DNA from: Corynebacterium amycolatum
Lineage (GTDB): Bacteria > Actinomycetota > Actinomycetes > Mycobacteriales > Mycobacteriaceae
Direction of reading: 5' to 3'
Assembly (NCBI RefSeq): GCF_016889425.1
Contig: NZ_CP069513.1
Coordinates: 1,302,001 to 1,366,000, forward strand
Length of the DNA: 64,000 nucleotides
Of the stretch, positions 1 through 64,000 are shown in pieces. Made by a program: the position numbers and the translations under genes. Every line of letters begins with the position of its first letter. Position 1 is the first letter of the stretch. The notes beneath the pieces are model-generated. The model was given only the letters and a program-made list of their open reading frames with translations. It was not told the origin of the DNA and ran no database searches.

Positions 1-111
1 CGTCAGGCGTGGCGGGGCGTGGAAGTGTCATGTGTCCCTTGTTACTCGCGGCGGGTGATTTGGTGCAAAAGTGCGTCCGAGGCGGGGGAGATTGCGATAA
101 CCTGCGAGGTT

Positions 112-870
112 ATGAGCAACGTTACTCAAGACTTTTCCGACGGCATTCTAGCCATCACCATCGACCGCCCGGATGCATACAACTCCCTGGATAAGAATCT
201 CCGGTTGGAGCTAAAAGCCGCTTTTGAGCGTGCGCAAGAGCCGGACGTGCGCGCTGTTATCCTGCTCGGCGGGCCGAAGGCGTTTTGCACGGGCCAGGAT
301 TTGAAGGAGCACATCTCTGACCTGCAGTCGGGCGCTGGCATGGGCAAGGTTGTCGAGGAGTACAACCCGATGGTTGCGGAGCTGACCGCGATTAACGTTC
401 CGGTTATTGCCGCTATCGAAGGTGCTGCGGCGGGTGCCGGTTGGTCGCTGGCGCTGCACTGTGATTTCCGTATCGCTGGCCCGAAGGCGTCGTTCAAAGC
501 GGCGTTCCCGTCGATTGGCCTGGCCACGGACTGTGGCATGTCGGCGCTGCTGCCGCGCATGGTCAGCGACGCGAAGGCGCGTGAGCTGTTGTTCTTCGAT
601 AAAAAGGTGCTTGCCGACGAGGCCCTGAGCCTCGGCCTGGTTACTGAAGTGGTAGACGATCCAGCGGCTCGGGCACGTGAGTTGGCAGCTCAGTTTGCCG
701 CGGGCCCGACGGCCGCGCTGAAGGAGATTAAGGCTCTGCTGCGCCGGGACACTCTGGCCGCTGCGGCGGCGGAGGCGGATGCGCAGGCACGCCTGGCGGT
801 CTCGGCCGACCATAAGGAAGCGGTGGCCGCTTTCTTGGAGAAGCGACCACCGCGTTTCGTAGGTGAGTAA
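112..870 (+). CDS. Enoyl-CoA hydratase/isomerase, crotonase family
   Basis: A 252-residue crotonase-fold enzyme that probably hydrates or isomerises an enoyl-CoA thioester in cytosolic acyl-CoA breakdown. Visible motifs are the CTGQDL oxyanion-hole loop (about residues 59-64), the AAIEGAAAGAG segment (about 100-110) and IGLATDCGMSALLPRM. In that last segment an Asp sits where classical hydratases carry their second Glu, as in PaaG/EchA isomerase-like members, so the exact reaction is open. An in-frame ATG exists at 19, but it would add 31 residues unlike the family, so the ATG at 112 is preferred. No operon partner is seen; the next genes run the other way. Confidence 0.88.
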   Translation: MSNVTQDFSDGILAITIDRPDAYNSLDKNLRLELKAAFERAQEPDVRAVILLGGPKAFCTGQDLKEHISDLQSGAGMGKVVEEYNPMVAELTAINVPVIAAIEGAAAGAGWSLALHCDFRIAGPKASFKAAFPSIGLATDCGMSALLPRMVSDAKARELLFFDKKVLADEALSLGLVTEVVDDPAARARELAAQFAAGPTAALKEIKALLRRDTLAAAAAEADAQARLAVSADHKEAVAAFLEKRPPRFVGE

Positions 871-912
871 GTCAGATACCTGGAGTGGCTGGGGAGAGGT
901 AGTAGTGAAGAA

Positions 913-1080
913 CTACTGCTCTTCCTGCGCTCCTAGTACTTCGCTGGTGAGTTCTGGGTGATCTCCCAGCTCACCGGAAACCTCGTCAGGGTGCTTGGAT
1001 AGGCTGACCAGCGCGACCGCCAGGCCGCCCCAGATGACGATGATGAACAGTGCCATCATGACAATTGCGATACCGGACAT
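913..1080 (-). CDS. metS: Small subunit of methionine/alanine importer
   Basis: A 55-residue protein with one hydrophobic N-terminal helix (about residues 4-26) and an acidic tail. It starts 5 nt after the metP stop on the same strand. In corynebacteria MetS is the small partner without which the sodium-coupled MetP importer does not work. Size, single-helix layout and position all fit. Length and hydrophobicity alone would not identify it; the metP neighbour does. Confidence 0.85.
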   Translation of the reverse strand: MSGIAIVMMALFIIVIWGGLAVALVSLSKHPDEVSGELGDHPELTSEVLGAQEEQ

Positions 1081-1085
1081 TTGGC

Positions 1086-2696
1086 TTAAACCTCCTGATT
1101 TTCCGGAGTGTGCTTGCGTGGCAGGTGTGAGGTCCGCTTGAAATCTGGCGTCACGCCGAAGTCCGAGCCCGGAGGGCCGTCGAGACGGTGTTGGCCGCGC
1201 CAAGGCAGGATGGCCATAATCAGAGCGCCGATGAGAATCACGCCGATGACGCCCCAACCAAAGATGTCGATTTGGGTGTCGGAGTAGCCTTCGTAGTTTT
1301 CCTGGAAAAGTCCGATGAGCTCCTGGAACAGGATGACGGCGAGAATGACCGGCGTGATGTTTCCGACGAAGATCTGCCACATGGTGCCGACCTTGAACGA
1401 GGACACGGCGTTGAGGTGCATGGCGAATTCGTTGGTGCGGCGCAGGATCCAGTCGATTGCGATGATGGTCAGCAGCGCAACCAGGACGATACCGACGTTG
1501 TTGGTGAACTTATCGACGATGTCGAGGGTTACCAGACCTGAGGTGGTCGGGAAGGCCAGCAGCGAGATGACGGCCATGGAGCCACCGACGGTGAGAGTGG
1601 CCTGGACGCGGCCGAGGTTCAGCTTGTCCTTAACGGCGGAGACGACGACCTCAAGCAGCGACATCAGGGAGGTCACACCGGCGATTGCCAGGGAGAGGAA
1701 GAACAGCAGGCCGAAGACCGAACCGATGAAGTTTGGCATCTCAGAGATGACCGTCGGGAAGGCGATAAAGGCAAGGCCGATACCGGAGGTTGCGACCTCG
1801 TCGACAGCCTGGCCCGACTGCGTTGCCATGAAGCCCAGGGTGGCGAAGACACCGATACCGGCGAGAACTTCGAAGGAAGAGTTCGCGAACGCGGTGACCA
1901 GGCCGGAACCGGTGAGGTTGGTGCGTGGCTTCAGGTAGGAAGCGTAGGTCAGCATGATGCCGAACGCCACGGACAGGGAGAAGAAGATCTGGCCGTATGC
2001 GGCGATCCACACGCTGGAGTCGGTGAGTGCGGACCAGTCCGGGGTGAAGAATGCGTCCAGGCCCTTGGCAGCGCCTTCCAAGGTCAGGGAGTAGATGACC
2101 ACTGCGACGAAGAGAACGGTCAGCAGTGGGATGAAGATAATCGAGACCTTACCGATGCCCCTGTCCACACCAGCGGCCAGAATGCCGATGACGAGAACCC
2201 AGACAATCAGCAGGACGATGGAGATTGATGGGACGAAGTCCAGCGAGAAGACACTTTCGGTGTCGGCTTGGAGGAAGTCCTTCATGAAGTGGGTCTCGGC
2301 ATTTGGACCCCAGCTCTTGCGGATGGACTTCCAGGCGTAGATGAAGGACCACGCGATAATAACGGCGTAGTAGACGGTAATGAAGAAGGCGATACCGACC
2401 TGAATCCAGCCAATTGGTTCAGCCCAGGGCTTGATGCGACGCATCGACTTCGGTGCTGACCCGCGGAAGCGGTGGCCGATGGCGAAGTCGAGGAAGAGCA
2501 GTGGGATACCGGCGGTCAAAAGCGCGACCAGGTAGGGGATAAGGAAGGCGCCACCGCCGGAGTCGTATGCGACATAGGGGAAACGCCAGATGTTTCCGAG
2601 CCCGACTGCCGAGCCGATGGCGGCGAAAATGAAGGCTGCTCGGGTGGAAAACACCTCCCTTCGCTGAGGGGTAGCGGTCGAGTTGGTTGTGCTCAT
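1086..2696 (-). CDS. metP: Sodium-dependent methionine/alanine importer, NSS family
   Basis: About 536 residues with roughly a dozen membrane helices. The first helix carries the neurotransmitter:sodium symporter signature GSAVGLGNIWRFPYV, which forms the sodium and substrate site. By homology to C. glutamicum MetP it imports methionine and alanine across the plasma membrane together with MetS. The start chosen is the ATG at 2696 (MSTTNST), with GGAG about 10 nt upstream; an ATG at 2720 would add 8 residues. An 18-bp perfect palindrome lies about 100 nt upstream next to a TATACT -10-like hexamer, so transcription is probably repressor-controlled. Substrate range is inferred from the family. 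Confidence 0.88.
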   Translation of the reverse strand: MSTTNSTATPQRREVFSTRAAFIFAAIGSAVGLGNIWRFPYVAYDSGGGAFLIPYLVALLTAGIPLLFLDFAIGHRFRGSAPKSMRRIKPWAEPIGWIQVGIAFFITVYYAVIIAWSFIYAWKSIRKSWGPNAETHFMKDFLQADTESVFSLDFVPSISIVLLIVWVLVIGILAAGVDRGIGKVSIIFIPLLTVLFVAVVIYSLTLEGAAKGLDAFFTPDWSALTDSSVWIAAYGQIFFSLSVAFGIMLTYASYLKPRTNLTGSGLVTAFANSSFEVLAGIGVFATLGFMATQSGQAVDEVATSGIGLAFIAFPTVISEMPNFIGSVFGLLFFLSLAIAGVTSLMSLLEVVVSAVKDKLNLGRVQATLTVGGSMAVISLLAFPTTSGLVTLDIVDKFTNNVGIVLVALLTIIAIDWILRRTNEFAMHLNAVSSFKVGTMWQIFVGNITPVILAVILFQELIGLFQENYEGYSDTQIDIFGWGVIGVILIGALIMAILPWRGQHRLDGPPGSDFGVTPDFKRTSHLPRKHTPENQEV

Positions 2697-2796
2697 ACCT
2701 CTGGAACTCCAATCCTTCATCTTCGGTCACGCGCCCCGCGTGGCCGAGGGGAAAATTGGTGAAGTGCATCACCATTACCTAATGGAATCTTAGTAT

Positions 2797-2814
2797 ATGA
2801 GATAGGTATCTCAT
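2797..2814. promoter_or_regulatory. Palindromic operator candidate upstream of metPS
   Basis: ATGAGATA-GG-TATCTCAT is a perfect 8-bp inverted repeat with a 2-nt spacer. It partly overlaps TATACT, a plausible -10 hexamer on the minus strand for metP. The shape suits a dimeric regulator. It does not match the McbR box known from corynebacterial sulfur genes, and the regulator is unknown. Confidence 0.5.
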
Positions 2815-2867
2815 TGTATAGTTTCAGTTTTGTAGGGGGTAATGGTTTTGGTGAGGACTGTGGCACA

Positions 2868-2877
2868 GGGGGGGGGG
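2868..2877. repeat. Run of ten G
   Basis: A G10 homopolymer between the metP promoter and the acyl-CoA dehydrogenase terminator, prone to slippage or sequencing error. No coding sequence depends on its length. Confidence 0.6.
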
Positions 2878-2931
2878 CAGCTCCAATCAAGCCTCGTAAA
2901 TAATCACCAGCCATCCACTTTGAGGTATGCA

Positions 2932-2961
2932 AAACCCCGCCAGGAAAACCTGACGGGGTTT
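2932..2961 (-). terminator. Terminator of the acyl-CoA dehydrogenase gene
   Basis: A 13-bp stem with one mismatch (AAACCCCGCCAGG / CCTGACGGGGTTT) around an AAAA loop, about 30 nt past the stop of the minus-strand dehydrogenase gene. It is followed on that strand by a short T run. Confidence 0.85.
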
Positions 2962-2992
2962 GTGTCGAATCAGCTAGGCCGACGTGCGCTAT

Positions 2993-4165
2993 TTACTCTG
3001 CGCCGCCCTTGGCGATGCGACGGAAGATGATTTCCTTCATGATCTCGTTGGTGCCACCGTAAATGGTCTGGACCTTGGAGTCGAGGTAGTGAGTGGAAAT
3101 CGGGTACTCGAGCATGAAGCCGTAGCCACCGAACATCTGCAGGCAGCGGGTAACGATGTCCTGCTGCTCCTCGGTAGTCCAGTACTTGGCCATGGAAGCG
3201 CCGGTCTCGTCCAGCTTGCCTGCGTTGTGAGCCATAACAGCCTGGTCAACGAAAGCCTGCAGGGCGGTGACGCGGGTAGCGATGTCGGCCAGGTAGTGGC
3301 CGTGGACCTGGTGCTGGATGATCGGGCGGCCGAATGCCTCGCGCTCCTGGGCGTACTTGTAAGCCAGAGTCCAAGCGCGGCGGGAAGTTGCGACAGAGCC
3401 GCAAGCCAGGGTCAGGCGCTCGTGTGCGAGGTTGGTGCGCAGGTAGCCGAAGGCAGCGCCCTCTTCGCCGAGTAGGTTCTCGGCCGGAACGCGGACGTTG
3501 TCGAAGTTGAGCTCAGCGGTGTCCTGGGCCTTCAGGCCGACCTTCTGCAGCGGGCCAGCCTTGGTGAAGCCCTCGAGGTCGGCGTCGACGATGAACATGG
3601 AGACACCAGCGCGGCCCTTGGATGGGTCGGTGATAGCTGCGACGAGAGCGAAGTCGGCCATCATGCCGTTGGAGATGAAGATCTTGGTGCCGTTGAGGAC
3701 GTAGTGGTCGCCGTCCTTCTTGGCGAAGGTGCGCATACCTGCCAGGTCGGAACCTGCGCCCGGTTCGGTCATGGCGAGGCAGCCGATGGTGTCGCCGGCG
3801 TTCATGGAAGCCAGGTACTTCTGCTTCTGCTCTTCGTTGCCGAACTTAGCCAGGTACGGAGCGACCAGGTCGTTGAGAACGCCGAAGGAAACGACGATGG
3901 AGCCACAGTCAGCGTTGGAGAGCTCCTCGTTCAGGACCTGGTTGTAGCGGAAGTCCATCTCTCCGCCGCCGCCGTATGCCTCCGGAGTGGACATACCAAT
4001 CAGGCCGAGCTCACCGGCCTTCTTGAAGACCTCGCGGTCCGGCTGACCTTCCTTGTGCCAGCGCTCTACGTTCGGGGTGATTTCCTTCTCGACGAAGCCG
4101 CGAACCATGTCGCGGAACATGTTGTGCTCTTCTTCGAAGTGAGTACGGGGCAGAAAGTCCTTCAT
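2993..4165 (-). CDS. Acyl-CoA dehydrogenase
   Basis: A 390-residue, full-length flavin acyl-CoA dehydrogenase that makes trans-2-enoyl-CoA and passes electrons to an ETF. Seen are the FAD/substrate signature CLAMTEPGAGSD and the C-terminal IYGGTNEIMKE loop. Short- and medium-chain enzymes have a catalytic Glu in that loop (YEGT); here it is Gly. The base is probably the Glu of AHERLTLACGS, as in the long-chain/isovaleryl branch. It is transcribed alone, with its own terminator. A DtxR-type box lies about 300 nt upstream, but other small features stand between. Confidence 0.88.
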   Translation of the reverse strand: MKDFLPRTHFEEEHNMFRDMVRGFVEKEITPNVERWHKEGQPDREVFKKAGELGLIGMSTPEAYGGGGEMDFRYNQVLNEELSNADCGSIVVSFGVLNDLVAPYLAKFGNEEQKQKYLASMNAGDTIGCLAMTEPGAGSDLAGMRTFAKKDGDHYVLNGTKIFISNGMMADFALVAAITDPSKGRAGVSMFIVDADLEGFTKAGPLQKVGLKAQDTAELNFDNVRVPAENLLGEEGAAFGYLRTNLAHERLTLACGSVATSRRAWTLAYKYAQEREAFGRPIIQHQVHGHYLADIATRVTALQAFVDQAVMAHNAGKLDETGASMAKYWTTEEQQDIVTRCLQMFGGYGFMLEYPISTHYLDSKVQTIYGGTNEIMKEIIFRRIAKGGAE

Positions 4166-4361
4166 GACATGCTCCTAGAAATATTGTCGTGGAATTTTTG
4201 TCTTAAGGCCTTTTCGTACGTCGCAGATAAACGCTGCAGATAAACGCGATGGCCTCGGTTCATCGTCATAGTGACTATGACTGTTGTACCCCATTATGCA
4301 TGAGTGTGATGAGAGACACTTGTTTTTTTAAAAGTTTTTTCCCGATTGGTGATGTGGAATC

Positions 4362-4372
4362 GCTTGACGACG
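4362..4372 (+). repeat. Intergenic 11-mer GCTTGACGACG, copy 1
   Basis: Exact copy of an 11-base word found eight times in this window, here upstream of the minus-strand acyl-CoA dehydrogenase gene. Function unknown. Confidence 0.6.
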
Positions 4373-4461
4373 GATATTGCGCTCAGCCCTCCCGGAAAAC
4401 TACCCCCGTTGCGGTTGGGGGTTGCTATTGAATTTTGGGCTATCAGCGACGGTCGGCAATG

Positions 4462-4480
4462 TTAGGTAATGCTAACCTAC
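4462..4480. promoter_or_regulatory. DtxR-type iron box
   Basis: TTAGGTAATGCTAACCTAC matches the 19-bp DtxR/IdeR consensus TTAGGTTAGSCTAACCTAA at 16 of 19 positions, with both outer half-sites nearly intact. DtxR with Fe(II) normally represses from such boxes. The nearest possible plus-strand target is the micro-ORF at 4493; on the minus strand the next start is at 4165. Confidence 0.7.
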
Positions 4481-4492
4481 AAAGCCAGGTGA

Positions 4493-4615
4493 ATGGCTAT
4501 TTTTGTCATGTTTGCTAGTTGGGCCGCTGGGGCTTTGGGGTGCGGGGGTTGTGTGTGTGAGGTAGTCGCCATGGGGGTGATTAACGAAACATTTTCGTTT
4601 TCTTATTCCCATTAG
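4493..4615 (+). CDS. Candidate micro-protein behind a DtxR box
   Basis: A 40-codon frame starting 12 nt after the DtxR box. The peptide begins with a short hydrophobic stretch (MAIFVMFASWAAGA), followed by a Cys cluster GCGGCVCE, and would suit a small membrane or metal-binding peptide. The AGG before the ATG is close to the start, so the ribosome site is weak. I recognise no family. The same DNA could instead be the body of an iron-controlled small RNA ending at the terminator 4713-4776. Confidence 0.3.
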   Translation: MAIFVMFASWAAGALGCGGCVCEVVAMGVINETFSFSYSH

Positions 4616-4691
4616 TGCTGGTGGTCGTTAGTATGAGCATCAGGTGGAGACCGGTTCCCTTGATTATCCGAGTTTCTTCCACTGCAGTCAT
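4581..4691 (-). CDS. Candidate 36-residue micro-protein with strong ribosome site
   Basis: A short frame (MTAVEETRIIKGTG...) preceded by GGAGG five nt before its ATG, one of the best ribosome sites in the window. Its 3' end overlaps the convergent plus-strand micro-ORF by about 35 nt. No family is recognised; the tail is Thr/Lys-rich. It lies past the terminator hairpin at 4713-4776 on the same strand, so it would need its own promoter. Confidence 0.3.
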   Translation of the reverse strand: MTAVEETRIIKGTGLHLMLILTTTSTNGNKKTKMFR

Positions 4692-4712
4692 AGCAACCTC
4701 CAATTGCACTCG

Positions 4713-4776
4713 AAAAAATGACGCGACCCGTGCGCCGTCCCTGTGGAATGGACAGCGAGCAGGTCGCGTCATTTTT
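4713..4776. terminator. Strong bidirectional terminator
   Basis: A 15-bp perfect stem (AAAAATGACGCGACC / GGTCGCGTCATTTTT) around a loop of about 33 nt. On the plus strand it runs into TTTTTATTTTTTTATT; on the minus strand it follows the hydrolase stop by 26 nt. It can end the hydrolase transcript and any plus-strand transcript from the DtxR-box region. Confidence 0.85.
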
Positions 4777-4801
4777 ATTTTTTTATTGCTTCGATTAGGC
4801 G

Positions 4802-5575
4802 CTAGTCGGCAATCCCATCAATGTGCGCCAGCAGAGCAGAGTTGTAGTACTCCGGGGTTTCCTGGTTAAGCAGGTGCTTGGCCGGCGAAACGACGACCAT
4901 GGTCGAGCCCGCGATGCCGTCGTGAAGCGAAGTGACGACGTCGAGTGACGTAGAGGTGTCTTGCTTGCCAGCGATGACCAGCGTCGGAGCGGTGATCTCG
5001 GCGAGGCGCTCGCGGGTGTCGAAGCGGGACAGTGCTCCGCAGGCGCCGATGTAGCCGTCATCGGGGCAATCTGCGATCATGTCGCGGAAGCGGGCGGGGA
5101 GCTCAGGGGTGGTGTCGAAGCACTCGTCGGTAAACCAGTTGCGGACGACAGTGTCTGCGAGCGCGACCGTGCCCTTGTCGCGCACGAGCTCGGCCTTTTC
5201 CTGCCAGGCCTCGGGTGTGCCGAATTTCGGTGCCGTCGACGACAGCGTCAGGCTGACCACACGATCGGCGTGTTCTAGTGCGACGGTCTGGGCGATAGCG
5301 CCGCCGAGAGATAGTCCCACAAAATGTGCGCGGTCAACATCCTCTTCGTCGAGGACCTCGATGATGTCGGCGGCCAAGTGGCTCATGTCCCACTCACCCT
5401 CGGGGATAGGGGATTCGCCATGGCCACGGACATCTGGCGTGATGACCTGGTACTTTTCGCTCAAAGCGGCTACCTGTGGCTCCCACATCCCCTGTGTGGT
5501 GCCCAGCGAGCCAATCAGGACAACCGTACCGTTGCCCTTGTGGTTGATTGCATGTGCGGTGTAGTCGATGGCCAC
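4802..5575 (-). CDS. Alpha/beta hydrolase, 3-oxoadipate enol-lactonase-like
   Basis: A 257-residue single-domain hydrolase. The catalytic triad is visible as Ser89 in GLSLGG, Asp206 in GKQDTS and His234 in AKHLL; the SLGTTQGMW loop supplies the oxyanion hole. It most resembles PcaD-type enol-lactonases, but there are no beta-ketoadipate genes nearby, so the substrate is uncertain. The start is GTG at 5575 with AAGGAGG at ideal spacing. The DUF5997 gene ends 42 nt upstream on the same strand, so the two may be co-transcribed. A strong terminator follows. Confidence 0.8.
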   Translation of the reverse strand: MAIDYTAHAINHKGNGTVVLIGSLGTTQGMWEPQVAALSEKYQVITPDVRGHGESPIPEGEWDMSHLAADIIEVLDEEDVDRAHFVGLSLGGAIAQTVALEHADRVVSLTLSSTAPKFGTPEAWQEKAELVRDKGTVALADTVVRNWFTDECFDTTPELPARFRDMIADCPDDGYIGACGALSRFDTRERLAEITAPTLVIAGKQDTSTSLDVVTSLHDGIAGSTMVVVSPAKHLLNQETPEYYNSALLAHIDGIAD

Positions 5576-5617
5576 GAGGATCCTCCTTGAAGACGTCGGC
5601 TGTGTCGGCTGTGTCTG

Positions 5618-6010
5618 CTATTTCTCGGCGTTGCGAGCAGCTTCGGCGGCAGCCCGACCAGGGCCGTCGTCCTTCTTGGACTCTGCCTCAGCGGCTTCCA
5701 CGCGCTGCTTCGCCATGGACTCACGAGCGACCTCCAGCCACTCCGGCATCTGCTCGAGCAAATCCTTAATCTCCGCCGTTGTCAGCGGCTTGTCCATGTC
5801 ATTCTTCTTCAACGCCGTGATAGTAATGCCCAGCTTGCGGGCAACTTCCGGGCGCGGGTGCGGTCCGTTGCGACGTAGCTCAGCGAGCCACTCCGGCGGA
5901 TTGGACTGCAGTTCCGCAAACTGCGCGTGCGAAATCTCACCAGTGCGAAATTCCTCGGGTGTGGCCGGGAGGAAAATGCCAAGTTTCTTGGCTGCGGTTA
6001 GGGGTTTCAT
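5618..6010 (-). CDS. DUF5997 family protein
   Basis: A soluble 130-residue protein with repeated short motifs (EWLAELRRNGPHPRPEVARKLGI, then a second helical unit) and an Ala/Glu/Lys-rich C-terminal tail. It matches the actinobacterial DUF5997 family, whose role is unknown. The start is ATG 6010; open frame continues upstream without family resemblance. It is divergent from the LysR-domain gene at 6051 with only 40 nt between starts, a pairing I recall as common in actinobacteria and one that suggests a shared control region. Confidence 0.72.
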   Translation of the reverse strand: MKPLTAAKKLGIFLPATPEEFRTGEISHAQFAELQSNPPEWLAELRRNGPHPRPEVARKLGITITALKKNDMDKPLTTAEIKDLLEQMPEWLEVARESMAKQRVEAAEAESKKDDGPGRAAAEAARNAEK

Positions 6011-6050
6011 GGGTTCAACGCTAGCACCCATTCGAGTAACCTTGCGGAGT

Positions 6051-6803
6051 ATGTCGACTCCTGAACCCGCCGTCCTGCGCATCGTGTTCGCCACCGGCAC
6101 CAGTCCCGAGAAGTGGTTTCGCCGCTTTAGAGAGCGGATTCCGGCAACACTGCACACCCACGCCGCCGACGATCCGATGTCCGACCTGGTCGGCGGTGCC
6201 GCTGACATGGCGCTGGTTCGGTTAGAGTCTGAAAGCTCGCTGCCCGAGTCGCTCCATCGCATCCGGCTTTACGACGAAGCCTGGGGCGTGGCCTACGAAA
6301 AAGAACACGTATTCTCGCTCACAGAGTCCGTGCCGGAGGAGCTGTTGGCAGACGAAACTGTGCTGCTGACCTCCGTGGATGCGGACGAGCTGCGACAGAT
6401 GCTGCCTGTCGCAGCCACTGGTGCAGGTGTCGTAGTGGGGCCTCGCACGATTTTGAAGGCGCTATCGAAGAAGGCGGTGGCCTCATCGAACTTGGTGGCC
6501 GAGGAAGGTGCCACAGATCCGCTGTCCCGCACAGCTATTTGGTTGGTGTGGCCGAAAGCAGAGGACGACGAGCTCCGGCAGGAGTTCGTCGGCATTGTCC
6601 AGGGGCGTCGGGAGGGATCGACACGCACGCAGCTGGGGCGCAGGAACCCTGATGAGCACCCGAAGAAGTTGTCGGCCCGAGAAAAGACGCTTGCTAAGCA
6701 AGCCCGCCGGCAGCGCGCTGGGGCCGTCGTAAAGCATGCGCGCAGTGGCCGTGGCGGACGTCGAAGCGGTGGCGGAAGCGGGCGACCACGCAGGAGAAAG
6801 TAA
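6051..6803 (+). CDS. LysR substrate-binding-domain-like protein without DNA-binding domain
   Basis: A 250-residue protein that begins directly with a periplasmic-binding-type fold (VLRIVFATGTSPEKWFRRF) and has no N-terminal winged helix. The last 60 residues are strongly basic (KHARSGRGGRRSGGGSGRPRRRK-like), which could contact nucleic acid. Start ATG 6051. Possibly an effector-binding protein working with the divergent DUF5997 product. The family assignment rests on general resemblance. Confidence 0.65.
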   Translation: MSTPEPAVLRIVFATGTSPEKWFRRFRERIPATLHTHAADDPMSDLVGGAADMALVRLESESSLPESLHRIRLYDEAWGVAYEKEHVFSLTESVPEELLADETVLLTSVDADELRQMLPVAATGAGVVVGPRTILKALSKKAVASSNLVAEEGATDPLSRTAIWLVWPKAEDDELRQEFVGIVQGRREGSTRTQLGRRNPDEHPKKLSAREKTLAKQARRQRAGAVVKHARSGRGGRRSGGGSGRPRRRK

Positions 6804-6867
6804 TCTTTTTACAATATTTTTGCCGTTTCGTTCGACGTGCGCGAAAAAATTAGCCACACTTGTAGTT

Positions 6868-7500
6868 ATGGCTGAAAAGAAGCGCGATTTCACGATTCGA
6901 ATGATGCGTGAAGAGGACTATCCACAGATCCAAGAGATCTACGAGATTGGCCTGGATACGGGGCATGCGTCGTGGGAGCACTCCGCTCCGGAGTGGGACG
7001 AATTCATCGCACTCAAACGAGTGGATTTGTGTTACGTCGCCGTCGACGCAGAGAACCCGGATAAGATTCTGGCTTGGGCATCAGCAGCGCCGGTATCCAA
7101 GCGCCCGATTTTCAATGGCGTCATCGAAGACTCCATCTACGTCCACCCTGACGGGCAGGGCATGGGGCTGGCGGCGACGCTGCTGCAGAAGCTTATCGAC
7201 GATGCCACGGAGCGCGGCTGCTGGTCGATTCACTCGTGGGTCTTCCCGGAGAATGTGGGATCGCTAAAGCTGCATCGAAAGCTTGGCTTCCGAGAAGTGG
7301 GGATTTACCACCACATGGCAAAGATGACCTACGGCCCAATGGCGGGGCAGTGGCGCGATGTCATTATTTTGGAAAAGCTCCTGGAAAAGCCAGAGGAGCG
7401 TGCGCTGAAGCGCGTCCAGGAAGAAGCAGAAGCCGCCGGTGAGCCGAACCGTCCGATTCTGGACAAGCTCGACCGCGCCGACGGCCAGGTGGGGGCATAG
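6868..7500 (+). CDS. GNAT-family N-acetyltransferase, phosphinothricin acetyltransferase-like
   Basis: A 210-residue acetyl-CoA-dependent N-acetyltransferase. Visible features are an N-terminal IRMMREEDYPQIQEIYE strand-helix, the acetyl-CoA loop in VHPDGQGMGLAATLLQ, and the ENVGSLKLHRKLGFREVG segment typical of Pat-like enzymes. The C-terminus carries an extra acidic extension. Start ATG 6868; the preceding in-frame codons belong to intergenic sequence. The physiological amine substrate cannot be told from sequence. Confidence 0.82.
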   Translation: MAEKKRDFTIRMMREEDYPQIQEIYEIGLDTGHASWEHSAPEWDEFIALKRVDLCYVAVDAENPDKILAWASAAPVSKRPIFNGVIEDSIYVHPDGQGMGLAATLLQKLIDDATERGCWSIHSWVFPENVGSLKLHRKLGFREVGIYHHMAKMTYGPMAGQWRDVIILEKLLEKPEERALKRVQEEAEAAGEPNRPILDKLDRADGQVGA

Positions 7501-7530
7501 CTGCCGGGAGCTGTGGCTCCCGCGAATTAA

Positions 7531-9129
7531 TTACTCGACGGTTTCCTTCAAAGGATCCTCGCGAACGAAGAACACAATGATTGCTGCCAGAATAATCACT
7601 GGCGTTAGTACCAAGAAAATCGGCGTCAAACCATCGTTGTAGCTGGAGATCAGCGCTTCATGGATTGGCGCCGGCATGCTATCCAGTACATGCGGTGTCA
7701 GTGAGCCAATCGACTTAGAGGAAAAGCCCTCCGGGCCCATCTGTTTTGCGAACTCCGCTGCAGCCTCCGGTGATGCGGCCTTGATTTGTTCGACAGCCGC
7801 CGGAACGCGTTCGCCTGCCAGGTCCTTCATCCGGTGGATGAAAATCGAACCCACAATGGAGGAACCGACCGCACCGCCAATCTGGCGGAAGAAGTTATTC
7901 GCAGCGGTAGCGGTACCGACCATGGCGACCGGGAAGGAGTTCTGCACGATGAGAACCAGAACCTGCATGCCGGTTCCCAGGCCGAAGCCCATGATGAACA
8001 GGTAAACACCAACCTGCCACAGTGGGGTGGTGGTCTCCAGCGTGGACAGCAAGTAGAGGGAGACAGCCATAATCATCAGGCCGACGAAGGGGTAGAAGCG
8101 GTATTTACCAGTCCGGGAAACAATCTGGCCCACGCCAATCGAGGTCAGAAGCATGCCGACCATCATCGGCGTCATCATCAAACCTGCAGCGGTCGGTGAC
8201 ATTGAGTGCACCATCTGCAGGTAGGTCGGAATATAGGCCATAGTGCCGAACATCGCGATACCCAGAATGAGGCCCGACACAGTCGTGAGCACGAAGTTCC
8301 GGTTATTAAACAAGTGCGTCGGAATCAGTGGGTTGGAAACGCGAGTCTCGGTGAGGAAGAACAGCACCCAGGAAACGACAGAGGCAACGATAAGCGAGAT
8401 GATGATCCGGGAGTTCCAGTCGTACTGTGTACCGCCCCACGTGGTGGTGAGAATTAGCGTCGAGGCAGCAGCGGTCAAGAACGTCGTACCGATGTAGTCG
8501 AAGTTTCCTTCGCGCTGGCGTCGGGGCAGCTTCAGGAAGGCCGCAGCTGCCGATAGTGCAATCACGCCCATCGGGACGTTGATCCACAGACCCCAGCGCC
8601 AGCCCGGGCCGTCGGTGAACCAGCCTCCCAGTACTGGTCCCAGCACAGAACTCAGGCCGAACACAGCACCCATGATGCCCATGTACTTACCGCGCTGGCG
8701 TGCGGGAATAACCTCGGCCAGGATGGCCTGTGAGGAAACCATCAATGTACCGCCAGCAAATCCCTGAAAAGCGCGGGCGGCGATGAGCAGGCTCATGGAG
8801 CTGGTGACTGCACCCATGACGGAACCAATCATGAACAGAGCGATGCCCATCATGAACAGGCCCTTGCGCCCAATCATGTCACCGAGCTTGCCGACAATCG
8901 GCATTGCCACAGTCTGTGCCAACAGGAATGCAGAAATAACCCACGACATGTGGTCAACTCCGCCGAGCTCGCCGACAATGGTCGGCAGGGCGGTGGCGAA
9001 AATCATCTGCCCCAGCGAGCTCATCAGCATAGTGAGAATGAGCGCGAAGAAGATGATTCCCAAGTGGGACTTGTTGTCAGAAACCGTGGTGTCGGTTTGG
9101 CCTTGAGCAGTGGTGTTGCTAGCTGTCAC
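7531..9129 (-). CDS. MFS multidrug efflux transporter, DHA2 (14-helix) family
   Basis: A 532-residue transporter with about 14 hydrophobic segments, the size and layout of EmrB/QacA proton-driven exporters. The motif GKLGDMIGRKGLF after helix 2 is the MFS loop 2-3 signature. Its start overlaps the end of the upstream tetR gene by about 11 nt, so the two form an operon in which a local TetR repressor probably controls efflux of a toxic ligand. The exported compound is unknown. Confidence 0.87.
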   Translation of the reverse strand: MTASNTTAQGQTDTTVSDNKSHLGIIFFALILTMLMSSLGQMIFATALPTIVGELGGVDHMSWVISAFLLAQTVAMPIVGKLGDMIGRKGLFMMGIALFMIGSVMGAVTSSMSLLIAARAFQGFAGGTLMVSSQAILAEVIPARQRGKYMGIMGAVFGLSSVLGPVLGGWFTDGPGWRWGLWINVPMGVIALSAAAAFLKLPRRQREGNFDYIGTTFLTAAASTLILTTTWGGTQYDWNSRIIISLIVASVVSWVLFFLTETRVSNPLIPTHLFNNRNFVLTTVSGLILGIAMFGTMAYIPTYLQMVHSMSPTAAGLMMTPMMVGMLLTSIGVGQIVSRTGKYRFYPFVGLMIMAVSLYLLSTLETTTPLWQVGVYLFIMGFGLGTGMQVLVLIVQNSFPVAMVGTATAANNFFRQIGGAVGSSIVGSIFIHRMKDLAGERVPAAVEQIKAASPEAAAEFAKQMGPEGFSSKSIGSLTPHVLDSMPAPIHEALISSYNDGLTPIFLVLTPVIILAAIIVFFVREDPLKETVE

Positions 9130-9823
9130 TATTCCTCCTCCAGAAATTTTTAACGACGTCGGCGGCGTCGTGAAGCGGTGTGTCTGTTGTGAATTCGTCC
9201 CGATGAGCCGATGAGTAGAGCACGCATTCGCGGACGAAACCGACCGACAGTGCTACCTCGTGCCCGACGGGCAGCTCGGGGTGCGTGCGCGACTGTGGAT
9301 TCATCTCGAAATAGCGCTCAAATGCGGACCGGACGCGGCGCATTGAGCTGCCAAAATTGGAAATGACAACCGTCGAGAGCTTTGGCTCATTGCGCAAAAT
9401 CTCGCGGATACGCTCCTTGAGCATGCGGTGAAATTCCTCGGTTGCCCCCAGCTCTTTATATCGGAGTAGCTGGGCCCGCTGCTTTTTCTCGATGAAATTG
9501 AGCATGTCCGCAATGGGGTCTTGGTGGGTTTGGGCGAGGAATGTCTCTTCATCGTCAGCATCGAATGACATGATGCCGTTGCCGAAGATGGATTGATCCT
9601 TGGAGTCGAAGTAATTGAAGAATGTGCGTCGACTGATATTGACCCGCTGGCAGATGTCTTCGATGTTGACGTGGTCGTATCCGCGATCCAGCACAAGAGT
9701 GGTCGCGGCATCGGCCAAAGCGCAGTGTGTTTGAAACCTTTTGAGCTCCCGGAGACTGCATTCGGGACGTTCGCCCGGGTCCAATCTGGGAGAAGCTTTT
9801 TCATCAATTTGCACAAGGTGCAA
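9119..9823 (-). CDS. TetR-family repressor of the adjacent MFS exporter
   Basis: About 234 residues. The N-terminal helix-turn-helix is clear (IEDICQRVNISRRTFFNYFDSKDQ-like, about residues 55-78), followed by an all-helical ligand-binding half. The frame opens at TTG 9823; GTG at 9814 is an alternative and neither has a strong ribosome site. A perfect 14-bp palindrome lies about 30 nt upstream and may be its operator. It overlaps the transporter gene, supporting joint expression. Confidence 0.82.
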   Translation of the reverse strand: MHLVQIDEKASPRLDPGERPECSLRELKRFQTHCALADAATTLVLDRGYDHVNIEDICQRVNISRRTFFNYFDSKDQSIFGNGIMSFDADDEETFLAQTHQDPIADMLNFIEKKQRAQLLRYKELGATEEFHRMLKERIREILRNEPKLSTVVISNFGSSMRRVRSAFERYFEMNPQSRTHPELPVGHEVALSVGFVRECVLYSSAHRDEFTTDTPLHDAADVVKNFWRRNSDS

Positions 9824-9851
9824 AGTTACACCGAGTGCAATGTGGTGGCAA

Positions 9852-9865
9852 GTTGATTAATCAAC
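9852..9865. promoter_or_regulatory. Palindrome, candidate TetR operator
   Basis: GTTGATTAATCAAC is a perfect 14-bp palindrome about 30 nt before the tetR-MFS operon, the normal position for autorepression. Inferred from position and symmetry only. Confidence 0.5.
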
Positions 9866-9968
9866 ATAAAGTTTGCCGCAGGGCGCATCCCCGGCAGTAT
9901 GGCAGGGGTCGAATGGGGGACACGAAGTCACTCTCCGATCATTGCGAATGGGGAGTACCAAAACAAAG

Positions 9969-10006
9969 GACCCCGGAGTCTCTCAACGAAGTGAGACTCC
10001 GGGGTC
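9969..10006 (-). terminator. Terminator of fumC
   Basis: A perfect 14-bp stem (GACCCCGGAGTCTC / GAGACTCCGGGGTC) with a 10-nt loop, 43 nt past the fumC stop and followed on the minus strand by CTTTGTTTTGG. Confidence 0.9.
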
Positions 10007-10048
10007 TTATACGGAAGGTGCATTCACACCTTTGAGCTCAGAAAAGAA

Positions 10049-11449
10049 CTAGTCACGATCAGTGTTGGCCATTGCCAGCACGTCGAGGCGCTTGTCCAGC
10101 TCTTCCTCGGTCAGCTTCTCGCCGTCGACGAAGCCCATGTCAATAACAGTCTGACGGATGGTCTTACCTTCCTTCAGAGCGGTCTTAGCGACCTTAGCTG
10201 CGTTCTCGTAGCCGATGGCGGAGTTCAGCGGGGTCACAATCGACGGGGAGGACTCAGCCAAAGTCTTCATACGCTCAACGTTCGGCTCGATGCCGTCGAC
10301 CAGCTTCTCAGCGAAGACACGTGCGGTGTTCGCCAGCAGCTTAGCGGACTCCAGCACGTTACGTGCCATGACCGGGATGAAGACGTTCAGCTCGAATGCG
10401 CCGTTAGCACCCGCGAACTCAACAGCGGTGTCGTTGCCCAGAACCTGCGCTGCGACCTGGGTGGCGGTCTCGCACAGAACTGGGTTGACCTTACCCGGCA
10501 TGATGGAGGAACCCGGCTGCAGGTCCGGCAGGTGAATCTCAGCAAGACCGGTCAGTGGGCCGGAGCCCATCCAGCGGATGTCGTTTGCGATCTTGTTCAG
10601 GGAGACTGCGGCGGTGCGCATAGCGCCGGAGAATTCCACCAGGCCGTCGCGGTTAGCCTGAGCCTCGAAGTGGTTCTGAGCCTCGCGCAGCTCCTTGATG
10701 CCGGTCAGCTCGACGAGCTCAGCGGTGACCTTGGCGCCGAAGTCCGCCGGGGTGTTCAGGCCAGTGCCAACAGCGGTACCACCAATTGGCAGCTCGCCCA
10801 GACGCGGCAGGGTCGCCTCGATGCGCTCAATGCCAGCCTCAATCTGGCGAGCGTAACCGGAGAACTCTTGACCCAGGGTCACCGGAACAGCGTCCATCAG
10901 GTGAGTGCGGCCGGACTTAACAACGGTCTCCCATTCCTTGGCCTTCTTAGCCAGGGACTCCTGCAGAACCTTCAGTCCCGGGATGAGGTCCTTGACAGCT
11001 GCCTCGGTTGCTGCGACGTGAGTAGCAGTTGGGAAGGTGTCGTTGGAAGACTGGCCCATGTTGACGTGGTCATTCGGGTGAACCTCAACGCCGTTGGCCT
11101 TTGCGATGGATGCAATGACTTCGTTGGTATTCATGTTGGAGGAAGTGCCCGAACCGGTCTGGAAGACATCAATCGGGAACTCAGCATCGTGCTTGCCTTC
11201 AGCAATTTCCTTGGCAGCGGCGACGATGGCATCTGCCTGCTCAGCAGACAGCAGGCCGCGGTCCTTGTTGACGATGGCGCAAGCTGCCTTCAGCAGACCC
11301 ATAGCGCGAATCTGTGCAGACTCCAGCGGACGGCCGGAAATCGGGAAGTTCTCAACTGCACGCTGAGTCTGTGCGCGCCACAGTGCGTTAACCGGAACCT
11401 TGACCTCGCCCATAGTGTCGTGCTCGATGCGGAACTGCTGCTCTGTCAT
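10049..11449 (-). CDS. fumC: Fumarate hydratase, class II
   Basis: A full-length 466-residue iron-independent fumarase converting fumarate to L-malate in the TCA cycle. It shows all superfamily blocks: [39 protein letters not shown] and the catalytic loop signature [11 protein letters not shown] (about residues 315-325). The start is ATG 11449. It has its own terminator and stands as a single gene next to glpX, an arrangement I recall from other corynebacteria. Confidence 0.96.
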
Positions 11450-11572
11450 TCGTTGCCTCTTTCAGTTAGGGGAACTTGAGTGCGTGCACAACGGCCGATT
11501 TCGCATGTCATTTTCATGCGATGCAGAGCCGCTAGCGCATTCGCCTTCAAGTATGAATCAGATTGATAAAAA

Positions 11573-11595
11573 AGTGGTGCCCTGAGGGCACCACT
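11573..11595 (-). terminator. Terminator of glpX
   Basis: A perfect 10-bp stem (AGTGGTGCCC / GGGCACCACT) with a 3-nt loop, followed on the minus strand by TTTTTTATC. Confidence 0.92.
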
Positions 11596-11609
11596 AAAGG
11601 GGTAGTTAC

Positions 11610-12635
11610 TTACAGATCGATGTCAGGCATCTCGCCCTTGCCGTAGTCGATGGTGGCGTACTTACGCAGCTTCTCCAGGGAGTGGAAAGCCTCGATGCGG
11701 CGAATGGTGCCGGACTTGGAGCGCATAACCAGCGAGCGGGTCCATGCACCGTTACCGCGGTAAGCGACGCCGCGCAGCATGTCGCCGTTGGTGACACCGG
11801 TGGCAACGAAGTAGCAGTTGTCGGATGCGACCAGGTCATCGGTGGTCAGAACACGAGAAAGATCGTGTCCAGCGTCGAGAGCCTTCTTAATTTCAGCCTC
11901 ATCGCGCGGGTGCAGTTTGCCCTGGATCTCGCCGCCCATACACTTCATGGCGCATGCGGTGATGACACCTTCTGGGGTGCCGCCGACGCCCATCATGATA
12001 TCGACGGAGTTCGTGTCCTGCGCTGCGGCAACAGCGCCGGCAACGTCACCGTCGCCGATTAGGCGAACCTTGGCGCCAGCCTCGCGGATGTCACGAATCA
12101 TGTCAGCGTGGCGCGGGCGATCCAGCACGACAACGGTGACATCTTCCGGACGCAGACCCTTGGCCTTAGCGACGGCTTTAATGTTGTGCTCAACCGGAGC
12201 CTCGATGTCAATCTTGCCGGCAGCTTCCGGGCCAACAGCAATCTTGTCCATGTAGAACACAGCCGATGGGTCGTACATGGAACCGCGGTCTGCAGCGGCA
12301 AGAACAGCGATGGAGTTCGGGCGGCCCTCAGCCATCAGAGTCGTGCCGTCAATCGGGTCAACCGCGATGTCAACGGCCGGGCCTTGGCCGTTGCCGACCT
12401 TTTCGCCGTTGAACAGCATCGGGGCTTCGTCCTTTTCGCCCTCGCCAATTACAACGACACCGTTCATAGCCACGGTGTTGATGAGCTGACGCATGGCATC
12501 GACGGCAGCGCCGTCGCCCTTTTCCTTCTGACCACGGCCGACCCACTGACCGGCTGCCAGTGCAGCGGACTCAGTAACTCGGACGAGCTCCATCGCAAGG
12601 TTGCGATCTGGTGCTTCAGGATTCGAGGCGTTCAT
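11610..12635 (-). CDS. glpX: Fructose-1,6-bisphosphatase, class II
   Basis: A 341-residue gluconeogenic phosphatase of the lithium-sensitive fold. Metal-binding residues sit in [10 protein letters not shown] and in [16 protein letters not shown]; the [15 protein letters not shown] block after them is typical of GlpX. In actinobacteria GlpX is usually the main or only FBPase and is needed for growth on organic acids. The gene has its own terminator and starts at ATG 12635. Confidence 0.95.
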
Positions 12636-13005
12636 TGAATTCTGGCCCTTCCGTCTTTTTTAGGAACTCTTTTGAGGTTTGAGAATGTGCTGGGAGACGC
12701 CACGCCAGGAAACTGGGGTTTGGCGCTGCAACAATTTCTATTTATCGATGTTTGGCGCGTCCTTTTGAGCGCCATTGCATCTGTTACTAGTGTTCCACCT
12801 TTTTCATGTTCGGGGGTGGACGCAGCGCCAAAGTGGGGGGAGCTTCAGGGCTAAACCCCCACATCATGCGGGTATCAAAAGTTTGTTCCGGCGTCAGTTC
12901 GCTTGACGACGTCGACAGCGTCCGTCATCAAGTATTGCTAGCCGCAGCTGTGCGGATGCGACTGATGACTAGGTTCGTTGCGAGGCCTTTGGCATACTTG
13001 AGCGC
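12636..13005. other. Divergent intergenic region glpX / DUF4245
   Basis: About 370 nt without a convincing gene. It should hold the promoters of glpX (minus) and the DUF4245 gene (plus) and contains one GCTTGACGACG copy that pairs imperfectly with GTCATCAAG 13 nt downstream. Confidence 0.6.
12901..12911 (+). repeat. Intergenic 11-mer GCTTGACGACG, copy 2
   Basis: Exact copy, 95 nt before the DUF4245 start. A nearly complementary GTCATCAAG at 12925-12933 could form a hairpin with it. Confidence 0.6.
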
Positions 13006-13635
13006 GTGGCGAATGAGAAACCTAGGATTTTGCAGGACAGTCGAGACATGGTTCTCACCCTCGTGGTGATGTTTCTTGCGGTGGCTGTCACCATCGGCTT
13101 TACCGGCCTGTGCAGTTTTAACCCCGGGAAGCCGGAAAACGGTCCGGTGCGCGAGGTCGATGCCGCCCCATTCGTGAACATGGAGGCTCGGCGCGTGGAC
13201 TATCCAGTTCGCCTGCCGAAGGTGCCTGAGGGCTGGACTTCAAACTCGACCCGCGCGGGTATGGCGGCGGGGAAGCAGACGACCATTATTGGCTATGTCA
13301 CCGCTAGCGGAGCATTCATTCAGGTCACGCAAACAGATGCGGAAGCAGGTCAGCTGCCGGATGACGGTAAGAATCGTCTCCGCGACGGTACCACTGACGT
13401 GGAAGGTACAACCTGGACTAAGTATGTGCCGGCTGAGGACAACGTGCGTCGCGTATGGGTTGGGGACCTCGGTGACTCCCGCGCAATTATCGAGGGCACT
13501 GCCAACGACGAGGAGTTCACACAGTTGGCGGCGGCTTTGCAGAAGGCCGAGCCAATCGATCCGGACGCGACAATGCCGGATCCGTCACAGCCGCAGCAGA
13601 CTGCGTCCGGGACGCCATCGGCACCAGCAAAGTAG
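13006..13635 (+). CDS. DUF4245 family membrane-anchored protein
   Basis: 209 residues starting at GTG 13006. One hydrophobic helix (about residues 15-35) is followed by a predicted extracytoplasmic domain and a Pro/Gln/Ser-rich tail. The length and the position between glpX and xseB match the actinobacterial DUF4245 family, whose function is unknown. A terminator follows at 13711. Confidence 0.8.
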   Translation: MANEKPRILQDSRDMVLTLVVMFLAVAVTIGFTGLCSFNPGKPENGPVREVDAAPFVNMEARRVDYPVRLPKVPEGWTSNSTRAGMAAGKQTTIIGYVTASGAFIQVTQTDAEAGQLPDDGKNRLRDGTTDVEGTTWTKYVPAEDNVRRVWVGDLGDSRAIIEGTANDEEFTQLAAALQKAEPIDPDATMPDPSQPQQTASGTPSAPAK

Positions 13636-13710
13636 GCCGAGTCGAGCACTCACCTGGATTGGTAATCCCATCTAGGGCCATAAAATAGCTGAACTCAGCT
13701 ATCGGCGACG

Positions 13711-13755
13711 AGACGAGAAACGACGTGCACTGACGGTCGTTCCTCGTCTCTTTTT
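13711..13755 (+). terminator. Terminator between DUF4245 and xseB
   Basis: A 14-bp stem with one non-Watson-Crick pair (AGACGAGAAACGAC / GTCGTTCCTCGTCT) followed on the plus strand by CTTTTTATT. It also lies just past the xseB stop on the other strand. Confidence 0.85.
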
Positions 13756-14044
13756 ATTCCTTACCGCCCCCATTCTCGGCCGAAGTCGCGGCATCCTGAT
13801 TTTTGCTGGCCAAGGCGGCTTCAACCTTTGCCCGGGCGCCAGCCAAATGCGCCTCGCAGCGGCGGGCCAGCGCCTCGCCTCGCTCCCACAGCGCCAGGGA
13901 TTCATCCAGGCTCATCTGCCCGAGTTCTAGGAGCTTGACGGTCTCGACGAGTGCATCTCGCGCCTGCTCGTAGCTCAGGTTCTCAACCGGTACCTGTTCC
14001 TCCGAAGAGGGAGCCTGACCCGCGCCGAAAACATTGTCATTCAT
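13754..14044 (-). CDS. xseB: Exodeoxyribonuclease VII small subunit
   Basis: 96 residues containing the conserved three-helix core [35 protein letters not shown] of XseB. Several copies assemble with one XseA to degrade single-stranded DNA into oligonucleotides. The 25-residue N-terminal extension and acidic tail are beyond the family core. xseA lies 61 nt upstream on the same strand, the usual pair. Confidence 0.9.
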
Positions 14045-14105
14045 TAGCGAATACGTCCTTCACATCTAGTAATTAAAGCTTCAAGGTTGGAAAAGTCAGT
14101 GCTTA

Positions 14106-15341
14106 TTAATTCGCCGGCTTCGTAGCTAGCGTCGCTGCAGAGATGGAGCCGTCACTGACGCGAATTCGTAGTTGGGAACCCATCGGAGCATCTGCAATAG
14201 AGGTCACAATCTGTGGTTCTGGCTGAGTAGCCGATTGTGCCTGCACGATGGCATAGCCGCGAGCGAGTGTGGCAGAGGGGCCAAGTGCTGAAACCTTGCC
14301 GCGCAATCCCGATACCACTGCTTCCTCGCGTTCCAGACTGCGGTGAATGAGAAAACGCAGCCGATCCACCTGCGCCGTGACAAACTCGTCACGCACGCGG
14401 ATGGGAGTGAGTGGATCGCGCAGTACCGGCCGCGACGTCAAATCCCGCAGGGTCGCTACTTCACGGTCAACCCATCGCCGCAGAGATGCTGAGGAGCGCT
14501 CACGCAGCTGTGCAATTAGGCGGCGTTCCTCAGCAGCATCGGGCACTGTTTTCTTCGCTGCATCCGTAGGTGTGGCAGCACGTAAATCAGCGACGTAATC
14601 CAACAGCGGAGTATCCGGCTCGTGTCCGATCGCAGAAACCACCGGTGTTGTCGCCTTACTCACCGCACGAATCAGCGCCTCATCTGAAAAAGGCAGCAAA
14701 TCTTCGACACTGCCACCGCCACGGGCGACGATGATGACATCGACCTCCGGGTCGGCGTCGAGCTGTGCCAGCGCCTCAATAATCTCCGGAACAGCCTTGG
14801 CTCCCTGCACAATTGTGTTGATTACCCGGAAGTCCACCTCAGGCCAGCGGGCACCCGCAACCGAAAGCACATCGCGTTCAGCTGCCGAACCGCGACCGGT
14901 AATCAACCCGATCTTGTTGGGGAGGTAGGGCAGAGGGCGTTTCAGCCGTGGATCAAAAAGGCCTTCCGCCGCTAGCGCCTGGCGCAGCTGTTCCAGCCGT
15001 GCCAATAGTTGCCCCAAACCTACGGGCCTCCACTCCGTAGCCCACAGGGAAAACTGCCCCCGCCCGGCATAAAACGCAGGCTTACCCAAAACCACTACGC
15101 GGTCGCCGTTGCGCAACGGATTATTGCGCAGAGCCGCGGTAGAACAAGTCACCGACACCGAAAACTCCGCGGAGGTGTCACGCAGAGTGATGTAGGAGAG
15201 CTTCCAGCTCGGCTTGGAGTTGACCTGGGCGATTTCCCCCTCGACCCAAATCTGTCCAAGGCGCTCAATATAGTCCTTGACTAACTGGTTCAGGCGCCGA
15301 ACCTGAACCGGTTTCTCGGCCGACGTTTCCATTTTCGACAT
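14106..15341 (-). CDS. xseA: Exodeoxyribonuclease VII large subunit
   Basis: 411 residues: an N-terminal OB-fold ([22 protein letters not shown]), then the catalytic domain with [24 protein letters not shown] and [13 protein letters not shown], then a long helical segment and a C-terminal beta region. It hydrolyses single-stranded DNA from both ends and acts in mismatch repair and DNA-damage tolerance. xseB follows in the same operon. Confidence 0.94.
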
Positions 15342-15389
15342 ACATCAACACTTACACGATGGGGCGGATCGCCCTGCTAATAAACGCAG

Positions 15390-15422
15390 GTTGCCCACAG
15401 GCTAAATTTGCCTGTGGGCAAC
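15390..15422 (-). terminator. Hairpin between the DUF6542 gene and xseA
   Basis: A perfect 12-bp stem (GTTGCCCACAGG / CCTGTGGGCAAC) with a 9-nt loop after the DUF6542 gene. There is no clear T run, so termination is inferred from position. Confidence 0.6.
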
Positions 15423-15448
15423 TGTGACGGTAAAAGTGCAAGCCCGAG

Positions 15449-16603
15449 CTACTTGCGGTAACGAGACCTGCTATCGCGGCCGGTTATCCGCTCCTGGCGA
15501 GGGCGCTGCTGTCGCGGTGGCCACTCCTCGGTGCGGCGGTGGTTGCCCACTTGGCGTGCGGGGCTCTGTTGAGACTTTTCGGACGGAGACTCCGGTGAAG
15601 ACTGTTCTCCCCACATCCGTGCCGTTCCTTCAGCTTGACGACGGGGAAACTCTGGCGTTGGCCGCTGCGGTGCGTTTGGCCTTTCAATCGGACGACGAGG
15701 CTGCTGTCTAGTCGATTTCGGCGAAGTGGAATCCTGAGTGAACTGCGCCTGCCCCGGATGCGGGCGAGACTGCCAACGGGAGGTTGGCTGCTGAGCCCGC
15801 TGTGCGAAATTCGAGCGCTGCTGGGCACGCTCCCCAGAACGGTCAACTGGTCGCTTACGCAGTTGCTCGGCGTTGCGCGATGCCGAGTTGGCGTTCGCTG
15901 CAGGTCGGGCACCAGAACGAGAAGTCTCCTGCCGAGAGCGTGCAGCTTGCTGGCGCGCCTGGCGGCGAGCTTCGGCATCTCGGATAATGTCCGCAGCGGG
16001 ACGTCGTGAAGCAGGACGTTCCTGGGTACGAGAGGCGACCCGGCGATCAGATTCGGCGAGACGACGGCGAACCTGAGAGCTGGATTCGACAGCGGCTTCG
16101 TCACGGTGCTGGCGTTGTTTAGCGACCTTGCGCTGGGTGTTGAGGGATTTCTCCTGGGTGCGGGTGATTTCGAGGTAACGCCACACTGCGATGATGACAC
16201 AGATAATCATCAAGACCAGCAGCCACGGGAACTGCTGGATGATGGGATATGCCGAGGTCACCAGGCGAGCGCGTTTAGAGGTCGTCGCGGTCGCGCCACC
16301 ATTTTCAGGATCGGCGAGAGAACCGGTAAACCACGCTGTGAAAAAGGTGACAAGCGCGAACAAAATGGGGATTTGAGCGACGGTAACTACCAGACCGCGA
16401 GGAACCACCAACAGTGTTCCGGCCACAGCAGCCACGGCAAAAGCAATGAAGTAGGGCTTGCCAATCGAACCGTTGGGAACAGAAAAGAGCAAACCAATAA
16501 CGCCAGCTAGAAGCATCAGCAACGGCGGCACAAACATTGGCACGCGTGGAAGCAGGGGTTTGTTTCCACTGCCTTTACGGGTTATTGCTGATCTGTTCGA
16601 CAC
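15449..16603 (-). CDS. DUF6542-like membrane protein with long basic tail
   Basis: 384 residues. The first 150 hold four hydrophobic helices (the DUF6542-type domain). The rest is a cytoplasmic low-complexity tail rich in Arg, Gln, Ser and Pro with many RR pairs, probably disordered and able to bind nucleic acid or membrane. It lies between xseA and an AI-2E-type gene near ychF, a position I associate with DUF6542 proteins. The function is unknown. The tail contains the only genic exact copy of GCTTGACGACG. Confidence 0.65.
   Translation of the reverse strand: MSNRSAITRKGSGNKPLLPRVPMFVPPLLMLLAGVIGLLFSVPNGSIGKPYFIAFAVAAVAGTLLVVPRGLVVTVAQIPILFALVTFFTAWFTGSLADPENGGATATTSKRARLVTSAYPIIQQFPWLLVLMIICVIIAVWRYLEITRTQEKSLNTQRKVAKQRQHRDEAAVESSSQVRRRLAESDRRVASRTQERPASRRPAADIIRDAEARRQARQQAARSRQETSRSGARPAANANSASRNAEQLRKRPVDRSGERAQQRSNFAQRAQQPTSRWQSRPHPGQAQFTQDSTSPKSTRQQPRRPIERPNAPQRPTPEFPRRQAEGTARMWGEQSSPESPSEKSQQSPARQVGNHRRTEEWPPRQQRPRQERITGRDSRSRYRK
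15633..15643 (+). repeat. 11-mer GCTTGACGACG, copy 3 (inside a gene)
   Basis: The one exact copy that falls in coding sequence, antisense to the DUF6542 gene. Confidence 0.5.
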
Positions 16604-16635
16604 GAATGCGTATCCTACCGGTTATTAGTGATAAT

Positions 16636-16666
16636 ACGGGCAAGCCCGGTATGTGGGCTCGCCCGT
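16636..16666 (-). terminator. Terminator of the AI-2E-family gene
   Basis: A 12-bp stem with one mismatch (ACGGGCAAGCCC / GGGCTCGCCCGT), about 17 nt past the stop on the minus strand. Confidence 0.75.
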
Positions 16667-16682
16667 GTCTTAAAATTTCGCC

Positions 16683-18233
16683 TTACTTCTTTTTCTTAGA
16701 GAAAGACCCGGAGACCACTTCAGAGACTTTATGGAAGGCCTTGGTCATCGTTCCCTCTTCCTGCTTGGTCGGACCAGCATCGGGGGAAACCTTACCGGCG
16801 GTGCGAGCATCTGCCTTCACGGCGCTCTCTGCAGAGCTGTCGGAGTCGTCACTGCCCAGGCGGAACGAAGCCAGTCGGTCGCGCATCGCACGGCCGGCAG
16901 CTTCAATCTGAATGCCGGAGATCGATCCGGCATCCGTGGCGAACTCGATATCCTTTGCGGTCTTGTCACCCGTACGCAAATCTGTGAGGTCGCCGAGGTA
17001 GCGGAACCAGACCGCGACGACTGCAGTGACTGGCACCGCGAGGAAGGCGCCGATGATGCCGAAGATACCGCCACCGAGCAGAACCACCAGCAGGACGATT
17101 GCGGCGTGCAGGTCCATAGCCTTGGACTGCAGAATCGGGGAGAGGATATTGCCCTCAATCTGCTGGACGGCAATGATGATGAGCAAGACAAAGATTGCTG
17201 TGGTCAGGCCGTTGGCAACAAGTGCGACTACCACTGCAATGAAGCCGGCGGTGAAAGCACCGACAATAGGAATGAATCCAGCGAAGAAAGTCACCACGGC
17301 CAGAACCATTGCCAGCGGCACATTCAAAATCGCAAGACCAGCACCGATGAAGACCGCGTCGATAAGCGAAACGATAGCCTGCGTGCGGATGTAGCCCGAC
17401 AGCGTGTTCCAGGAGCGGGTGAGTACCTCCGTGAGATGCCAGCCGAGGCGACGTCCGGTCAGGCGGCGGAGCCATGGCAGGAAGTCCTGGCCGTCCTTGA
17501 TGAAGAAGAACGTCAGAACCAGCATTGCCATCAAGGTTACGGCGACCGAGGAGACCACCGAGATGCCTTGGAAGACTGTGTTGGCGATATCGCCGGAGCG
17601 CTCCTGAAGCCATGTGGACCCCTGGTCCAGAGCATCGAGAATCTGCTCATCCTTGACGTTAAATGGTGGGGCCTGAATGATGTTCTGGACTTCTTGGATG
17701 CCGTCGGTGAACTGGCGACGCAATTCTGGGAACTGCGACTGCACAGTCGGTGCGAGGACCGCGACAACGCCGCCAAGCACCGCCAGCGCGCCTAGGATGA
17801 CCGTCAGTGCGGAGAGCGCGCGGGGCCAGCGGTGCTTCATCAGGAACACTGCGGGCGGAGCCAGCACCGTGGAGACAATCAGGGCCAACAGAATCGGCAG
17901 AACGCCAGCCCAAATCTTTCCCAGAATCATAGCGCTGACGTACAGCGCCGCTGCGGTGATGAGGAAACGCAGGCACCAACCTGCGAACCATCGGGCGCCC
18001 TCGCCAATGACGTCGGCGCGGTCGATGGACTCGGAGTCATTTTCGCTCATAAGCTCATCGAGATTCTCAGCATCTTCCGGCAAATCCGGTTGCGTTACCG
18101 CTGACTTATGGGCGTCGGAGGGGATAGACAGAGACTGTTCTACACGCAGAGGCTCCGATCCCATTACGTGATCGATAGCGTCTTTTTCGGACTGCGCAGT
18201 CCACTCTTCGCCTTCATTGGGTTTATTGCTCAC
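16683..18233 (-). CDS. AI-2E family transporter
   Basis: 516 residues. After an acidic N-terminal stretch of about 85 residues come two helices, a longer soluble insert and then a cluster of helices ending near residue 400, the TqsA/YdiK-like topology. Conserved pieces include GFIPIVGAFTAG and QQIEGNILSPILQSKAM. Members export small molecules or work as Na+/H+ antiporters; which applies here is unknown. The C-terminal 110 residues are a hydrophilic extension. The gene is divergent from ychF. Confidence 0.82.
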   Translation of the reverse strand: MSNKPNEGEEWTAQSEKDAIDHVMGSEPLRVEQSLSIPSDAHKSAVTQPDLPEDAENLDELMSENDSESIDRADVIGEGARWFAGWCLRFLITAAALYVSAMILGKIWAGVLPILLALIVSTVLAPPAVFLMKHRWPRALSALTVILGALAVLGGVVAVLAPTVQSQFPELRRQFTDGIQEVQNIIQAPPFNVKDEQILDALDQGSTWLQERSGDIANTVFQGISVVSSVAVTLMAMLVLTFFFIKDGQDFLPWLRRLTGRRLGWHLTEVLTRSWNTLSGYIRTQAIVSLIDAVFIGAGLAILNVPLAMVLAVVTFFAGFIPIVGAFTAGFIAVVVALVANGLTTAIFVLLIIIAVQQIEGNILSPILQSKAMDLHAAIVLLVVLLGGGIFGIIGAFLAVPVTAVVAVWFRYLGDLTDLRTGDKTAKDIEFATDAGSISGIQIEAAGRAMRDRLASFRLGSDDSDSSAESAVKADARTAGKVSPDAGPTKQEEGTMTKAFHKVSEVVSGSFSKKKK

Positions 18234-18327
18234 ATATTCATTATGGGGGTTCGCAGGGGATAGGGGGCAACTTCACGAAGTTAGGGCGAGTTCAAATCTG
18301 TCTTCCCAAGCCCGTAAGATGGGCAAT

Positions 18328-19407
18328 GTGAGTCTTACACTTGGAATCGTCGGTCTGCCCAATGTCGGAAAGTCAACCCTGTTTAACGCCTTGACGCGCA
18401 ACGATGTGCTGGCTGCGAACTACCCATTCGCCACCATCGAGCCGAACGTCGGCGTTGTGGAGCTTCCCGATCCCCGTTTGAATAAGCTCGCCGAGATTTA
18501 CGGCTCCGAGCGTATTCTTCCGGCTACGGTGTCGTTTGTGGACATCGCCGGCATCGTCAAGGGTGCATCGGAGGGCGAAGGCCTGGGTAACAAGTTCCTC
18601 GCCAACATCCGCGAGGCTGACGCTATCTGTCAGGTCGTCCGTGTCTTCAACGATGATGATGTCGTGCATGTCGACGGCAAGGTTGACCCGGCCTCAGACA
18701 TCGGTGTGATTGAAACCGAGCTCATCCTGGCTGATATCCAGACCATTGAGAAGGCGCTGCCGCGGCTGGAAAAGGAAGCCAAGAAGGATAAGGAAAAGGT
18801 CGGCGAGGTTGAAGCCGTTAAACAGGCCCTTGCCGTGTTGGAAGAGGGGCGCACTCTCTTCGCTGCTTCCGATGATGTGAAGCTCTCCGCTCTGCGCGAG
18901 CTGCACTTGCTCACCGCAAAGCCGTTCCTCTACGTCTTCAATGCTGACGAGGAAGTGCTTGCCGACGAGGACCGCCGCGCGGATCTGGCCGCTGCTGTGG
19001 AACCGGCGGACTGTGTATTCCTCGATGCGAAGGCTGAGTCGGACCTGCTGGAGCTGGATGAGGAATCCCGCAATGAGCTGCTGGCCGAAATTGGTCAGAC
19101 TGAGCCGGGCCTGCATTCGCTTGCTCGCGCTGGTTTCCGCACCCTGGGGCTACAGACCTACCTGACCGCTGGCCCGAAGGAGTCTCGCGCCTGGACCATT
19201 CCGAAGGGTGCTACGGCTCCGCAGGCTGCCGGCGTGATTCACACTGATTTTGAGCGCGGTTTCATTAAGGCTGAAATTGTGTCCTTCAACGACTTGGTCG
19301 AGGCCGGTTCGATTGCCGAGGCGAAGGCCAAGGGCAAGGTTCGCCAGGAGGGCAAGGACTACATCATGCACGACGGTGATGTGGTCGAGTTCAAGTTCAA
19401 CGTGTAG
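18328..19407 (+). CDS. ychF: Ribosome-binding ATPase/GTPase of the OBG-HflX-like class
   Basis: About 359 residues. The P-loop GLPNVGKST is at residues 8-16, followed by DIAGIVKGA (G3, with a hydrophobic residue instead of a catalytic Gln, as expected for a HAS-type NTPase), FNADEE (G4) and a C-terminal TGS domain ending VEFKFNV. GTG 18328 gives the usual MSLTLGIVG start; ATG 18319 would add three residues. YchF binds ribosomes and prefers ATP. Its last 20 bases are copied four times downstream and seem to be an integration site; the gene itself is intact. Confidence 0.94.
19384..19403 (+). repeat. att-like core R0 inside the ychF 3' end
   Basis: GTCGAGTTCAAGTTCAACGT, coding for the last residues of YchF. 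The same 17-20 bases recur at 22603, 32728, 35748 and 36968 (two copies with one or two changes), always within a longer repeat that lacks the rest of ychF. This copy is taken as the anchor end of the island. Confidence 0.75.
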
Positions 19408-19410
19408 TGC

Positions 19411-19800
19411 TTAACCTCTGCGATGAACTCTTTGATCCCGGGACGTGATGAGGACTGGGGCTATTGTGCTCCCCCGAACGCTACGGCCCGGGGGCACGAG
19501 GCTGTGTCGCAGGTGCAAGCGAGAGGACCAGGAGCGAAACACAGACCGCTGAGTCGACGCAGTCACGGTAAAGACGGAGCCGTCTAGGCGGTGCTCGAGG
19601 TTGCGCGAGATACGGTGACGCTGGGCGTCGGTAAGCGATGCGCATTCGGCGACATCGATGGAAAGCTGGACTTTGCCGTCCGTCGTGTTGACGCCCTGGC
19701 CGCCCGGAGTCGACGATTTCGCGAAACGCTCCGCGAGATCGGCGGCGATGACCGCACCGTCGGGGATCCCCGGGCCGGGCGCTATGGTCATGTCGTTCAT
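19411..19800 (-). CDS. ArfB-like peptidyl-tRNA hydrolase domain protein with atypical tail
   Basis: The N-terminal 90 residues match the RF-1/ArfB domain, with the catalytic loop STPGGQGVNTTDGKVQL; the GGQ motif hydrolyses peptidyl-tRNA on stalled ribosomes. After VTASTQRS the expected RNR..A..RL helix and lysine-rich tail that enters the mRNA channel are not recognisable, so the C-terminus may be eroded. The stop lies 3 nt from the ychF stop, tail to tail. The frame stays open upstream to about 19985 without a good start; ATG 19800 is chosen. It may be native to the chromosome or brought by the island. Confidence 0.55.
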   Translation of the reverse strand: MNDMTIAPGPGIPDGAVIAADLAERFAKSSTPGGQGVNTTDGKVQLSIDVAECASLTDAQRHRISRNLEHRLDGSVFTVTASTQRSVFRSWSSRLHLRHSLVPPGRSVRGSTIAPVLITSRDQRVHRRG

Positions 19801-19992
19801 GCCGCCCAGCCTAGGTGCCCACAACCCTTTCTCGTCTCGGCGGAAGCGGAGACCGCGTCGCGACGGCCGGGATCCAGCCTCAGTATTATCCTCGTCACCG
19901 GTTGATTCGAACGCTTTTTGCTCCTCCTTCTCCCGTCGGGCTTCGATTTCAGCGGCCTCCGCAGGTGGCAGTGATCGCTGGATCCGCTCGAA

Positions 19993-20343
19993 CTACCGGT
20001 TCCGATCAGCGGTCGAAGGATTTTCGCAGCAGCCGGACCTGCAGCGCCGGTGCCGCCGCCGTAGCCTGACGAGCATCCCCGCCATGACGGCCATCACGAC
20101 GGCGGTCCCGGCACCGATGATCCAGGGATTACCGAGGAGCCCACCGACGCCTGCGAGTGCTCCGCCCGCCGCGATGAACGGCAGGCCGCAGCAGAGCAGC
20201 GACGGAAGCGCGCAGCATGCCAGTAGGAGCAGCCCGGTCACTGCAGCGACGACGGGACCGGCGCGCCATTCGTCGCGGTCCTGATCGGCGCTCATCGTCT
20301 GCTTCTGGATGAGATCTCCCCGATTGCCTGCGTTGCCGTTCAT
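19993..20343 (-). CDS. Cysteine-pair membrane protein of the mercury module (MerT-like)
   Basis: 116 residues with two hydrophobic helices (about 30-48 and 53-92). Cys pairs sit in and after the first (LLACCALPSLLCCGLPF, residues 43-44 and 51-52) and a CxxxCC motif at 101-106 on the basic tail. Its ATG overlaps the merA stop as ATGA, so it is translated with merA. MerT and MerF-type proteins also carry membrane Cys pairs that pass Hg(II) inward to the reductase, so this is probably the mercury importer. I do not recognise the exact family. Confidence 0.65.
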   Translation of the reverse strand: MNGNAGNRGDLIQKQTMSADQDRDEWRAGPVVAAVTGLLLLACCALPSLLCCGLPFIAAGGALAGVGGLLGNPWIIGAGTAVVMAVMAGMLVRLRRRHRRCRSGCCENPSTADRNR

Positions 20344-21764
20344 GCGCAGCACGACAGCAGCGACGGGTCGGTGGTGAAGGCCTTCGCGGCGATCCGGATG
20401 CCCTCGGCCATGGTCAGGTAGGGGGCCCAGGCGTTGGCGACCTCGGCGACGGTCCTGCCGAGTACGTGGACGCCTGCGGCGGCGAGCTCCCCGGCGTCCT
20501 TGGCGACGGCGGTGAGGCCGAGGATCTCGCTCGTATCGGCGTTCACGACGATCTTGATGAACCCGCGGGTGTCGCGGTTGATCACCGCCCGGGGCACATA
20601 CTCCAGGGGCAGCACGCGGCAGTCGCAGCGGATCCCCGCGGCGACGACCTCCTTCTCGGTCATCCCGACCGCGCCGATCGCCGGTCCGGTGAACGTCACC
20701 CGCGGCAGATGGGAGTAGTCGACGGACCGGTCGGCGTCGGCGAACGCGTTCTCGGCGACGAGGGTGCCGTGGTGGGCCGCGACGTAGACGAACTCCGGGT
20801 GCCCGGTCACGTCGCCCGCGGCCCAGATCCGCGGGTTCGACGACTGCAGATGGTCGGAGACGACCACCTCGCCGGAGTCCCCGGTCTTCACCCCGACCGC
20901 ATCGAGGTTCAAGCCGTCGGTGACGGGACGGCGTCCGAGAGCGACGAGCACCTGGTCGGCGCGGAACTCCTGCGAGCCGCCGGACACGTCCGCGGTAACC
21001 ACGACCTGCCCGGTCGCCGCGTCCCGGGACACCCGGGTCGGCACCGCGCGGCGGACCACCCGGATGCCCTCGTCGGCGAACACCTCCTGCAGTGTCCGGG
21101 ACACCTCCGGCTCCTCCTTCGACGCGAGCCGGGACCGCACCAGCACGGTGACCTGGGAGCCGAGGCGGACGAACAGCTGCGTCTGCTCCAGGGCGACGTA
21201 GCCGCCGCCGAGCACCAGCAGCGACTCGGGGACCTCCGTCAGCTCCATCGCCGTGGTCGAGGTCAGGTACCCGGTCTCCTCCAGGCCGTCGATCGGCGGT
21301 GCCCACGGGCGAGAACCAGTCGCGACCAGGTAGTGGTGGGCCTCGATGGTCTCGACGCTTCCGTCGGATCCGGCAACATCGAGAACCGGCGCATCAGGGG
21401 TGCCCACGAACGAGGCGTCGCCGCGGAGGACCTGCCAGCCGTAGGAGTCGGCGACGTCGGCGTACTTCTCGCCGCGCAGCGACTCCACCAACGCTTGCTT
21501 CCCAGCGATCAGCGCGGGCATGTCGACGGGATCCGCCGTCGTAGCGATTCCGGGGAACCGGGTTGCGGCGTCGACCGCGACGTGCCGCGCGCCGGCCGCG
21601 GCAATGAGCGCCTTCGACGGGACGCAGCCCGTGTTCACGCAGGTGCCGCCGAGCGTCCCGCGCTCGATCATCACCACCGACTTCCCGAGCGTGCTGGCGC
21701 GGATCGCAGCGGCGAACGCGCCGCCTCCCGATCCGATGATGGCGAGATCGTACTTCGTAGGCAT
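20340..21764 (-). CDS. merA: Mercuric reductase
   Basis: 474 residues of the flavin disulfide oxidoreductase fold. FAD binding is at IIGSGGGAFAAAI; the redox pair is Cys42/Cys47 in GTCVNTGCVPSK; NADPH binding is near LVLGGGYVALEQ; AAGDVTGHPEFVYVA is the second FAD motif. It ends LLSCCA, the Cys472-Cys473 pair that hands Hg(II) to the active site, which separates MerA from dihydrolipoamide dehydrogenase. It reduces Hg(II) to Hg(0) with NADPH. There is no N-terminal HMA domain. The DNA is clearly richer in GC than the backbone. An alternative start at 21779 adds five residues. Confidence 0.92.
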   Translation of the reverse strand: MPTKYDLAIIGSGGGAFAAAIRASTLGKSVVMIERGTLGGTCVNTGCVPSKALIAAAGARHVAVDAATRFPGIATTADPVDMPALIAGKQALVESLRGEKYADVADSYGWQVLRGDASFVGTPDAPVLDVAGSDGSVETIEAHHYLVATGSRPWAPPIDGLEETGYLTSTTAMELTEVPESLLVLGGGYVALEQTQLFVRLGSQVTVLVRSRLASKEEPEVSRTLQEVFADEGIRVVRRAVPTRVSRDAATGQVVVTADVSGGSQEFRADQVLVALGRRPVTDGLNLDAVGVKTGDSGEVVVSDHLQSSNPRIWAAGDVTGHPEFVYVAAHHGTLVAENAFADADRSVDYSHLPRVTFTGPAIGAVGMTEKEVVAAGIRCDCRVLPLEYVPRAVINRDTRGFIKIVVNADTSEILGLTAVAKDAGELAAAGVHVLGRTVAEVANAWAPYLTMAEGIRIAAKAFTTDPSLLSCCA

Positions 21765-21812
21765 CGCTGCTCCTGTCAACTCTTGGCTTTCTGCTCTGTC
21801 TCAGCCATACTG

Positions 21813-21836
21813 GACCTTCCAGTGCAGGGGAAGGTC
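21813..21836. promoter_or_regulatory. mer operator/promoter
   Basis: A perfect inverted repeat GACCTTCC-N8-GGAAGGTC lies between the divergent merR and merA. On the minus strand TTGACC overlaps it and CAGTAT follows after 20 nt. This over-long -35/-10 spacing is the hallmark of MerR-activated promoters, where the regulator sits between the hexamers and distorts the DNA. Confidence 0.85.
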
Positions 21837-21862
21837 AAGCGCGGCCACGGAGGGAGACAGTA

Positions 21863-22252
21863 ATGTGGATCGGAGAACTCGCCGAGAGGGCGGGCACTAC
21901 CGCGAAGACCCTTCGCTTCTACGAGGAACAGGGCCTTCTGCCCCCGACCGAGCGCACGCCGTCCGGATACCGCGACTACGCGCCCGAGACGGTCGCTCGG
22001 ATCGACTTCATCCACCGCGGCCAGGCCGCGGGCCTCACCCTCGCCCAGATCCGCCAGATCCTCGACATCCGCGACGGCGGCCATGCGCCCTGCGAGCACG
22101 TGCGCGACCTGCTTGACGTGCGCCTCGCTGAGATCGAGCAGCAGATCGCGCAGCTCTCCGTGCTGCGCGACACTATCGCGGACCTTAGCCAGGACGCCGC
22201 GCACCCGGATCCTGAAACGTGCAGCACCGATCAAGTGTGTAGGTACTTGTAG
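21863..22252 (+). CDS. merR: MerR-family mercury-responsive regulator
   Basis: 129 residues. The N-terminal winged helix (ELAERAGTTAKTLRFYEEQGLLPP) is followed by a long dimerisation helix. Cys77, Cys120 and Cys126 could bind the metal; Hg sensors use three Cys with a slightly different spacing, so a related thiophilic metal is possible. It is divergent from merA with the MerR-type operator between them, so it represses without metal and activates with it. Confidence 0.85.
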   Translation: MWIGELAERAGTTAKTLRFYEEQGLLPPTERTPSGYRDYAPETVARIDFIHRGQAAGLTLAQIRQILDIRDGGHAPCEHVRDLLDVRLAEIEQQIAQLSVLRDTIADLSQDAAHPDPETCSTDQVCRYL

Positions 22253-22295
22253 ACGGCGGGACTCAATGACTCAAACGCTACAACCCCGATATGCG

Positions 22296-22544
22296 CTAGC
22301 GCAGGTCGATGCCGCCGGTGCCCACCTCGATGATTTTGGTGGTGGCCGCGATAGCACACAGCAGCGGCATCGGGGCGGAGGCCTGCAGCGCGAAGTGGTG
22401 GACTCGGAAGGACGCGTTGTTCACGCCGATTTCGTCCGCAGCCTGGGTGATCTCCAGACGAGTCTTGGCGATCTTTTCCGCAGATGGCCCGCACTAGCTG
22501 CCGAAGGCGTAATGCCCGAAGCTTAAGAAGCCGAACGCTTTCAT
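22296..22544 (-). pseudogene. 5' fragment of a luciferase-like flavin monooxygenase gene
   Basis: It starts MKAFGFLSFGHYAFGS behind a good AAAGGAG site, hits an in-frame TAG at codon 17 (22494-22496), then continues in the same frame through QAADEIGVNNASFRVHHF and AIAATTKIIEVGTG, typical of LLM-class oxidoreductases. It stops at about 80 codons; full members are around 330. It lies just upstream of repeat R1, so it is probably a relic cut by an island rearrangement. Confidence 0.75.
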
Positions 22545-22570
22545 TGGATAACACTCCTTTTGATGGTGTT

Positions 22571-22626
22571 AACGAGAGGGAGTAACTTTGCAACGACATA
22601 CCGTCGAGTTCAAGTTCAACGTTTAA
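22571..22626 (+). repeat. att-like repeat R1 (type A)
   Basis: AACGAGA, a stretch containing GTAACTTTGCAACGACAT, then the ychF 3' end (GTCGAGTTCAAGTTCAACGT at 22603-22622) and TAA. It would encode VTLQRHTVEFKFNV and stop, recreating the YchF C-terminus. Nearly identical to R3. Confidence 0.75.
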
Positions 22627-22658
22627 GCGCCGCGTCTGACTTATAGCGAAGGTGTTCT

Positions 22659-22946
22659 ATGAGCATGATCGAGCTGAACGGCACCTTGATCTGCAAAGAC
22701 CACAGTGATGTTTCAATCGTTGAACGGTTCCTTCCAAAACACGTTGAGCTCTCTCGTGATGAACCCGGGTGTCTGCGCTTCGAGGTCACTCAATCCGACG
22801 ACCCGCTCGTATGGAATGTATCAGAACAATTCACTGATCAAGCATCGTTCGATTCGCACCAAGCGCGGGTTAAAGCGAGCGAGTGGGGTCAGGCAACAGC
22901 GCATATTCAACGTGACTACACCATCACGGGGCCCAGGGGAGGGTGA
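22659..22946 (+). CDS. Antibiotic biosynthesis monooxygenase (ABM) domain protein
   Basis: 95 residues with the small ferredoxin-like ABM fold, of the type found in cofactor-free quinol monooxygenases; HVELSRDEPGCLRFEVTQS is the typical central strand-turn. The start is ATG 22659 with GAAGGTG before it. It is the first gene after R1 and precedes the recombinase relic. The substrate is unknown. Confidence 0.72.
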   Translation: MSMIELNGTLICKDHSDVSIVERFLPKHVELSRDEPGCLRFEVTQSDDPLVWNVSEQFTDQASFDSHQARVKASEWGQATAHIQRDYTITGPRGG

Positions 22947-22965
22947 AATCGTTGACTACCGCTAG

Positions 22966-23240
22966 CAAGCTTCCGCCAGTGTACCCGAGCGTAAAGGCGC
23001 TAGGCAGTCACGCGCCCAACAGCAGCGTGCTGAGCAAGGGCGCTGGTGTTCCGACGGTGTACGTCCTATTGGCTACAGCTCAACAGGCGAGATCATCCCT
23101 GCTGAGGCGGAGGCTGTACTTGGTATCTATCGTGCTATCGAACGCGGTAATTCCATGCGCGATATCGCCAGCGTGCAGTGCATTGCTGCTTCAATTGGCC
23201 CTTCTTGCGTGCTCTCTTCTGTCCCAGCCACTTTATTGAC
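22966..23240 (+). pseudogene. Relic of a large serine recombinase
   Basis: Read in the frame of position 23041, the DNA encodes VPERKGARQSRAQQQRAEQG, then RWCSDGVRPIGYSSTGEI and IPAEAEAVLGIYRAIERGNS, which is the central recombinase domain of large serine integrases/Ccr-type enzymes. A TAG at 22963 precedes it. The catalytic serine domain and the C-terminal half are missing. It is the only mobility gene trace in the island and lies next to repeat R1. Confidence 0.7.
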
Positions 23241-23324
23241 ACGTAGATTGCACTATGTACTAGGCAGCCATTTCATTGACACGTTAATTAAACAGTGAAG
23301 TGGCCAGCCATTCGATTGGCACGT
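23226..23324. repeat. Three direct repeats of 19 bp at exact 40-bp period
   Basis: AGCCACTTTATTGACACGT (23226), AGCCATTTCATTGACACGT (23266) and AGCCATTCGATTGGCACGT (23306). Spaced terminal repeats containing TGGCCAGCC-like words are known from IS21-family ends, so this is probably an insertion-sequence end remnant. No istA/istB genes are present. Confidence 0.55.
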
Positions 23325-23339
23325 TTACTGCGCAATAGA

Positions 23340-23681
23340 TTGACACCAACGCCGTGTCCTTTACTCGGGAGACACCCCCGGTGACGGTGGCCAGCACAAA
23401 GACGACGGTGAAGCCGAGAATGAACAACCCGGCCGCACCCGCTACCGCCCACTGGCGTTTGGTGACCACCGCGCCCCCTCGGCGTCGTAGTCGACCTCCC
23501 CGCCGACCACACTGGCCAGATACGACATATATCCGGGTACCAGGGGTACGACGCACGGGGAGGCGAACGAGATCAGACCTGCAGCTGCTGCAGCCAGGAT
23601 GCCGATCATCAGTGGCCCGGTGGCCGCGGCGTCGGCGAACTGCTGGCCGATCGCCAACTGCGCAATCACATCAACGGTCAT
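23340..23681 (-). pseudogene. Truncated, frameshifted ccdA-type thiol transporter
   Basis: It begins MTVDVIAQLA and shows the CcdA hallmark GLISFASPCVVPLVPGYMSYL, with the Cys that carries electrons through the membrane. After about 70 codons the frame shifts; the next helix (AVAGAAGLFILGFTVVFVL) is in another frame, and the gene ends at the IS-like repeats. The ATG overlaps the tlpA stop (ATGA). It would have supplied reductant to the TlpA product outside the membrane. Confidence 0.75.
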
Positions 23682-24293
23682 GATGCTGGTGCCTCCTCGG
23701 CCAGCGGCAGAGCGACATCAAGGATGTCATCGGCGGTGACCTCCCTCAGGAACACCGCGGCCGGGCGGTGGCTTCGGTCCAGGACAATGGTGGTCGGGAT
23801 GACCGAGGTCGGCACCTCCCAGGGCCGCAGCGATACGAAACGGCGGGTCGTAGATCGAGGGATAGGTCACCGCGTTGTCGAGTTTGAAGTCCTGGGCGAT
23901 GGTCTGGTTGTAGTCACGGACGTTGATGCCCAGCACCGTGCCACCGAGGGGGTCGAGAGTCTCTTGGACAAGCTGCAGGTCATCGACTTCCGTCCGGCAC
24001 GGTGCACACCACTAGCCCCAAGCGTTGAGGACGACGACCTCGCCTTCAAAATCAGACAGGCTGATCTCCTCACCTTCCTCCATCAACGACGGGCAGGAGA
24101 AGCCCGGCAGCGGCGCACATTCCTCCTCTGCGTAGATAATCTCGGTTTGGCCTCCTGGTGAGTGGAACTGGAAGGTGCCCCCCCCGACGGCGACGGCGTT
24201 TCGGATGCCGTCGCCTGAGGAACAGGCCACCAGGGTCACGGCGGTGAGCACCGCGGCAACCGCGATGGCGGCTCTGCGGGGTGTGCTCGGCAT
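23678..24293 (-). pseudogene. TlpA-family lipoprotein thiol-disulfide reductase, broken
   Basis: A lipoprotein signal (lipobox LVAC) leads into a thioredoxin fold. The active site WCAPC is directly preceded by an in-frame TAG (24012-24014) at a position where relatives often have Gln, and a second lesion near 23815 shifts the frame before the TSVIPTTIVLD strand. The remaining sequence is clearly TlpA-like. Corynebacterial copper loci carry such a gene next to the multicopper oxidase. Probably inactive. Confidence 0.78.
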
Positions 24294-24443
24294 GGATTAG
24301 ATCTCCATATTCCGGGGCGGTGGGGAAGAAGACGGTGTTCTGGTTGTCCCGGAAGACCACAACACCGAGGAAGGTCATCGTGCTGCCCGGTGGGTGGCCT
24401 GCAGCGACTCTGCCCACCTCGGCACTCAACCCTGCTGTGGGGG

Positions 24444-25925
24444 TTACTCGTAGCGAAGCGAGCTGAGCATCCCGGTTTCCATGTGATAGGCGTTATGGCA
24501 GTGAAATGCCCACTCACCGGGGTTGTCAGCGATCAGGTCGGCGATCATGGTTTCACCGTGGCGGAGAAGGACGGTGTCCTTGCGTAGCCCGCCGCTGCCG
24601 GGCAGCGCCCACGTGTGGCCGTGGATGTGCATGGGATGGGGCATCATGGTCCTGTTGCGCATGACCATCCGCAGGCGCTGGCCCTCCTGCACGGTCGCGG
24701 AGGACGATTGGCCGTCGGTGAGAATGCTCCATTCATACGGCATCATCTGCCCGCCCAGGTCGATGCTGACTTCTCGGTCTGGTGTGCCCTCGGGCAGGAG
24801 TGCACGGTCTGCTGGCTTCAGGGAGGACAGAAGCAGTCCGGTGGATGACAACTCGGGGAAGTCGACATCGGGGCGGGGGGCCTGGCCGCCGGCGGTGCGG
24901 ATGACGGCGAAGGCGCGGTCGTCCTTACCCACCGCCAAAGCCGTGAGCGGGAAGATGCCGTCGCCGAGGATGACCTCGACGTCGACACGCTCGCCCATCG
25001 ACAGGTAGATCGATTCGGTCTCCCGGGGTTGGACAGGGAAGCCGTCGGTGTGGGTGACGGTCATGCGGTGACCACCGAGGGCCACCTTGAAGATGGTGTC
25101 ACCGCCGGAGTTGATAAACCGCAGGCGGGCCTTGTCGCCCGGGCGAGCCTCGAAGGTCCGGTGAGCACGGGGGATACGTCCGTTGATGAGGTAGTGCGGA
25201 TACATCACATCGCCGGCATCCCCGTCCAGTACCCGGTCCGGGGTGCCGTGCATCATATGGCCGTGACCTCCCATCCCCTTCTTCCCGTTATGGTCGTCCG
25301 AACCCATTCCGGTGAGCTTGTCGAGCTCATCGTCGGGAGTGCCCTGAATGCCATCGACCCAGTCGTCGAGCACGATGGTCCACTCGACGTCCTGGTCCTC
25401 AGCGTCTTGCGGGTCACGGACGATCAGTGGGGCGTGGAGGCCGCGATCAAGCTGCAGGCCGGAGTGGGAATGGTAGAAGTAGCTGCCACCGTGGGGGACT
25501 TCAAAAACATAGGAGAAAGACTCGCCAGGTTCAATGGGGTCCTGGGTCATGCCGGGCACACCGTCGGCTGCGTTGTGGAGTGCGATGCCATGCCAGTGGA
25601 TGGAGGTGCTCTCAGGCAGTTCATTGGTGATATCGACCTGGAGGACGTCGCCGGCGGTGGCCTCAATGGCCGCATCCCCGGTGTCAGAGACGTATCCCCA
25701 CGTCTTGGCTTCGATACCGCCGATATCCAGAGAGAGGGGCCGGGCGGTCAGTGTCCGGCGCACCGTCGGCTCACCGAGCGCAGTGGGGGTGGGAGTGGGG
25801 TGAAGGGAGGAACCTGGTGCCGAGGCAGCGGGTCCAGGATCGCTGGTGCAGGCGGCCACGGCCCCGGTGCCGGCGAGGACGAGCCCGCCGAGCAGAAACT
25901 GTCGTCGGGAAAACGCGTTCGTCAT
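24444..25925 (-). CDS. copO: Multicopper oxidase of the copper module
   Basis: 493 residues, intact. A twin-arginine signal (SRRQFLLGG) with lipobox AAC indicates folded export and a lipid anchor. All four copper-ligand clusters are present: SIHWHG, FYHSHS, HPMHIHGH and HCHNAYHMETGM, the last carrying the type 1 Cys, His and axial Met. A Met/His-rich loop (GKKGMGGHGHMMHG) may take up Cu(I). It probably oxidises Cu(I) outside the membrane, like CopO of C. glutamicum. The symbol rests on the shared gene order. Confidence 0.9.
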   Translation of the reverse strand: MTNAFSRRQFLLGGLVLAGTGAVAACTSDPGPAASAPGSSLHPTPTPTALGEPTVRRTLTARPLSLDIGGIEAKTWGYVSDTGDAAIEATAGDVLQVDITNELPESTSIHWHGIALHNAADGVPGMTQDPIEPGESFSYVFEVPHGGSYFYHSHSGLQLDRGLHAPLIVRDPQDAEDQDVEWTIVLDDWVDGIQGTPDDELDKLTGMGSDDHNGKKGMGGHGHMMHGTPDRVLDGDAGDVMYPHYLINGRIPRAHRTFEARPGDKARLRFINSGGDTIFKVALGGHRMTVTHTDGFPVQPRETESIYLSMGERVDVEVILGDGIFPLTALAVGKDDRAFAVIRTAGGQAPRPDVDFPELSSTGLLLSSLKPADRALLPEGTPDREVSIDLGGQMMPYEWSILTDGQSSSATVQEGQRLRMVMRNRTMMPHPMHIHGHTWALPGSGGLRKDTVLLRHGETMIADLIADNPGEWAFHCHNAYHMETGMLSSLRYE

Positions 25926-25995
25926 GATTTAACCTTCCTGGTGTAAGAATTCAGTGACACGGGAGACAGGCGCAGGTGAGGACCCTGCTGAGCTA

Positions 25996-26571
25996 TCACG
26001 TCAGGCGCAGGTCTGTGACACAGGTGGCACCGTCGTCGGTGGTGGAAAACTCCGTGGTGCCGGTACGCCCCTGGTAGCTGACCTCAATCAGACCGGTGAC
26101 ATCATCGGGAAGCCAGAAGCCAATAAACCCGTTGTCGAAGGTGGTTGTCGCCTCGTCCACCAGCACCTCACCGGTCGCCTCATCGGTGATCGTGACCTGG
26201 ATATCCTCATTGTTGAGTTCCCCCAGGCAGGTCGTGAGGCTGTGGTAGAAGCAGTCGTGGGTGGAGGTGAGATAGGGTGCGATCGAGACATACGTCTGAT
26301 TGTCGGGAAGATCGACCACGACTTCCTGGTCACCGCTCGAGAGCAGCAGTTCATCGGCGCGCACTGAGGCGATCAAATCCGTGGGACGCTCAGTGACCTT
26401 CTGCCGGTCGAGGTGATCAATGATCTCCACCGCGCCCATGTCGGCCAGGCCATGGGTAGTCAGGAATGTATCCTGGGACACCGTCCCGTCGGCCGTGGGT
26501 TCCGGGTCGGCGGCCGAACACCCCGTGAGGGCGAGGGCAAGGGCGGCGACTGCGATCGCTGCTCGTTTCAC
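25996..26571 (-). CDS. CueP-like copper-binding lipoprotein
   Basis: 191 residues with a lipoprotein signal (LALTGCSA) behind AAGGAGATTGAC-ATG. The body has the CueP block CFYHSLTTCLGEL with two Cys likely to bind copper, and a beta-rich C-terminus. CueP-type proteins buffer copper outside the cytoplasm and can pass it to partner enzymes. It lies upstream of copO on the same strand and divergent from copRS. Confidence 0.8.
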   Translation of the reverse strand: MKRAAIAVAALALALTGCSAADPEPTADGTVSQDTFLTTHGLADMGAVEIIDHLDRQKVTERPTDLIASVRADELLLSSGDQEVVVDLPDNQTYVSIAPYLTSTHDCFYHSLTTCLGELNNEDIQVTITDEATGEVLVDEATTTFDNGFIGFWLPDDVTGLIEVSYQGRTGTTEFSTTDDGATCVTDLRLT

Positions 26572-26675
26572 GTCAATCTCCTTGGATCGTGGGTAGGACC
26601 GTGAGAAGACACCGCCTCAAGGTCGATGCCATACCTTTATCTAGCACGGGTGCCTGACGGACTAGAAATCAAAAA

Positions 26676-26700
26676 CCCTGCTCACAGCTTTATAGCAGGG
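26676..26700 (-). terminator. Hairpin with T run upstream of the CueP-like gene
   Basis: Stem CCCTGCT / AGCAGGG followed on the minus strand by TTTTTGATT. No minus-strand gene precedes it, so it may insulate the CueP-like gene or be a leftover of an earlier arrangement. Confidence 0.5.
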
Positions 26701-26897
26701 CGAAAAGAGGGTGAATTCGGTGAGCTGGGTCACCACCGGGACACCACCCCACAGCCGTGGGCGATGTCCTTCTACCCGCCCCGGGTATGCGGTGCTTGCA
26801 GTAAAATCCCTGGTGGCGCCTGCTGAACCGACCAGGGGAGGCGATGCCGCCGGCCCGGGGTGGGGCACAGGGGTGACGGCGGTCGAAGGGTTATATT

Positions 26898-26917
26898 TGA
26901 AGATTTGATGAAGATTC
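26898..26917 (+). promoter_or_regulatory. CopR-type tandem box
   Basis: TGAAGATTTGATGAAGATTC is a direct repeat of TGAAGATT with 11-bp spacing. It closely fits the TGAAGATTT-N2-TGAAGATTT motif I recall for C. glutamicum CopR. It lies about 60 nt before copR in the divergent region, suggesting copper-dependent autoactivation. Confidence 0.7.
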
Positions 26918-26975
26918 CCCGCCGGGCACTGAGCGAGGATGGTATTCCCCCCTGGCCGGAGCGATACTGGGGTCT

Positions 26976-27698
26976 ATGGCTGACCACACACCGACCACCG
27001 CCACGCCCCCGGGGCGGGTGCTGGTCGTCGATGATGAACAACCCCTGGCTCAGATGGTGGCCTCCTACCTCATCCGGGCAGGCTTCGATACCCGTCAGGC
27101 GCACACCGGCACCCAGGCCGTGGACGAGACCCGTCGCTTTTCCCCCGATGTTGTGGTGCTGGATCTGGGGCTGCCCGAACTCGACGGCCTGGAGGTGTGC
27201 CGACGGATCCGCACCTTCTCGGACTGCTACATCCTCATGCTCACCGCGCGTGGCAGCGAGGACGACAAGATCAGCGGTTTGACCCTGGGGGCGGATGACT
27301 ACATCACCAAACCTTTTAGCATCCGGGAACTGGTGACCCGGGTGCATGCAGTGCTGCGCCGTCCGCGCACCAGCACCACCCCACCGCAGGTGACCACCCC
27401 CTTGATCGTTGGTGACCTCATCCTTGACCCCGTCGCCCATCAGGTGCGGGTGGGGGAGACGACTGTGGAGCTCACCCGCACGGAGTTCGAGCTGCTGGTT
27501 GCCCTGGCCCTGCGCCCCGGCCAGGCGCTGACCCGCCACGACCTGGTCACCGAGGTCTGGGACACTACCTGGGTCGGTGATGAACGCATCGTCGATGTCC
27601 ACATAGGCAACTTGCGTCGCAAGCTCGGCACCGACACCCGAGGCCGGGGGTTTATCGACACCGTGCGTGGCGTGGGCTACCGGGTGGGGCAGCCATGA
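26976..27698 (+). CDS. copR: Copper-responsive response regulator, OmpR type
   Basis: 240 residues. The receiver domain has VDDEQPL (acidic pocket), the phospho-acceptor Asp in VVLDLGLPELDG, and the Thr and Lys in LTARG and YITKPF. The C-terminal winged helix ends with the IGNLRRKLGTD and TVRGVGYRV signature. It overlaps copS as ATGA. Upstream lies a CopR-type tandem box. Expected to activate copO, copB and related genes when copper is high. Confidence 0.9.
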   Translation: MADHTPTTATPPGRVLVVDDEQPLAQMVASYLIRAGFDTRQAHTGTQAVDETRRFSPDVVVLDLGLPELDGLEVCRRIRTFSDCYILMLTARGSEDDKISGLTLGADDYITKPFSIRELVTRVHAVLRRPRTSTTPPQVTTPLIVGDLILDPVAHQVRVGETTVELTRTEFELLVALALRPGQALTRHDLVTEVWDTTWVGDERIVDVHIGNLRRKLGTDTRGRGFIDTVRGVGYRVGQP

Positions 27699-28823
27699 AT
27701 CACGGACCCGGCTTGACCTTCCGCTTCCTGGCCGCCCAGGTGTTGGTCGTGGTGATTAGCCTGATGGTGGCCGCGGCCGTGGCCACGACGGTGGGGCCGA
27801 CCCTGTTCCATGATCATATGTTGATGGCCGGCCGGGAGGACCCCTCGCTGGAGCTGTTCCATGCCGAGCAGGCCTACCGGGACGCCAACCTGATCACCCT
27901 GGCCGTCGCCCTGCCCACTGCCTTGATCAGCGCCCTACTGGCCAGTCTGTGGTTATCGCGTCGCCTGCGCACCCCCCCTGCAGGATCTCACCCGCGCCGC
28001 TACCAGCCTGGCGGCCGGTAACTCCCGTATCCGCGTGCCCGCCGGAGAAGCAGGCCCCGAGGTCACCACCCTGGCGCATGCCTTCAACACCATGGCCGAC
28101 CGACTGGAACACACCGAACAGGTCCGCCGCCAGATGCTCTCTGACCTGGCCCACGAAATGGGCACCCCCTTATCGGTGCTCACGGCCTACCTCGATGGTC
28201 TCCAGGACGGGGTCGTGGACTGGAATAATGCCGCCCACACAATCATGGCTGACCAACTCACCCGCCTGACCCGGTTGATGGAGGACATTGACGATGTCTC
28301 CCGGGCCCAGGAACACCGGATCGATTTGGACCTGGCGGAGGAAGGGCTCGGGGATCTGCTCCATACCGCCGCTGCTGCCGCGGGGGAAGCTTATGCTGAC
28401 AAAGGCGTCGATTTACAGGTCGAGACCATTACGGACACCGCCCGGGTGCTCGTGGACCGGCAACGCTTCGGCCAGGTGATGAGCAACCTCCTGTCGAACG
28501 CGCTACGGCACACCCCGGCCGGCGGGCAGGTCCGGATCAGCGTCCACCGCCAGGGGGCGTCCACCGCGCTCATCCACGTCGCCGATGATGGCGAGGGCAT
28601 CCCACCTGGCCAGCTCGGACACATCTTCGAACGCTTCTACCGGGGGGATGCCGCCCGCAGCCGGGACAACGGCGGGTCCGGTATCGGTCTGACCATCTCC
28701 AAGGCATTGATCGAGGCCCACGGCGGCACTCTCACCGCCACCTCCCCCGGACCCGGTCGCGGAGCGGTGTTTGCCCTCCGCCTCCCGATGTCCCCTCCCG
28801 ACAGTGAGGGGGCTGCTCGGTGA
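27695..28823 (+). pseudogene. copS: Copper sensor histidine kinase, frameshifted at C7
   Basis: The first 93 codons give a membrane helix, an extracytoplasmic loop and a second helix (VALPTALISALLASLW). At 27972-27978 a run of seven C shifts the frame; with six C it continues as RTPLQDLTRAATSLAAGNSRIRV, a HAMP linker. It then reads on through the H box DLAHEMGTPLSVL, N box NLLSNALRHTP, and the G boxes DDGEGIP and GSGIGLT. The repaired protein would be 375 residues. Either a true lesion, a phase-variable switch or a sequencing error. An internal start near 28035 would give only the soluble half. Confidence 0.82.
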
Positions 28824-28869
28824 CCACACCCTGCCCCGCGTGAGGGCCGTGCCCTCCACTCCTTGAAAA

Positions 28870-28888
28870 TATACCCCCCGGGGGTATA
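28870..28888. promoter_or_regulatory. CsoR-type copper operator candidate
   Basis: TATACCCCCCGGGGGTATA, a G/C-tract palindrome flanked by TAT/ATA as in Cu(I)-sensing CsoR operators, 50 nt before the HMA-protein gene and upstream of copB. No csoR gene is in the window, so a repressor encoded elsewhere would be needed. Confidence 0.65.
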
Positions 28889-28937
28889 CGCTAGAGAGCG
28901 GAATTGCCACACCCCACCGAACCGAAGGAGCCTTCCC

Positions 28938-29264
28938 ATGATCACCTTCCCGCCCCGCCTCTTGCCGATGGCCTCCCACGGCTGCAACTGTTGCGGACCT
29001 GCCTCACGTGCCGACACCGCCTCCGTCCCTGCCGCCAGCGACTCGTCAGCAGGAGGGTCCTCCCTTAGCTACCAGATCACCGGCCTGACCTGCGGGCATT
29101 GCGCGAAAAGCGTGACCCAGGCCCTTCAGGGCCTCCCCCAGGTCGACGACGTCCAGATTGATCTCGCTGCTGGTGGTGTTTCCACCGTCACGGTCACCGG
29201 TGTCGTACCTCCGGAGATGGTTCGCCGGGCCATCGAAGAGGCCGGCTACACCGTCTTATCCTGA
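28938..29264 (+). CDS. Heavy-metal-associated (HMA) domain protein, copper chaperone-like
   Basis: 108 residues. The C-terminal 65 form an HMA domain with the Cu-binding TCGHC motif (Cys52, Cys55). The N-terminal part has an extra CNCC motif (16-19) and a Ser/Ala linker, longer than a plain CopZ. Start ATG 28938 with AAGGAG upstream. It follows a CsoR-like operator and precedes copB, so it probably delivers Cu(I) to the ATPase. Confidence 0.85.
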   Translation: MITFPPRLLPMASHGCNCCGPASRADTASVPAASDSSAGGSSLSYQITGLTCGHCAKSVTQALQGLPQVDDVQIDLAAGGVSTVTVTGVVPPEMVRRAIEEAGYTVLS

Positions 29265-29316
29265 TCGGTTTTACCCATCATCTCGACCCCGACCGGGTTG
29301 AGCGGAAAGGAACGTC

Positions 29317-31513
29317 ATGAGCACTCTCCACCATTCCGGCGATCACCATGGTGATCACCCCGCTCCGGAAACAGACCACACCCACCACCCGGATCATGCC
29401 AGCCACGAACACCACGCAGACGCCGACACCCACGGCCAGGCGATGCCCCACGATCACCCGCACTCCGCCATGGACGAAGACCACCACGTTCATGGTCACG
29501 GCGAACACGCCGGACACAGCACCGCAATGTTTCGGGACCGCTTCTGGTGGTCGCTGATTCTGTCCATTCCCGTCGTTATTTTCAGCCCCATGGTCGCCCA
29601 GCTGCTCGGCTACCACCTCCCGGCATTCCCCGGATCCACCTGGATCCCCCCGGTGCTGGGCACGATCATCTTCGTCTACGGCGGAACGCCTTTCCTCAAG
29701 GGCGGATGGAACGAACTGAAATCCCGCCAACCCGGGATGATGCTCCTGATCGCCATGGCCATCACCGTGGCGTTTGTCGCCTCCTGGGTCACCACTCTGG
29801 GGCTGGGCGGTTTTGACCTGGACTTCTGGTGGGAGCTGGCCCTGCTGGTGACCATCATGCTGCTGGGCCACTGGCTGGAGATGCGTGCTCTCGGGGCTGC
29901 GTCCTCCGCGCTTGACGCGCTGGCTGCCCTGCTGCCGGATGAGGCCGAGAAAGTCATCGACGGGACCACCCGCACCGTGGCCATCTCCGAGCTGGTCGTC
30001 GACGACGTCGTGCTGGTGAGGGCCGGTGCCCGGGTGCCGGCCGACGGAACCATCATCGACGGAGCCGCCGAATTCGATGAGGCGATGATCACCGGCGAAT
30101 CCCGTCCCGTCTTCCGCGACACCGGTGACAAGGTGGTCGCCGGTACCGTGGCTACCGACAACACCGTCCGCATCCGGGTGGAGGCTACCGGCGGGGACAC
30201 CGCCCTGGCCGGGATCCAACGCATGGTTGCCGACGCCCAAGAGTCCTCCTCCCGGGCCCAGGCCCTGGCGGATAGGGCGGCAGCGTTGTTGTTCTGGTTC
30301 GCGCTGATCTCCGCTCTGATCACCGCGGTGGTGTGGACCATCATCGGCAGCCCGGACGATGCCGTGGTGCGCACGGTCACGGTGCTGGTCATCGCCTGCC
30401 CGCACGCCCTGGGCCTGGCGATTCCGCTGGTCATTGCGATCTCCAGCGAGCGGGCCGCGAAATCCGGGGTGCTCATCAAGGACCGGATGGCGCTCGAGCG
30501 GATGCGCACCATCGACGTGGTGCTCTTCGACAAAACCGGCACCCTGACCGAGGGTGCGCACGCGGTCACCGGTGTCGCAGCAGCTGTCGGCGTCACCGAG
30601 GGCGAGCTGCTGGCCCTGGCTTCCGCCGCGGAGGCCGACAGCGAGCACCCCGTGGCCCGCGCCATCGTGGCGGCCGCGGCCGCCCATCCCGAGGCCTCCC
30701 GTCGGCAAATGCGTGCAACTGGTTTCAGCGCCGCCTCCGGCCGGGGGGGTCCGGGCCACTGTCGATGGCGCTGAGATCCTCGTGGGCGGGCCGAACATGC
30801 TGCGCGAGTTCAACCTCACCACCCCGGCCGAGCTCACCGACACCACCAGCGCCTGGACCGGGCGTGGGGCCGGTGTGCTCCATATTGTCCGTGACGGTCA
30901 GATTATCGGTGCGGTGGCCGTCGAGGACAAGATCCGCCCCGAATCCCGAGCTGCCGTGAAAGCCCTGCAGGACCGCGGGGTGAAGGTCGCGATGATCACC
31001 GGTGACGCGCAGCAGGTGGCTCAGGCGGTTGGCCAGGACCTGGGGATCGATGAGGTCTTCGCCGAGGTCCTGCCCCAGGACAAAGACACCAAGGTCATGC
31101 AGCTGCAGGACCGGGGTTTGAGCGTGGCCATGGTCGGTGACGGTGTCAATGACGCCCCCGCTCTGACCCGCGCGGAGGTCGGTATCGCCATCGGTGCCGG
31201 CACGGATGTGGCCATGGAATCTGCCGGGGTGGTCCTAGCCAGTGATGACCCGCGGGCAGTGCTGTCGATGATTGAGCTGTCCCAGGCCAGCTACCGCAAG
31301 ATGATCCAGAACCTGGTCTGGGCCTCTGGCTACAACATCCTCGCCGTGCCGCTGGCCGCCGGAGTGCTCGCCTCGATCGGGTTCGTGCTGTCCCCGGCCG
31401 TGGGCGCGATCTTGATGTCTGCCTCGACCATAGTGGTGGCCCTGAACGCCCAGCTGTTGCGCCGGATTGATCTGGACCCGGCCCACCTGGCTCCCACCAG
31501 TCCGAAGGAGTAA
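29317..31513 (+). pseudogene. copB: Copper-transporting P1B ATPase, frameshifted at G7
   Basis: A His-rich N-terminus of about 60 residues precedes the membrane domain. The ion site ACPHALGLAI (CPH) marks the CopB branch; DKTGTLTEG carries the phosphorylated Asp; TGES and GDGVNDAPAL are present. A run of seven G at 30743-30749 breaks the frame inside the nucleotide-binding domain; with six G the protein is continuous at 731 residues (AASGRGVRATVDG across the join). As written, the product would stop after about 485 residues, before the hinge. Probably an exporter of copper; current activity is doubtful. Confidence 0.85.
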
Positions 31514-31591
31514 CACACCACGCCTACTCCGAAATCCACCGCCGTCCACTGATCCATCACTTCTCTCCACTGACCCTGAACGGGCTTCACC

Positions 31592-32280
31592 ATAAAGCGC
31601 ACCCTTGTTCTTTCCGCTCTCGCCGTAGCCTCCACCCTGGCGCTGGCCGCCTGCGGTGAGGCCACCGACTCAGGCAACACCGACGCCACCACCTCGGCCA
31701 CCAGCACTGCGACGACTACCGCTGAGACGACCGAGACCACCAGGGCGGCGACTGAGGAGGACGGGGAGATTTCCGCCGATCACAACGACGCGGACATCAT
31801 GTTTGCCCAGATGATGATCCCCCGTCACAAGCAGGCCGTGGAAATGGGTGAGATGCTCCTGGCCAAGGAGGGCATCCCCGCCCAGGTCGTGGAGTTTGCC
31901 CAGGGGGTTATTGACGCCCAGGGACCGGAGATTGACCGGATGAACGCCATGCTCGAGGCCTGGGGACAGCAGCCGGTCACCGACTCTGGGGGGGCATGGG
32001 GACCATGGATGAGATAGGTGGAATGGATCACGGCTAGATGGGTGGCATGAGCGGGATGATGAGCCAGGAGGACATGACAGCCCTTGAGGAAGCCCAGGGC
32101 ACCGGCGCCGCCCGCCTTTACCTGGAGCAGATGACCGCCCACCACGAAGGTGCGGTCGACATGGCCCGTGACGAGGTTGCTGACGGCCAGAATTCCCATG
32201 CAATCACCCTGGCCGAACAAATTATCAACGACCAGGAGGCCGAGATCGCCCAGATGCAGCAAATGCTCACTGACCTATGA
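31592..32280 (+). pseudogene. DUF305 copper-associated lipoprotein, broken
   Basis: A lipoprotein signal ending LALAAC and a Thr/Ser linker are followed by the ferritin-like DUF305 domain in two halves: DADIMFAQMMIPRHKQAVEMGEM, then YLEQMTAHHEGAVDMARDE. The expected start codon reads ATA (31592) instead of ATG, a run of seven G (31988-31994) shifts the frame by one, and TAG at 32035 interrupts the second half (DHG-TAG-MGGMSG). The Met/His-rich middle suggests copper binding. At least three lesions make it a pseudogene. Confidence 0.8.
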
Positions 32281-32448
32281 CAGGTCCCCGTCTTTTTCTG
32301 ATCCCGAGGACAGGAATCTGAAAAAGAGGGATAACCGTGACGATTGCCACCTGCTGCGGGCGATGGGTCGTTGTCACCGCAGCAGGTGCACCGGGGTGGA
32401 TGTTTCTACTCCTTCTGGTCGCACCACTGAGGAAAGGGGAAAGCCCCT

Positions 32449-32550
32449 GTGTCCAGACCCTTGGAGGACTACGCATTATTGTCCGATACTCACACGGCCG
32501 CCCTGGTCTGCCGGCAGGGCAGCATTAATGTTGGGGTGTCCCCCGAGTAG
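32449..32550 (+). pseudogene. N-terminal fragment of a GH15 glycosidase gene
   Basis: GTG start with GAGG upstream, then SRPLEDYALLSDTHTAALVC and RQGSI, the N-terminus of GH15 trehalase/glucoamylase-like proteins. After 27 codons it runs into non-homologous sequence and a stop. Cut by an insertion or rearrangement at about 32530. Confidence 0.65.
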
Positions 32551-32560
32551 TGGACACGGC
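32531..32560. mobile_element. Possible insertion-sequence end remnant
   Basis: GGGGTGTCCCCCGAGTAGTG followed by GACAC resembles IS3-family terminal repeats with GTCC/GGAC words, exactly where the GH15 frame breaks. No transposase is present. Confidence 0.35.
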
Positions 32561-32711
32561 GTTGGTGTCAGTTAGGCAACGAGGCCTACGGTAGCAGCCG
32601 TCGTCGCGGTCTCGAAGGTTGTACTGCGATCCTAGCTATCGCTTTTTACTTCTTGTATCTACTCAATCTCTAGCAGCTTCTACTGTATGTCCATAGGGTA
32701 AAGGGTATTTA

Positions 32712-32748
32712 GCAACGACACGTCGTGGAGTTCAAGTTCAACGTTTAA
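32712..32748 (+). repeat. att-like repeat R2 (type B)
   Basis: GCAACGACACGTCGTG followed by GAGTTCAAGTTCAACGTTTAA. The arm holds the inverted repeat ACGAC-AC-GTCGT directly beside the ychF core. Same arm as R4. Confidence 0.75.
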
Positions 32749-33112
32749 CGCGGGCAGCCGCCGCCGGATTCTCGGTGGCGATTCCGGCCCGAACCTCGGG
32801 GACATTCTCGCGCTTCCTCATCTACGTGAGCTCCGCGATTCCGGCCAGCTCACCGCTGCCCCCATCTTCGATAGTTTGAGCGAGCTCGACCACGACCATC
32901 TGATCTGGTGCACTGGTTTCCGTCCGGCCCTCGGCCCATTCCGCCATCTCATGCGCGGCCGCGAAACCGCGGTGAAGAATCTCCATCTAGTTGGTTACGG
33001 CAACTGGACCGGCGACGGCTCGGCAACCCTGATGGGTGTCGGGCCCTTTGCCAAATACACTGCCCAGGTAGTCGCGGGTCGTGTCGATGAAGCTCGGCAT
33101 CAAAAGTTTTGA
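32747..33112 (+). pseudogene. C-terminal fragment of an ArsO-like flavin monooxygenase
   Basis: An open frame with no start begins inside repeat R2 and encodes GGDSGPNLGDILALPHLREL, WCTGFRPALGPFRHL and LVGYGNWTGDGSATLMGVG, the C-terminal part of FAD/NAD(P) monooxygenases of the ArsO or Trk-associated type. The N-terminal two thirds, with the FAD site, are missing. The cut coincides with the repeat, so the junction was probably made by recombination there. Confidence 0.65.
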
Positions 33113-33190
33113 GGCGACGCTTGGTCCCTGAGCAGCTCGATCCTTCCAAGATCCGCACTGGAGAGTCAGCGCGCTGGGCGAAGGTATGTC

Positions 33191-35083
33191 TCAGCGTTTC
33201 GCTCGTGCAGCCCGCAGGCCGTTCAAGATCACGATGACTTCGGCGACTTCGTGTACCAACACGACGGCGGCCAGGCCCAGCACACCGCTGATCGCCAGTG
33301 GCATCAACACGATGATGATGGCCAGAGACAGCACGATGTTTTGGTTGATGATCCTGCTGCCTCGGCGGGCGTGCTGCAGCGCCTGCGGGATCAGTCGGAG
33401 GTCGTGGCCAGTGAAGGCGACATCAGCGGACTCGATCGCGGCGTCAGAGCCGGTTGCTCCCATCGCAATGCCCACCGTTGCGCCCGCCAGTGCCGGCGCG
33501 TCGTTGATGCCGTCGCCGATCATCGCCGTCGGCGTCTTGGAGGAGAGTTCGGCGACGATGCTTGCCTTGTCCTCCGGTCGCAGCTCGGCGCGCACGTCGT
33601 CGATTCCGGCGATTTCAGCCAGCGCCCGGGCGGTGCGAGTGTTATCGCCGGTGAGCATGCTCACTTCCACGGCGTTGTCGTGCAGGGACTGCACGGCATC
33701 GGGCACCTCGGGCCGCAACTCGTCGCGCACCCCGATTGCCCCGGCGATAGCGTCATCGACGGTGACTAGTACGCAGGTCTGGCCTTCGGACTCCATGCGC
33801 TCAACGTCCGCCTTCAGTGGCCCGGCGTCGATCCATCGGGGGCTGCCCACCAGCACCCGTCGGCCTTCGACGGTGCCGCCGATGCCATGACCGGCTTCCT
33901 CGCTGATATCCAAGGCGGTGGGCGCTTCGGGCTCCGCTGCCACAATCGCCGCGGCGAGGGGGTGCGTCGATTGCTGCTCAACCGCCGCCGCGAAGGAAAG
34001 CACCTGCGCCCGATCGAATCCTTCTGCCGGGACCACTCCGGTAACCTCGGGCTGGTTGCGGGTAAGGGTTCCGGTCTTGTCCACCGCTAGGTGACGGATG
34101 CTGCCGAGTCGCTCGAACGCTGCGCCGGACTTGATGACTACTCCGAACTGGCTGGCCGCGCCGATCGCGGCCACGACCGTCAGCGGCACGGAGATTGCCA
34201 GCGCGCACGGCGACGCTGCGACCAGGACCACCAGCGCACGGGTGATCCACGTCTCGGGGTCGCCCAGCAGCGAGCCGATCACGCCGACCAGCACCGCCAG
34301 GATCATCACCCCGGGCACTAGGGGTTGGGCAATTCGGTCGGCGATCCGGGCGCGGTCACCCTTCTCCGCCTGCGCCTGCTCGACGAGGTCGACGAGTGTG
34401 GTCAGCGAGTTGTCCGTTCCAGCTGCGGTCGTCTCGACCTCCAGCACACCGGTGGAGTTGATCGCTCCCGCGGGTACCTCGTCGCCGGGCGCAACCTCCT
34501 CCGGAATGGATTCTCCGGTGATCGCTGAGGTGTCAAGGCTGGAGCGTCCGGACCGAATGATGCCGTCCGTGGCGATCCGCTCCCCGGGGCGTACGACCAT
34601 TAGCTCGCCAACCTCAAGGTCCTTCGCAGCGACCTCGGCCGTCGTACCGTCGCGCAGCACGGTCGCGGTTTGCGGTACCAGCTTCAACAGTGCCCGCAGT
34701 CCGCCCTGGGCCCGGTCCATCGCCTTGTCTTCCAGTGCCTCGGCGATCGAGTACAGGAACGCTAGCGCCGCGGCCTCTCCGACGTAACCGAGGATTACCG
34801 CGCCGACCGCGCTAATCGTCATCAGCAAACCAATGCCGAGCTTGCGCTTCGTGGCAAGGTTCCGGATAGCGCCGGGCGCGAACGTATACGCCCCTAGCAG
34901 CAGGCCGACCCAGAACAGTACTGTCGCGGGTGTCTCTAGCCCGGACCAGCCCAGCGCCAGACCTATGCAGAGGGCTACGCCGGAGAAGATTGGCAGTAGC
35001 AACTCGGGGTCCTTCCACCATGGCCGATCGAGATCTTCGATCTCCGTGGCTGGTTCGTGTTCACATCCACATGCTGAACTCAT
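33191..35083 (-). CDS. Cd/Zn/Pb-type P1B ATPase
   Basis: 630 residues. A Cys-containing N-terminus (MSSACGCEHEP) leads into eight membrane helices. The ion site ASPCALAIS (SPC) defines the divalent-cation P1B-2 branch; DKTGTLTRN, TGES and GDGINDAPAL complete the pump cycle. The C-terminal helix VLVHEVAEVIVILNGLR is typical of CadA/ZntA. It exports Cd(II), Pb(II) or Zn(II). ATG 35083 overlaps the end of the cmtR-like gene (ATGA), so the sensor and pump form one operon. Confidence 0.9.
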   Translation of the reverse strand: MSSACGCEHEPATEIEDLDRPWWKDPELLLPIFSGVALCIGLALGWSGLETPATVLFWVGLLLGAYTFAPGAIRNLATKRKLGIGLLMTISAVGAVILGYVGEAAALAFLYSIAEALEDKAMDRAQGGLRALLKLVPQTATVLRDGTTAEVAAKDLEVGELMVVRPGERIATDGIIRSGRSSLDTSAITGESIPEEVAPGDEVPAGAINSTGVLEVETTAAGTDNSLTTLVDLVEQAQAEKGDRARIADRIAQPLVPGVMILAVLVGVIGSLLGDPETWITRALVVLVAASPCALAISVPLTVVAAIGAASQFGVVIKSGAAFERLGSIRHLAVDKTGTLTRNQPEVTGVVPAEGFDRAQVLSFAAAVEQQSTHPLAAAIVAAEPEAPTALDISEEAGHGIGGTVEGRRVLVGSPRWIDAGPLKADVERMESEGQTCVLVTVDDAIAGAIGVRDELRPEVPDAVQSLHDNAVEVSMLTGDNTRTARALAEIAGIDDVRAELRPEDKASIVAELSSKTPTAMIGDGINDAPALAGATVGIAMGATGSDAAIESADVAFTGHDLRLIPQALQHARRGSRIINQNIVLSLAIIIVLMPLAISGVLGLAAVVLVHEVAEVIVILNGLRAARAKR

Positions 35084-35439
35084 GCGTCCGCTCCTTTTCC
35101 GTCGCAGCCAGGCACCGAGCACTCCGGGTCGATGCACGGGGCGTTTTCGTCGACAGCCAACGTCGCGTTCACTAGCGCGTTGAGCGCTGTCGCGAGGTGC
35201 GGATCGGCGATTTCGTAGCGTGTCTTGCGGCCCTCCGGCTCGGCGACGACGATGCCGCAGTCACGCAAGCAGGTCAGGTGGTTCGAGACGTTCGAGCGGG
35301 TCAGGTCCAGGTCGCGCGAAAGCACGGCTGGGTAGCTCGGGCCGTCGAGTAGGGTCAGCAGGATTCTGGAGCGCGTCGGATCCGCCATGGCCCGGCCGAG
35401 CCGGTTCATGACGTCGAGGCGTGAAGCAATAGTCAGCAT
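35080..35439 (-). CDS. cmtR: CmtR-type Cd/Pb-sensing ArsR-family repressor
   Basis: 119 residues, winged helix with SNVSNHLTCLRDCGIV. Cys57, Cys61 and Cys102 fall at the same positions as the metal ligands of M. tuberculosis CmtR, so it should release DNA on binding Cd(II) or Pb(II). Two more Cys (107, 112) are near the C-terminus. The -10 hexamer TATAGT ends 7 nt before the ATG, so the transcript is probably nearly leaderless. Co-transcribed with the ATPase. Confidence 0.88.
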   Translation of the reverse strand: MLTIASRLDVMNRLGRAMADPTRSRILLTLLDGPSYPAVLSRDLDLTRSNVSNHLTCLRDCGIVVAEPEGRKTRYEIADPHLATALNALVNATLAVDENAPCIDPECSVPGCDGKGADA

Positions 35440-35443
35440 GGGG

Positions 35444-35474
35444 TGAACTATACAGCAATTACTGAACTATTCAA
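35444..35474 (-). promoter_or_regulatory. cmtR promoter with TGAACTAT repeats
   Basis: On the minus strand, TTGAAT-N16-TATAGT ends 7 nt before the cmtR ATG. Two TGAACTAT copies (35444 and 35463), 19 bp apart, cover it and are candidates for CmtR binding. Confidence 0.6.
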
Positions 35475-35521
35475 CACGCGCTGAACTGACATTGAAGCGA
35501 AGAGCTTGCGGCCTGCAGGAA

Positions 35522-35668
35522 TTATTCGATGGGATAGCCGGTAACTGGGCCTTCGTGATTCGGCTGCCAACCCAACGCGGGAGCGACGTGGGCGGCGAGG
35601 TTCTCCAGAATCTTCACGTTGACGTCCACGCCATCCCGCAAAACCTTTACGTGTTTCCACGCGCCCAT
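35522..35668 (-). CDS. Short unrecognised frame or gene fragment beside R3
   Basis: 48 codons from ATG 35668 (MGAWKHVKVLRDGVDVNV...) with a protein-like composition ending GPVTGYPIE. I recognise no family and the ribosome site is weak. Like the LLM fragment at R1, it is a minus-strand frame starting just inside a type A repeat, so it may be a truncated gene. Confidence 0.3.
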   Translation of the reverse strand: MGAWKHVKVLRDGVDVNVKILENLAAHVAPALGWQPNHEGPVTGYPIE

Positions 35669-35716
35669 ATGTTCTCTGTGTACTGACGTAATTACTGTTT
35701 TCTGATTGTTGCAGGC

Positions 35717-35771
35717 TAACGAGAAAGTAACTTTGCAACTACATACCGTCGAGTTTAAGTTCAACATCTAG
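35717..35771 (+). repeat. att-like repeat R3 (type A)
   Basis: TAACGAGAAAGTAACTTTGC followed by AACTACATACCGTC and the ychF core with changes (GAGTTTAAGTTCAACATCTAG). It matches R1 along its full length, apart from a few substitutions and a small length difference. Confidence 0.72.
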
Positions 35772-36045
35772 GTCCGTGACAAGTCGGTAGCACGTTTTTC
35801 GATTCGACGCTTTGGGGCACTACCGGGGTTCCCGGTGGTCTTCTTGGGTTGTGCGGTTCAGATTTCCTAACCTAAAACTCGTTTGAGCGTGCTATCCGCT
35901 GGTGTGCCGCCGATGCTGCTGCTCATAAGGGGCGGGCGCTCCATGAATACAAGGCGTAGGTCGCGCCTGAGGTCAGGCCGAGGCGGATGCCGTGGCTGAC
36001 TGGGGCGTAGTCCGAGCATCCGCACCCCGGCCTTTGGTGTATGCG
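35772..36045. other. Gene-free stretch after R3
   Basis: No gene seen. It holds a short ACCGGG-GTT-CCCGGT hairpin near 35822 and CCTAACCTAA at 35866-35875, a DtxR half-site with a poor second half. Confidence 0.4.
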
Positions 36046-36576
36046 CTAGCCCCGCTCGGGGTAGCGCACGAGGAGATCGTTGCCGATGACTGCGCCGTCG
36101 TTGAGCGTTGCCTCGCTCACCTTCGCCCCGGCTGCACCCAGGCCCATAATGTGGCCAACCTCGTCACCGTGGGCGATGAGGTGGTCGGCGATGATACGCC
36201 GGTGGCACCGCCACCACACTGCCTCGGAGCACATGATTACGGTGGGGGTTTCGGCGGCGTTTGCCCGTAGCTGCGAGAGCGCGTCCGAGAACTCCTCGCC
36301 CAGCGCATGGTCGGCGTAATTGTGGAAACTGCGGTTACGCCAGTTGCCGTTAACCTCAAACGGCACCGAGTGTGACACGTTGCGCCGCCCGGTGAGGCCC
36401 TCGCTTCTGCTGTAGGTGATGCCACATGTGGGAAGGTGTTCGCCGTTGAACCACGGGTACTTCCTGGACCCGGGCAGCTTGCGCACATCCACGATGGATG
36501 CCACACCGGCAGCCTTAATCATTTTAGCGAAGTCCTCAAACTCGAGGTTGGAGTGGCCCACGGTGAAAATGCGCAT
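36046..36576 (-). CDS. DUF488 family protein
   Basis: 176 residues beginning IFTVGHSNLEFEDFAKMIKA and containing DVRKLPGSRKYPWFNGEHL and the Cys motif VIMCSEAVWWRCHRRIIADHL, all typical of DUF488. Function unknown; some relatives sit near DNA-repair or stress genes. It is the only intact gene between R3 and R4. Confidence 0.82.
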   Translation of the reverse strand: MRIFTVGHSNLEFEDFAKMIKAAGVASIVDVRKLPGSRKYPWFNGEHLPTCGITYSRSEGLTGRRNVSHSVPFEVNGNWRNRSFHNYADHALGEEFSDALSQLRANAAETPTVIMCSEAVWWRCHRRIIADHLIAHGDEVGHIMGLGAAGAKVSEATLNDGAVIGNDLLVRYPERG

Positions 36577-36893
36577 GTCGCCAATGCTACGCGCCCAGCG
36601 GGTACCCCCACATCGGCGTCCAGATATCGTGCATCGGTAGGTGGTCGGACCGGTAGAACGGGGGGGGGTAGGCAGGACGTTTAATGCATTCGCGCCCGCC
36701 TTTGCGCGGCATCAATCCTATTCACGGCCGAGCGTTCCGCACGGACCGTTCGTTTAAGTTTCAACGGGTCGCTTGGGGCGACAGCGGAAGCCTGAATTAA
36801 CCGTATATGGGGCGAATCCCATGTATGTCTTGTTAAAGGACGCTGCTGCACGAGGAACGGGGGCTGAGGTTACCTGGTGTGCACTCTAGCTTT
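36577..36893. other. Gene-free stretch upstream of the DUF488 gene
   Basis: No convincing frame. It contains a run of nine G at 36660-36668. Confidence 0.45.
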
Positions 36894-36921
36894 GCCACAC
36901 ATAGCCGGGTGTGGTGGTTTT
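36894..36921 (+). terminator. Hairpin with T run before R4
   Basis: CCACAC / GTGTGG stem with an 8-nt loop followed by TGGTTTTTAG on the plus strand. No plus-strand gene leads into it, so it may be a leftover. Confidence 0.4.
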
Positions 36922-36932
36922 TAGCTGCTATT

Positions 36933-36990
36933 CACGAATGAGAAGGTGACTTTGCAACGACACGTCGTGGAGTTCAAGTTTAACGTTGAG
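36933..36990 (+). repeat. att-like repeat R4 (type B)
   Basis: AAGGTGACTTTGCAACGACA then CGTCGTGGAGTTCAAGTTTAACGTTGAG. The arm and the ACGAC-AC-GTCGT inverted repeat are the same as in R2; the GTGACTTTGCAACGACA part is shared with R1 and R3. The stop codon has become GAG. Taken as the distal end of the stacked island. Confidence 0.72.
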
Positions 36991-37070
36991 CGTTATTGAT
37001 GCTTCGCGTTATGGCGGTCGCGTGAGTCGTCACCTTAGAAGGCGGCCTCACGACTACAGGCTCGACAGCG

Positions 37071-38813
37071 CTACTCGTCATGCTGATTTCTTTGCGATGC
37101 CGCGGGTGCGCCATCAGACTCTTCATGCTGAATGCGTGCGGCATGCAGTCGGGCGTGGGCGATGGCGTCGAGAGTGTTGTCGAAGACGTGATTCTCGTGC
37201 GCAAGTTGGTCGAATACGCCGAGTTCGCGCAACGCCGGAATATGTTCGGGCTTCGTGGCTGCGAGCAAGACCCTGGTACCGTGGCGTTCGAGGCGCCCAA
37301 TCGTGTCGGCGAGCATCTGGGCGCCGGTGGCGTCGATCGTCGTAACGTAGCGCATGCGGAGCACGACAACCTTGACCGACGAGACATCAGCGAGCTCGAG
37401 GAGGAAATCGTGCGCTGCACCAAAGAAGAGGGGGCCTTCCATACGGAAGGCGGCGATGTGCTCGTCGAGAAGCTCACGCTCCTTGTCGCGGTGGTCTCCC
37501 TCGTCTAGCGGGGCGGCTTCCAGCACCGCCGTGCGGGCGGTATCGCGCAGTGCGAAGAAGCCCGCCATAACAAGGCCGATGAGTACGGCGACGACAAGGT
37601 CGAACACGACGGTGGCGGCAGCCGTGATGAGCAGGGTGGCCCCGTCGCCCTTGGTGGCGCGCATCACCGAGCGGAGGTTCCGCAGGTGGATCATCTGAAT
37701 CGCTGTGGCGATGAGCACGCCGGCGAGCGCGGCGAGAGGAATCTCGCCCACCCACCGGGCCGCGACGAGTACGGCGACGAGCAGGAGCAGCGAATGGAAC
37801 ACCGCTGCCAGGCGTGTGCCTGCGCCTGCCCGCACATTGACGGCAGTTCGGGCGATCGCGGCGGTCGCGGGAATCCCGCCGAACAGGGGCGCGACGACGT
37901 TGGCCACGCCCTGTCCGAAGAGCTCGCGGTCGGGATCGTGCCGGTCGCCAACAGTCATTGCGTCGGCAACCGTCGCAGATAGTAACGATTCCAACGCGCC
38001 GAGAGCTGCGACGGCGACTGCTGCCAACAGAAGCGAATCCAGGTGCTCCCACGGGATCTGTGGCCAGCGCGGAGCAGGCAACGTCGACGGGATGTAGCCG
38101 ATTGTCTTCAGGCTGCTGTCTGCCAGCATGTTGATGGCCGTCGCGGCAGCTACCAACACCAGCGCCGCGGGGAAGCCGCTACGAACGCGCGCAGCAAGCA
38201 CGATTCCAGCCGCCACTGCAATGGTCAGCACGGGCGCCTGCCATGCCGGAGCGTCCAACTAAGCTTTGATCGAGCCCCACGCCAACCCGAGGACTTTCTC
38301 GCCGTCCACGTCAACACCAAGTGCTGCGGGCAGCTGTTGGAGGCCGATGATTAACGCAATACCGGCGGTGAAACCTTCGACGACAGGTAGTGGCATGTAC
38401 TTCATCGCGCGGCCAGCGCCGGTGAACGCCAACAAGAGCAGCATGAGCCCTGCCAGCACGCCGACGACGAGTACCCCATCGGCACCATGGTTGGCCACGA
38501 TGGGGATTAACACGACGGTCATTGCGCCGGTCGGGCCGCTTACCTGGACATTGCTACCGCCGAAGATCGCGGCCAGGATGCCCGCGACGATGGCCGTCGT
38601 AATTCCGGCCGCCGCACCGACACCGGACGCTACGCCGAAGCCGAGCCCGAGGGGGAGTGCGACGAGGGCCACCATGAGGCCTGCCGATAGGTCGCGCCCG
38701 ATTGTCGCGCGGGACCAGTCCGAGCGGCGCGGTGCGAAACGCAGGGCACGCGGCCGGATGTCCATCCTAGAGACGGCGCGTGGGTGGGGCATGCTCTTTT
38801 CTTGCTCCTTCAA
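37071..38813 (-). pseudogene. SulP-family anion transporter with STAS domain, one nonsense codon
   Basis: One continuous frame of 580 codons apart from TAG at 38259-38261 (codon 185, WGSIKA-TAG-LDAPAW). The membrane part has the SulP motifs ALPLGLGFGVASG, GPTGAMTVVL and LFGQGVANVVAPLFGG; a STAS domain (VVLRMRYVTTIDATGAQML) ends it. SulP proteins move sulfate, bicarbonate or other anions. Restart at a TTG after the stop would give only part of the transporter. Probably inactive unless the codon is read through. Confidence 0.82.
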
Positions 38814-38885
38814 GGCTCAATGACACTCAAAGGATACACACGGTGCAATCCTCCGACGGTCACATTCCCGGTTCTGGCCGAGGCC

Positions 38886-39060
38886 TTATGTCGACGGAAT
38901 AAAACTTCCTGACCTGGCGGGTGTTCCCTGGAGCGTTGTCGCGGTGCTTGGAATGACGCGTATGAGCCGGTGTCCGAAGAGCAGATAGCCCAGGAGAATC
39001 GGTACCAGTGCCATACAGAGCGCGACACCACTGCTCATGGGACGGCCCGACGGCGGGCTG
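38886..39060 (-). pseudogene. Fragment of a DMT/EamA-family exporter
   Basis: GVALCMALVPILLGYLLFGH and the following RLIRVIPSTATTL match the ninth helix region and the VPASTA motif of RhtA/EamA exporters. Both flanks are missing, and the upstream edge is a run of nine G at 39060. Confidence 0.55.
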
Positions 39061-39068
39061 GGGGGGGG
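39060..39068. repeat. Run of nine G
   Basis: G9 at the border between the DMT fragment and the backbone gene at 39079. Confidence 0.6.
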
Positions 39069-39078
39069 CGAGGGCCGG

Positions 39079-39387
39079 CTACCGGATCCGGGCTTTCGCG
39101 GCGACGAGCAGCAGGGTGGCATGGTCGACTTCGCCGTTTTTGATCTCGCGATTGAGCTTGTGTAGCACCACAGGGCAGCGCAGGCAGCGGATGCCGGATT
39201 TACAGCACTTCTTCTTCGGCGTCATCGCAGCCAGTTTAAAGGGGTCCTTGCCGGCGAGCTTTTTCGCGGCTTTGGCCTCGGCCTTCGAGTATTCGGGCAG
39301 ACGTAGCGAGGTCGTTGCCGCAGCCTTTTTCTTGGCTTTGGCGGAGTCCTTCTTCTTGCCCTTGTGGCCTTTCTTGCCGTTGGCCAT
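39079..39387 (-). CDS. Lysine-rich small protein with Cys cluster, behind a DtxR box
   Basis: 102 residues. The first 50 are very rich in Lys and Ala, then comes CCKSGIRCLRCPVVLHKL (Cys61, 62, 68, 71), which could hold zinc, iron or an Fe-S cluster, and a helical end. No known function. A 16/19 DtxR box ends 31 nt before the ATG, so iron control is likely. A basic tail plus metal knuckle suggests nucleic-acid contact; this is inference. Confidence 0.65.
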   Translation of the reverse strand: MANGKKGHKGKKKDSAKAKKKAAATTSLRLPEYSKAEAKAAKKLAGKDPFKLAAMTPKKKCCKSGIRCLRCPVVLHKLNREIKNGEVDHATLLLVAAKARIR

Positions 39388-39418
39388 GCGCGTTCCCTTC
39401 GTCGCGAATTTTCCCGAA

Positions 39419-39437
39419 TTAGGTTAGCGTCACCTCA
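39419..39437. promoter_or_regulatory. DtxR-type iron box
   Basis: TTAGGTTAGCGTCACCTCA matches the DtxR consensus at 16 of 19 positions, with a perfect left half. It is just upstream of the minus-strand gene starting at 39387. Confidence 0.68.
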
Positions 39438-39483
39438 TGCAATGTGGGGAGGCGTGGGTGCCTGGCGGGTGTAATTGGGTGTT

Positions 39484-39494
39484 GCTTGACGACG
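39484..39494 (+). repeat. Intergenic 11-mer GCTTGACGACG, copy 4
   Basis: Exact copy, about 100 nt upstream of the minus-strand gene at 39387. The 290-nt stretch around it has no gene. Confidence 0.6.
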
Positions 39495-39678
39495 GCTTGC
39501 TTGTCGGCCAGTGTCGCAGCGGTAATTGACGGCCAAAGGACGCAAAATCGACCAAAACGACTCAGATCTGTTCGCTGTGACCTGCGGAAATGGCGAGCGG
39601 TAGTGAGTTGTGTCGGCGACGGGCGCTCCTCGGCGTGCAGGAGTTCATTGTGCGACAGATTGGACAGCAACAAGCCCG

Positions 39679-40119
39679 CTAGGAGATTGCGAAGCCAGAT
39701 GCTGGTTCTGGCTTTTCGACGGGCTCGCCAGCCTCGTCGACCATCCAGTCAATTTCCAGCTCTAGCCCGCGCTCGATGCCGGTACGCTTTCGGGAATCGA
39801 CGACTTCTATCGTGGTATTAAACGATGTCGGCATAGTCATCGTCACCGCGGACTCGCCAGTGCCGAGAGTCATTTCCCCGGCGCGGATGCGAGCTGCCAG
39901 CGTCTCCAGCAAACCAGCGAGCTCGTCGCGACTGAAGCTTGTCTTGCTCTTCACCAGCTTTTGATTCTTCGGGGGCGTAGTCTTTTTAGGTTTCGGTGCC
40001 GTGTCTTTACTTACCTTTCCAGCCGTGTCGGTATTTGTGCAGCGTGGAGAATTGGCCGTCACTCCACACTGTCTTTGAAGATGGTCTAGAGAGCTTTCAG
40101 GAATCCTGCCCATCCCCAT
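39679..40119 (-). CDS. Amphi-Trp domain protein
   Basis: Up to 146 residues. The C-terminal 85 (SFSRDELAGLLETLAARIRAGEM to GLELEIDWM) match the amphi-Trp domain, named for alternating hydrophobic residues and a conserved Trp near the end; its role is unknown. The N-terminal 60 are a Lys/Pro-rich linker and the start is uncertain. Confidence 0.7.
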   Translation of the reverse strand: MGMGRIPESSLDHLQRQCGVTANSPRCTNTDTAGKVSKDTAPKPKKTTPPKNQKLVKSKTSFSRDELAGLLETLAARIRAGEMTLGTGESAVTMTMPTSFNTTIEVVDSRKRTGIERGLELEIDWMVDEAGEPVEKPEPASGFAIS

Positions 40120-40325
40120 TATCCCAATAAAAAGGTGTTTTTAACAGGAGAAATAATAAGAGGCTAGAAATTCCTATAGGTAGGTTATAAATTGTGGAAA
40201 ATCCTTACGCTATGCTCTGGAGTGCAAGGTCCTGAGTGCCTTAGGTGAAGAGCTCTAGTAATGGCGCTCTTCGTCAGTGCTTCAAGTGGGTCGACCGACA
40301 GCAATAGGGGAGGAGTAAACGTCAC

Positions 40326-40820
40326 ATGGTGTCACCCGACAACATCCTGATGTACCTTCTGCCTGAGCAAGAGGCGCAAGTAAGAGAAATCTTTGCGCAA
40401 CTCGCAGAGAGTGGCTTTCCGCAGCAGAATCAGAAGCCGCACATCACAGGCACCTTCGCGCCGACCATGCGCCCAGCGGTAATTCAACGAGCAGCCGAAA
40501 TTCTCCCACCGCTTATGCCAGCGGAGTTTCGCAGAGTGGGAACGGTCATCTTCGGCACCAAGAGTAAGCAGACTGTTGCCTGGTTGCTGGAAACCAGCGA
40601 TGAGCTGGAAGAGGCCGTCCGCGAAATCAGCCGTCTCAATCCTGATGGGCGTGGCTCCCGTTGGATTCCGCACCTGACCATGGGCCTGAGAATTCCGCGG
40701 GATATTGTGCCGGACTACGTGCGCGCACTTGACGAAATAACGAACCCGCACCTTAAAACTCTCAACGCGCCACGAGCTGCGTTCTGGAGTCCCAAAGTGC
40801 AGGAATTAACGGAGTTCTAG
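40326..40820 (+). CDS. 2H phosphoesterase family protein (2'-5' RNA ligase-like)
   Basis: 164 residues with the two paired catalytic motifs of the 2H fold, PHITGTF (about residues 38-44) and PHLTMGL (about 116-122), one in each half. Such enzymes cleave or join 2'-5' or cyclic phosphates in RNA or nucleotides. Start ATG 40326 behind GGGAGGAG. The natural substrate is unknown. Confidence 0.78.
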   Translation: MVSPDNILMYLLPEQEAQVREIFAQLAESGFPQQNQKPHITGTFAPTMRPAVIQRAAEILPPLMPAEFRRVGTVIFGTKSKQTVAWLLETSDELEEAVREISRLNPDGRGSRWIPHLTMGLRIPRDIVPDYVRALDEITNPHLKTLNAPRAAFWSPKVQELTEF

Positions 40821-40918
40821 GGAGACTCCAGTACTTGTGTGCTGCTGTTCCTCAGCGATTGCGTCCCGCTATTTCGCAAAAACTGTGGTTTCAGAAAACA
40901 GTAGGCTAAGAAGAAAAA

Positions 40919-41803
40919 CTAAGCAGCATCCATAATCTTCTTTGCCTGGGCATCGAAGACCTCCAAGGCGCGCTTCTTTGCTGCTTCCTTAGACTCCGGA
41001 GCTGCCTCTGGAATCTGCATGGGATCCGTCGTGTTTTCCATGTTGCCAGTTGGTACATCCGGAGTCGGGGCGGCGGACACCATTACCATTACGCCATTGA
41101 CGATCCCGACAATGTCGTAGCTGGTGGCCGTAGTATCCGTGCCACCGGCGTTGATGTTCGCACTGGTCTCGTGTGCAGTGAACTCAGCTGGCTTGACGGA
41201 AAGATTTGGCTCCCACTTTTCTCGGTGCAGTTTCATTGTGGTCGTCATGTCCATGTCATTGAACATGTCCTGCATCTCAGGAGAAATCTCCTGACCTTCC
41301 ATGGAGTCTTTCAGAATGTCGGAAGCATCCATCGTAGCCGTCACGTCGGAGCACTTTTCGAGGCTGTCCTCGTACTTTTGGTACGCCTCAGGATTCTTCA
41401 ATATCGAGACGCTGACAGTGACGTTCTCTTCCTTAATGTCCGTGTAAGCGCCGGCAGCATTCTCCAATTCCTCAGTTGAGTTGGTGAAAGTGGCGCATTC
41501 GGCCGGTTCAAACTTCATGGAATCTTCCGAAAACATCTCCATGGCATCTTTGAACCCGGTGATCTTGTTTCCGGAGAAGTCCGCCCCTTGAACTTCATTT
41601 GTGAGCAGGAGCTGATCCTCGGCTGCAGCAGGAGCTGACCCATCTGCTTTCGTCATCTTGCTGGTCGACTCTTTGCCTGCCTCACCACCGGCATTGCTGC
41701 TTTCTTCCCCCGAGCCACATGCGGTGAGCAGGGCGGCGCTTGTACAACCTGCGACAACGGTTGCCGCAATTTTCTTCCACATTCCAGAGCTGCGCTGCTT
41801 CAT
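40919..41803 (-). CDS. Secreted lipoprotein of unknown function
   Basis: 294 residues. A lipoprotein signal (lipobox LLTAC) is followed by a Ser/Gly/Glu linker and an acidic, Met-rich domain with two Cys (CATFTNS and KCSDVTA) that may form a disulfide. The overall layout recalls actinobacterial sensor-domain lipoproteins (DUF5642/PknH-sensor type), but I cannot assign it firmly. Confidence 0.65.
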   Translation of the reverse strand: MKQRSSGMWKKIAATVVAGCTSAALLTACGSGEESSNAGGEAGKESTSKMTKADGSAPAAAEDQLLLTNEVQGADFSGNKITGFKDAMEMFSEDSMKFEPAECATFTNSTEELENAAGAYTDIKEENVTVSVSILKNPEAYQKYEDSLEKCSDVTATMDASDILKDSMEGQEISPEMQDMFNDMDMTTTMKLHREKWEPNLSVKPAEFTAHETSANINAGGTDTTATSYDIVGIVNGVMVMVSAAPTPDVPTGNMENTTDPMQIPEAAPESKEAAKKRALEVFDAQAKKIMDAA

Positions 41804-41949
41804 GATTCCTCATTCCATCGAGCTGAATTTCAACAACCTATGCAACCCGCCCAGGAGCCCTGGGCCGGAGCCAAGCTTTTGTGAAAGAAAGAATACAAGA
41901 GCTCGTCTCAGCACGCTTCCCAAAAACAAGAATTTCAGTCGCGTCTGCT

Positions 41950-43122
41950 TTACGATGCTCCGTCGGACCTCACCGCAGACTGCGCAACCTTTGCCACGGG
42001 ATACATGGATACCAATGCAATAATCGCACCGAAGATGAAAACGGGCACAAACCCGAATTTCGGCGCTGCGAAAGAAATAACAAAAGGAGCGAAGAAACCA
42101 ACATAGGTCAGCGAATAGTAGATAGCGGTGGCAGCGCCCAACTCGGCTGGCGGTGCGATAATTTGCACTTCGCGGAGGCCGGAGACCATCATTACGCCGT
42201 ACGCGGCACCGAGGGTCAGAGCGGCGGGGAAAACGCTCCACACGTTCTGGGTGAGTGCGACGATGAGGCTGAGCAGCATTCCGACCGTCGTTAAGCCAAG
42301 ACCGAAAATAGCTGGCGGGATAAAGCTGCTGGAACTGATTCGAGTGACCAGTGGTTGCACCAGAACGCCGGTGCCCATCGTGATGCAGGCGATGAGTCCG
42401 GCAAAGGCAATGGGGTAGCTGGATTCGGCGATTGTCGGAAGGACGACGAACGATGTGCACGCGGCACCGAAGACCCACGGTGCCCAAGCGGCGACTGCCC
42501 ACAGGAATCTCGGGCTTAGGGTGGCAGAGGAGAAGAACCGTTGCGGGGTGTCGCTGGGCGCTGAGGTTGGCAGTCCGCCGGAGGCGTTCCATGTCAATGG
42601 TGCGATGCTAAGCAGCAGCGCGAGATGAACAAGATAGGGGATGACGTCGGGACGGGGAGCAAACTCCGCGACCAACCCGGAAGCCAGGGGACCGAGGGAG
42701 AACCCGGCGGAGAGCGCAACGGTTGCGCGCCGGGCGGAAATTTGAGGTGCGACGGGCGCAATCTCTTTGATCCACGAGGCGCCGGCGGCCATTACCATAC
42801 CCATCGAAATGCCGACGACAAGGCGTCCTATCAGCAGTGATGGGAAGTGGAACCAGACGCCGGTGGGTAGGACGACGGAGCCGGCGGCAGAGGTTATGAG
42901 TGCGGGCCGGATGATGGCGCGACGGCCGAGCCGGTCGGAAAGTGGGCCGCAGACGAGTAGCGCCGGGATGAGCCCTGCGACGTAGATGGCGAAGAGAAAG
43001 GTGACCTGGGACTGGTTGAGAGCATCGGTTATTCGATACGCGGGCAGGAGTGGGGCAAAGAGGTTGGCGCCAAATGCAACAGCGAACATGCCCAGGGCTA
43101 CCCGAATCCAGTCTCGTGCCAC
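41950..43122 (-). CDS. MFS transporter, 12-helix drug-resistance type
   Basis: 390 residues with about twelve helices. The loop 2-3 motif appears as GPLSDRLGRRAII and SMGMVMAAGASWIKEI resembles the helix 5 region of Bcr/CflA and similar exporters. The substrate is unknown. A poly-G run (G7, 43152-43158) lies just before the start. Confidence 0.82.
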   Translation of the reverse strand: MARDWIRVALGMFAVAFGANLFAPLLPAYRITDALNQSQVTFLFAIYVAGLIPALLVCGPLSDRLGRRAIIRPALITSAAGSVVLPTGVWFHFPSLLIGRLVVGISMGMVMAAGASWIKEIAPVAPQISARRATVALSAGFSLGPLASGLVAEFAPRPDVIPYLVHLALLLSIAPLTWNASGGLPTSAPSDTPQRFFSSATLSPRFLWAVAAWAPWVFGAACTSFVVLPTIAESSYPIAFAGLIACITMGTGVLVQPLVTRISSSSFIPPAIFGLGLTTVGMLLSLIVALTQNVWSVFPAALTLGAAYGVMMVSGLREVQIIAPPAELGAATAIYYSLTYVGFFAPFVISFAAPKFGFVPVFIFGAIIALVSMYPVAKVAQSAVRSDGAS

Positions 43123-43182
43123 GATCTGCCTCCTGTCGACTTCTCTCCTGTGGGGGGGATAAAACAGTGTGTCAACAAGAAT

Positions 43183-43210
43183 AGGCCAGCTAGCAAACGC
43201 TAGCTGGCCT
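43183..43210 (-). terminator. Terminator of the CBS-domain gene
   Basis: A perfect 12-bp stem (AGGCCAGCTAGC / GCTAGCTGGCCT) with AAAC loop, about 38 nt past the CBS gene stop. Confidence 0.8.
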
Positions 43211-43247
43211 TTCGAGTTACTCGGGTTACCATCCCAAGCCAGTCGCT

Positions 43248-43772
43248 CTAGTTATTGGCGGCACCGAAAAACGCGGTAATCGGTGAGAAGAATCCCTTAG
43301 ACTTCTTTGCCTTCTTAGCTGCCTTAGTCCTGCCAAGAATACGCTCAGAGATGCGGTCGGTAAGAACCCCTACCAGCTTGCCGCTGCTGACGACGGGCAA
43401 CTCGCTGCGACGCCCGTCGATAAGCTGGCGAGCCCTGATGGCAGCTGGATCCTCGGGCTTGACGAAGACCTTCACAGGAGCGCCGACGGTGTTCATATAG
43501 GCATCGCGGTCGGCGTATTCGCGGAGTTCCTTCAGCGTAATGTCGCTGGTCAGGTAGCCTTCATCGTCGACGAGGAAGACACAGGTATCGTCATCGAGAC
43601 GAGCAAATTCAGCTGCGTAGGTGCTCAGTGCCTCACCGACAGTGATGTCCTCCGGCAGCGCAATGTAAGAATCCGTCATGTGCATGCTTACGGTGTCAGG
43701 CAGGAGGCTGTACGGGCTGATTGAAGATTTCGGCTTGAAGAAGTTGGCGATGGTGTTCTGTGTCTGTGTCAT
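43248..43772 (-). CDS. CBS-domain protein
   Basis: 174 residues with two CBS motifs (AEFARLDDDTCVFLVDDEGYL and RSELPVVSSGKLVGVLTDRI). CBS pairs bind adenine nucleotides and usually regulate a partner; here they stand alone with a Lys-rich C-terminus (TKAAKKAKKSKG). Partner unknown. Confidence 0.78.
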   Translation of the reverse strand: MTQTQNTIANFFKPKSSISPYSLLPDTVSMHMTDSYIALPEDITVGEALSTYAAEFARLDDDTCVFLVDDEGYLTSDITLKELREYADRDAYMNTVGAPVKVFVKPEDPAAIRARQLIDGRRSELPVVSSGKLVGVLTDRISERILGRTKAAKKAKKSKGFFSPITAFFGAANN

Positions 43773-44068
43773 TGTGGATCCTTTTCCAGGTATCCCAGCT
43801 CCTTTGCTAGGAGGGAATTTCTGTTGATTGAAAAATTATGGCTCCTTCGCCTAAGAGTGTTGGCAATGTAATACCGTAACTAAAGGTGGCCACTTCAGAT
43901 GGACCCTTGCCTCGGGAGTCTTTCGAAACTCTCGATAAAGTGCAGGGCAGCGGCCTATGTAGATATAGGAGCCTTACCTAACGAGGTTGTTCGCTACGCA
44001 AAGGTTAACACAAGGTTACGTACGCAGTAAAGAGGAATGAACGAAAAGCTTCCTAAAGGTGGCGGAAG
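43773..44068. other. Gene-free region upstream of the CBS gene
   Basis: About 300 nt with no gene. It should contain the CBS gene promoter. A TTAGGTAAGGCT word on the minus strand near 43975 is only a DtxR half-site. Confidence 0.4.
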
Positions 44069-44941
44069 CTACAAGCCCATGAACTCTAGAATTGCTGGCC
44101 ATTCGGCATCGGCTTGCGCCCGGCCGAGCTCGTAGTTGTGTATCAGCTTCGACCGCTTCCGCTCCGCCTTTGTGATGCTCATATTATTTGCGTAGAAAAC
44201 ATATGCTTGGCCTTTTCGTTCAAGCTCAGCAGCCCAATCGAGGGAGGTGTTGTAGCGCTCGTGCCTGGTGATAAGTAGCTCAGCCACCACCGGGTTACTG
44301 CGGAAAATCTGCCGCAGCAGCTGTGGGCGCTTAGGGGCGGTGCGGCGGAATCCCTTCGGACGGGTCAGAACGATGAGGAACTTCTTAAAGCCGTCGGCTT
44401 CTGCGGCATCGATTGGGATACCGCCTGATGATCCCAGTGCACCGTCGACGAAGGGAACGCCATCAATATAGGGCATACGCATGACGCCCGGAATCGTCGA
44501 ACTGGCGCGAGTGTACTTCATCAGCGTGGGTAGATCTGGGATATTGTCCGGCCCCCAGTTGATGGTCTCGCCCGTATCCGCTCGGACAGCAGAAATCCGA
44601 TAGGGAGTTGGATTGTTCTTAAAAGTCTCGTAATCCAGGGGCATGGCGCCGTCGGGAAGCCCCGCGTCTTCATAGATGTACTCGGCATCGAAATAGCCGC
44701 GTCCGCGCAACATTGGGCGCCAGCCGCTGCTGGCCGGCTGTGCAATGAAGTCAGTGAAGCTATTTATGGAGCGCTGGATATCCCGGGAAAGGTAATTGAC
44801 TACGTGAGAGGCACCGGCGCTTACCCCGCCGACCCAACCGACATCGATGTCCTCGCGAAGTAGCCGTTCGACGAAAGGTGCCGTGTAACTATTGCGAGTC
44901 CCTCCGCCCTCGAAGACTAATGCTACATCGCTGACCTGCAT
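44069..44941 (-). CDS. Patatin-like phospholipase
   Basis: 290 residues. The oxyanion loop FEGGGTRNS near the start, the nucleophile motif GVSAGAS and the DGALGS motif holding the catalytic Asp form the Ser-Asp dyad of bacterial patatins (RssA/YjjU branch). It probably hydrolyses membrane lipids in the cytosol. It is 96 nt downstream of glsA on the same strand, so co-transcription is possible. Confidence 0.86.
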   Translation of the reverse strand: MQVSDVALVFEGGGTRNSYTAPFVERLLREDIDVGWVGGVSAGASHVVNYLSRDIQRSINSFTDFIAQPASSGWRPMLRGRGYFDAEYIYEDAGLPDGAMPLDYETFKNNPTPYRISAVRADTGETINWGPDNIPDLPTLMKYTRASSTIPGVMRMPYIDGVPFVDGALGSSGGIPIDAAEADGFKKFLIVLTRPKGFRRTAPKRPQLLRQIFRSNPVVAELLITRHERYNTSLDWAAELERKGQAYVFYANNMSITKAERKRSKLIHNYELGRAQADAEWPAILEFMGL

Positions 44942-45037
44942 TTATATCCCTCCGGTTGTTATCGCGCTGCTGTCTTTCGGGGGTTACGATTGTTCAAGAC
45001 TACCCGAACCACCATATTGGATTTCGGTTAGCGTAGT

Positions 45038-46288
45038 TTACGGCGCATCCTGGATGATGACCGGCAGCAGCCCCTCGCCCATATCTGGGTTCGGCAGTAC
45101 GCCCTCCGGGTCGTAGAACAAGATCTCCTTGCCCTCGTGGCTCAGACGTCGCATCGCTTCCAGAATCAAGGTGCGCCCCACCGGGTTGACAACGCCAACG
45201 CGGCTGACGTCGAAGACAACTTCGCTTTCCGACGGTGTGGAAGTCGCCAACCTGTTGAGAACAATCTCGGCCGCAGTGAAGTTGACTGGCCCCTGAATCT
45301 CGATGATCGAGCGGCCATTGCTGACGCGCGTACCGCGCAGCGCACGCGAACCAATCGCATCGGCATCCATGAGATGAAGGCCCAAATCTTCGGAGAGCTT
45401 CCGGAAGATGGCAATGCTGCGGACGCTGTTGCCGTGGTCGTTCAATCGCGGTGAAAAGGCTGCGAGACCCGCCTGTCCAGGCAGCGCGCCCAGCAAGCCG
45501 CCGGCGACACCGCTCTTGGCGGGAATTCCGACTTCGGTAAACCATTCACCGGCCTCGTCGTACATGCCGGCAATAGCCATCACGGACAAGACTCGGCGAA
45601 CAACCGAGCGGCCGAGCACAGTCTGGTTGGTAACCGGGTTAACGCCGCCGTTGGCCAACACTGCGGTCATCATGGCGACATCGCGGGTGTTGACCAGCAC
45701 GGAGCACTGTGCGGTGTAGCCGCGGACAGCATCGTGGGGCGTGGTTTCGATAAAACCGTAAGCTGCCAGCATATGCGCGATGGACATGTTTCGATGCGCG
45801 GAGTCCATTTCGCTTTCATAGGCGTCGTAGTCAACGCGGAGCTTGCGGCCAGCCAAAGTTGAGAGAAGCTCCACCATGTGCTTGGTGCGAGTCTTCCAGT
45901 TGGCACCTGGCTGGCATACGAACTGGTTGATCGCCAGTGCGCCGACGTTAATCATCGGATTCTTTGGTCGGTGCGTGCCTTGCTCCAACGACAATTCGTT
46001 GAAGGCCTCACCGGAAGGCTCGGTGCCCACAATACTGTCGATTTTGTCTTTGCCGTGCTCAGTGATGGCTGCGGCATAAGCGAAGGGCTTGGACATCGAC
46101 TGAATCGTGAATTCAGTATCGGTGTCGCCCGCGGTGTTGGTGCGGCCTGACACCGTGGTCATAGCTAGTGCCAGGCGGTCGGGATCAGCTTCAGCAAGGG
46201 TGGGAATATAGTCCGCCACCTCGCCAGACTCATCGGGGCGGACGGATTCGACGATTTCGGAAAGGTAATCTTTGATCGGCGTTTTCAT
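45038..46288 (-). CDS. glsA: Glutaminase with C-terminal STAS domain
   Basis: 416 residues. The first 300 are a serine-dependent beta-lactamase-fold glutaminase with QSMSKPF (Ser and Lys of the catalytic dyad), NPMINVGALA and KSGVAGG; it hydrolyses glutamine to glutamate and ammonia. The last 100 (IIEIQGPVNFTAAEIV, VVFDVSRVGVVNPVGR) form a STAS domain of the anti-sigma-antagonist type, probably regulatory. This fused form is known in actinobacteria. Divergent from guaB1. Confidence 0.9.
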   Translation of the reverse strand: MKTPIKDYLSEIVESVRPDESGEVADYIPTLAEADPDRLALAMTTVSGRTNTAGDTDTEFTIQSMSKPFAYAAAITEHGKDKIDSIVGTEPSGEAFNELSLEQGTHRPKNPMINVGALAINQFVCQPGANWKTRTKHMVELLSTLAGRKLRVDYDAYESEMDSAHRNMSIAHMLAAYGFIETTPHDAVRGYTAQCSVLVNTRDVAMMTAVLANGGVNPVTNQTVLGRSVVRRVLSVMAIAGMYDEAGEWFTEVGIPAKSGVAGGLLGALPGQAGLAAFSPRLNDHGNSVRSIAIFRKLSEDLGLHLMDADAIGSRALRGTRVSNGRSIIEIQGPVNFTAAEIVLNRLATSTPSESEVVFDVSRVGVVNPVGRTLILEAMRRLSHEGKEILFYDPEGVLPNPDMGEGLLPVIIQDAP

Positions 46289-46440
46289 CAGATTTTGCTA
46301 AGCATCTTTCCTGGGAAAGGTAATCCCGGTTGAGTCAGTGGAGTCCCGTTCGAACCTACACCAGGCAAGGCCGGCCACTGATGCTCACCTCTGTGCACTC
46401 TCACCGTGCGCGCCGGAAAAATCAGCATATCCTGGGGTAT

Positions 46441-47874
46441 GTGAAATTCCTCAACAATCAGTCCGTGCCCTACGAGCTGACCTACAGCGATGTGTTCATG
46501 GTGCCGTCGAAGTCATCCGTCGGCTCTCGCATGGGTGTCGATTTGTCCACTAATGATGGCACCGGCACAACCATTCCGATTGTGGTGTCCAATATGACGG
46601 CTATCTCCGGGCGCCGGATGGCCGAAACCACCGCCCGCCGAGGCGGAATTGCCATCCTGCCGCAGGACGTTCCAGCTGATATTGCCGCTGAGACTATTCG
46701 CAAGGTCCAGTCCGCTGGGCTGGTTTTCGACACCCCGATCGTCGTCAAGCCTCACCACACCGCGGGGTATGCGCGCCATCTTCTGCCGAAGCGCGCGCAC
46801 GGTGCGGCAGTGGTGGTGGAAGACAACAAACCGGTTGGTCTGATCACCGGCCGTGATCTGGCGGGCGTTGACAACTTTGCGCAGGTGGGGACGCTCATGT
46901 CCACTTCGCTATTTACGCTTCCGGTTGACATTGAGCCCCGTGACGCCTTCGACCAGCTCACTGCATCCGGGCGCAAGCTCGCTCCGGTGGTGGACGCCGA
47001 TGGTGCGCTGGTGGGTATTCTCACGCGTAAGGGCGCGCTGCGTGCGACGCTTTACAAGCCCGCTGTTGACGCTGAGGGAAAGCTGCGCGTCGGTGCGGCG
47101 CTCGGCATCAACGGTGATGTTGAAGGGCGCGCGAAGACACTGCTCGATGCAGGCGTCGACGTGCTCGTTGTCGATACCGCGCACGGTCATCAGGAATCGA
47201 TGCTCCGTGCTTTACGACGAGTCCGCGCGCTCAACCCGCCTGTGCCAATTGCCGCTGGCAATGTCGTGACCGCCGATGGTGTTCGCGACCTAGCGGAGGC
47301 GGGAGCCGACATTATTAAGGTCGGCGTCGGTCCGGGTGCGATGTGCACAACCCGAATGCAGACCGGTGTTGGGCGTCCACAGTTCTCCGCCGTGCTCGAA
47401 TGCGCTGCAGCTGCTCGTGAATGCGGCGTGCATATCTGGGCTGACGGTGGAGTGAAGGATCCCCGCGATGTTGCGCTTGCGTTGGCTGCGGGTGCGTCCA
47501 ACGTGATGATTGGCTCGTGGTTTGCCGGCACTTTCGAGTCCCCAGGAGATGTCCAGAAGGACGTCGACGGGCGCATGTTCAAGGAGTCCTTTGGCATGGC
47601 TTCACACCGTGCGGTGGAGAGCCGAAATGCGCAGGTAGAGGCCTTTGAGAAGGCCCGGCGTGAGATGTTTGAAGAGGGCATCTCGACTGCGAAAATCTAC
47701 CTGGAGCCCGGCCGCGAAGGTGTGGAAGACCAGATCGATCGCATTATCTCGGGTGTACGTTCGTCGTTTACATACGCGGGTTCGGCCACCATCGAGCAGT
47801 TCGCTGAGCGGGCAGTGGTGGGAATTCAATCCGCTGCGGGCTTTGCGGAAGGAATGCCGAGGGCGACGCGTTAG
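46441..47874 (+). CDS. guaB1: GuaB1-family GMP reductase (IMPDH-related)
   Basis: 477 residues from GTG 46441 (MKFLNNQSVPYELTYSDVF), the family start; an upstream ATG at 46330 would add 37 residues unlike relatives. A TIM barrel is interrupted by a CBS pair (about 100-215). The catalytic Cys lies in GPGAMCTTRMQTG. GuaB1 proteins were long labelled IMP dehydrogenases, but the mycobacterial one reduces GMP to IMP, so purine salvage is the likely role. Confidence 0.88.
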   Translation: MKFLNNQSVPYELTYSDVFMVPSKSSVGSRMGVDLSTNDGTGTTIPIVVSNMTAISGRRMAETTARRGGIAILPQDVPADIAAETIRKVQSAGLVFDTPIVVKPHHTAGYARHLLPKRAHGAAVVVEDNKPVGLITGRDLAGVDNFAQVGTLMSTSLFTLPVDIEPRDAFDQLTASGRKLAPVVDADGALVGILTRKGALRATLYKPAVDAEGKLRVGAALGINGDVEGRAKTLLDAGVDVLVVDTAHGHQESMLRALRRVRALNPPVPIAAGNVVTADGVRDLAEAGADIIKVGVGPGAMCTTRMQTGVGRPQFSAVLECAAAARECGVHIWADGGVKDPRDVALALAAGASNVMIGSWFAGTFESPGDVQKDVDGRMFKESFGMASHRAVESRNAQVEAFEKARREMFEEGISTAKIYLEPGREGVEDQIDRIISGVRSSFTYAGSATIEQFAERAVVGIQSAAGFAEGMPRATR

Positions 47875-47875
47875 C

Positions 47876-47886
47876 CGTCGTCAAGC
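47876..47886 (-). repeat. Intergenic 11-mer GCTTGACGACG, copy 5
   Basis: Exact copy on the minus strand, directly after the guaB1 stop and 110 nt before the YchJ gene. Confidence 0.6.
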
Positions 47887-47996
47887 CTCTCGGGGCTAAA
47901 CCGACTAGCGGCGCTGCCGGCCAATTGGTAGGTATGTAAAGACGTTGTTAGGACGTGTTTAGTACCACGTGTGAGATTGGGGAGGGGCTGGCGACT

Positions 47997-48491
47997 ATGG
48001 GTCGGCAGTTAAGAGAAAACAGTGCTGTAACGGAGGCCGGATTGGGAACAGGAAACGGTGCTAGAGCAGGAAGCGGGAACGCATTTTTCGCTCGCGCCCG
48101 CGTTACTGATTCCGATTTGTGCCCGTGCGGTGGGGGACTCTACGGGCAGTGCTGTGGCCCGCTGCACCGCGGTGAGCGGGAGGCTTTGACCGCAGCTGAG
48201 CTGATGGCAGCGAGGTACAGCGCTTACGCTGCCCACGAGGTGGATTACATCTGGCGGACGTGGCATCCGCGGTACCGCCCGGAAGTTATCAATGTCGATG
48301 ACGGTGTCGAATGGGAAGGACTCACCATCATCAACACTGTCGATGGTGGCGAGGACGACCGCGAAGGCATCGTGGAATTTGAAGCGGCCTTTCATGACCA
48401 TGACGGTGTCGGCACGATGCACGAGCGTTCCCGTTTTGTTCGTCGTGCGCGACGTTGGGTCTACGTCGACGGCGAGGTCACCTACTCCTAA
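47997..48491 (+). CDS. YchJ-family SEC-C metal-binding protein
   Basis: 164 residues. The zinc-type motif CPCGGGLYGQCCGPLHRG (SEC-C-like) is followed by the YchJ core AEELMAARYSAYAAHEVDYIWRTWHP-like and a conserved acidic/His C-terminus. ATG 47997 has GGGGAGGGG upstream and is preferred over GTG 47955. Function unknown. Confidence 0.8.
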   Translation: MGRQLRENSAVTEAGLGTGNGARAGSGNAFFARARVTDSDLCPCGGGLYGQCCGPLHRGEREALTAAELMAARYSAYAAHEVDYIWRTWHPRYRPEVINVDDGVEWEGLTIINTVDGGEDDREGIVEFEAAFHDHDGVGTMHERSRFVRRARRWVYVDGEVTYS

Positions 48492-48494
48492 GCG

Positions 48495-49481
48495 TCAGCT
48501 TTCCTTGGCAGAGGCCTTCGCTGCATTTTCCTGGTCAGACTTGTCGTGCTTGCCGTGGTCGAATGGCAGCACGGCGACAATCGCCACAATGATTGCACCC
48601 CAGATGGTGCCGAAAATCAGTGAGCCGGTGGTGTTGGCCAACCAGCCGAGGAAGCCGCCGGTAAACAGCTGCTCAAGGTTGTGGACTAGCTGGTAGGGGA
48701 GGTGCCAGCCCAGCTCGTCGAGACCGACCACCATGATGTGGCCACCGACCCACAACATGGCAAACGTGCCGATAATGCCGATCGTGTTCAGAACGATTGG
48801 CATGGCTTTGACCAGCGCCGCACCAAACTTGCTGATACCGGCTGACTCCTTGGACTGCAGGTGCAGGCCAATGTCATCAATCTTGACCAAGAAGCCCACC
48901 ACGCCGTAGACCGCAAGCGTGATGATGAGTGCCACCACGATAAGAATCAGCGCGCGGTTGAGCAGCGGCTGATCAGCGACCTCATTGAGAGAAATCACCA
49001 TGATTTCCGCAGAGAGAATTAAGTCGGTGAAAATTGCAGACTTCACCAGCGAATCTTCATTCTGCGGTGTGCGGTTGGTCGCCGCCTCCATCCGTTCCTG
49101 CTCAGTCTGATCGGGAGAGATCCGGTGCTTAATCTTCTCCCAGACCTTTTCCATGCCCTCAAAGCACAGGTATGAGCCACCGAGCATCAAAATCGGCGTC
49201 AGCGCCCAAGGCAGAAACTGACTGAGCAGCAGCGCAATCGGCAGAATAATGACAATTTTATTTACCAAGGAGCCCTTGGTGATACGCCAAATAATCGGCA
49301 GCTCGCGTTTCGGCGAGACACCATCGACGAATTTAGGCGTCACCGCAGCGTCGTCAACCACAACACCGGCGGCTTTAGCGCTAGCTTTGCCGGCCGCAGC
49401 CGCAATATCGTCTGTTGTTGCCGCTGCAGCCCGTGCAATCGTGGCAACGTCGTCAAGCAGCGCGACAAGTCCGCCTGCCAT
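48495..49481 (-). CDS. DUF808 family membrane protein
   Basis: About 328 residues from ATG 49481, which has GGGAGG five nt upstream. The start MAGGLVALLDDVATIARAAA, the GGSYLCFEGMEKVWEK segment and about seven helices mark the DUF808 (YedI-like) family, with no known function. It ends 3 nt from the convergent YchJ gene. Confidence 0.82.
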   Translation of the reverse strand: MAGGLVALLDDVATIARAAAATTDDIAAAAGKASAKAAGVVVDDAAVTPKFVDGVSPKRELPIIWRITKGSLVNKIVIILPIALLLSQFLPWALTPILMLGGSYLCFEGMEKVWEKIKHRISPDQTEQERMEAATNRTPQNEDSLVKSAIFTDLILSAEIMVISLNEVADQPLLNRALILIVVALIITLAVYGVVGFLVKIDDIGLHLQSKESAGISKFGAALVKAMPIVLNTIGIIGTFAMLWVGGHIMVVGLDELGWHLPYQLVHNLEQLFTGGFLGWLANTTGSLIFGTIWGAIIVAIVAVLPFDHGKHDKSDQENAAKASAKES

Positions 49482-49652
49482 AAAAACCTCCCGCATTGGA
49501 GGACGCGACTAAGAGCCGACGTCGTATCAAAGGATTATCGAAACGATTCTAACCGCTACACCGGATTGACTCTTTGTTGTCGGTAGCTTGTTGAAGTCTT
49601 GTCGATAGTTAGCGTGCTCCTCTGAATGTGAGCACGTGGCAAGATATAGGCC

Positions 49653-50360
49653 ATGAACGCTTCCTTCTCCGAAATCTACCGACAGGTCAACGCGGGCAAC
49701 GCCGATAACGCGGACAACGAGTCAGATACCAGCAACGATGCCGGCTCCGAGGAACAACAACGCCCGGCGCGTCCCCGCATGGCACTGATAGTCGTCGACG
49801 CTCAGAATGATCTTTCCGCCGGCGGCGCACTTGCCGTCGACGGTGCTGAGGCAGCGTACACCGCTACCTATCTGCATGTCGCGGGCACAGCGAACAAGTA
49901 CTCGGTTCTTGCGACCACCCGTGACAATCACATCGCCCCAGGCACTCACTTCTCTGAAACCCCGGATTACGTCGATACCTGGCCGAAACACTGTGTCGCA
50001 GGTACCCCGGGTGCGGAAATTCACCCCGGCATGCAGCGCGCTATTGCGTTTTTTGAGCAGCTCAACCCCGCTGCTGTGCGCATCGATGTTACGAAAGGGG
50101 AGTACGCCGCCGCCTACTCCGGTTTCGAGGGAACAACGGAGGCTGACGTTTCGCTTGCCGACGCTCTCCGCGCCTCTGACATCGAAGAAATCGATGTGGT
50201 GGGTGTTGCGACTGACCACTGCGTCCGCGCCACTGTGCTGGATGGTCTCAAGGAGGGTTTTTCCGTCCGCGTTTTGAGCAATCAGGTCGCGGCGGTGGAC
50301 CCGGAGCGCGGCAAGGCTGCACTAGCGGAATTGGCCGCGGCGGGCGCGACTGTGGTGTAG
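49653..50360 (+). CDS. Nicotinamidase/pyrazinamidase-like cysteine amidohydrolase
   Basis: 235 residues. After an acidic 40-residue extension comes the isochorismatase fold with catalytic Asp49 (VVDAQND), Lys148 (VTKGEY) and Cys190 (ATDHCV). A metal site of Asp91, His93 and His99 (RDNHIAPGTHF) is as in PncA. It probably deamidates nicotinamide in NAD salvage; pncA is the likely name, left blank because related amidases share these residues. Confidence 0.82.
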   Translation: MNASFSEIYRQVNAGNADNADNESDTSNDAGSEEQQRPARPRMALIVVDAQNDLSAGGALAVDGAEAAYTATYLHVAGTANKYSVLATTRDNHIAPGTHFSETPDYVDTWPKHCVAGTPGAEIHPGMQRAIAFFEQLNPAAVRIDVTKGEYAAAYSGFEGTTEADVSLADALRASDIEEIDVVGVATDHCVRATVLDGLKEGFSVRVLSNQVAAVDPERGKAALAELAAAGATVV

Positions 50361-50422
50361 TGCTGCTACGTTAACCGTCAAACTATCCGCCTAGCCGCTC
50401 AGCTAGGTGCCTCGGCAGCCAC

Positions 50423-50974
50423 CTAGTTAAAAGTCACCATATCCAGGTCGACCTCGCGGAGGTGGCGGTGGTTGGACGCTGTTTCCACATAACGCCCTGC
50501 ATGGGCGATGAAGCCCTCTGCTTCCTCAGCCGAGAGTTGACGACGCACCTTGGCGGGAACGCCTGCAGCCAGTGATCTGGGGTCGATGACCTGATCTTCT
50601 AATACCACGGCACCTGCGGCAATGAGGCTGCCAGCGCCGATATGGGAACGTGAAAGCAGGGTGGACTTCATGCCGATGAGGCAACCATCTTCAACCGTGG
50701 TGCCGTGGACCAAAGCCATGTGTCCGACGGTGACATCATCGCCGAGAATTGTGGGCACGCCTCGGTCGACATGGACCGTGGAGTTGTCTTGAATATTGGT
50801 GCGCTGGCCAATGCGAATCGGTGCGACGTCACCTCGGAGAACAGAACCGTAGAACACGGAGCTATCCGCACCGATTTCGACATCACCGATAATGACCGCG
50901 CCGGGCGCAATCCAGGCGCTGGAATGAATACGTGGGGTCTTATCTTGGTAGGTGAGAATGAGCGGAGTGTTCAT
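50423..50974 (-). CDS. Gamma-class carbonic anhydrase-like hexapeptide protein
   Basis: 183 residues. A left-handed beta-helix is seen as hexapeptide repeats (IIGDVEIGADSSVFYGSVL). The three zinc-ligand His fall in STVHVD and VGHMALVHG. Members hydrate CO2 or bind acyl-CoA-like ligands. ATG 50974 (MNTPLIL) is chosen; upstream Met codons exist. Convergent with the nicotinamidase-like gene. Confidence 0.82.
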   Translation of the reverse strand: MNTPLILTYQDKTPRIHSSAWIAPGAVIIGDVEIGADSSVFYGSVLRGDVAPIRIGQRTNIQDNSTVHVDRGVPTILGDDVTVGHMALVHGTTVEDGCLIGMKSTLLSRSHIGAGSLIAAGAVVLEDQVIDPRSLAAGVPAKVRRQLSAEEAEGFIAHAGRYVETASNHRHLREVDLDMVTFN

Positions 50975-51083
50975 CATACAAACCAATATAACTGTCACCT
51001 GAGGTCAGCGTAAGAAAAATTCTTAGCGAAACTCTATTCTTCGAAGGGTGCAATTCTGCTTGGACGCGCCTACAGTGGGCGAC

Positions 51084-51407
51084 ATGATTTTTATCGTTGT
51101 GAATTACCAAGTTAAGCCGGAGTTTGCCGACGAATGGATGGACCACGTCGCCGAGTTCACCGCTGCCACCCGCGCAGAGGCTGGCAACAAGTGGTTTGAA
51201 TGGTCCCGCAGCGTAGAAGACCCCAACCAGTACATTCTCGTCGAGGCATTCGATGATGACGCTGGTGAAGCCCACGTCAATTCCGAGCACTTCGCCAAGG
51301 GGCTGGAGGCGATGAAGCCGCTGCTCGCTGAGACCCCGAAGATTGTCTCGCAGGTACTGCCAGATAAGCAGGACTGGGATCGCATGGGCGAGCTGCAGGT
51401 CGACTAA
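51084..51407 (+). CDS. ABM-domain quinol monooxygenase-like protein
   Basis: 107 residues with the ABM fold (IFIVVNYQVKPEFADEWMD, then EAGNKWFEWSRSVEDPNQY). This small family includes cofactor-free monooxygenases and stress proteins. Start ATG 51084. The stop overlaps the ATG of the next gene (TAATG), so both are made from one transcript. Different from the island ABM protein at 22659. Confidence 0.78.
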   Translation: MIFIVVNYQVKPEFADEWMDHVAEFTAATRAEAGNKWFEWSRSVEDPNQYILVEAFDDDAGEAHVNSEHFAKGLEAMKPLLAETPKIVSQVLPDKQDWDRMGELQVD

Positions 51408-52024
51408 TGTCCTCAGACACCATTCGCGATGGCGCAGCCGCTTCCAGCAGCGACACCTATTCTCTGATTGGACGCGGCCTGCGTATTGGCTCTGCTGTGC
51501 TGGCCTCTGCTCTCGTCGTTGGTCTCAGTGCCTGTGGGGACAGCGATGAGGCAGCTTTGGAAGGCAGCCAACATCAGTCAAGCCAGGCGCCGAGTGCTGT
51601 TGCCTCCACCGCCGCTATTCGGGATAACTTGGCTCAGCTGGCGGCGGATACTGCGGCGCTGAAGAAAGCATCGCAGGCGCTAATTGCGAAGGAAACGGTC
51701 TCGGAAGAGACCCGAAAGATTGCGCAGCAGGCGGAGCCAATCTTTGCTGAAGAGGAATCGCAGCTAGTCAAGACTCTCGGCGTCGATGTCGATCCGTCTG
51801 AGACCAAGCTCGACACCGCCACCATGACTCGCCTCGAAAACGAGGAGGGGCCACACGCAGATATGGCTTATCTGACGTTGATGGAAGGCAGCCTGGATAA
51901 GATGCTCGGCCAGTGGGAAGAACTGGAAAAGCATGGCGGAAACGACCTGCAAGAATTGGCACGCTCTTCTCAGCAGCAGCTGGAAGATATTCAGCAGGCG
52001 CTGGAAAAACGTATGCAGTACTAG
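51407..52024 (+). CDS. Predicted lipoprotein, helical
   Basis: 205 residues. A hydrophobic segment ends in a lipobox-like VGLSACGD after an unusually long polar N-terminus (about 25 residues). The rest is helical with many Gln/Glu/Lys heptad-like stretches and LTLMEGSLDKMLGQWEEL, somewhat like DUF4142 proteins. No function assigned. Translationally coupled to the ABM gene. Confidence 0.6.
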   Translation: MSSDTIRDGAAASSSDTYSLIGRGLRIGSAVLASALVVGLSACGDSDEAALEGSQHQSSQAPSAVASTAAIRDNLAQLAADTAALKKASQALIAKETVSEETRKIAQQAEPIFAEEESQLVKTLGVDVDPSETKLDTATMTRLENEEGPHADMAYLTLMEGSLDKMLGQWEELEKHGGNDLQELARSSQQQLEDIQQALEKRMQY

Positions 52025-52132
52025 CCGCTGCCCAAACCTCGTGGGGGGAAATTCAAGTAAAAAAGTCCTGCAAAGCGTGCCCGGGGAACCGGGGAAGTGA
52101 GTAGCGTGTAAATAAAGCCAGTGCGCTGTGAT

Positions 52133-52143
52133 CGTCGTCAAGC
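52133..52143 (-). repeat. Intergenic 11-mer GCTTGACGACG, copy 6
   Basis: Exact copy on the minus strand, 68 nt before the 3-hydroxybutyryl-CoA dehydrogenase start. Confidence 0.6.
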
Positions 52144-52210
52144 GAATGCGCACTCGGATGAAGCACAATGCTGACTAATAGCCCAGAGTAGAAGGTAGGA
52201 AAATACGCCA

Positions 52211-53077
52211 ATGGCAAATAGCATCTCGCGAGTAGGTATCGTCGGCGCCGGTCAGATGGGCTCCGGAATTATTGAGGTCTGTGCGAAGGCCGGTAGCGAT
52301 GTCAAGGTCTGGGAGGCCAAGGAAGAGTTCCTTGAGTCCGGTCGCGCCCGTATTGAAAAGTCGCTGGATAAGGCCGTTTCCCGTGGCAAGCTAGAGCAGT
52401 CTGCACGTGACGAGATTCTGGGGCGTATTAGCTTCACCACCAAGCTGGAAGACTTCGCTGACCGTGAACTGGTCATCGAGGCCATCGTGGAGAACCCGGA
52501 AGTAAAGGCCAGCGTCTTCTCGCAGCTCGATGAGATTGTTGAGTCGGACGATGCCATCCTGGCTTCCAACACCTCCTCGCTACCAATTCAGTCCATTGCT
52601 GCAGCCACCAAGCGCCCGGAGCGTGTCATGGGCCTGCACTTCTTCAACCCGGTTCCGGTTCTGCCTCTGGTAGAGCATGTCGTTACTCTGACGACCGGTG
52701 ATGTTCAGTCGGAGCGTGCGTACGAGTACGCTTCCGAGGCGCTGGGCAAGACCGTCATTCGCGCTAAGGACCGCTCGGGCTTCATTGTTAACGCTCTGCT
52801 GGTTCCGTACATCCTCGGCGCTATCCGCATGCTGCAGGACGGCATCGCTACCGCAGAGGACATCGATGCCGGCATGGTCAATGGCTGTGCGCACCCGATG
52901 GGTCCGCTGACTCTGGCCGACATGGTTGGTCTGGACACCATCAAGTTCATTGCCGATGCCATGTTCGATGAGTACAAGGAGCCGACTTACGCGGCACCTC
53001 CGCTGCTCAAGCGCATGGTTGAGGCGGGTCACTTCGGCCGCAAGTCCGGACGTGGCTTCTACGACTACTCCAAGTAG
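52211..53077 (+). CDS. 3-hydroxybutyryl-CoA dehydrogenase
   Basis: 288 residues. The NAD-binding motif GIVGAGQMGSGI starts the protein. NTSSLPIQSIA, GLHFFNPVPVLPLVE (catalytic His) and the RSGFIVNALLVPYI motif of the substrate domain follow. It oxidises (S)-3-hydroxyacyl-CoA, or runs in reverse, in the cytosol and may pair with the window's enoyl-CoA hydratase and acyl-CoA dehydrogenase, although they are not in one operon. Relatives are named fadB2 or hbd. Confidence 0.92.
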   Translation: MANSISRVGIVGAGQMGSGIIEVCAKAGSDVKVWEAKEEFLESGRARIEKSLDKAVSRGKLEQSARDEILGRISFTTKLEDFADRELVIEAIVENPEVKASVFSQLDEIVESDDAILASNTSSLPIQSIAAATKRPERVMGLHFFNPVPVLPLVEHVVTLTTGDVQSERAYEYASEALGKTVIRAKDRSGFIVNALLVPYILGAIRMLQDGIATAEDIDAGMVNGCAHPMGPLTLADMVGLDTIKFIADAMFDEYKEPTYAAPPLLKRMVEAGHFGRKSGRGFYDYSK

Positions 53078-53118
53078 TCCACGCTTTTAGCCCCGTTTGG
53101 GGCGAGTATTGAATTCTT

Positions 53119-53151
53119 ACCGGTTGACGGGCGTTTATCCCGCCAACCGGT
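53119..53151 (+). terminator. Terminator of the hydroxybutyryl-CoA dehydrogenase gene
   Basis: A 13-bp stem with one mismatch (ACCGGTTGACGGG / CCCGCCAACCGGT) followed by TTCTTTTAT on the plus strand. Confidence 0.88.
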
Positions 53152-53357
53152 TTCTTTTATGCATTTATCAGTGAAAACCCGGCGTCTGAGGGGGAAAGTT
53201 CCCACGATTGGCGCTAGCATCTTGAAAACTTGTTTCTTTTCAACGAGCCGAAACCTCACAGTGCGCTTAACATAAGTGAAGATTTTGTCAGACCTTGGCT
53301 TATAGAGCACTTCACAACTGGTGCCTCCCACGCAGCAATCTGGAAAGGAATGTTTCA

Positions 53358-54716
53358 GTGTCTTCTTTGAAGCCGCACAAGCGCATTGCAACTCGTACTC
53401 GCGTCGGCGCTGCTACCGCAGCAGTGGCAGTTGTAATGGGGCTTACGCCGGCAACGGCCGTGGCAGCTCCGGTCAACCCGTTGGCCGAGCTGGGCAACCG
53501 CCTGGACTCTGTTTCTGATCTCCCAGCTAATGTGGCCGCTCCAGAGGGAATTAAGCTGCCCGGCGGTGGCTTGGAGGTCCCGGATTCCATTTCGCTGCCA
53601 TCATCTTCCGGGGAAAACACCGACCCGAATGCGCCGAAGCCAACCTCGTACCGCCCGGACCAGATTGCGCGCGCTTACCCATCGGATGCCGCCACCGATA
53701 ACTGGTTCTACTTCTACGTTGTGCATCCTTTCGTGGAGCTGGAGAAGAGCCACCCAGAGGTCATGGACCAGAACCTCGAAACGGTCGTCCGCATTAACAA
53801 CGCTGCCAAGAATGACCCGCAGGCACAGGAACTCGCTCTTGATGACGACTACCTAGACCCACTGGCCAATATTTCCACTGCTTTCGGTGCAAGCCTGGGT
53901 CAGCACTTCCGTGATGCCTACGATGAGGATCGGCTGCCGAAGGTGAAGGCCCTGCTGTCCGGCAACCTTGCTCGCGGCGGCGGTCTGGTCAGCTCGACCT
54001 TCTTCGAGAAGTACGTCTACGGCTACGATCGCCCGTTTGTGGTGGCGCCGGAGCGCATCGAGCGCTACTACCGCGAAGGCCAGGATGACCCGTACTCGAC
54101 CACGCCGTCCTACCCGTCGGGTCACACCAACAAGGCTGCATGGACTTCAACCCTGCTGGCCCTAATGTTGCCGGAGGTTGCGCCACAGATTCAGGCGCGT
54201 GCGTCCGAGGCCGGTCATTCTCGCCTTGTCATGGGCGTCCACTACCCTCTGGACGTCATGGGCGGCCGCATGATGGGCAACCAGGCCGCAGCTGACCGTT
54301 GGGCAGACCCAGAGTTCCGCCCACTCATCGAAGAAGCAATGGATGAGCTGCGTACGGAGCTCGAGTACCGCTGTGGCGACACCATCGCCAACTGCGTTGC
54401 CAAGGACACCCCGTACATGAGCACCGCAGCTGCCGTTCAGCAGTACACCGAGCGCATGACCTACGACTTCAAGCAGGTTGGCCCGGCTAATGAGCCAGTT
54501 GTTGTTCCGAAGCGTTACGCAGGGTTGCTGGAGACTCGCTTCCCGCAGTTGACTGAGGAACAGCGCAACTCCATCCTTGCTCAGACTGCAATCCCATCCG
54601 GTTACCCGCTCGACCGCACCGACGGTGAGGGGCAGCACGTTCGCATGAACCTGGCTCGCGCTCTGGCCGCCAACGTTGTTGTCAACGCCGATGGCAGCGT
54701 CACTGTCACCAACTAA
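53358..54716 (+). CDS. Secreted PAP2-family acid phosphatase
   Basis: 452 residues. GTG 53358 starts a Sec signal peptide (RVGAATAAVAVVMGLTPATAVAA). The catalytic domain has the three class A acid phosphatase motifs: K-x6-RP in KYVYGYDRP, YPSGHT, and SR-x5-H-x3-D in SRLVMGVHYPLD. Family members release phosphate from organic esters outside the membrane. The 100-residue C-terminal extension after the domain is unexplained. It ends 8 nt from the convergent lyase gene. Confidence 0.88.
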   Translation: MSSLKPHKRIATRTRVGAATAAVAVVMGLTPATAVAAPVNPLAELGNRLDSVSDLPANVAAPEGIKLPGGGLEVPDSISLPSSSGENTDPNAPKPTSYRPDQIARAYPSDAATDNWFYFYVVHPFVELEKSHPEVMDQNLETVVRINNAAKNDPQAQELALDDDYLDPLANISTAFGASLGQHFRDAYDEDRLPKVKALLSGNLARGGGLVSSTFFEKYVYGYDRPFVVAPERIERYYREGQDDPYSTTPSYPSGHTNKAAWTSTLLALMLPEVAPQIQARASEAGHSRLVMGVHYPLDVMGGRMMGNQAAADRWADPEFRPLIEEAMDELRTELEYRCGDTIANCVAKDTPYMSTAAAVQQYTERMTYDFKQVGPANEPVVVPKRYAGLLETRFPQLTEEQRNSILAQTAIPSGYPLDRTDGEGQHVRMNLARALAANVVVNADGSVTVTN

Positions 54717-54724
54717 AACGTCAA

Positions 54725-55876
54725 CTACAAGCGCAGGGCCGCGTCGAGACGGTCCAGGGCCTCACTGAGGATTTCCGGGGAGGTCGCAAAGTTAAGCCGC
54801 ACATGCCCAGCCCCGCCTTCGCCGAATGCGAAGCCGGGGTTTAGTGCTATTTTGGCGTTTTCAACCAACCACGCAGCTGGGTCATCACTGTCAACACCAG
54901 GCACGTCACCCAAGTCCAACCACGCCAAGAATGATGCCTGCGGCGGGGTAAAGCGAGCCTGCGGCGCAATAGTGGACAAACGTGTTCGCAGAGTCTCACG
55001 GTTGGTGCGCAGGACATTGATAAAGTTGTCCAACCAGGGCACACCATCGCGGTAGGCGGCGGTGGCAGCGGCGACACCAAGAATAGAGGCGCCTTCGCGC
55101 ACAATGAAGGGCAGCTCAAGCCAGGTTTTGGCATCTTCGTCGTTAAAGATAATCTGCGCACACTTGAGGCCAGCGGTATTCCAGCCCTTCGAGGTAGCAG
55201 TCACTGTGATAGTCACGGCCGCCGCGGTATCCGACACCGACGCGGTTGGAGTGTGAGTGCCATTTAGAACTACTGGGCCGTGAATCTCGTCTGAGATAAC
55301 TCGTGCACCAAAGCGAGCGGCTAAATCGGTAATCTCACGCAGTTTTTCGGGGGAGTAGGTAAAGCCGAGAGGGTTATTCGGGTTACACAAGATTAGGCAA
55401 CCGGCACCGTCGGCGAAGGCGCGTTCGAGGGCGCTGAGATCTGGGCCGTCGGCAAGCGTGGGAATGCACACTGTCTCGCGTCCCAGCGCGGGACCTACCT
55501 GGAAGAACGGCATATAGGCAGGAGTGGGGACGACAATTGCAGAATCGGGGCGGGTGAAGCGTTCAACCGCGAGCGTGACACCGCGGACGACGTCGGCGAC
55601 TGCAAAGATATTGTCGGGGTTCGGGCGCCATCCGTAGCGTGCTGCGGAAAAGTCCGCGGTTGCGGTCGTAAGCGCGGTGATGTCTTGCGAGAGGTATCCG
55701 AACTGTTCGCGCTGACACGCCTCGTCGATTGCGGCGCTGACCGCAGGGCAGGTTGTGGCATCGGATTCGGCGACCCACAGTGGCAGCACGTCCGGGGAAT
55801 ATGCGGTCCATTTGACTGTCCCGCGGGAGCGGAGTTTATCGAGGGAGGGGAATGTGACAGCGTTATTTACACTCAT
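54725..55876 (-). CDS. MalY/PatB-type PLP-dependent C-S lyase/aminotransferase
   Basis: 383 residues, fold type I. The PLP lysine is in TATSKGWNTAGLKC; LILCNPNNPLGF and ISDEIHGPVVL complete the cofactor site. MalY/PatB and corynebacterial AecD cleave cystathionine or cysteine conjugates to a thiol, ammonia and pyruvate. aecD is a possible name, but the choice between lyase and transaminase cannot be made from sequence. Confidence 0.85.
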   Translation of the reverse strand: MSVNNAVTFPSLDKLRSRGTVKWTAYSPDVLPLWVAESDATTCPAVSAAIDEACQREQFGYLSQDITALTTATADFSAARYGWRPNPDNIFAVADVVRGVTLAVERFTRPDSAIVVPTPAYMPFFQVGPALGRETVCIPTLADGPDLSALERAFADGAGCLILCNPNNPLGFTYSPEKLREITDLAARFGARVISDEIHGPVVLNGTHTPTASVSDTAAAVTITVTATSKGWNTAGLKCAQIIFNDEDAKTWLELPFIVREGASILGVAAATAAYRDGVPWLDNFINVLRTNRETLRTRLSTIAPQARFTPPQASFLAWLDLGDVPGVDSDDPAAWLVENAKIALNPGFAFGEGGAGHVRLNFATSPEILSEALDRLDAALRL

Positions 55877-55895
55877 AGTTTCCGTGTATACAGAA

Positions 55896-55925
55896 AAAAC
55901 GGGAAGTCCGAAGACTCCCCGTTTT
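55896..55925 (-). terminator. Terminator of glpD
   Basis: AAAACGGG...CCCCGTTTT stem with an internal TTCG loop, followed on the minus strand by TTCTG, 49 nt past the glpD stop and just before the lyase start. Confidence 0.8.
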
Positions 55926-55973
55926 ATCCAGTAGCTACGGCCACATCAGAAGCAGCCACAGCAATGACCAGCG

Positions 55974-57557
55974 CTAGGTCAGCCTCAGTGCCTCCTCAGC
56001 AGCTGGCAGGGCAGCTTCGCGATCAGCCTTGACCAGCCCCAGACGTGTGCGGCGATCGAGAATATCGTCGACACTGAGAGCTCCCTCGTGCGTCACATGC
56101 CAGGCGAACTCGGCGCGGGTGACATCGAGACCCTCCGCTACCGGGGCGAGCGGTCGGTCGAGCGGACAGGATTCGATGACCTCGAAGGATTCGGCACCGT
56201 AGCGATTAAACAGCGGCATCGGGATACGGCCTGCAGCGGCAGCGGTGCGAGCGCGGTCGAGCTCCTCCGGCTCGGAGCCCAGCACAGGGATCGTGCGGGT
56301 AGAGCACGGGGCAAGCGAAACACCGAGCTTCTCTTCGACCTTATCCACGGTTTGCTCAGCCATAAGACGGTACTCGGTGAGTTTGCCACCAGTAATGGAA
56401 ATCAGGCCGTTCGGGGCCTCCAACAAGGCGTGTTCGCGAGAGAGGTCAGCGGTGTGTGCCTCGCCGGCGTCGATAAGTGGACGCAGGCCGGCGAAAGCGC
56501 CGATGACATCGCCGCGAGTGAGCGGAACCTCGAGTGCCTGGTTGATGACATCGAGCAGAAAAACGATGTCATCCTCCGGTACTTCCGGAATATCCGGGAT
56601 CGAGCCCGGTGCATCCTCATCTGTCAGGCCGATGTAGACGCGGTTGTGCTCTGCGGGCAGGACAAAACAGAAACGGTTGGTGTGACCGGGCACCGGTACC
56701 GTGAGAGAGCCGGTAGGGTTGCCTAGCTTCGCGGCGTCGAGAACCAGGTGTGTGCCGCGAGATGGGCGAATCTTGATGTTCGTCGCCAGTTCGGCTGCCC
56801 ACACACCAGTGGCATTGACCACAGCGTGAGCAGGCAGCTCGAAGGAATCGCCAGTGAGCTCGTCGATTAGTGTGGCGCTCGTGCCAGAGGCAGTCTCGCA
56901 GCGCACCCGGGTCAGAATAGTTGCACCGTAGCTAGCGGCAGTTCGAGCGATAGCGGTGACCAAGCGTGCGTCGTCACGCAGCTGACCGTCGTAGTTGACG
57001 TAGCCGAATCTCACCTCGCGCTTACGTACGGTCGGCGAAAGCTGGCTGACTCGGCGGGAACCGACAGTGCGGGACAGCGGCAGGGTAGTGGCGGAGGTAC
57101 CAGCGATAATGCGCAGGAAGTCACCGGCCAAAAAGCCTAACCGTGGCAAAATTCGGGTCAGCGGTGCAAACTTATCCATCACCGGTACGACCTGCGGCAG
57201 GTTATGCACCAGGTGCGGAGCGGTGACGTCGAGCAGCGCACCACGTTCAATAGCTGAGCGGCGAGCGATACCGACATTGCCGCTGGCAAGGTAGCGCAGG
57301 CCGCCGTGGGCGAGCTTCGACGACCAACGAGAGGTACCGAAAGCTAAATCCTTCGATTCGACGAGAACGGTATTCAAACCCCTCGATGCTGCATCTAAAG
57401 CGATGCCGACACCAGTGATACCGGCGCCGATGACCAGCAGATCAGGGATCGCGCCCTTAGCGGTATCTTCGCGCAGACGATTCAAGTCCGCTTGCCGACG
57501 AGCCTTGTTCAAAACCGCAGCTGAGCGATCGCGCTGAGGAGCGTGCGTGGCAGTCAT
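55974..57557 (-). CDS. glpD: Glycerol-3-phosphate dehydrogenase, FAD-dependent
   Basis: 527 residues from ATG 57557 (MTATHAPQRD), which has GAGGAAG upstream. The FAD motif VIGAGITGVGIALDAASRG, the GTSRWSSKLAHGGLRYL substrate region and a C-terminal GlpD domain are present. It oxidises glycerol-3-phosphate to dihydroxyacetone phosphate at the membrane and passes electrons to menaquinone. Single gene with its own terminator. Confidence 0.94.
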   Translation of the reverse strand: MTATHAPQRDRSAAVLNKARRQADLNRLREDTAKGAIPDLLVIGAGITGVGIALDAASRGLNTVLVESKDLAFGTSRWSSKLAHGGLRYLASGNVGIARRSAIERGALLDVTAPHLVHNLPQVVPVMDKFAPLTRILPRLGFLAGDFLRIIAGTSATTLPLSRTVGSRRVSQLSPTVRKREVRFGYVNYDGQLRDDARLVTAIARTAASYGATILTRVRCETASGTSATLIDELTGDSFELPAHAVVNATGVWAAELATNIKIRPSRGTHLVLDAAKLGNPTGSLTVPVPGHTNRFCFVLPAEHNRVYIGLTDEDAPGSIPDIPEVPEDDIVFLLDVINQALEVPLTRGDVIGAFAGLRPLIDAGEAHTADLSREHALLEAPNGLISITGGKLTEYRLMAEQTVDKVEEKLGVSLAPCSTRTIPVLGSEPEELDRARTAAAAGRIPMPLFNRYGAESFEVIESCPLDRPLAPVAEGLDVTRAEFAWHVTHEGALSVDDILDRRTRLGLVKADREAALPAAEEALRLT

Positions 57558-57791
57558 AGTCTTTCTTCCTCGACTTTCCCGAAGACGGTAATAGTGATGA
57601 AACGATCTGGCGTACGTGATGAAGTTGTGGAGTGCGTAGTGAGCGTGAACTATTTCGGGGCGTAACCCATTGCAAGGCAATTAGAAATAGACTAAGTTGT
57701 TCATTATCAACGACCGGCACGGATATTGATTCAAGAAATCTTTCTTAGTTGCGAATCATTTCCCGGGGATTACAAGGAAGGAGACACCTCG

Positions 57792-57917
57792 ATGGCTATG
57801 CACCCAGCGTCCAACCGCTCTGAGTCCATGAACCGAGCTTTCGCCGCTACTGCACCATCGCTGCAGATGTGTTGCTGCTGTCTCCAGTCCGTGCCGCCCC
57901 AGACAGGTCGTAACTAA
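57792..57917 (+). CDS. Polycysteine micro-ORF, candidate cysteine-sensing leader
   Basis: 41 codons from ATG 57792 behind a strong GGAAGGAG site. The peptide ends with four Cys codons in a row (SLQMCCCCLQSVPPQTGRN). In mycobacteria, short ORFs with consecutive Cys codons act as attenuators ahead of cysteine or sulfur genes: slow translation when cysteine is scarce changes downstream expression. Here no sulfur operon follows; only a 37-codon frame at 58048 lies downstream on this strand. Confidence 0.55.
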   Translation: MAMHPASNRSESMNRAFAATAPSLQMCCCCLQSVPPQTGRN

Positions 57918-58047
57918 AAAGACGCGCTTAGGCATGTAAAACGCCACGCTGTTTGCGGTCGCACGGACGAAATCGCACCGATTGAGCCGACCCATCCCAC
58001 CATCCGAGCATTCTCGCTTGGAATTCTAGGAAGAAGCGACAGCGACA

Positions 58048-58161
58048 ATGACCGCAGCACTCGAATCTTTTACCCTTGACGATTACGTTTCACTGTTTAT
58101 TTATGACGGCCCAACGTCGCCAGAAATCTACGCCAGTGAACTGGTCAGTCTAGCTCGCTAA
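58048..58161 (+). CDS. Short unrecognised protein downstream of the polycysteine ORF
   Basis: 37 codons (MTAALESFTLDDYVSLFIYD...) of protein-like composition, with AGGAAG 14 nt upstream. No family recognised. It could be the target of the polycysteine leader or the 5' remnant of a lost gene. Confidence 0.35.
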   Translation: MTAALESFTLDDYVSLFIYDGPTSPEIYASELVSLAR

Positions 58162-58242
58162 CCGAGGCTGGCGGCTAGACAGGCCGGGTTTTGCCGTGGT
58201 CAGCAGCAAATAGCGGTTGGGCCGAAGCTGGCGGCGACAGGG

Positions 58243-59937
58243 TTAGATCATGTTGCCGTCGTAACGCTCTTCCAAGGAGCGCGGGCCGGTAGCCAACTTG
58301 CCCGGGTTGAGGATGCCAGCGGGGTCGAGTTCGTCCTTAATTGCGCGCATGACCTTGGCGAACAATTCGGTGTTCTCCTCGTAGTACTGCGGGCTGTGAT
58401 CCTGGCCAATGCCGTGGTGGTGCGTGATGGTGCCGCCGAATTTCATTATGGCCTCTGATGCCGCGGACTTGATGTCCATCCACTGCTGGAGAATCTCGCC
58501 CTCGGTCTCGCGGAAGAAGTACGTGAAGTACAGCGAGCAGCCGGATTCGTACATGTGCGAGATGTGGCAGAAGACGTACACCGGGGTGCCGTGCTTCTCG
58601 CCAGCGGTTTCCATTGCGGAGGCGATTTCGCGGCGCAGTGTAGCGGCGTTATCCCAGGTGGTGGCGGTCTCCAGGGTGTCGACACCGACGCGGCGGGTCA
58701 TCATGACATCGCGCAGGTACGGCGAGGAGAAGCGGTGGTTAACCCAAGCCATGCCCGGAATGGAGCCCATGCGGACGCACTTCTTGGTCAGCAGGCGACC
58801 GGCCAGGCGCTCACGGGTGACGCGGGCGCCGACCGGATCAGTCTGGGCGAAGCCAAAAATCACCATGCACGGGGTATCGATGCCACGCAGCTTCAGGTAC
58901 TTTGTGACCTTCTCGGACATGCTGGCGGAGCCCAGCTGAGTGAGGCCAAACAGCGTTTCCTTCTCGTCGGAGATGCGCGCTAGGTGCGGGATATTTCCGC
59001 TCTGCTCCAACTTGCGCAGCTCTTCGGCGGCTTCCTCAAAGGAGTTGAAGAAGTAGGTGTCGAAGAGCATCTCCTTTTGCGGACGCTGATTTAGGGCAAT
59101 CGTCACATGCGTGATGATGCCCAGGGTGCCCTCCGACCCCAGGAAAAGCTCACGCGGGTTTGGGCCGGATGCCGACGACGGCATGTCGCGGAACTCCATG
59201 GTGCCGGCTGGCGTGACGACGCGCATGCCAATCACATTGCGGTCGATGCGACCGTAACCAGAGGATTCCTGGCCTGCGGAGCGGCAGGAAACCCAACCGC
59301 CGACAGTGGAGTACTCGAAGGACTGCGGGAAGTGACCAGCGGTGAAGCCGGCCTTGGACAGCTCCTTTTCCAGGTCGGGGCCGAAAACGCCGGTCTGGGC
59401 GGTGACGGTGCCAGCGACCTTGTCAATGTCGATGATCTTGTTAAAGGCGGTCATGGACACTGCGATGGCCTTACCCATGCCTCCGTCAATAGCCTCCACG
59501 CCGCCGACGACCGAGGTGCCGCCGCCGAAGGGGACGACTGCAATCTTGCGCTCAGCGCAGACCTTGAACAGGTCCTCGATATGCTTTTCAGTTTTCGGTA
59601 GTACAACAGCATCTGGGGCGACATCGAGCTTGGCTGCGCGAAGGCGAACCAGGTCGGGGTAGGAGCGGCCGACCGCGTGCTTGACACGGGTGTCATGGTC
59701 GGTGGCGACGGCATCCGCGCCGATAATAGCCCCCAGGGCCTCGACATCCTCGTTGCTGAGGCGACTATCGGAGATGGTGACATCGGCGATATTGCGCGGC
59801 GGGTTGTTTGCGTCCAATGACATGCCGATTTCGCGCTGCAGGAGCTTCTCGCTGGCCGCGGTGATTGGCTTGTCGTTGCCGTCAACACCCCAGCCCCACC
59901 AGCGCATGCGGTACGGAATCGTGAGCTTGTTAGACAT
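58243..59937 (-). CDS. FAD-linked oxidase, alkyldihydroxyacetonephosphate synthase-like
   Basis: 564 residues from ATG 59937 with AAGGAGAAG upstream. The N-terminus (IPYRMRWWGWG) and the FAD loop PFGGGTSVVGG are those of the AGPS-like branch of vanillyl-alcohol-oxidase flavoproteins; the C-terminal cap holds the His-rich HHHGIGQDHSPQY active-site segment. Actinobacterial members probably act on lipid or hydroxyacid substrates; ether-lipid synthesis is not shown. Confidence 0.82.
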   Translation of the reverse strand: MSNKLTIPYRMRWWGWGVDGNDKPITAASEKLLQREIGMSLDANNPPRNIADVTISDSRLSNEDVEALGAIIGADAVATDHDTRVKHAVGRSYPDLVRLRAAKLDVAPDAVVLPKTEKHIEDLFKVCAERKIAVVPFGGGTSVVGGVEAIDGGMGKAIAVSMTAFNKIIDIDKVAGTVTAQTGVFGPDLEKELSKAGFTAGHFPQSFEYSTVGGWVSCRSAGQESSGYGRIDRNVIGMRVVTPAGTMEFRDMPSSASGPNPRELFLGSEGTLGIITHVTIALNQRPQKEMLFDTYFFNSFEEAAEELRKLEQSGNIPHLARISDEKETLFGLTQLGSASMSEKVTKYLKLRGIDTPCMVIFGFAQTDPVGARVTRERLAGRLLTKKCVRMGSIPGMAWVNHRFSSPYLRDVMMTRRVGVDTLETATTWDNAATLRREIASAMETAGEKHGTPVYVFCHISHMYESGCSLYFTYFFRETEGEILQQWMDIKSAASEAIMKFGGTITHHHGIGQDHSPQYYEENTELFAKVMRAIKDELDPAGILNPGKLATGPRSLEERYDGNMI

Positions 59938-60162
59938 CCTGAGCTTCTCCTTGGGCATCGGTGCTGAGAGCCTGAACTGCGGAATTATGTGTAACTTGTG
60001 CAGAAGCACATCTTTACATCTTTGTATTATAGCGGTATTGCGTTACGTTTTCTCGAAAAATGTCAATCATTCTTGGTAGGCTTTAGTTAGGTGCGGTAGC
60101 AAAACCGCATAAAGGCCAGTTTCGGCCGGTCAAAAGCCCACGTAAAAGTAGGTAATTCTTCG

Positions 60163-61122
60163 ATGAACGCTAACGACAAAGATCTCAGTTACCCGCTGGG
60201 AACAACTAAGATTCGTACCCTCGCTCTGGTCACTAACCCCCACGCCGGTCATGGCGCCTCGCAGATTGCCTCAGCTCGGGCAAGTCGAGTGTTCGCGGAT
60301 CGCGGTATCGACGTCATCGCTCTACAAGGTGCTAACCCCGACGATGCCCGCAAGCTCATTCGTGAGGTCATCGCCGACGGCCGAATCGATGCCTTGGCAG
60401 TTTGCGGTGGCGACGGCATGATTAACCTCGCGATGCAGGAACAGGCACAGACCGGCATCCCCCTCGGTATTATCCCCGCTGGCACCGGAAACGACCACGG
60501 CCGTGAATACAATCTGCCGCGTGGCAATGCTCGCGATGCTGCTCATGTTATCGCCGACGGTTTCTGGACAACCACTGACCTCGGCCGCATTACGAGCGCA
60601 ACAGGGGACCGGCGCTGGTTCGGCACTATCATGTGTGCCAGCTTCGACTCCATTGTCTCCGACCGCGTCAATCAGATGACCTGGCCACACGGCCGCAACC
60701 GCTACAACCTGGCCATCGTCCGCGAATTCTTGGCTTTCCACTCCCTGCCATTTCGCATCACGCTTGACGACCATCGGGTTCTCGAAGATCCCATCACGCT
60801 GGCCGCTTTCGGCAACACCCGTTCTTACGGCGGTGGTATGAAGATTTGCCCGTCTGCAGACCACTCCGATGGCCTGATGGACATCACCGTCATTGGCAAG
60901 GCCGGACGGATCAAGGCCGCCCTTGCTTTCAAGTCCGTATTTGACGGCACCGTTGAAAAAATCGGTGAGGTCAGTACCTATCGCGCTAAGAAGGCTTACG
61001 TGGAATATATTGGCCCGCCACGCCAGATGAATGCCTACGCTGACGGTGACCTCATGTTCCCGATGCCAGTTACGGTGGAAGTCGTTCCAGGCGCTGGCCG
61101 CTACATCGTTCCCCGTCCGTAA
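60163..61122 (+). CDS. Diacylglycerol kinase-family lipid kinase
   Basis: 319 residues. TNPHAGHG starts the fold, the nucleotide loop is VCGGDGMINLAMQE, and PAGTGNDHGREYNLP follows, all typical of the DagK/YegS group. It phosphorylates diacylglycerol or a related lipid, feeding phospholipid recycling. Start ATG 60163. A perfect 11-bp hairpin lies 19 nt past its stop. Confidence 0.88.
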   Translation: MNANDKDLSYPLGTTKIRTLALVTNPHAGHGASQIASARASRVFADRGIDVIALQGANPDDARKLIREVIADGRIDALAVCGGDGMINLAMQEQAQTGIPLGIIPAGTGNDHGREYNLPRGNARDAAHVIADGFWTTTDLGRITSATGDRRWFGTIMCASFDSIVSDRVNQMTWPHGRNRYNLAIVREFLAFHSLPFRITLDDHRVLEDPITLAAFGNTRSYGGGMKICPSADHSDGLMDITVIGKAGRIKAALAFKSVFDGTVEKIGEVSTYRAKKAYVEYIGPPRQMNAYADGDLMFPMPVTVEVVPGAGRYIVPRP

Positions 61123-61141
61123 AAGAGCGCAAGGGGGTTCT

Positions 61142-61174
61142 CGTCGTCAAGCTTTTTCCGCATGCTTGACGACG
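61142..61174. repeat. Hairpin built from two copies (7 and 8) of GCTTGACGACG
   Basis: CGTCGTCAAGC (61142-61152) and GCTTGACGACG (61164-61174) form a perfect 11-bp inverted repeat with an 11-nt loop containing TTTTT. It lies between the convergent kinase and ABC genes. No T run follows on either side, so it is not a standard terminator. Confidence 0.7.
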
Positions 61175-61179
61175 TCGCG

Positions 61180-63096
61180 TTACCCCTTGATTCCGTAGCT
61201 CTTCAGGCGCAGACGATCCGCCGCAGAAGCCGAGGCCGTCAGGCGCAGCAGCTCGGCGTAGATGCCGTCAGTCTGTGCCAATTCGGCGGGTGCGCCCACC
61301 TCGTCGACGTGACCGTCACGCAGCGTAACGATGGTGTCCACATCGGAAATCGTGGACAGGCGGTGGGCGATGATAACCGTGGTGCGCCCCTCCATCAGCT
61401 TGTCCAAGCCACGCTGAACTTCGCGTTCTGCCTTGGTGTCCAGCGCTGAAGTGGCCTCGTCCAGGATGAGCAGGGGAGCATCCTTCAAAATTGCGCGCGC
61501 AATAGCGATGCGCTGCTTCTGGCCACCCGAGAGCTTCAACCCTCGCTCACCAATAGTGGTGTCGTAGCCGTCGGCGAAGCTGCGAATGAAGTCGTCGGCA
61601 TTGGCCTTTTTGGCCGCAGCGATGACTTCCTCATCGGTAGCGTTGGGTTTGCCGTAGGCGATGTTCTCCCGAATCGTGCCGGAGAACAGCGAGGAGTCCT
61701 GGAACACGACGGCAGAGTCGGCGCGCAGAGTGGAACCGGAAACCTCGGAGACATCCGACCCCAGAACGCGCAAGTGGCCTGCGGTCGGGGCATAAAAGCC
61801 GAGCAGCAGGTTGACGATGGTGGACTTGCCGCCACCCGATTCGCCGACCAAGGCGATTTTTTGACCTGAGTACGCCTGGAAGCTGACGTTGGAGAGCACC
61901 GGCTTGTCCTCTTCGTAGGCGAAGTCCACTGCATCGAAGTCGACGACGGGAGCGTCTATAGCCTCCTGCTCGGCTGCGCGTTCCAGGGAGGAGCGGTAGA
62001 CACTGTCGCTGGCGACGTTGGCTGAGGTGGAACCTTCAGCGGTGGGATCGACGTTGCCGTTATTCGCGGTCGCTGCACTGAGCAGCTCCGGCTGCGTGCG
62101 GGCCTCTGGGGTGAGTTCCATAACCTTGAAGTAGTCTCGGGAACCGGCGACTGCGCGCTGGGCAGCGTCGACCAAGAAACTCATCATGGTCACCGGTTGG
62201 CGCGCCATATTAATCAGCTGAATGAGCATGACCATGGTGCCGATGGAGAACTCACCCGACAAGGTGCGAAGGAAAAGCAGCAGGTAGATACCTGCGAAGA
62301 TGACGTTCAAAATGCCGCCGCGCAGGGCATCCATGCGGTGCCACCACGTTGACTGCTCGTGGGTCAGGGAGATGGTGCGGCGGAAACGGGAACCAAAGAA
62401 AGCAATCTCGCGCAGCTCCGCGGTGAAGGATCGAACAACCTTGACCTGGCCGATGACCTCGGCAAAACGGCCACCGGCGATATCGATTTGTTCGTTTTTC
62501 TTGGCTTCAACCTTTTGCCAGCGTCTCGACGTCAATGCGGTGAGCAGGGTGTAGACCGGGAAAACGATAATCAGCAGCACCGCCAGCGGCCAGTAGTACC
62601 AAGCAGTGATGGCCAGCACTGCACCGACGGTCAACAACATCGGGAAGAAGTTGTTGGAAAACGCCTGGAGAAATTGCGTGATATTGGTAATCGAGCGTTC
62701 CAAGCGGGCGATAATTGTGCCCGTGACCTGGCTGTCGAAATAGCGCTGCGGCAGAGACAGCAGTTTTGCATAGTAACGGGTCGACAGAATCTCGCGCATG
62801 CGCGCGGTCATCACATCACCCAGGTAACCACCGATGTTATGCACGATGGTTTGCGTCAGATCGGCAATCAGCAGTCCGATGACCAGCCAAATCACGGTGC
62901 GAGTGGTGTTGGACATCGCCGCTTGGCTCAAGCCTTCATCGCTGGACACCGCGCCGACGATGGCATCGGTGGCATCGCGGATGAGGAAAGGGCTAATCAA
63001 CGACGCGGCGGCGGTGGCCAGCGAACAGATGATGACCCCGATATAGAAAGGCCAGAGCACTCGCGTAGTGGATAGAATTCTGCTGAGCAGACGCAC
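61180..63096 (-). CDS. ABC transporter, fused permease and ATPase
   Basis: 638 residues. An exporter membrane domain of six helices (1-330) with a linker of about 60 residues is followed by an ATPase with Walker A GESGGGKST, signature LSGGQ and Walker B LLILDEATSALD. It starts at GTG 63096 with AGAGG upstream. It would work as a homodimer exporting a lipid, peptide or drug; no partner half-transporter is seen. Confidence 0.87.
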   Translation of the reverse strand: MRLLSRILSTTRVLWPFYIGVIICSLATAAASLISPFLIRDATDAIVGAVSSDEGLSQAAMSNTTRTVIWLVIGLLIADLTQTIVHNIGGYLGDVMTARMREILSTRYYAKLLSLPQRYFDSQVTGTIIARLERSITNITQFLQAFSNNFFPMLLTVGAVLAITAWYYWPLAVLLIIVFPVYTLLTALTSRRWQKVEAKKNEQIDIAGGRFAEVIGQVKVVRSFTAELREIAFFGSRFRRTISLTHEQSTWWHRMDALRGGILNVIFAGIYLLLFLRTLSGEFSIGTMVMLIQLINMARQPVTMMSFLVDAAQRAVAGSRDYFKVMELTPEARTQPELLSAATANNGNVDPTAEGSTSANVASDSVYRSSLERAAEQEAIDAPVVDFDAVDFAYEEDKPVLSNVSFQAYSGQKIALVGESGGGKSTIVNLLLGFYAPTAGHLRVLGSDVSEVSGSTLRADSAVVFQDSSLFSGTIRENIAYGKPNATDEEVIAAAKKANADDFIRSFADGYDTTIGERGLKLSGGQKQRIAIARAILKDAPLLILDEATSALDTKAEREVQRGLDKLMEGRTTVIIAHRLSTISDVDTIVTLRDGHVDEVGAPAELAQTDGIYAELLRLTASASAADRLRLKSYGIKG

Positions 63097-63156
63097 GAAA
63101 GACCTCTATCTTGCGGGATGATGACTCCCCGCTATGAAATTACTGCGACAAAAGCC

Positions 63157-64000
63157 CTATCCTAACAGCGAGCGCACAGCACCAAGCGGCAGTGGCAGCC
63201 AGTTGGGGCGGTTCTGGGCTTCGTACAGGCACTCATAGATGGCCTTATCCAGCACAAACGCTTCCAACAGCACCGGGTCGCTGCTGTCGCCATAGCCTTC
63301 CAGGAAGGCATCGATATTGCGGCGAGCCCACTGCTCAACACGCTCGGTCGCTGCCTCGGTGTCCTCACGTCCTGTCAGCAGCGGATAGTGAGCGGCATAA
63401 TCGAAGGATCGAATCATGCCGGCGATATCGCGCAGGCGGTGGTCCGGCAGACGGCGCTCCTCCCACGGGCGCGACGGCTCGCCTTCGAAGTCAATCAAGC
63501 GCCATGAGCTTGGAGTGCGCAATACCTGCCCCAAGTGCAGATCACCGTGGATTCGCTGGACGACGGCACCACCTTCCGGTACCGCAGCCTCTGCGCGATT
63601 GAAGATAGCCTGCGCTTTATCCTTGACCTCCGCAATTTGTGGCACCACACCAGCGACGAAGTCCAGGCGAGCACGCAGGGGAGCCACCAACTCCGCACCG
63701 GTCAGGCGTTCCTTTACCGCGACAGCGGCGGCGAGGCTGCTGTGCACCGAGGCCACTGCTTCGCCGAGCGCACGGGCTTCGGAGGTAAAGTCGGTGCCCA
63801 AATCTTCCAGCGGGGTCTGACTGTCGCGGATGGCGTCGCGGACTGCGCCAAGAGCCAGCTCCCAGCCATCGACCGAGTTCGGTGCGAATTCCTGCAGCAT
63901 GGCGGTGGTGTAGGTGTCCTCGCCAATAGTGGTCTCTACCCAGGAGTAGAGCTCAGGGACGAACTTGCAATCCGCCTGGGCCAGTGCGGCCAGCAGCTCC
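63157..64000 (-). CDS. Maltokinase, C-terminal part (runs off the window)
   Basis: The visible 280 residues include the phosphotransferase loop HGDLHLGQVLR (catalytic Asp), LIDFEGEPSRPWEERR (metal-binding Asp) and the LRDIAGMIRSFDYAAHYPL segment, all characteristic of mycobacterial maltokinase (Mak/Pep2). It uses ATP to make maltose-1-phosphate for GlgE glucan synthesis. The frame is open to position 64000, so the N-terminus lies beyond the edge. It could be fused to trehalose synthase upstream; this cannot be seen here. Confidence 0.85.
   Translation of the reverse strand, partial: ELLAALAQADCKFVPELYSWVETTIGEDTYTTAMLQEFAPNSVDGWELALGAVRDAIRDSQTPLEDLGTDFTSEARALGEAVASVHSSLAAAVAVKERLTGAELVAPLRARLDFVAGVVPQIAEVKDKAQAIFNRAEAAVPEGGAVVQRIHGDLHLGQVLRTPSSWRLIDFEGEPSRPWEERRLPDHRLRDIAGMIRSFDYAAHYPLLTGREDTEAATERVEQWARRNIDAFLEGYGDSSDPVLLEAFVLDKAIYECLYEAQNRPNWLPLPLGAVRSLLG

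Follow-up and report, generated by a model that had tools for sequence, protein, structure and literature searches.

Resistance-gene cassettes appear to be stacked on the 3' end of ychF in Corynebacterium and some related bacteria

The window analysed here is a stretch of 64,000 nucleotides from Corynebacterium amycolatum (contig NZ_CP069513.1, positions 1,302,001 to 1,366,000). The gene ychF was identified by its translation at 18328..19407 on the + strand; it is the anchor gene, and its last seven codons constitute the proposed target. Copies of the ychF end were found at five positions, 19384, 22603, 32725, 35748 and 36967, all on the + strand, and chance was ruled out as their origin, as zero copies were expected from 100 shuffles. 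A preliminary description had placed the four downstream copies at 22603, 32728, 35748 and 36968; all four do recur, but two of them, taken at their full 20 bases, begin slightly earlier, at 32725 and 36967. The first copy, R0 (19384..19403, +), is the ychF end itself and an attL-like left junction, with a candidate GT crossover at 19384-19385. Each of the four downstream copies is preceded by the arm TTTGCAACGACATACC or a variant of it, which is absent from ychF, as the preliminary description had stated. Arm and core together form the right ends of four elements, all on the + strand: R1 (22573..22622, attR-like, core 22603-22622), R2 (32695..32744, core 32725-32744), R3 (35718..35767, core 35748-35767) and R4 (36937..36986, core 36967-36986), the last visible right end. 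A stop codon rebuilding the C-terminus VEFKFNV had been claimed for R1 to R3. This was seen for R1 and R2; R3 ends in VEFKFNI-stop instead, and no stop immediately follows the core of R4. The preliminary description had counted repeats away from ychF as evidence against this anchor; in the C. amycolatum genome they lie downstream of ychF only, and a whole-genome search allowing up to 2 mismatches detected no sixth copy. ARAGORN predicted neither a tRNA nor a tmRNA in the window, and such an anchor was rejected.

The element adjoining ychF, E1 (19384..22604, +, measured from GT to GT), is a mercury cassette. It contains a release-factor-like fragment (19411..19824, - strand; RF-1 domain, under the Pfam cut-off), a small membrane-like protein without Pfam match (19993..20295, -) whose position would be consistent with mercury transport, a merA-like mercuric reductase (20340..21779, -; Pyr_redox_2 and dimerisation domain) approx. 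96% identical to plasmid stretches annotated merA, and a merR-like regulator (21863..22252, +; MerR_1, MerR-DNA-bind). The copper cassette E2 (22603..32726, +) begins with an antibiotic-biosynthesis-monooxygenase-domain protein (22659..22946, +; PF03992), followed by the remnant of a large serine recombinase gene (22975..23295, +), which is not intact and was 91% identical to residues 51-157 of the stretch at locus L073. Gene fragments near the repeats had been noticed before, and this remnant is one of them. The remainder of E2 is mainly a copper block (23341..32570) with 38-nt inverted repeats at both ends, 92% complementary. By Pfam it encodes a multicopper oxidase (24444..25925, -), a CueP-like copper-binding protein (25996..26571, -; PF21172), a response regulator (26976..27698, +), part of a sensor histidine kinase (28035..28823, +), a heavy-metal-associated (HMA) domain protein (28863..29264, +), a copper P-type ATPase split over two overlapping frames (29317..31513, +) and part of a DUF305 protein (32038..32280, +). 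Plasmids of Rothia terrae and C. marinum share more than 8 kb of the block, and plasmid matches to its genes are annotated as copper-translocating P-type ATPase. E3 (32725..35749, +) carries a P-type ATPase (33191..35137, -) and an ArsR-type regulator (35080..35439, -), both by Pfam, and E4 (35748..36968, +) a DUF488 protein (36046..36576, -; PF04343). The modules previously named as Hg, Cu, Cd/Pb and DUF488 thus agree with Pfam and plasmid annotations, except that Cd/Pb/Zn is the presumed substrate of E3. Their GC content (0.668, 0.634, 0.636 and 0.599 for E1 to E4) lies above that of the flanks (0.584 and 0.580), in line with the mostly higher GC reported before.

The inverted repeats of the copper block raise the question whether the modules owe their movement to insertion sequences or transposons, with the ychF-end repeats as passive passengers. 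Plasmid matches to the mercury and copper genes also end inside the cassette limits, as judged from megablast limits only. Against this, several cassette types recur in other genomes with their boundaries at the core, and the ychF reading frame is preserved in the core letters. We consider transposition highly improbable as the explanation of the array.

To compare the locus among relatives we used 242 Corynebacterium genomes, one per species. Relatives of ychF at E <= 1e-60 were present in 239 of them, and 81 carried at least two ychF-end cores, with a maximum of eight; a reversed-pattern control gave a single match, in genome G021. No further core followed ychF in 13 of 20 sampled relatives, a non-random, hand-selected set of arm-negative genomes of which roughly half are nearest relatives. 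The variation in modules that the preliminary description had proposed to look for was found, as number, order and content of the modules differ between genomes, and the relatives without a further core likewise favour its interpretation. The mercury cassette measured 3192-3199 bp from core to core in 18 of 21 cluster members and was 89.5-97.8% identical (summed full length, loci with comparable ychF), whereas ychF at these loci, some of which share a genome, was 70.8-74.2% identical in 16 and 83.9 and 92.1% identical in two nearer relatives. Distinct neighbour pairs numbered 15 for the mercury cassette and 14 for the Cd class. The cassettes thus occur in shuffled combinations among genomes, and their ends are nearly identical. 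Similar cassettes were also detected downstream of ychF in Actinomycetales and Micrococcales.

An old, fixed island would offer another explanation, in which the repeats are relics and the genomes differ by deletion and homologous recombination of an ancestral array. Remnants and decayed cores do occur, and a PF07508 search revealed no intact recombinase of the large-serine type in the C. amycolatum genome, as this explanation would have it. It is however difficult to reconcile with near-identical cassettes in differing order and with differing neighbours in species whose ychF is only 71-74% identical, or with the presence of a 98-99% identical recombinase in Actinomycetales, and we regard it as very unlikely. 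Homologous recombination between long flanks could still be an alternative route by which whole arrays are exchanged.

The core letters were then used to locate the point of exchange. Identical 80-base contexts were entered once, and of 164 junctions 90 were classified, the 74 without a named right class being dropped. Core positions 3 and 6 were not associated with the left neighbour (p 0.23 and 0.35) and were strongly associated with the right neighbour (0 of 500 shuffles); positions 9-12, 16 and 18 showed a weaker left association too (p 0.000 to 0.034). As the left class is defined by the arm, a left association upstream of GT is built in. Since the letters to the right of GT track the cassette and not its left neighbour, the crossover is placed at GT and each cassette brings its own ychF ending. 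Among 92 internal cores the G was kept in 91 and the T in 89. Minority letters fell on codon positions 1, 2 and 3 in 29, 24 and 134 cases; the internal repeats therefore vary mainly at third positions (134 versus 53), as if each had once ended ychF, and a reading other than VEFKFNV(T)-stop was found for 25 of the 92 arm-anchored cores. The nearest relatives of the window by ychF, G082 (99.7%) and G235 (97.2%; deposited as C. vitaeruminis 1285_CVIT), contain an element of 16.6 and 14.8 kb, respectively, between ychF and the mercury cassette, which the window lacks. The letters flanking GT in both matched the prediction of a GT crossover, in a comparison of relatives rather than isogenic strains, their left flanks sharing 92.7 and 88.0% identity with the window. 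Statistical mapping and these two with/without comparisons together place the crossover between unlike half-sites at the shared dinucleotide GT.

In some elements of relatives a large serine recombinase gene lies just inside the ychF junction. The full-length protein comprises resolvase and recombinase domains (PF00239 and PF07508, each exceeding its cut-off in the two members scanned), and its Ser12 aligns with TP901-1 integrase. Of 28 genomes in which ychF and a recombinase relative of at least 48% identity share a contig, 25 have the recombinase at most 10 kb downstream of ychF. The left end of the recombinase element adjoined ychF in 15 of 19 distinct contexts and other sites in 4; recombinase elements away from ychF were seen in G149, where the array is approx. 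1.1 Mb distant from ychF, in C. striatum ATCC 6940 and in a few other contexts. Extra cores were present in 24 of 34 recombinase-positive genomes compared to 57 of the remaining 208 (Fisher p 2e-6, uncorrected for phylogeny), and in 10 of the 34 the number of cores was below two. That the recombinase is a known plasmid or phage enzyme was rejected, as each of the 127 plasmid and 944 phage records that matched was below 60% identical. The recombinase search gave no match in viral_contigs, one exact attP sequence of the recombinase element, representing the circle junction, was absent from viral_contigs and from 168 loci, and a 447-aa conserved protein of the element had neither a Pfam nor a PHROG match. 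An HTH_17 protein of the recombinase element is a candidate directionality factor.

Taken together, we concluded that the array very probably consists of cassettes inserted site-specifically at the ychF 3' end by a large serine recombinase, a reading based on sequence comparison, and that this recombinase is likely the engine of the presumed cassette movement. The enzyme, encoded by some elements directly 3' of the ychF junction, would join a circular element to ychF at the GT in the seventh-last codon. Each element supplies its own, mostly synonymous, version of the codons that end ychF, usually together with a stop. As the right half-site of the element is a copy of the chromosomal one, insertion would rebuild the target at ychF, and R0 may act as target again. 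Elements would therefore stack at ychF with the newest adjoining it. Cassettes without intact recombinase, as all four in the window, may be moved in trans or with a neighbouring recombinase element; G082 and G235 contain att-flanked elements without own integrase beside a related integrative element. An erm(X)-like cassette of 2.3 kb seems to have arisen by deletion from a related recombinase element.

A variant compatible with this site-specific insertion is that recombinase-less cassettes move only within composites, from the left end of a recombinase element to a distal right end. Such accretion was proposed for Dehalococcoides islands in the part of that work considered here (PMC3146451), and recombinase elements adjoin ychF upstream of the mercury cassette in G082, G235 and G187. 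The many different neighbour pairs of the mercury and Cd cassettes speak against it, and we hold it possible, though somewhat short of an even chance.

Integrons likewise consist of variable arrays in which small cassettes with cargo genes all face the same way and enter at a preferred end, and use a tyrosine recombinase and folded attC sites. The ychF array resembles them in its small, same-orientation, variable cassettes and preferred insertion end, and differs in its serine recombinase and protein-coding target. SCC elements stack. According to the portion of PMC6222049 consulted, SCC and the enterococcal ECC combine CcrAB large serine recombinases, the rlmH 3' region and variable cargo; the ychF array shares a large serine recombinase, the 3' region of a conserved protein gene and variable cargo, but is anchored on ychF rather than rlmH and occurs in a different phylum. 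Three recombinases of relatives scored 63-76 bits against a CcrB cut-off of 900, and that of locus L098 reached 74 for CcrB (900), 32 for CcrC (900) and 28 for CcrA (700), its best model being XisF with 82 bits (cut-off 375). With scores this far under the Ccr cut-offs and an anchor other than rlmH, SCC membership was rejected; the SCC logic put forward in the preliminary description holds as an analogy. Among the best matches in a phage collection were the serine integrases of the Microbacterium phages UtzChips and Percival (approx. 42% identity over 70-72% of the recombinase), which are phage-borne, unlike the enzyme of the ychF elements. The Dehalococcoides ssrA islands, as far as the consulted sections of PMC3146451 describe them, stand in tandem behind a conserved single-copy gene, with 20-bp repeats of the 3' end of that gene between them. 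Some encode the serine recombinase DsiB at their left edge and others no recombinase; a second small recombinase is reported alongside DsiB in a six-gene module. Relative to that account, the ychF array is likewise tandem, core-divided and equipped with a recombinase at the left edge of some elements. It differs in that its anchor is a protein gene instead of the tmRNA gene ssrA, in that one recombinase gene was seen at the ychF junction, which sets it apart from the DsiB module as described, and in elements down to approx. 1.2 kb in size and a host range that spans three orders. In agreement with the preliminary description, which knew of no such element, no ychF-anchored element was found in the titles and abstract starts of the open-licence PMC papers retrieved.

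Corynebacterium and some related bacteria thus appear to share resistance-gene blocks that are stacked on the ychF end and differ per species. One locus collects mercury, copper, cadmium-type and erm(X)-like cassettes in many Corynebacterium species and two other orders. More tentatively, at close to even chances, the ychF end may be a shared actinobacterial docking platform, where a helper serine recombinase acting in trans moves small cassettes, most of them with a single function, across species and orders from an integron-like pool; it would be open-ended because every cassette's synonymous copy of the last ychF codons rebuilds the insertion site. The address of the locus can be predicted, a recombinase family goes with it and its crossover is narrowed to two bases. 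The sequence downstream of ychF is a simple screening target, and the enzyme is a new candidate recombinase. Selection on the last codons of a host gene would here shape the attachment site of a mobile element.

The 20-base end of ychF at 19384-19403, the core, was found again on the same strand at 22603, 32725, 35748 and 36967, in line with the repeats described in the preliminary description; with up to 3 mismatches allowed, the window gave five matches and 100 shuffles gave none. The proposed confinement of the repeats to the ychF region held, since no extra core (≤2 mismatches) was present in the single-contig genome of 2,474,943 bases. The claims of an additional arm and of higher GC were likewise borne out: an arm that ychF itself lacks precedes every downstream core, and the segments have a GC of 0.60-0.67 versus 0.58 in the flanks. 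In order, the cargo of the four segments consists of mercury, copper, P-type ATPase/ArsR (Cd class, substrate inferred) and DUF488 genes.

The copper block is flanked by 38-nt inverted repeats, 92% complementary, at 23341-23378 and 32533-32570, and its ATPase (29317-31513) is spread across two overlapping frames; at locus L073 it occupies a single open frame (759 aa). Positions 36990-40323, which run from the last repeat to the gene at 40324, contain genes resembling by appearance a SulP-type transporter. A homologue of the gene at 40324 sits approx. 670 bases past ychF in genome G090 (locus L151), and 36990-40323 is possibly an older insertion that has lost its right end.

In the genus, the arm-plus-core pattern (≤3 mismatches) was present in 49 of 242 genomes. 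The core alone (≤1 mismatch) occurred at least once in 186 genomes, at least twice in 81 and at least three times in 45, with a maximum of 8, counts which were tallied by hand and do not by themselves prove an attachment site for every copy. Cores lay on both strands in G154, G155, G210 and G223, all many-contig genomes, and on one strand in each remaining genome with cores, as read from the count table. Among 20 hand-picked arm-negative genomes, 7 had a further core oriented like ychF within the fetched stretch and 13 had none, one of these 13 stretches reaching only 597 bases past ychF; the matches were 14 sense and 1 antisense.

Clustering of 97 core-to-core segments from the window and 40 loci gave a mercury cluster of 21 members, 18 spanning 3192-3199 bp with near-identical ends and three longer. 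Where ychF was also comparable, the mercury cassette was 89.5-97.8% identical to that of the window; ychF at these loci was 70.8-74.2% identical, with two nearer relatives at 83.9 and 92.1%. The mercury cassette had 15 and the Cd class 14 distinct left/right neighbour pairs, nameless neighbours being told apart by their first letters and unnamed arms counted as "other". At L071:14879-14938 the mercury right arm runs straight into the left end of another mercury cassette; the junction of such a tandem would have the same sequence as a circle junction. Mercury and copper gene blocks are also carried by plasmids, at approx. 96% in Rothia terrae, Micrococcus luteus and C. maris among the matches listed, and one further plasmid record matched at ≥99%.

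The reading frame of the cores was analysed in 92 arm-anchored copies, chosen blind to core sequence and not independent of each other. By codon position (1, 2, 3; six sites each), minority letters numbered 29, 24 and 134, or 29, 23 and 81 when only the 42 distinct cores were counted. VEFKFNV-stop was read in 59, VEFKFNVT-stop in 8 and neither in 25. As array-internal cores no longer end a gene, this third-position pattern fits the view that each of them may once have terminated ychF.

Copper elements have at their left end a serine recombinase gene in decayed form (window copy 22975-23295), and a search of the whole window genome gave zero matches to the Recombinase domain. Full-length gene copies (503 aa) begin approx. 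45 bases inside a junction where ychF reads VEFRFNVT-stop; two family members scanned showed Resolvase and Recombinase domains (Pfam), and Ser12 aligned with TP901-1 integrase. Relatives (E up to 1e-10) occurred in 42 of 242 genomes. In 34 they reached at least 48% identity, fragments counted; by hand tally 28 of these had the gene on the ychF contig, 25 of them within 10 kb downstream (exceptions G149, G115 and G079), and six were not judgeable. The other eight had relatives of ≤43%; in G213, G216 and G227 this relative was likewise no more than approx. 10 kb from ychF, but oriented the opposite way.

As judged from the end sequence, the left end of the recombinase element followed ychF in 15 of 19 distinct contexts and another sequence in four. 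Non-ychF sites included L118:9956, L099:5942, L108:6000 and L126:487; in C. striatum ATCC 6940 the site is approx. 110 bases behind an ORF resembling by eye a zeta-toxin kinase. At L129 the left end lies at a GT inside the 38-nt repeat sequence of the copper block, as if a pseudo-site had been used.

For crossover mapping, 90 of 164 junctions were classifiable. Core positions 3 and 6 showed no tie to the left neighbour (p 0.23 and 0.35) and were associated with the right cassette (0/500 shuffles). Positions 9-12, 16 and 18 showed a weaker association with the left neighbour as well, which we tentatively attribute to ychF being followed by the recombinase element in every classified row. GT at positions 1-2 was almost invariant (91/92 and 89/92). 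In G082 and G235 the order is ychF-GT-element (16,564 and 14,781 bp)-GT-mercury cassette, and in the window ychF-GT-mercury cassette; the bases beside GT match the prediction of a GT crossover, with flanks 88-99% identical.

The G082 element ends with a gene that begins like the rRNA adenine dimethylase gene of G002, which we take to be erm(X); the L098 copy matched Pfam RrnaAD. G082-type elements also encode an SSB (L119:16558-16983) and an HTH_17 protein whose PHROG matches are of excisionase-like type (L119 copies). A conserved 447-aa protein of the recombinase element (L124:18528-19868) had no Pfam or PHROG family match; together with the SSB it hints at a replication or transfer module. 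A 2.3 kb erm(X)-like cassette retains at its left a recombinase gene start, in two pieces of 54-74% identity, and its right arm is nearly that of the recombinase element; it thus resembles a related element shortened by deletion.

Beyond Corynebacterium (Mycobacteriales), Varibaculum cambriense (two), Arcanobacterium urinimassiliense, Actinotignum timonense and A. schaalii have a 98-99% identical recombinase behind ychF. In Gleimia europaea ychF is followed by an erm-type left end and a complete mercury cassette (97.0%). Pseudoglutamicibacter cumminsii carries Cd- and copper-type sequence with an erm-type end, and Helcobacillus massiliensis an erm-type end with Cd- and DUF488-type sequence. 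By taxonomy look-up, Gleimia and Varibaculum belong to Actinomycetales, and Pseudoglutamicibacter and Helcobacillus to Micrococcales.

The evidence fits a model in which a serine recombinase inserts elements at the ychF GT, the target renews itself and elements stack up. Every insertion would renew the ychF target, the array would grow with its newest element next to ychF, and the cassettes may be moved by recombinase acting in trans. SCC, ECC and ssrA islands are known systems of the same kind; as far as the literature searched shows, the ychF anchor, the recombinase, the protein-coding memory and the host range are new.
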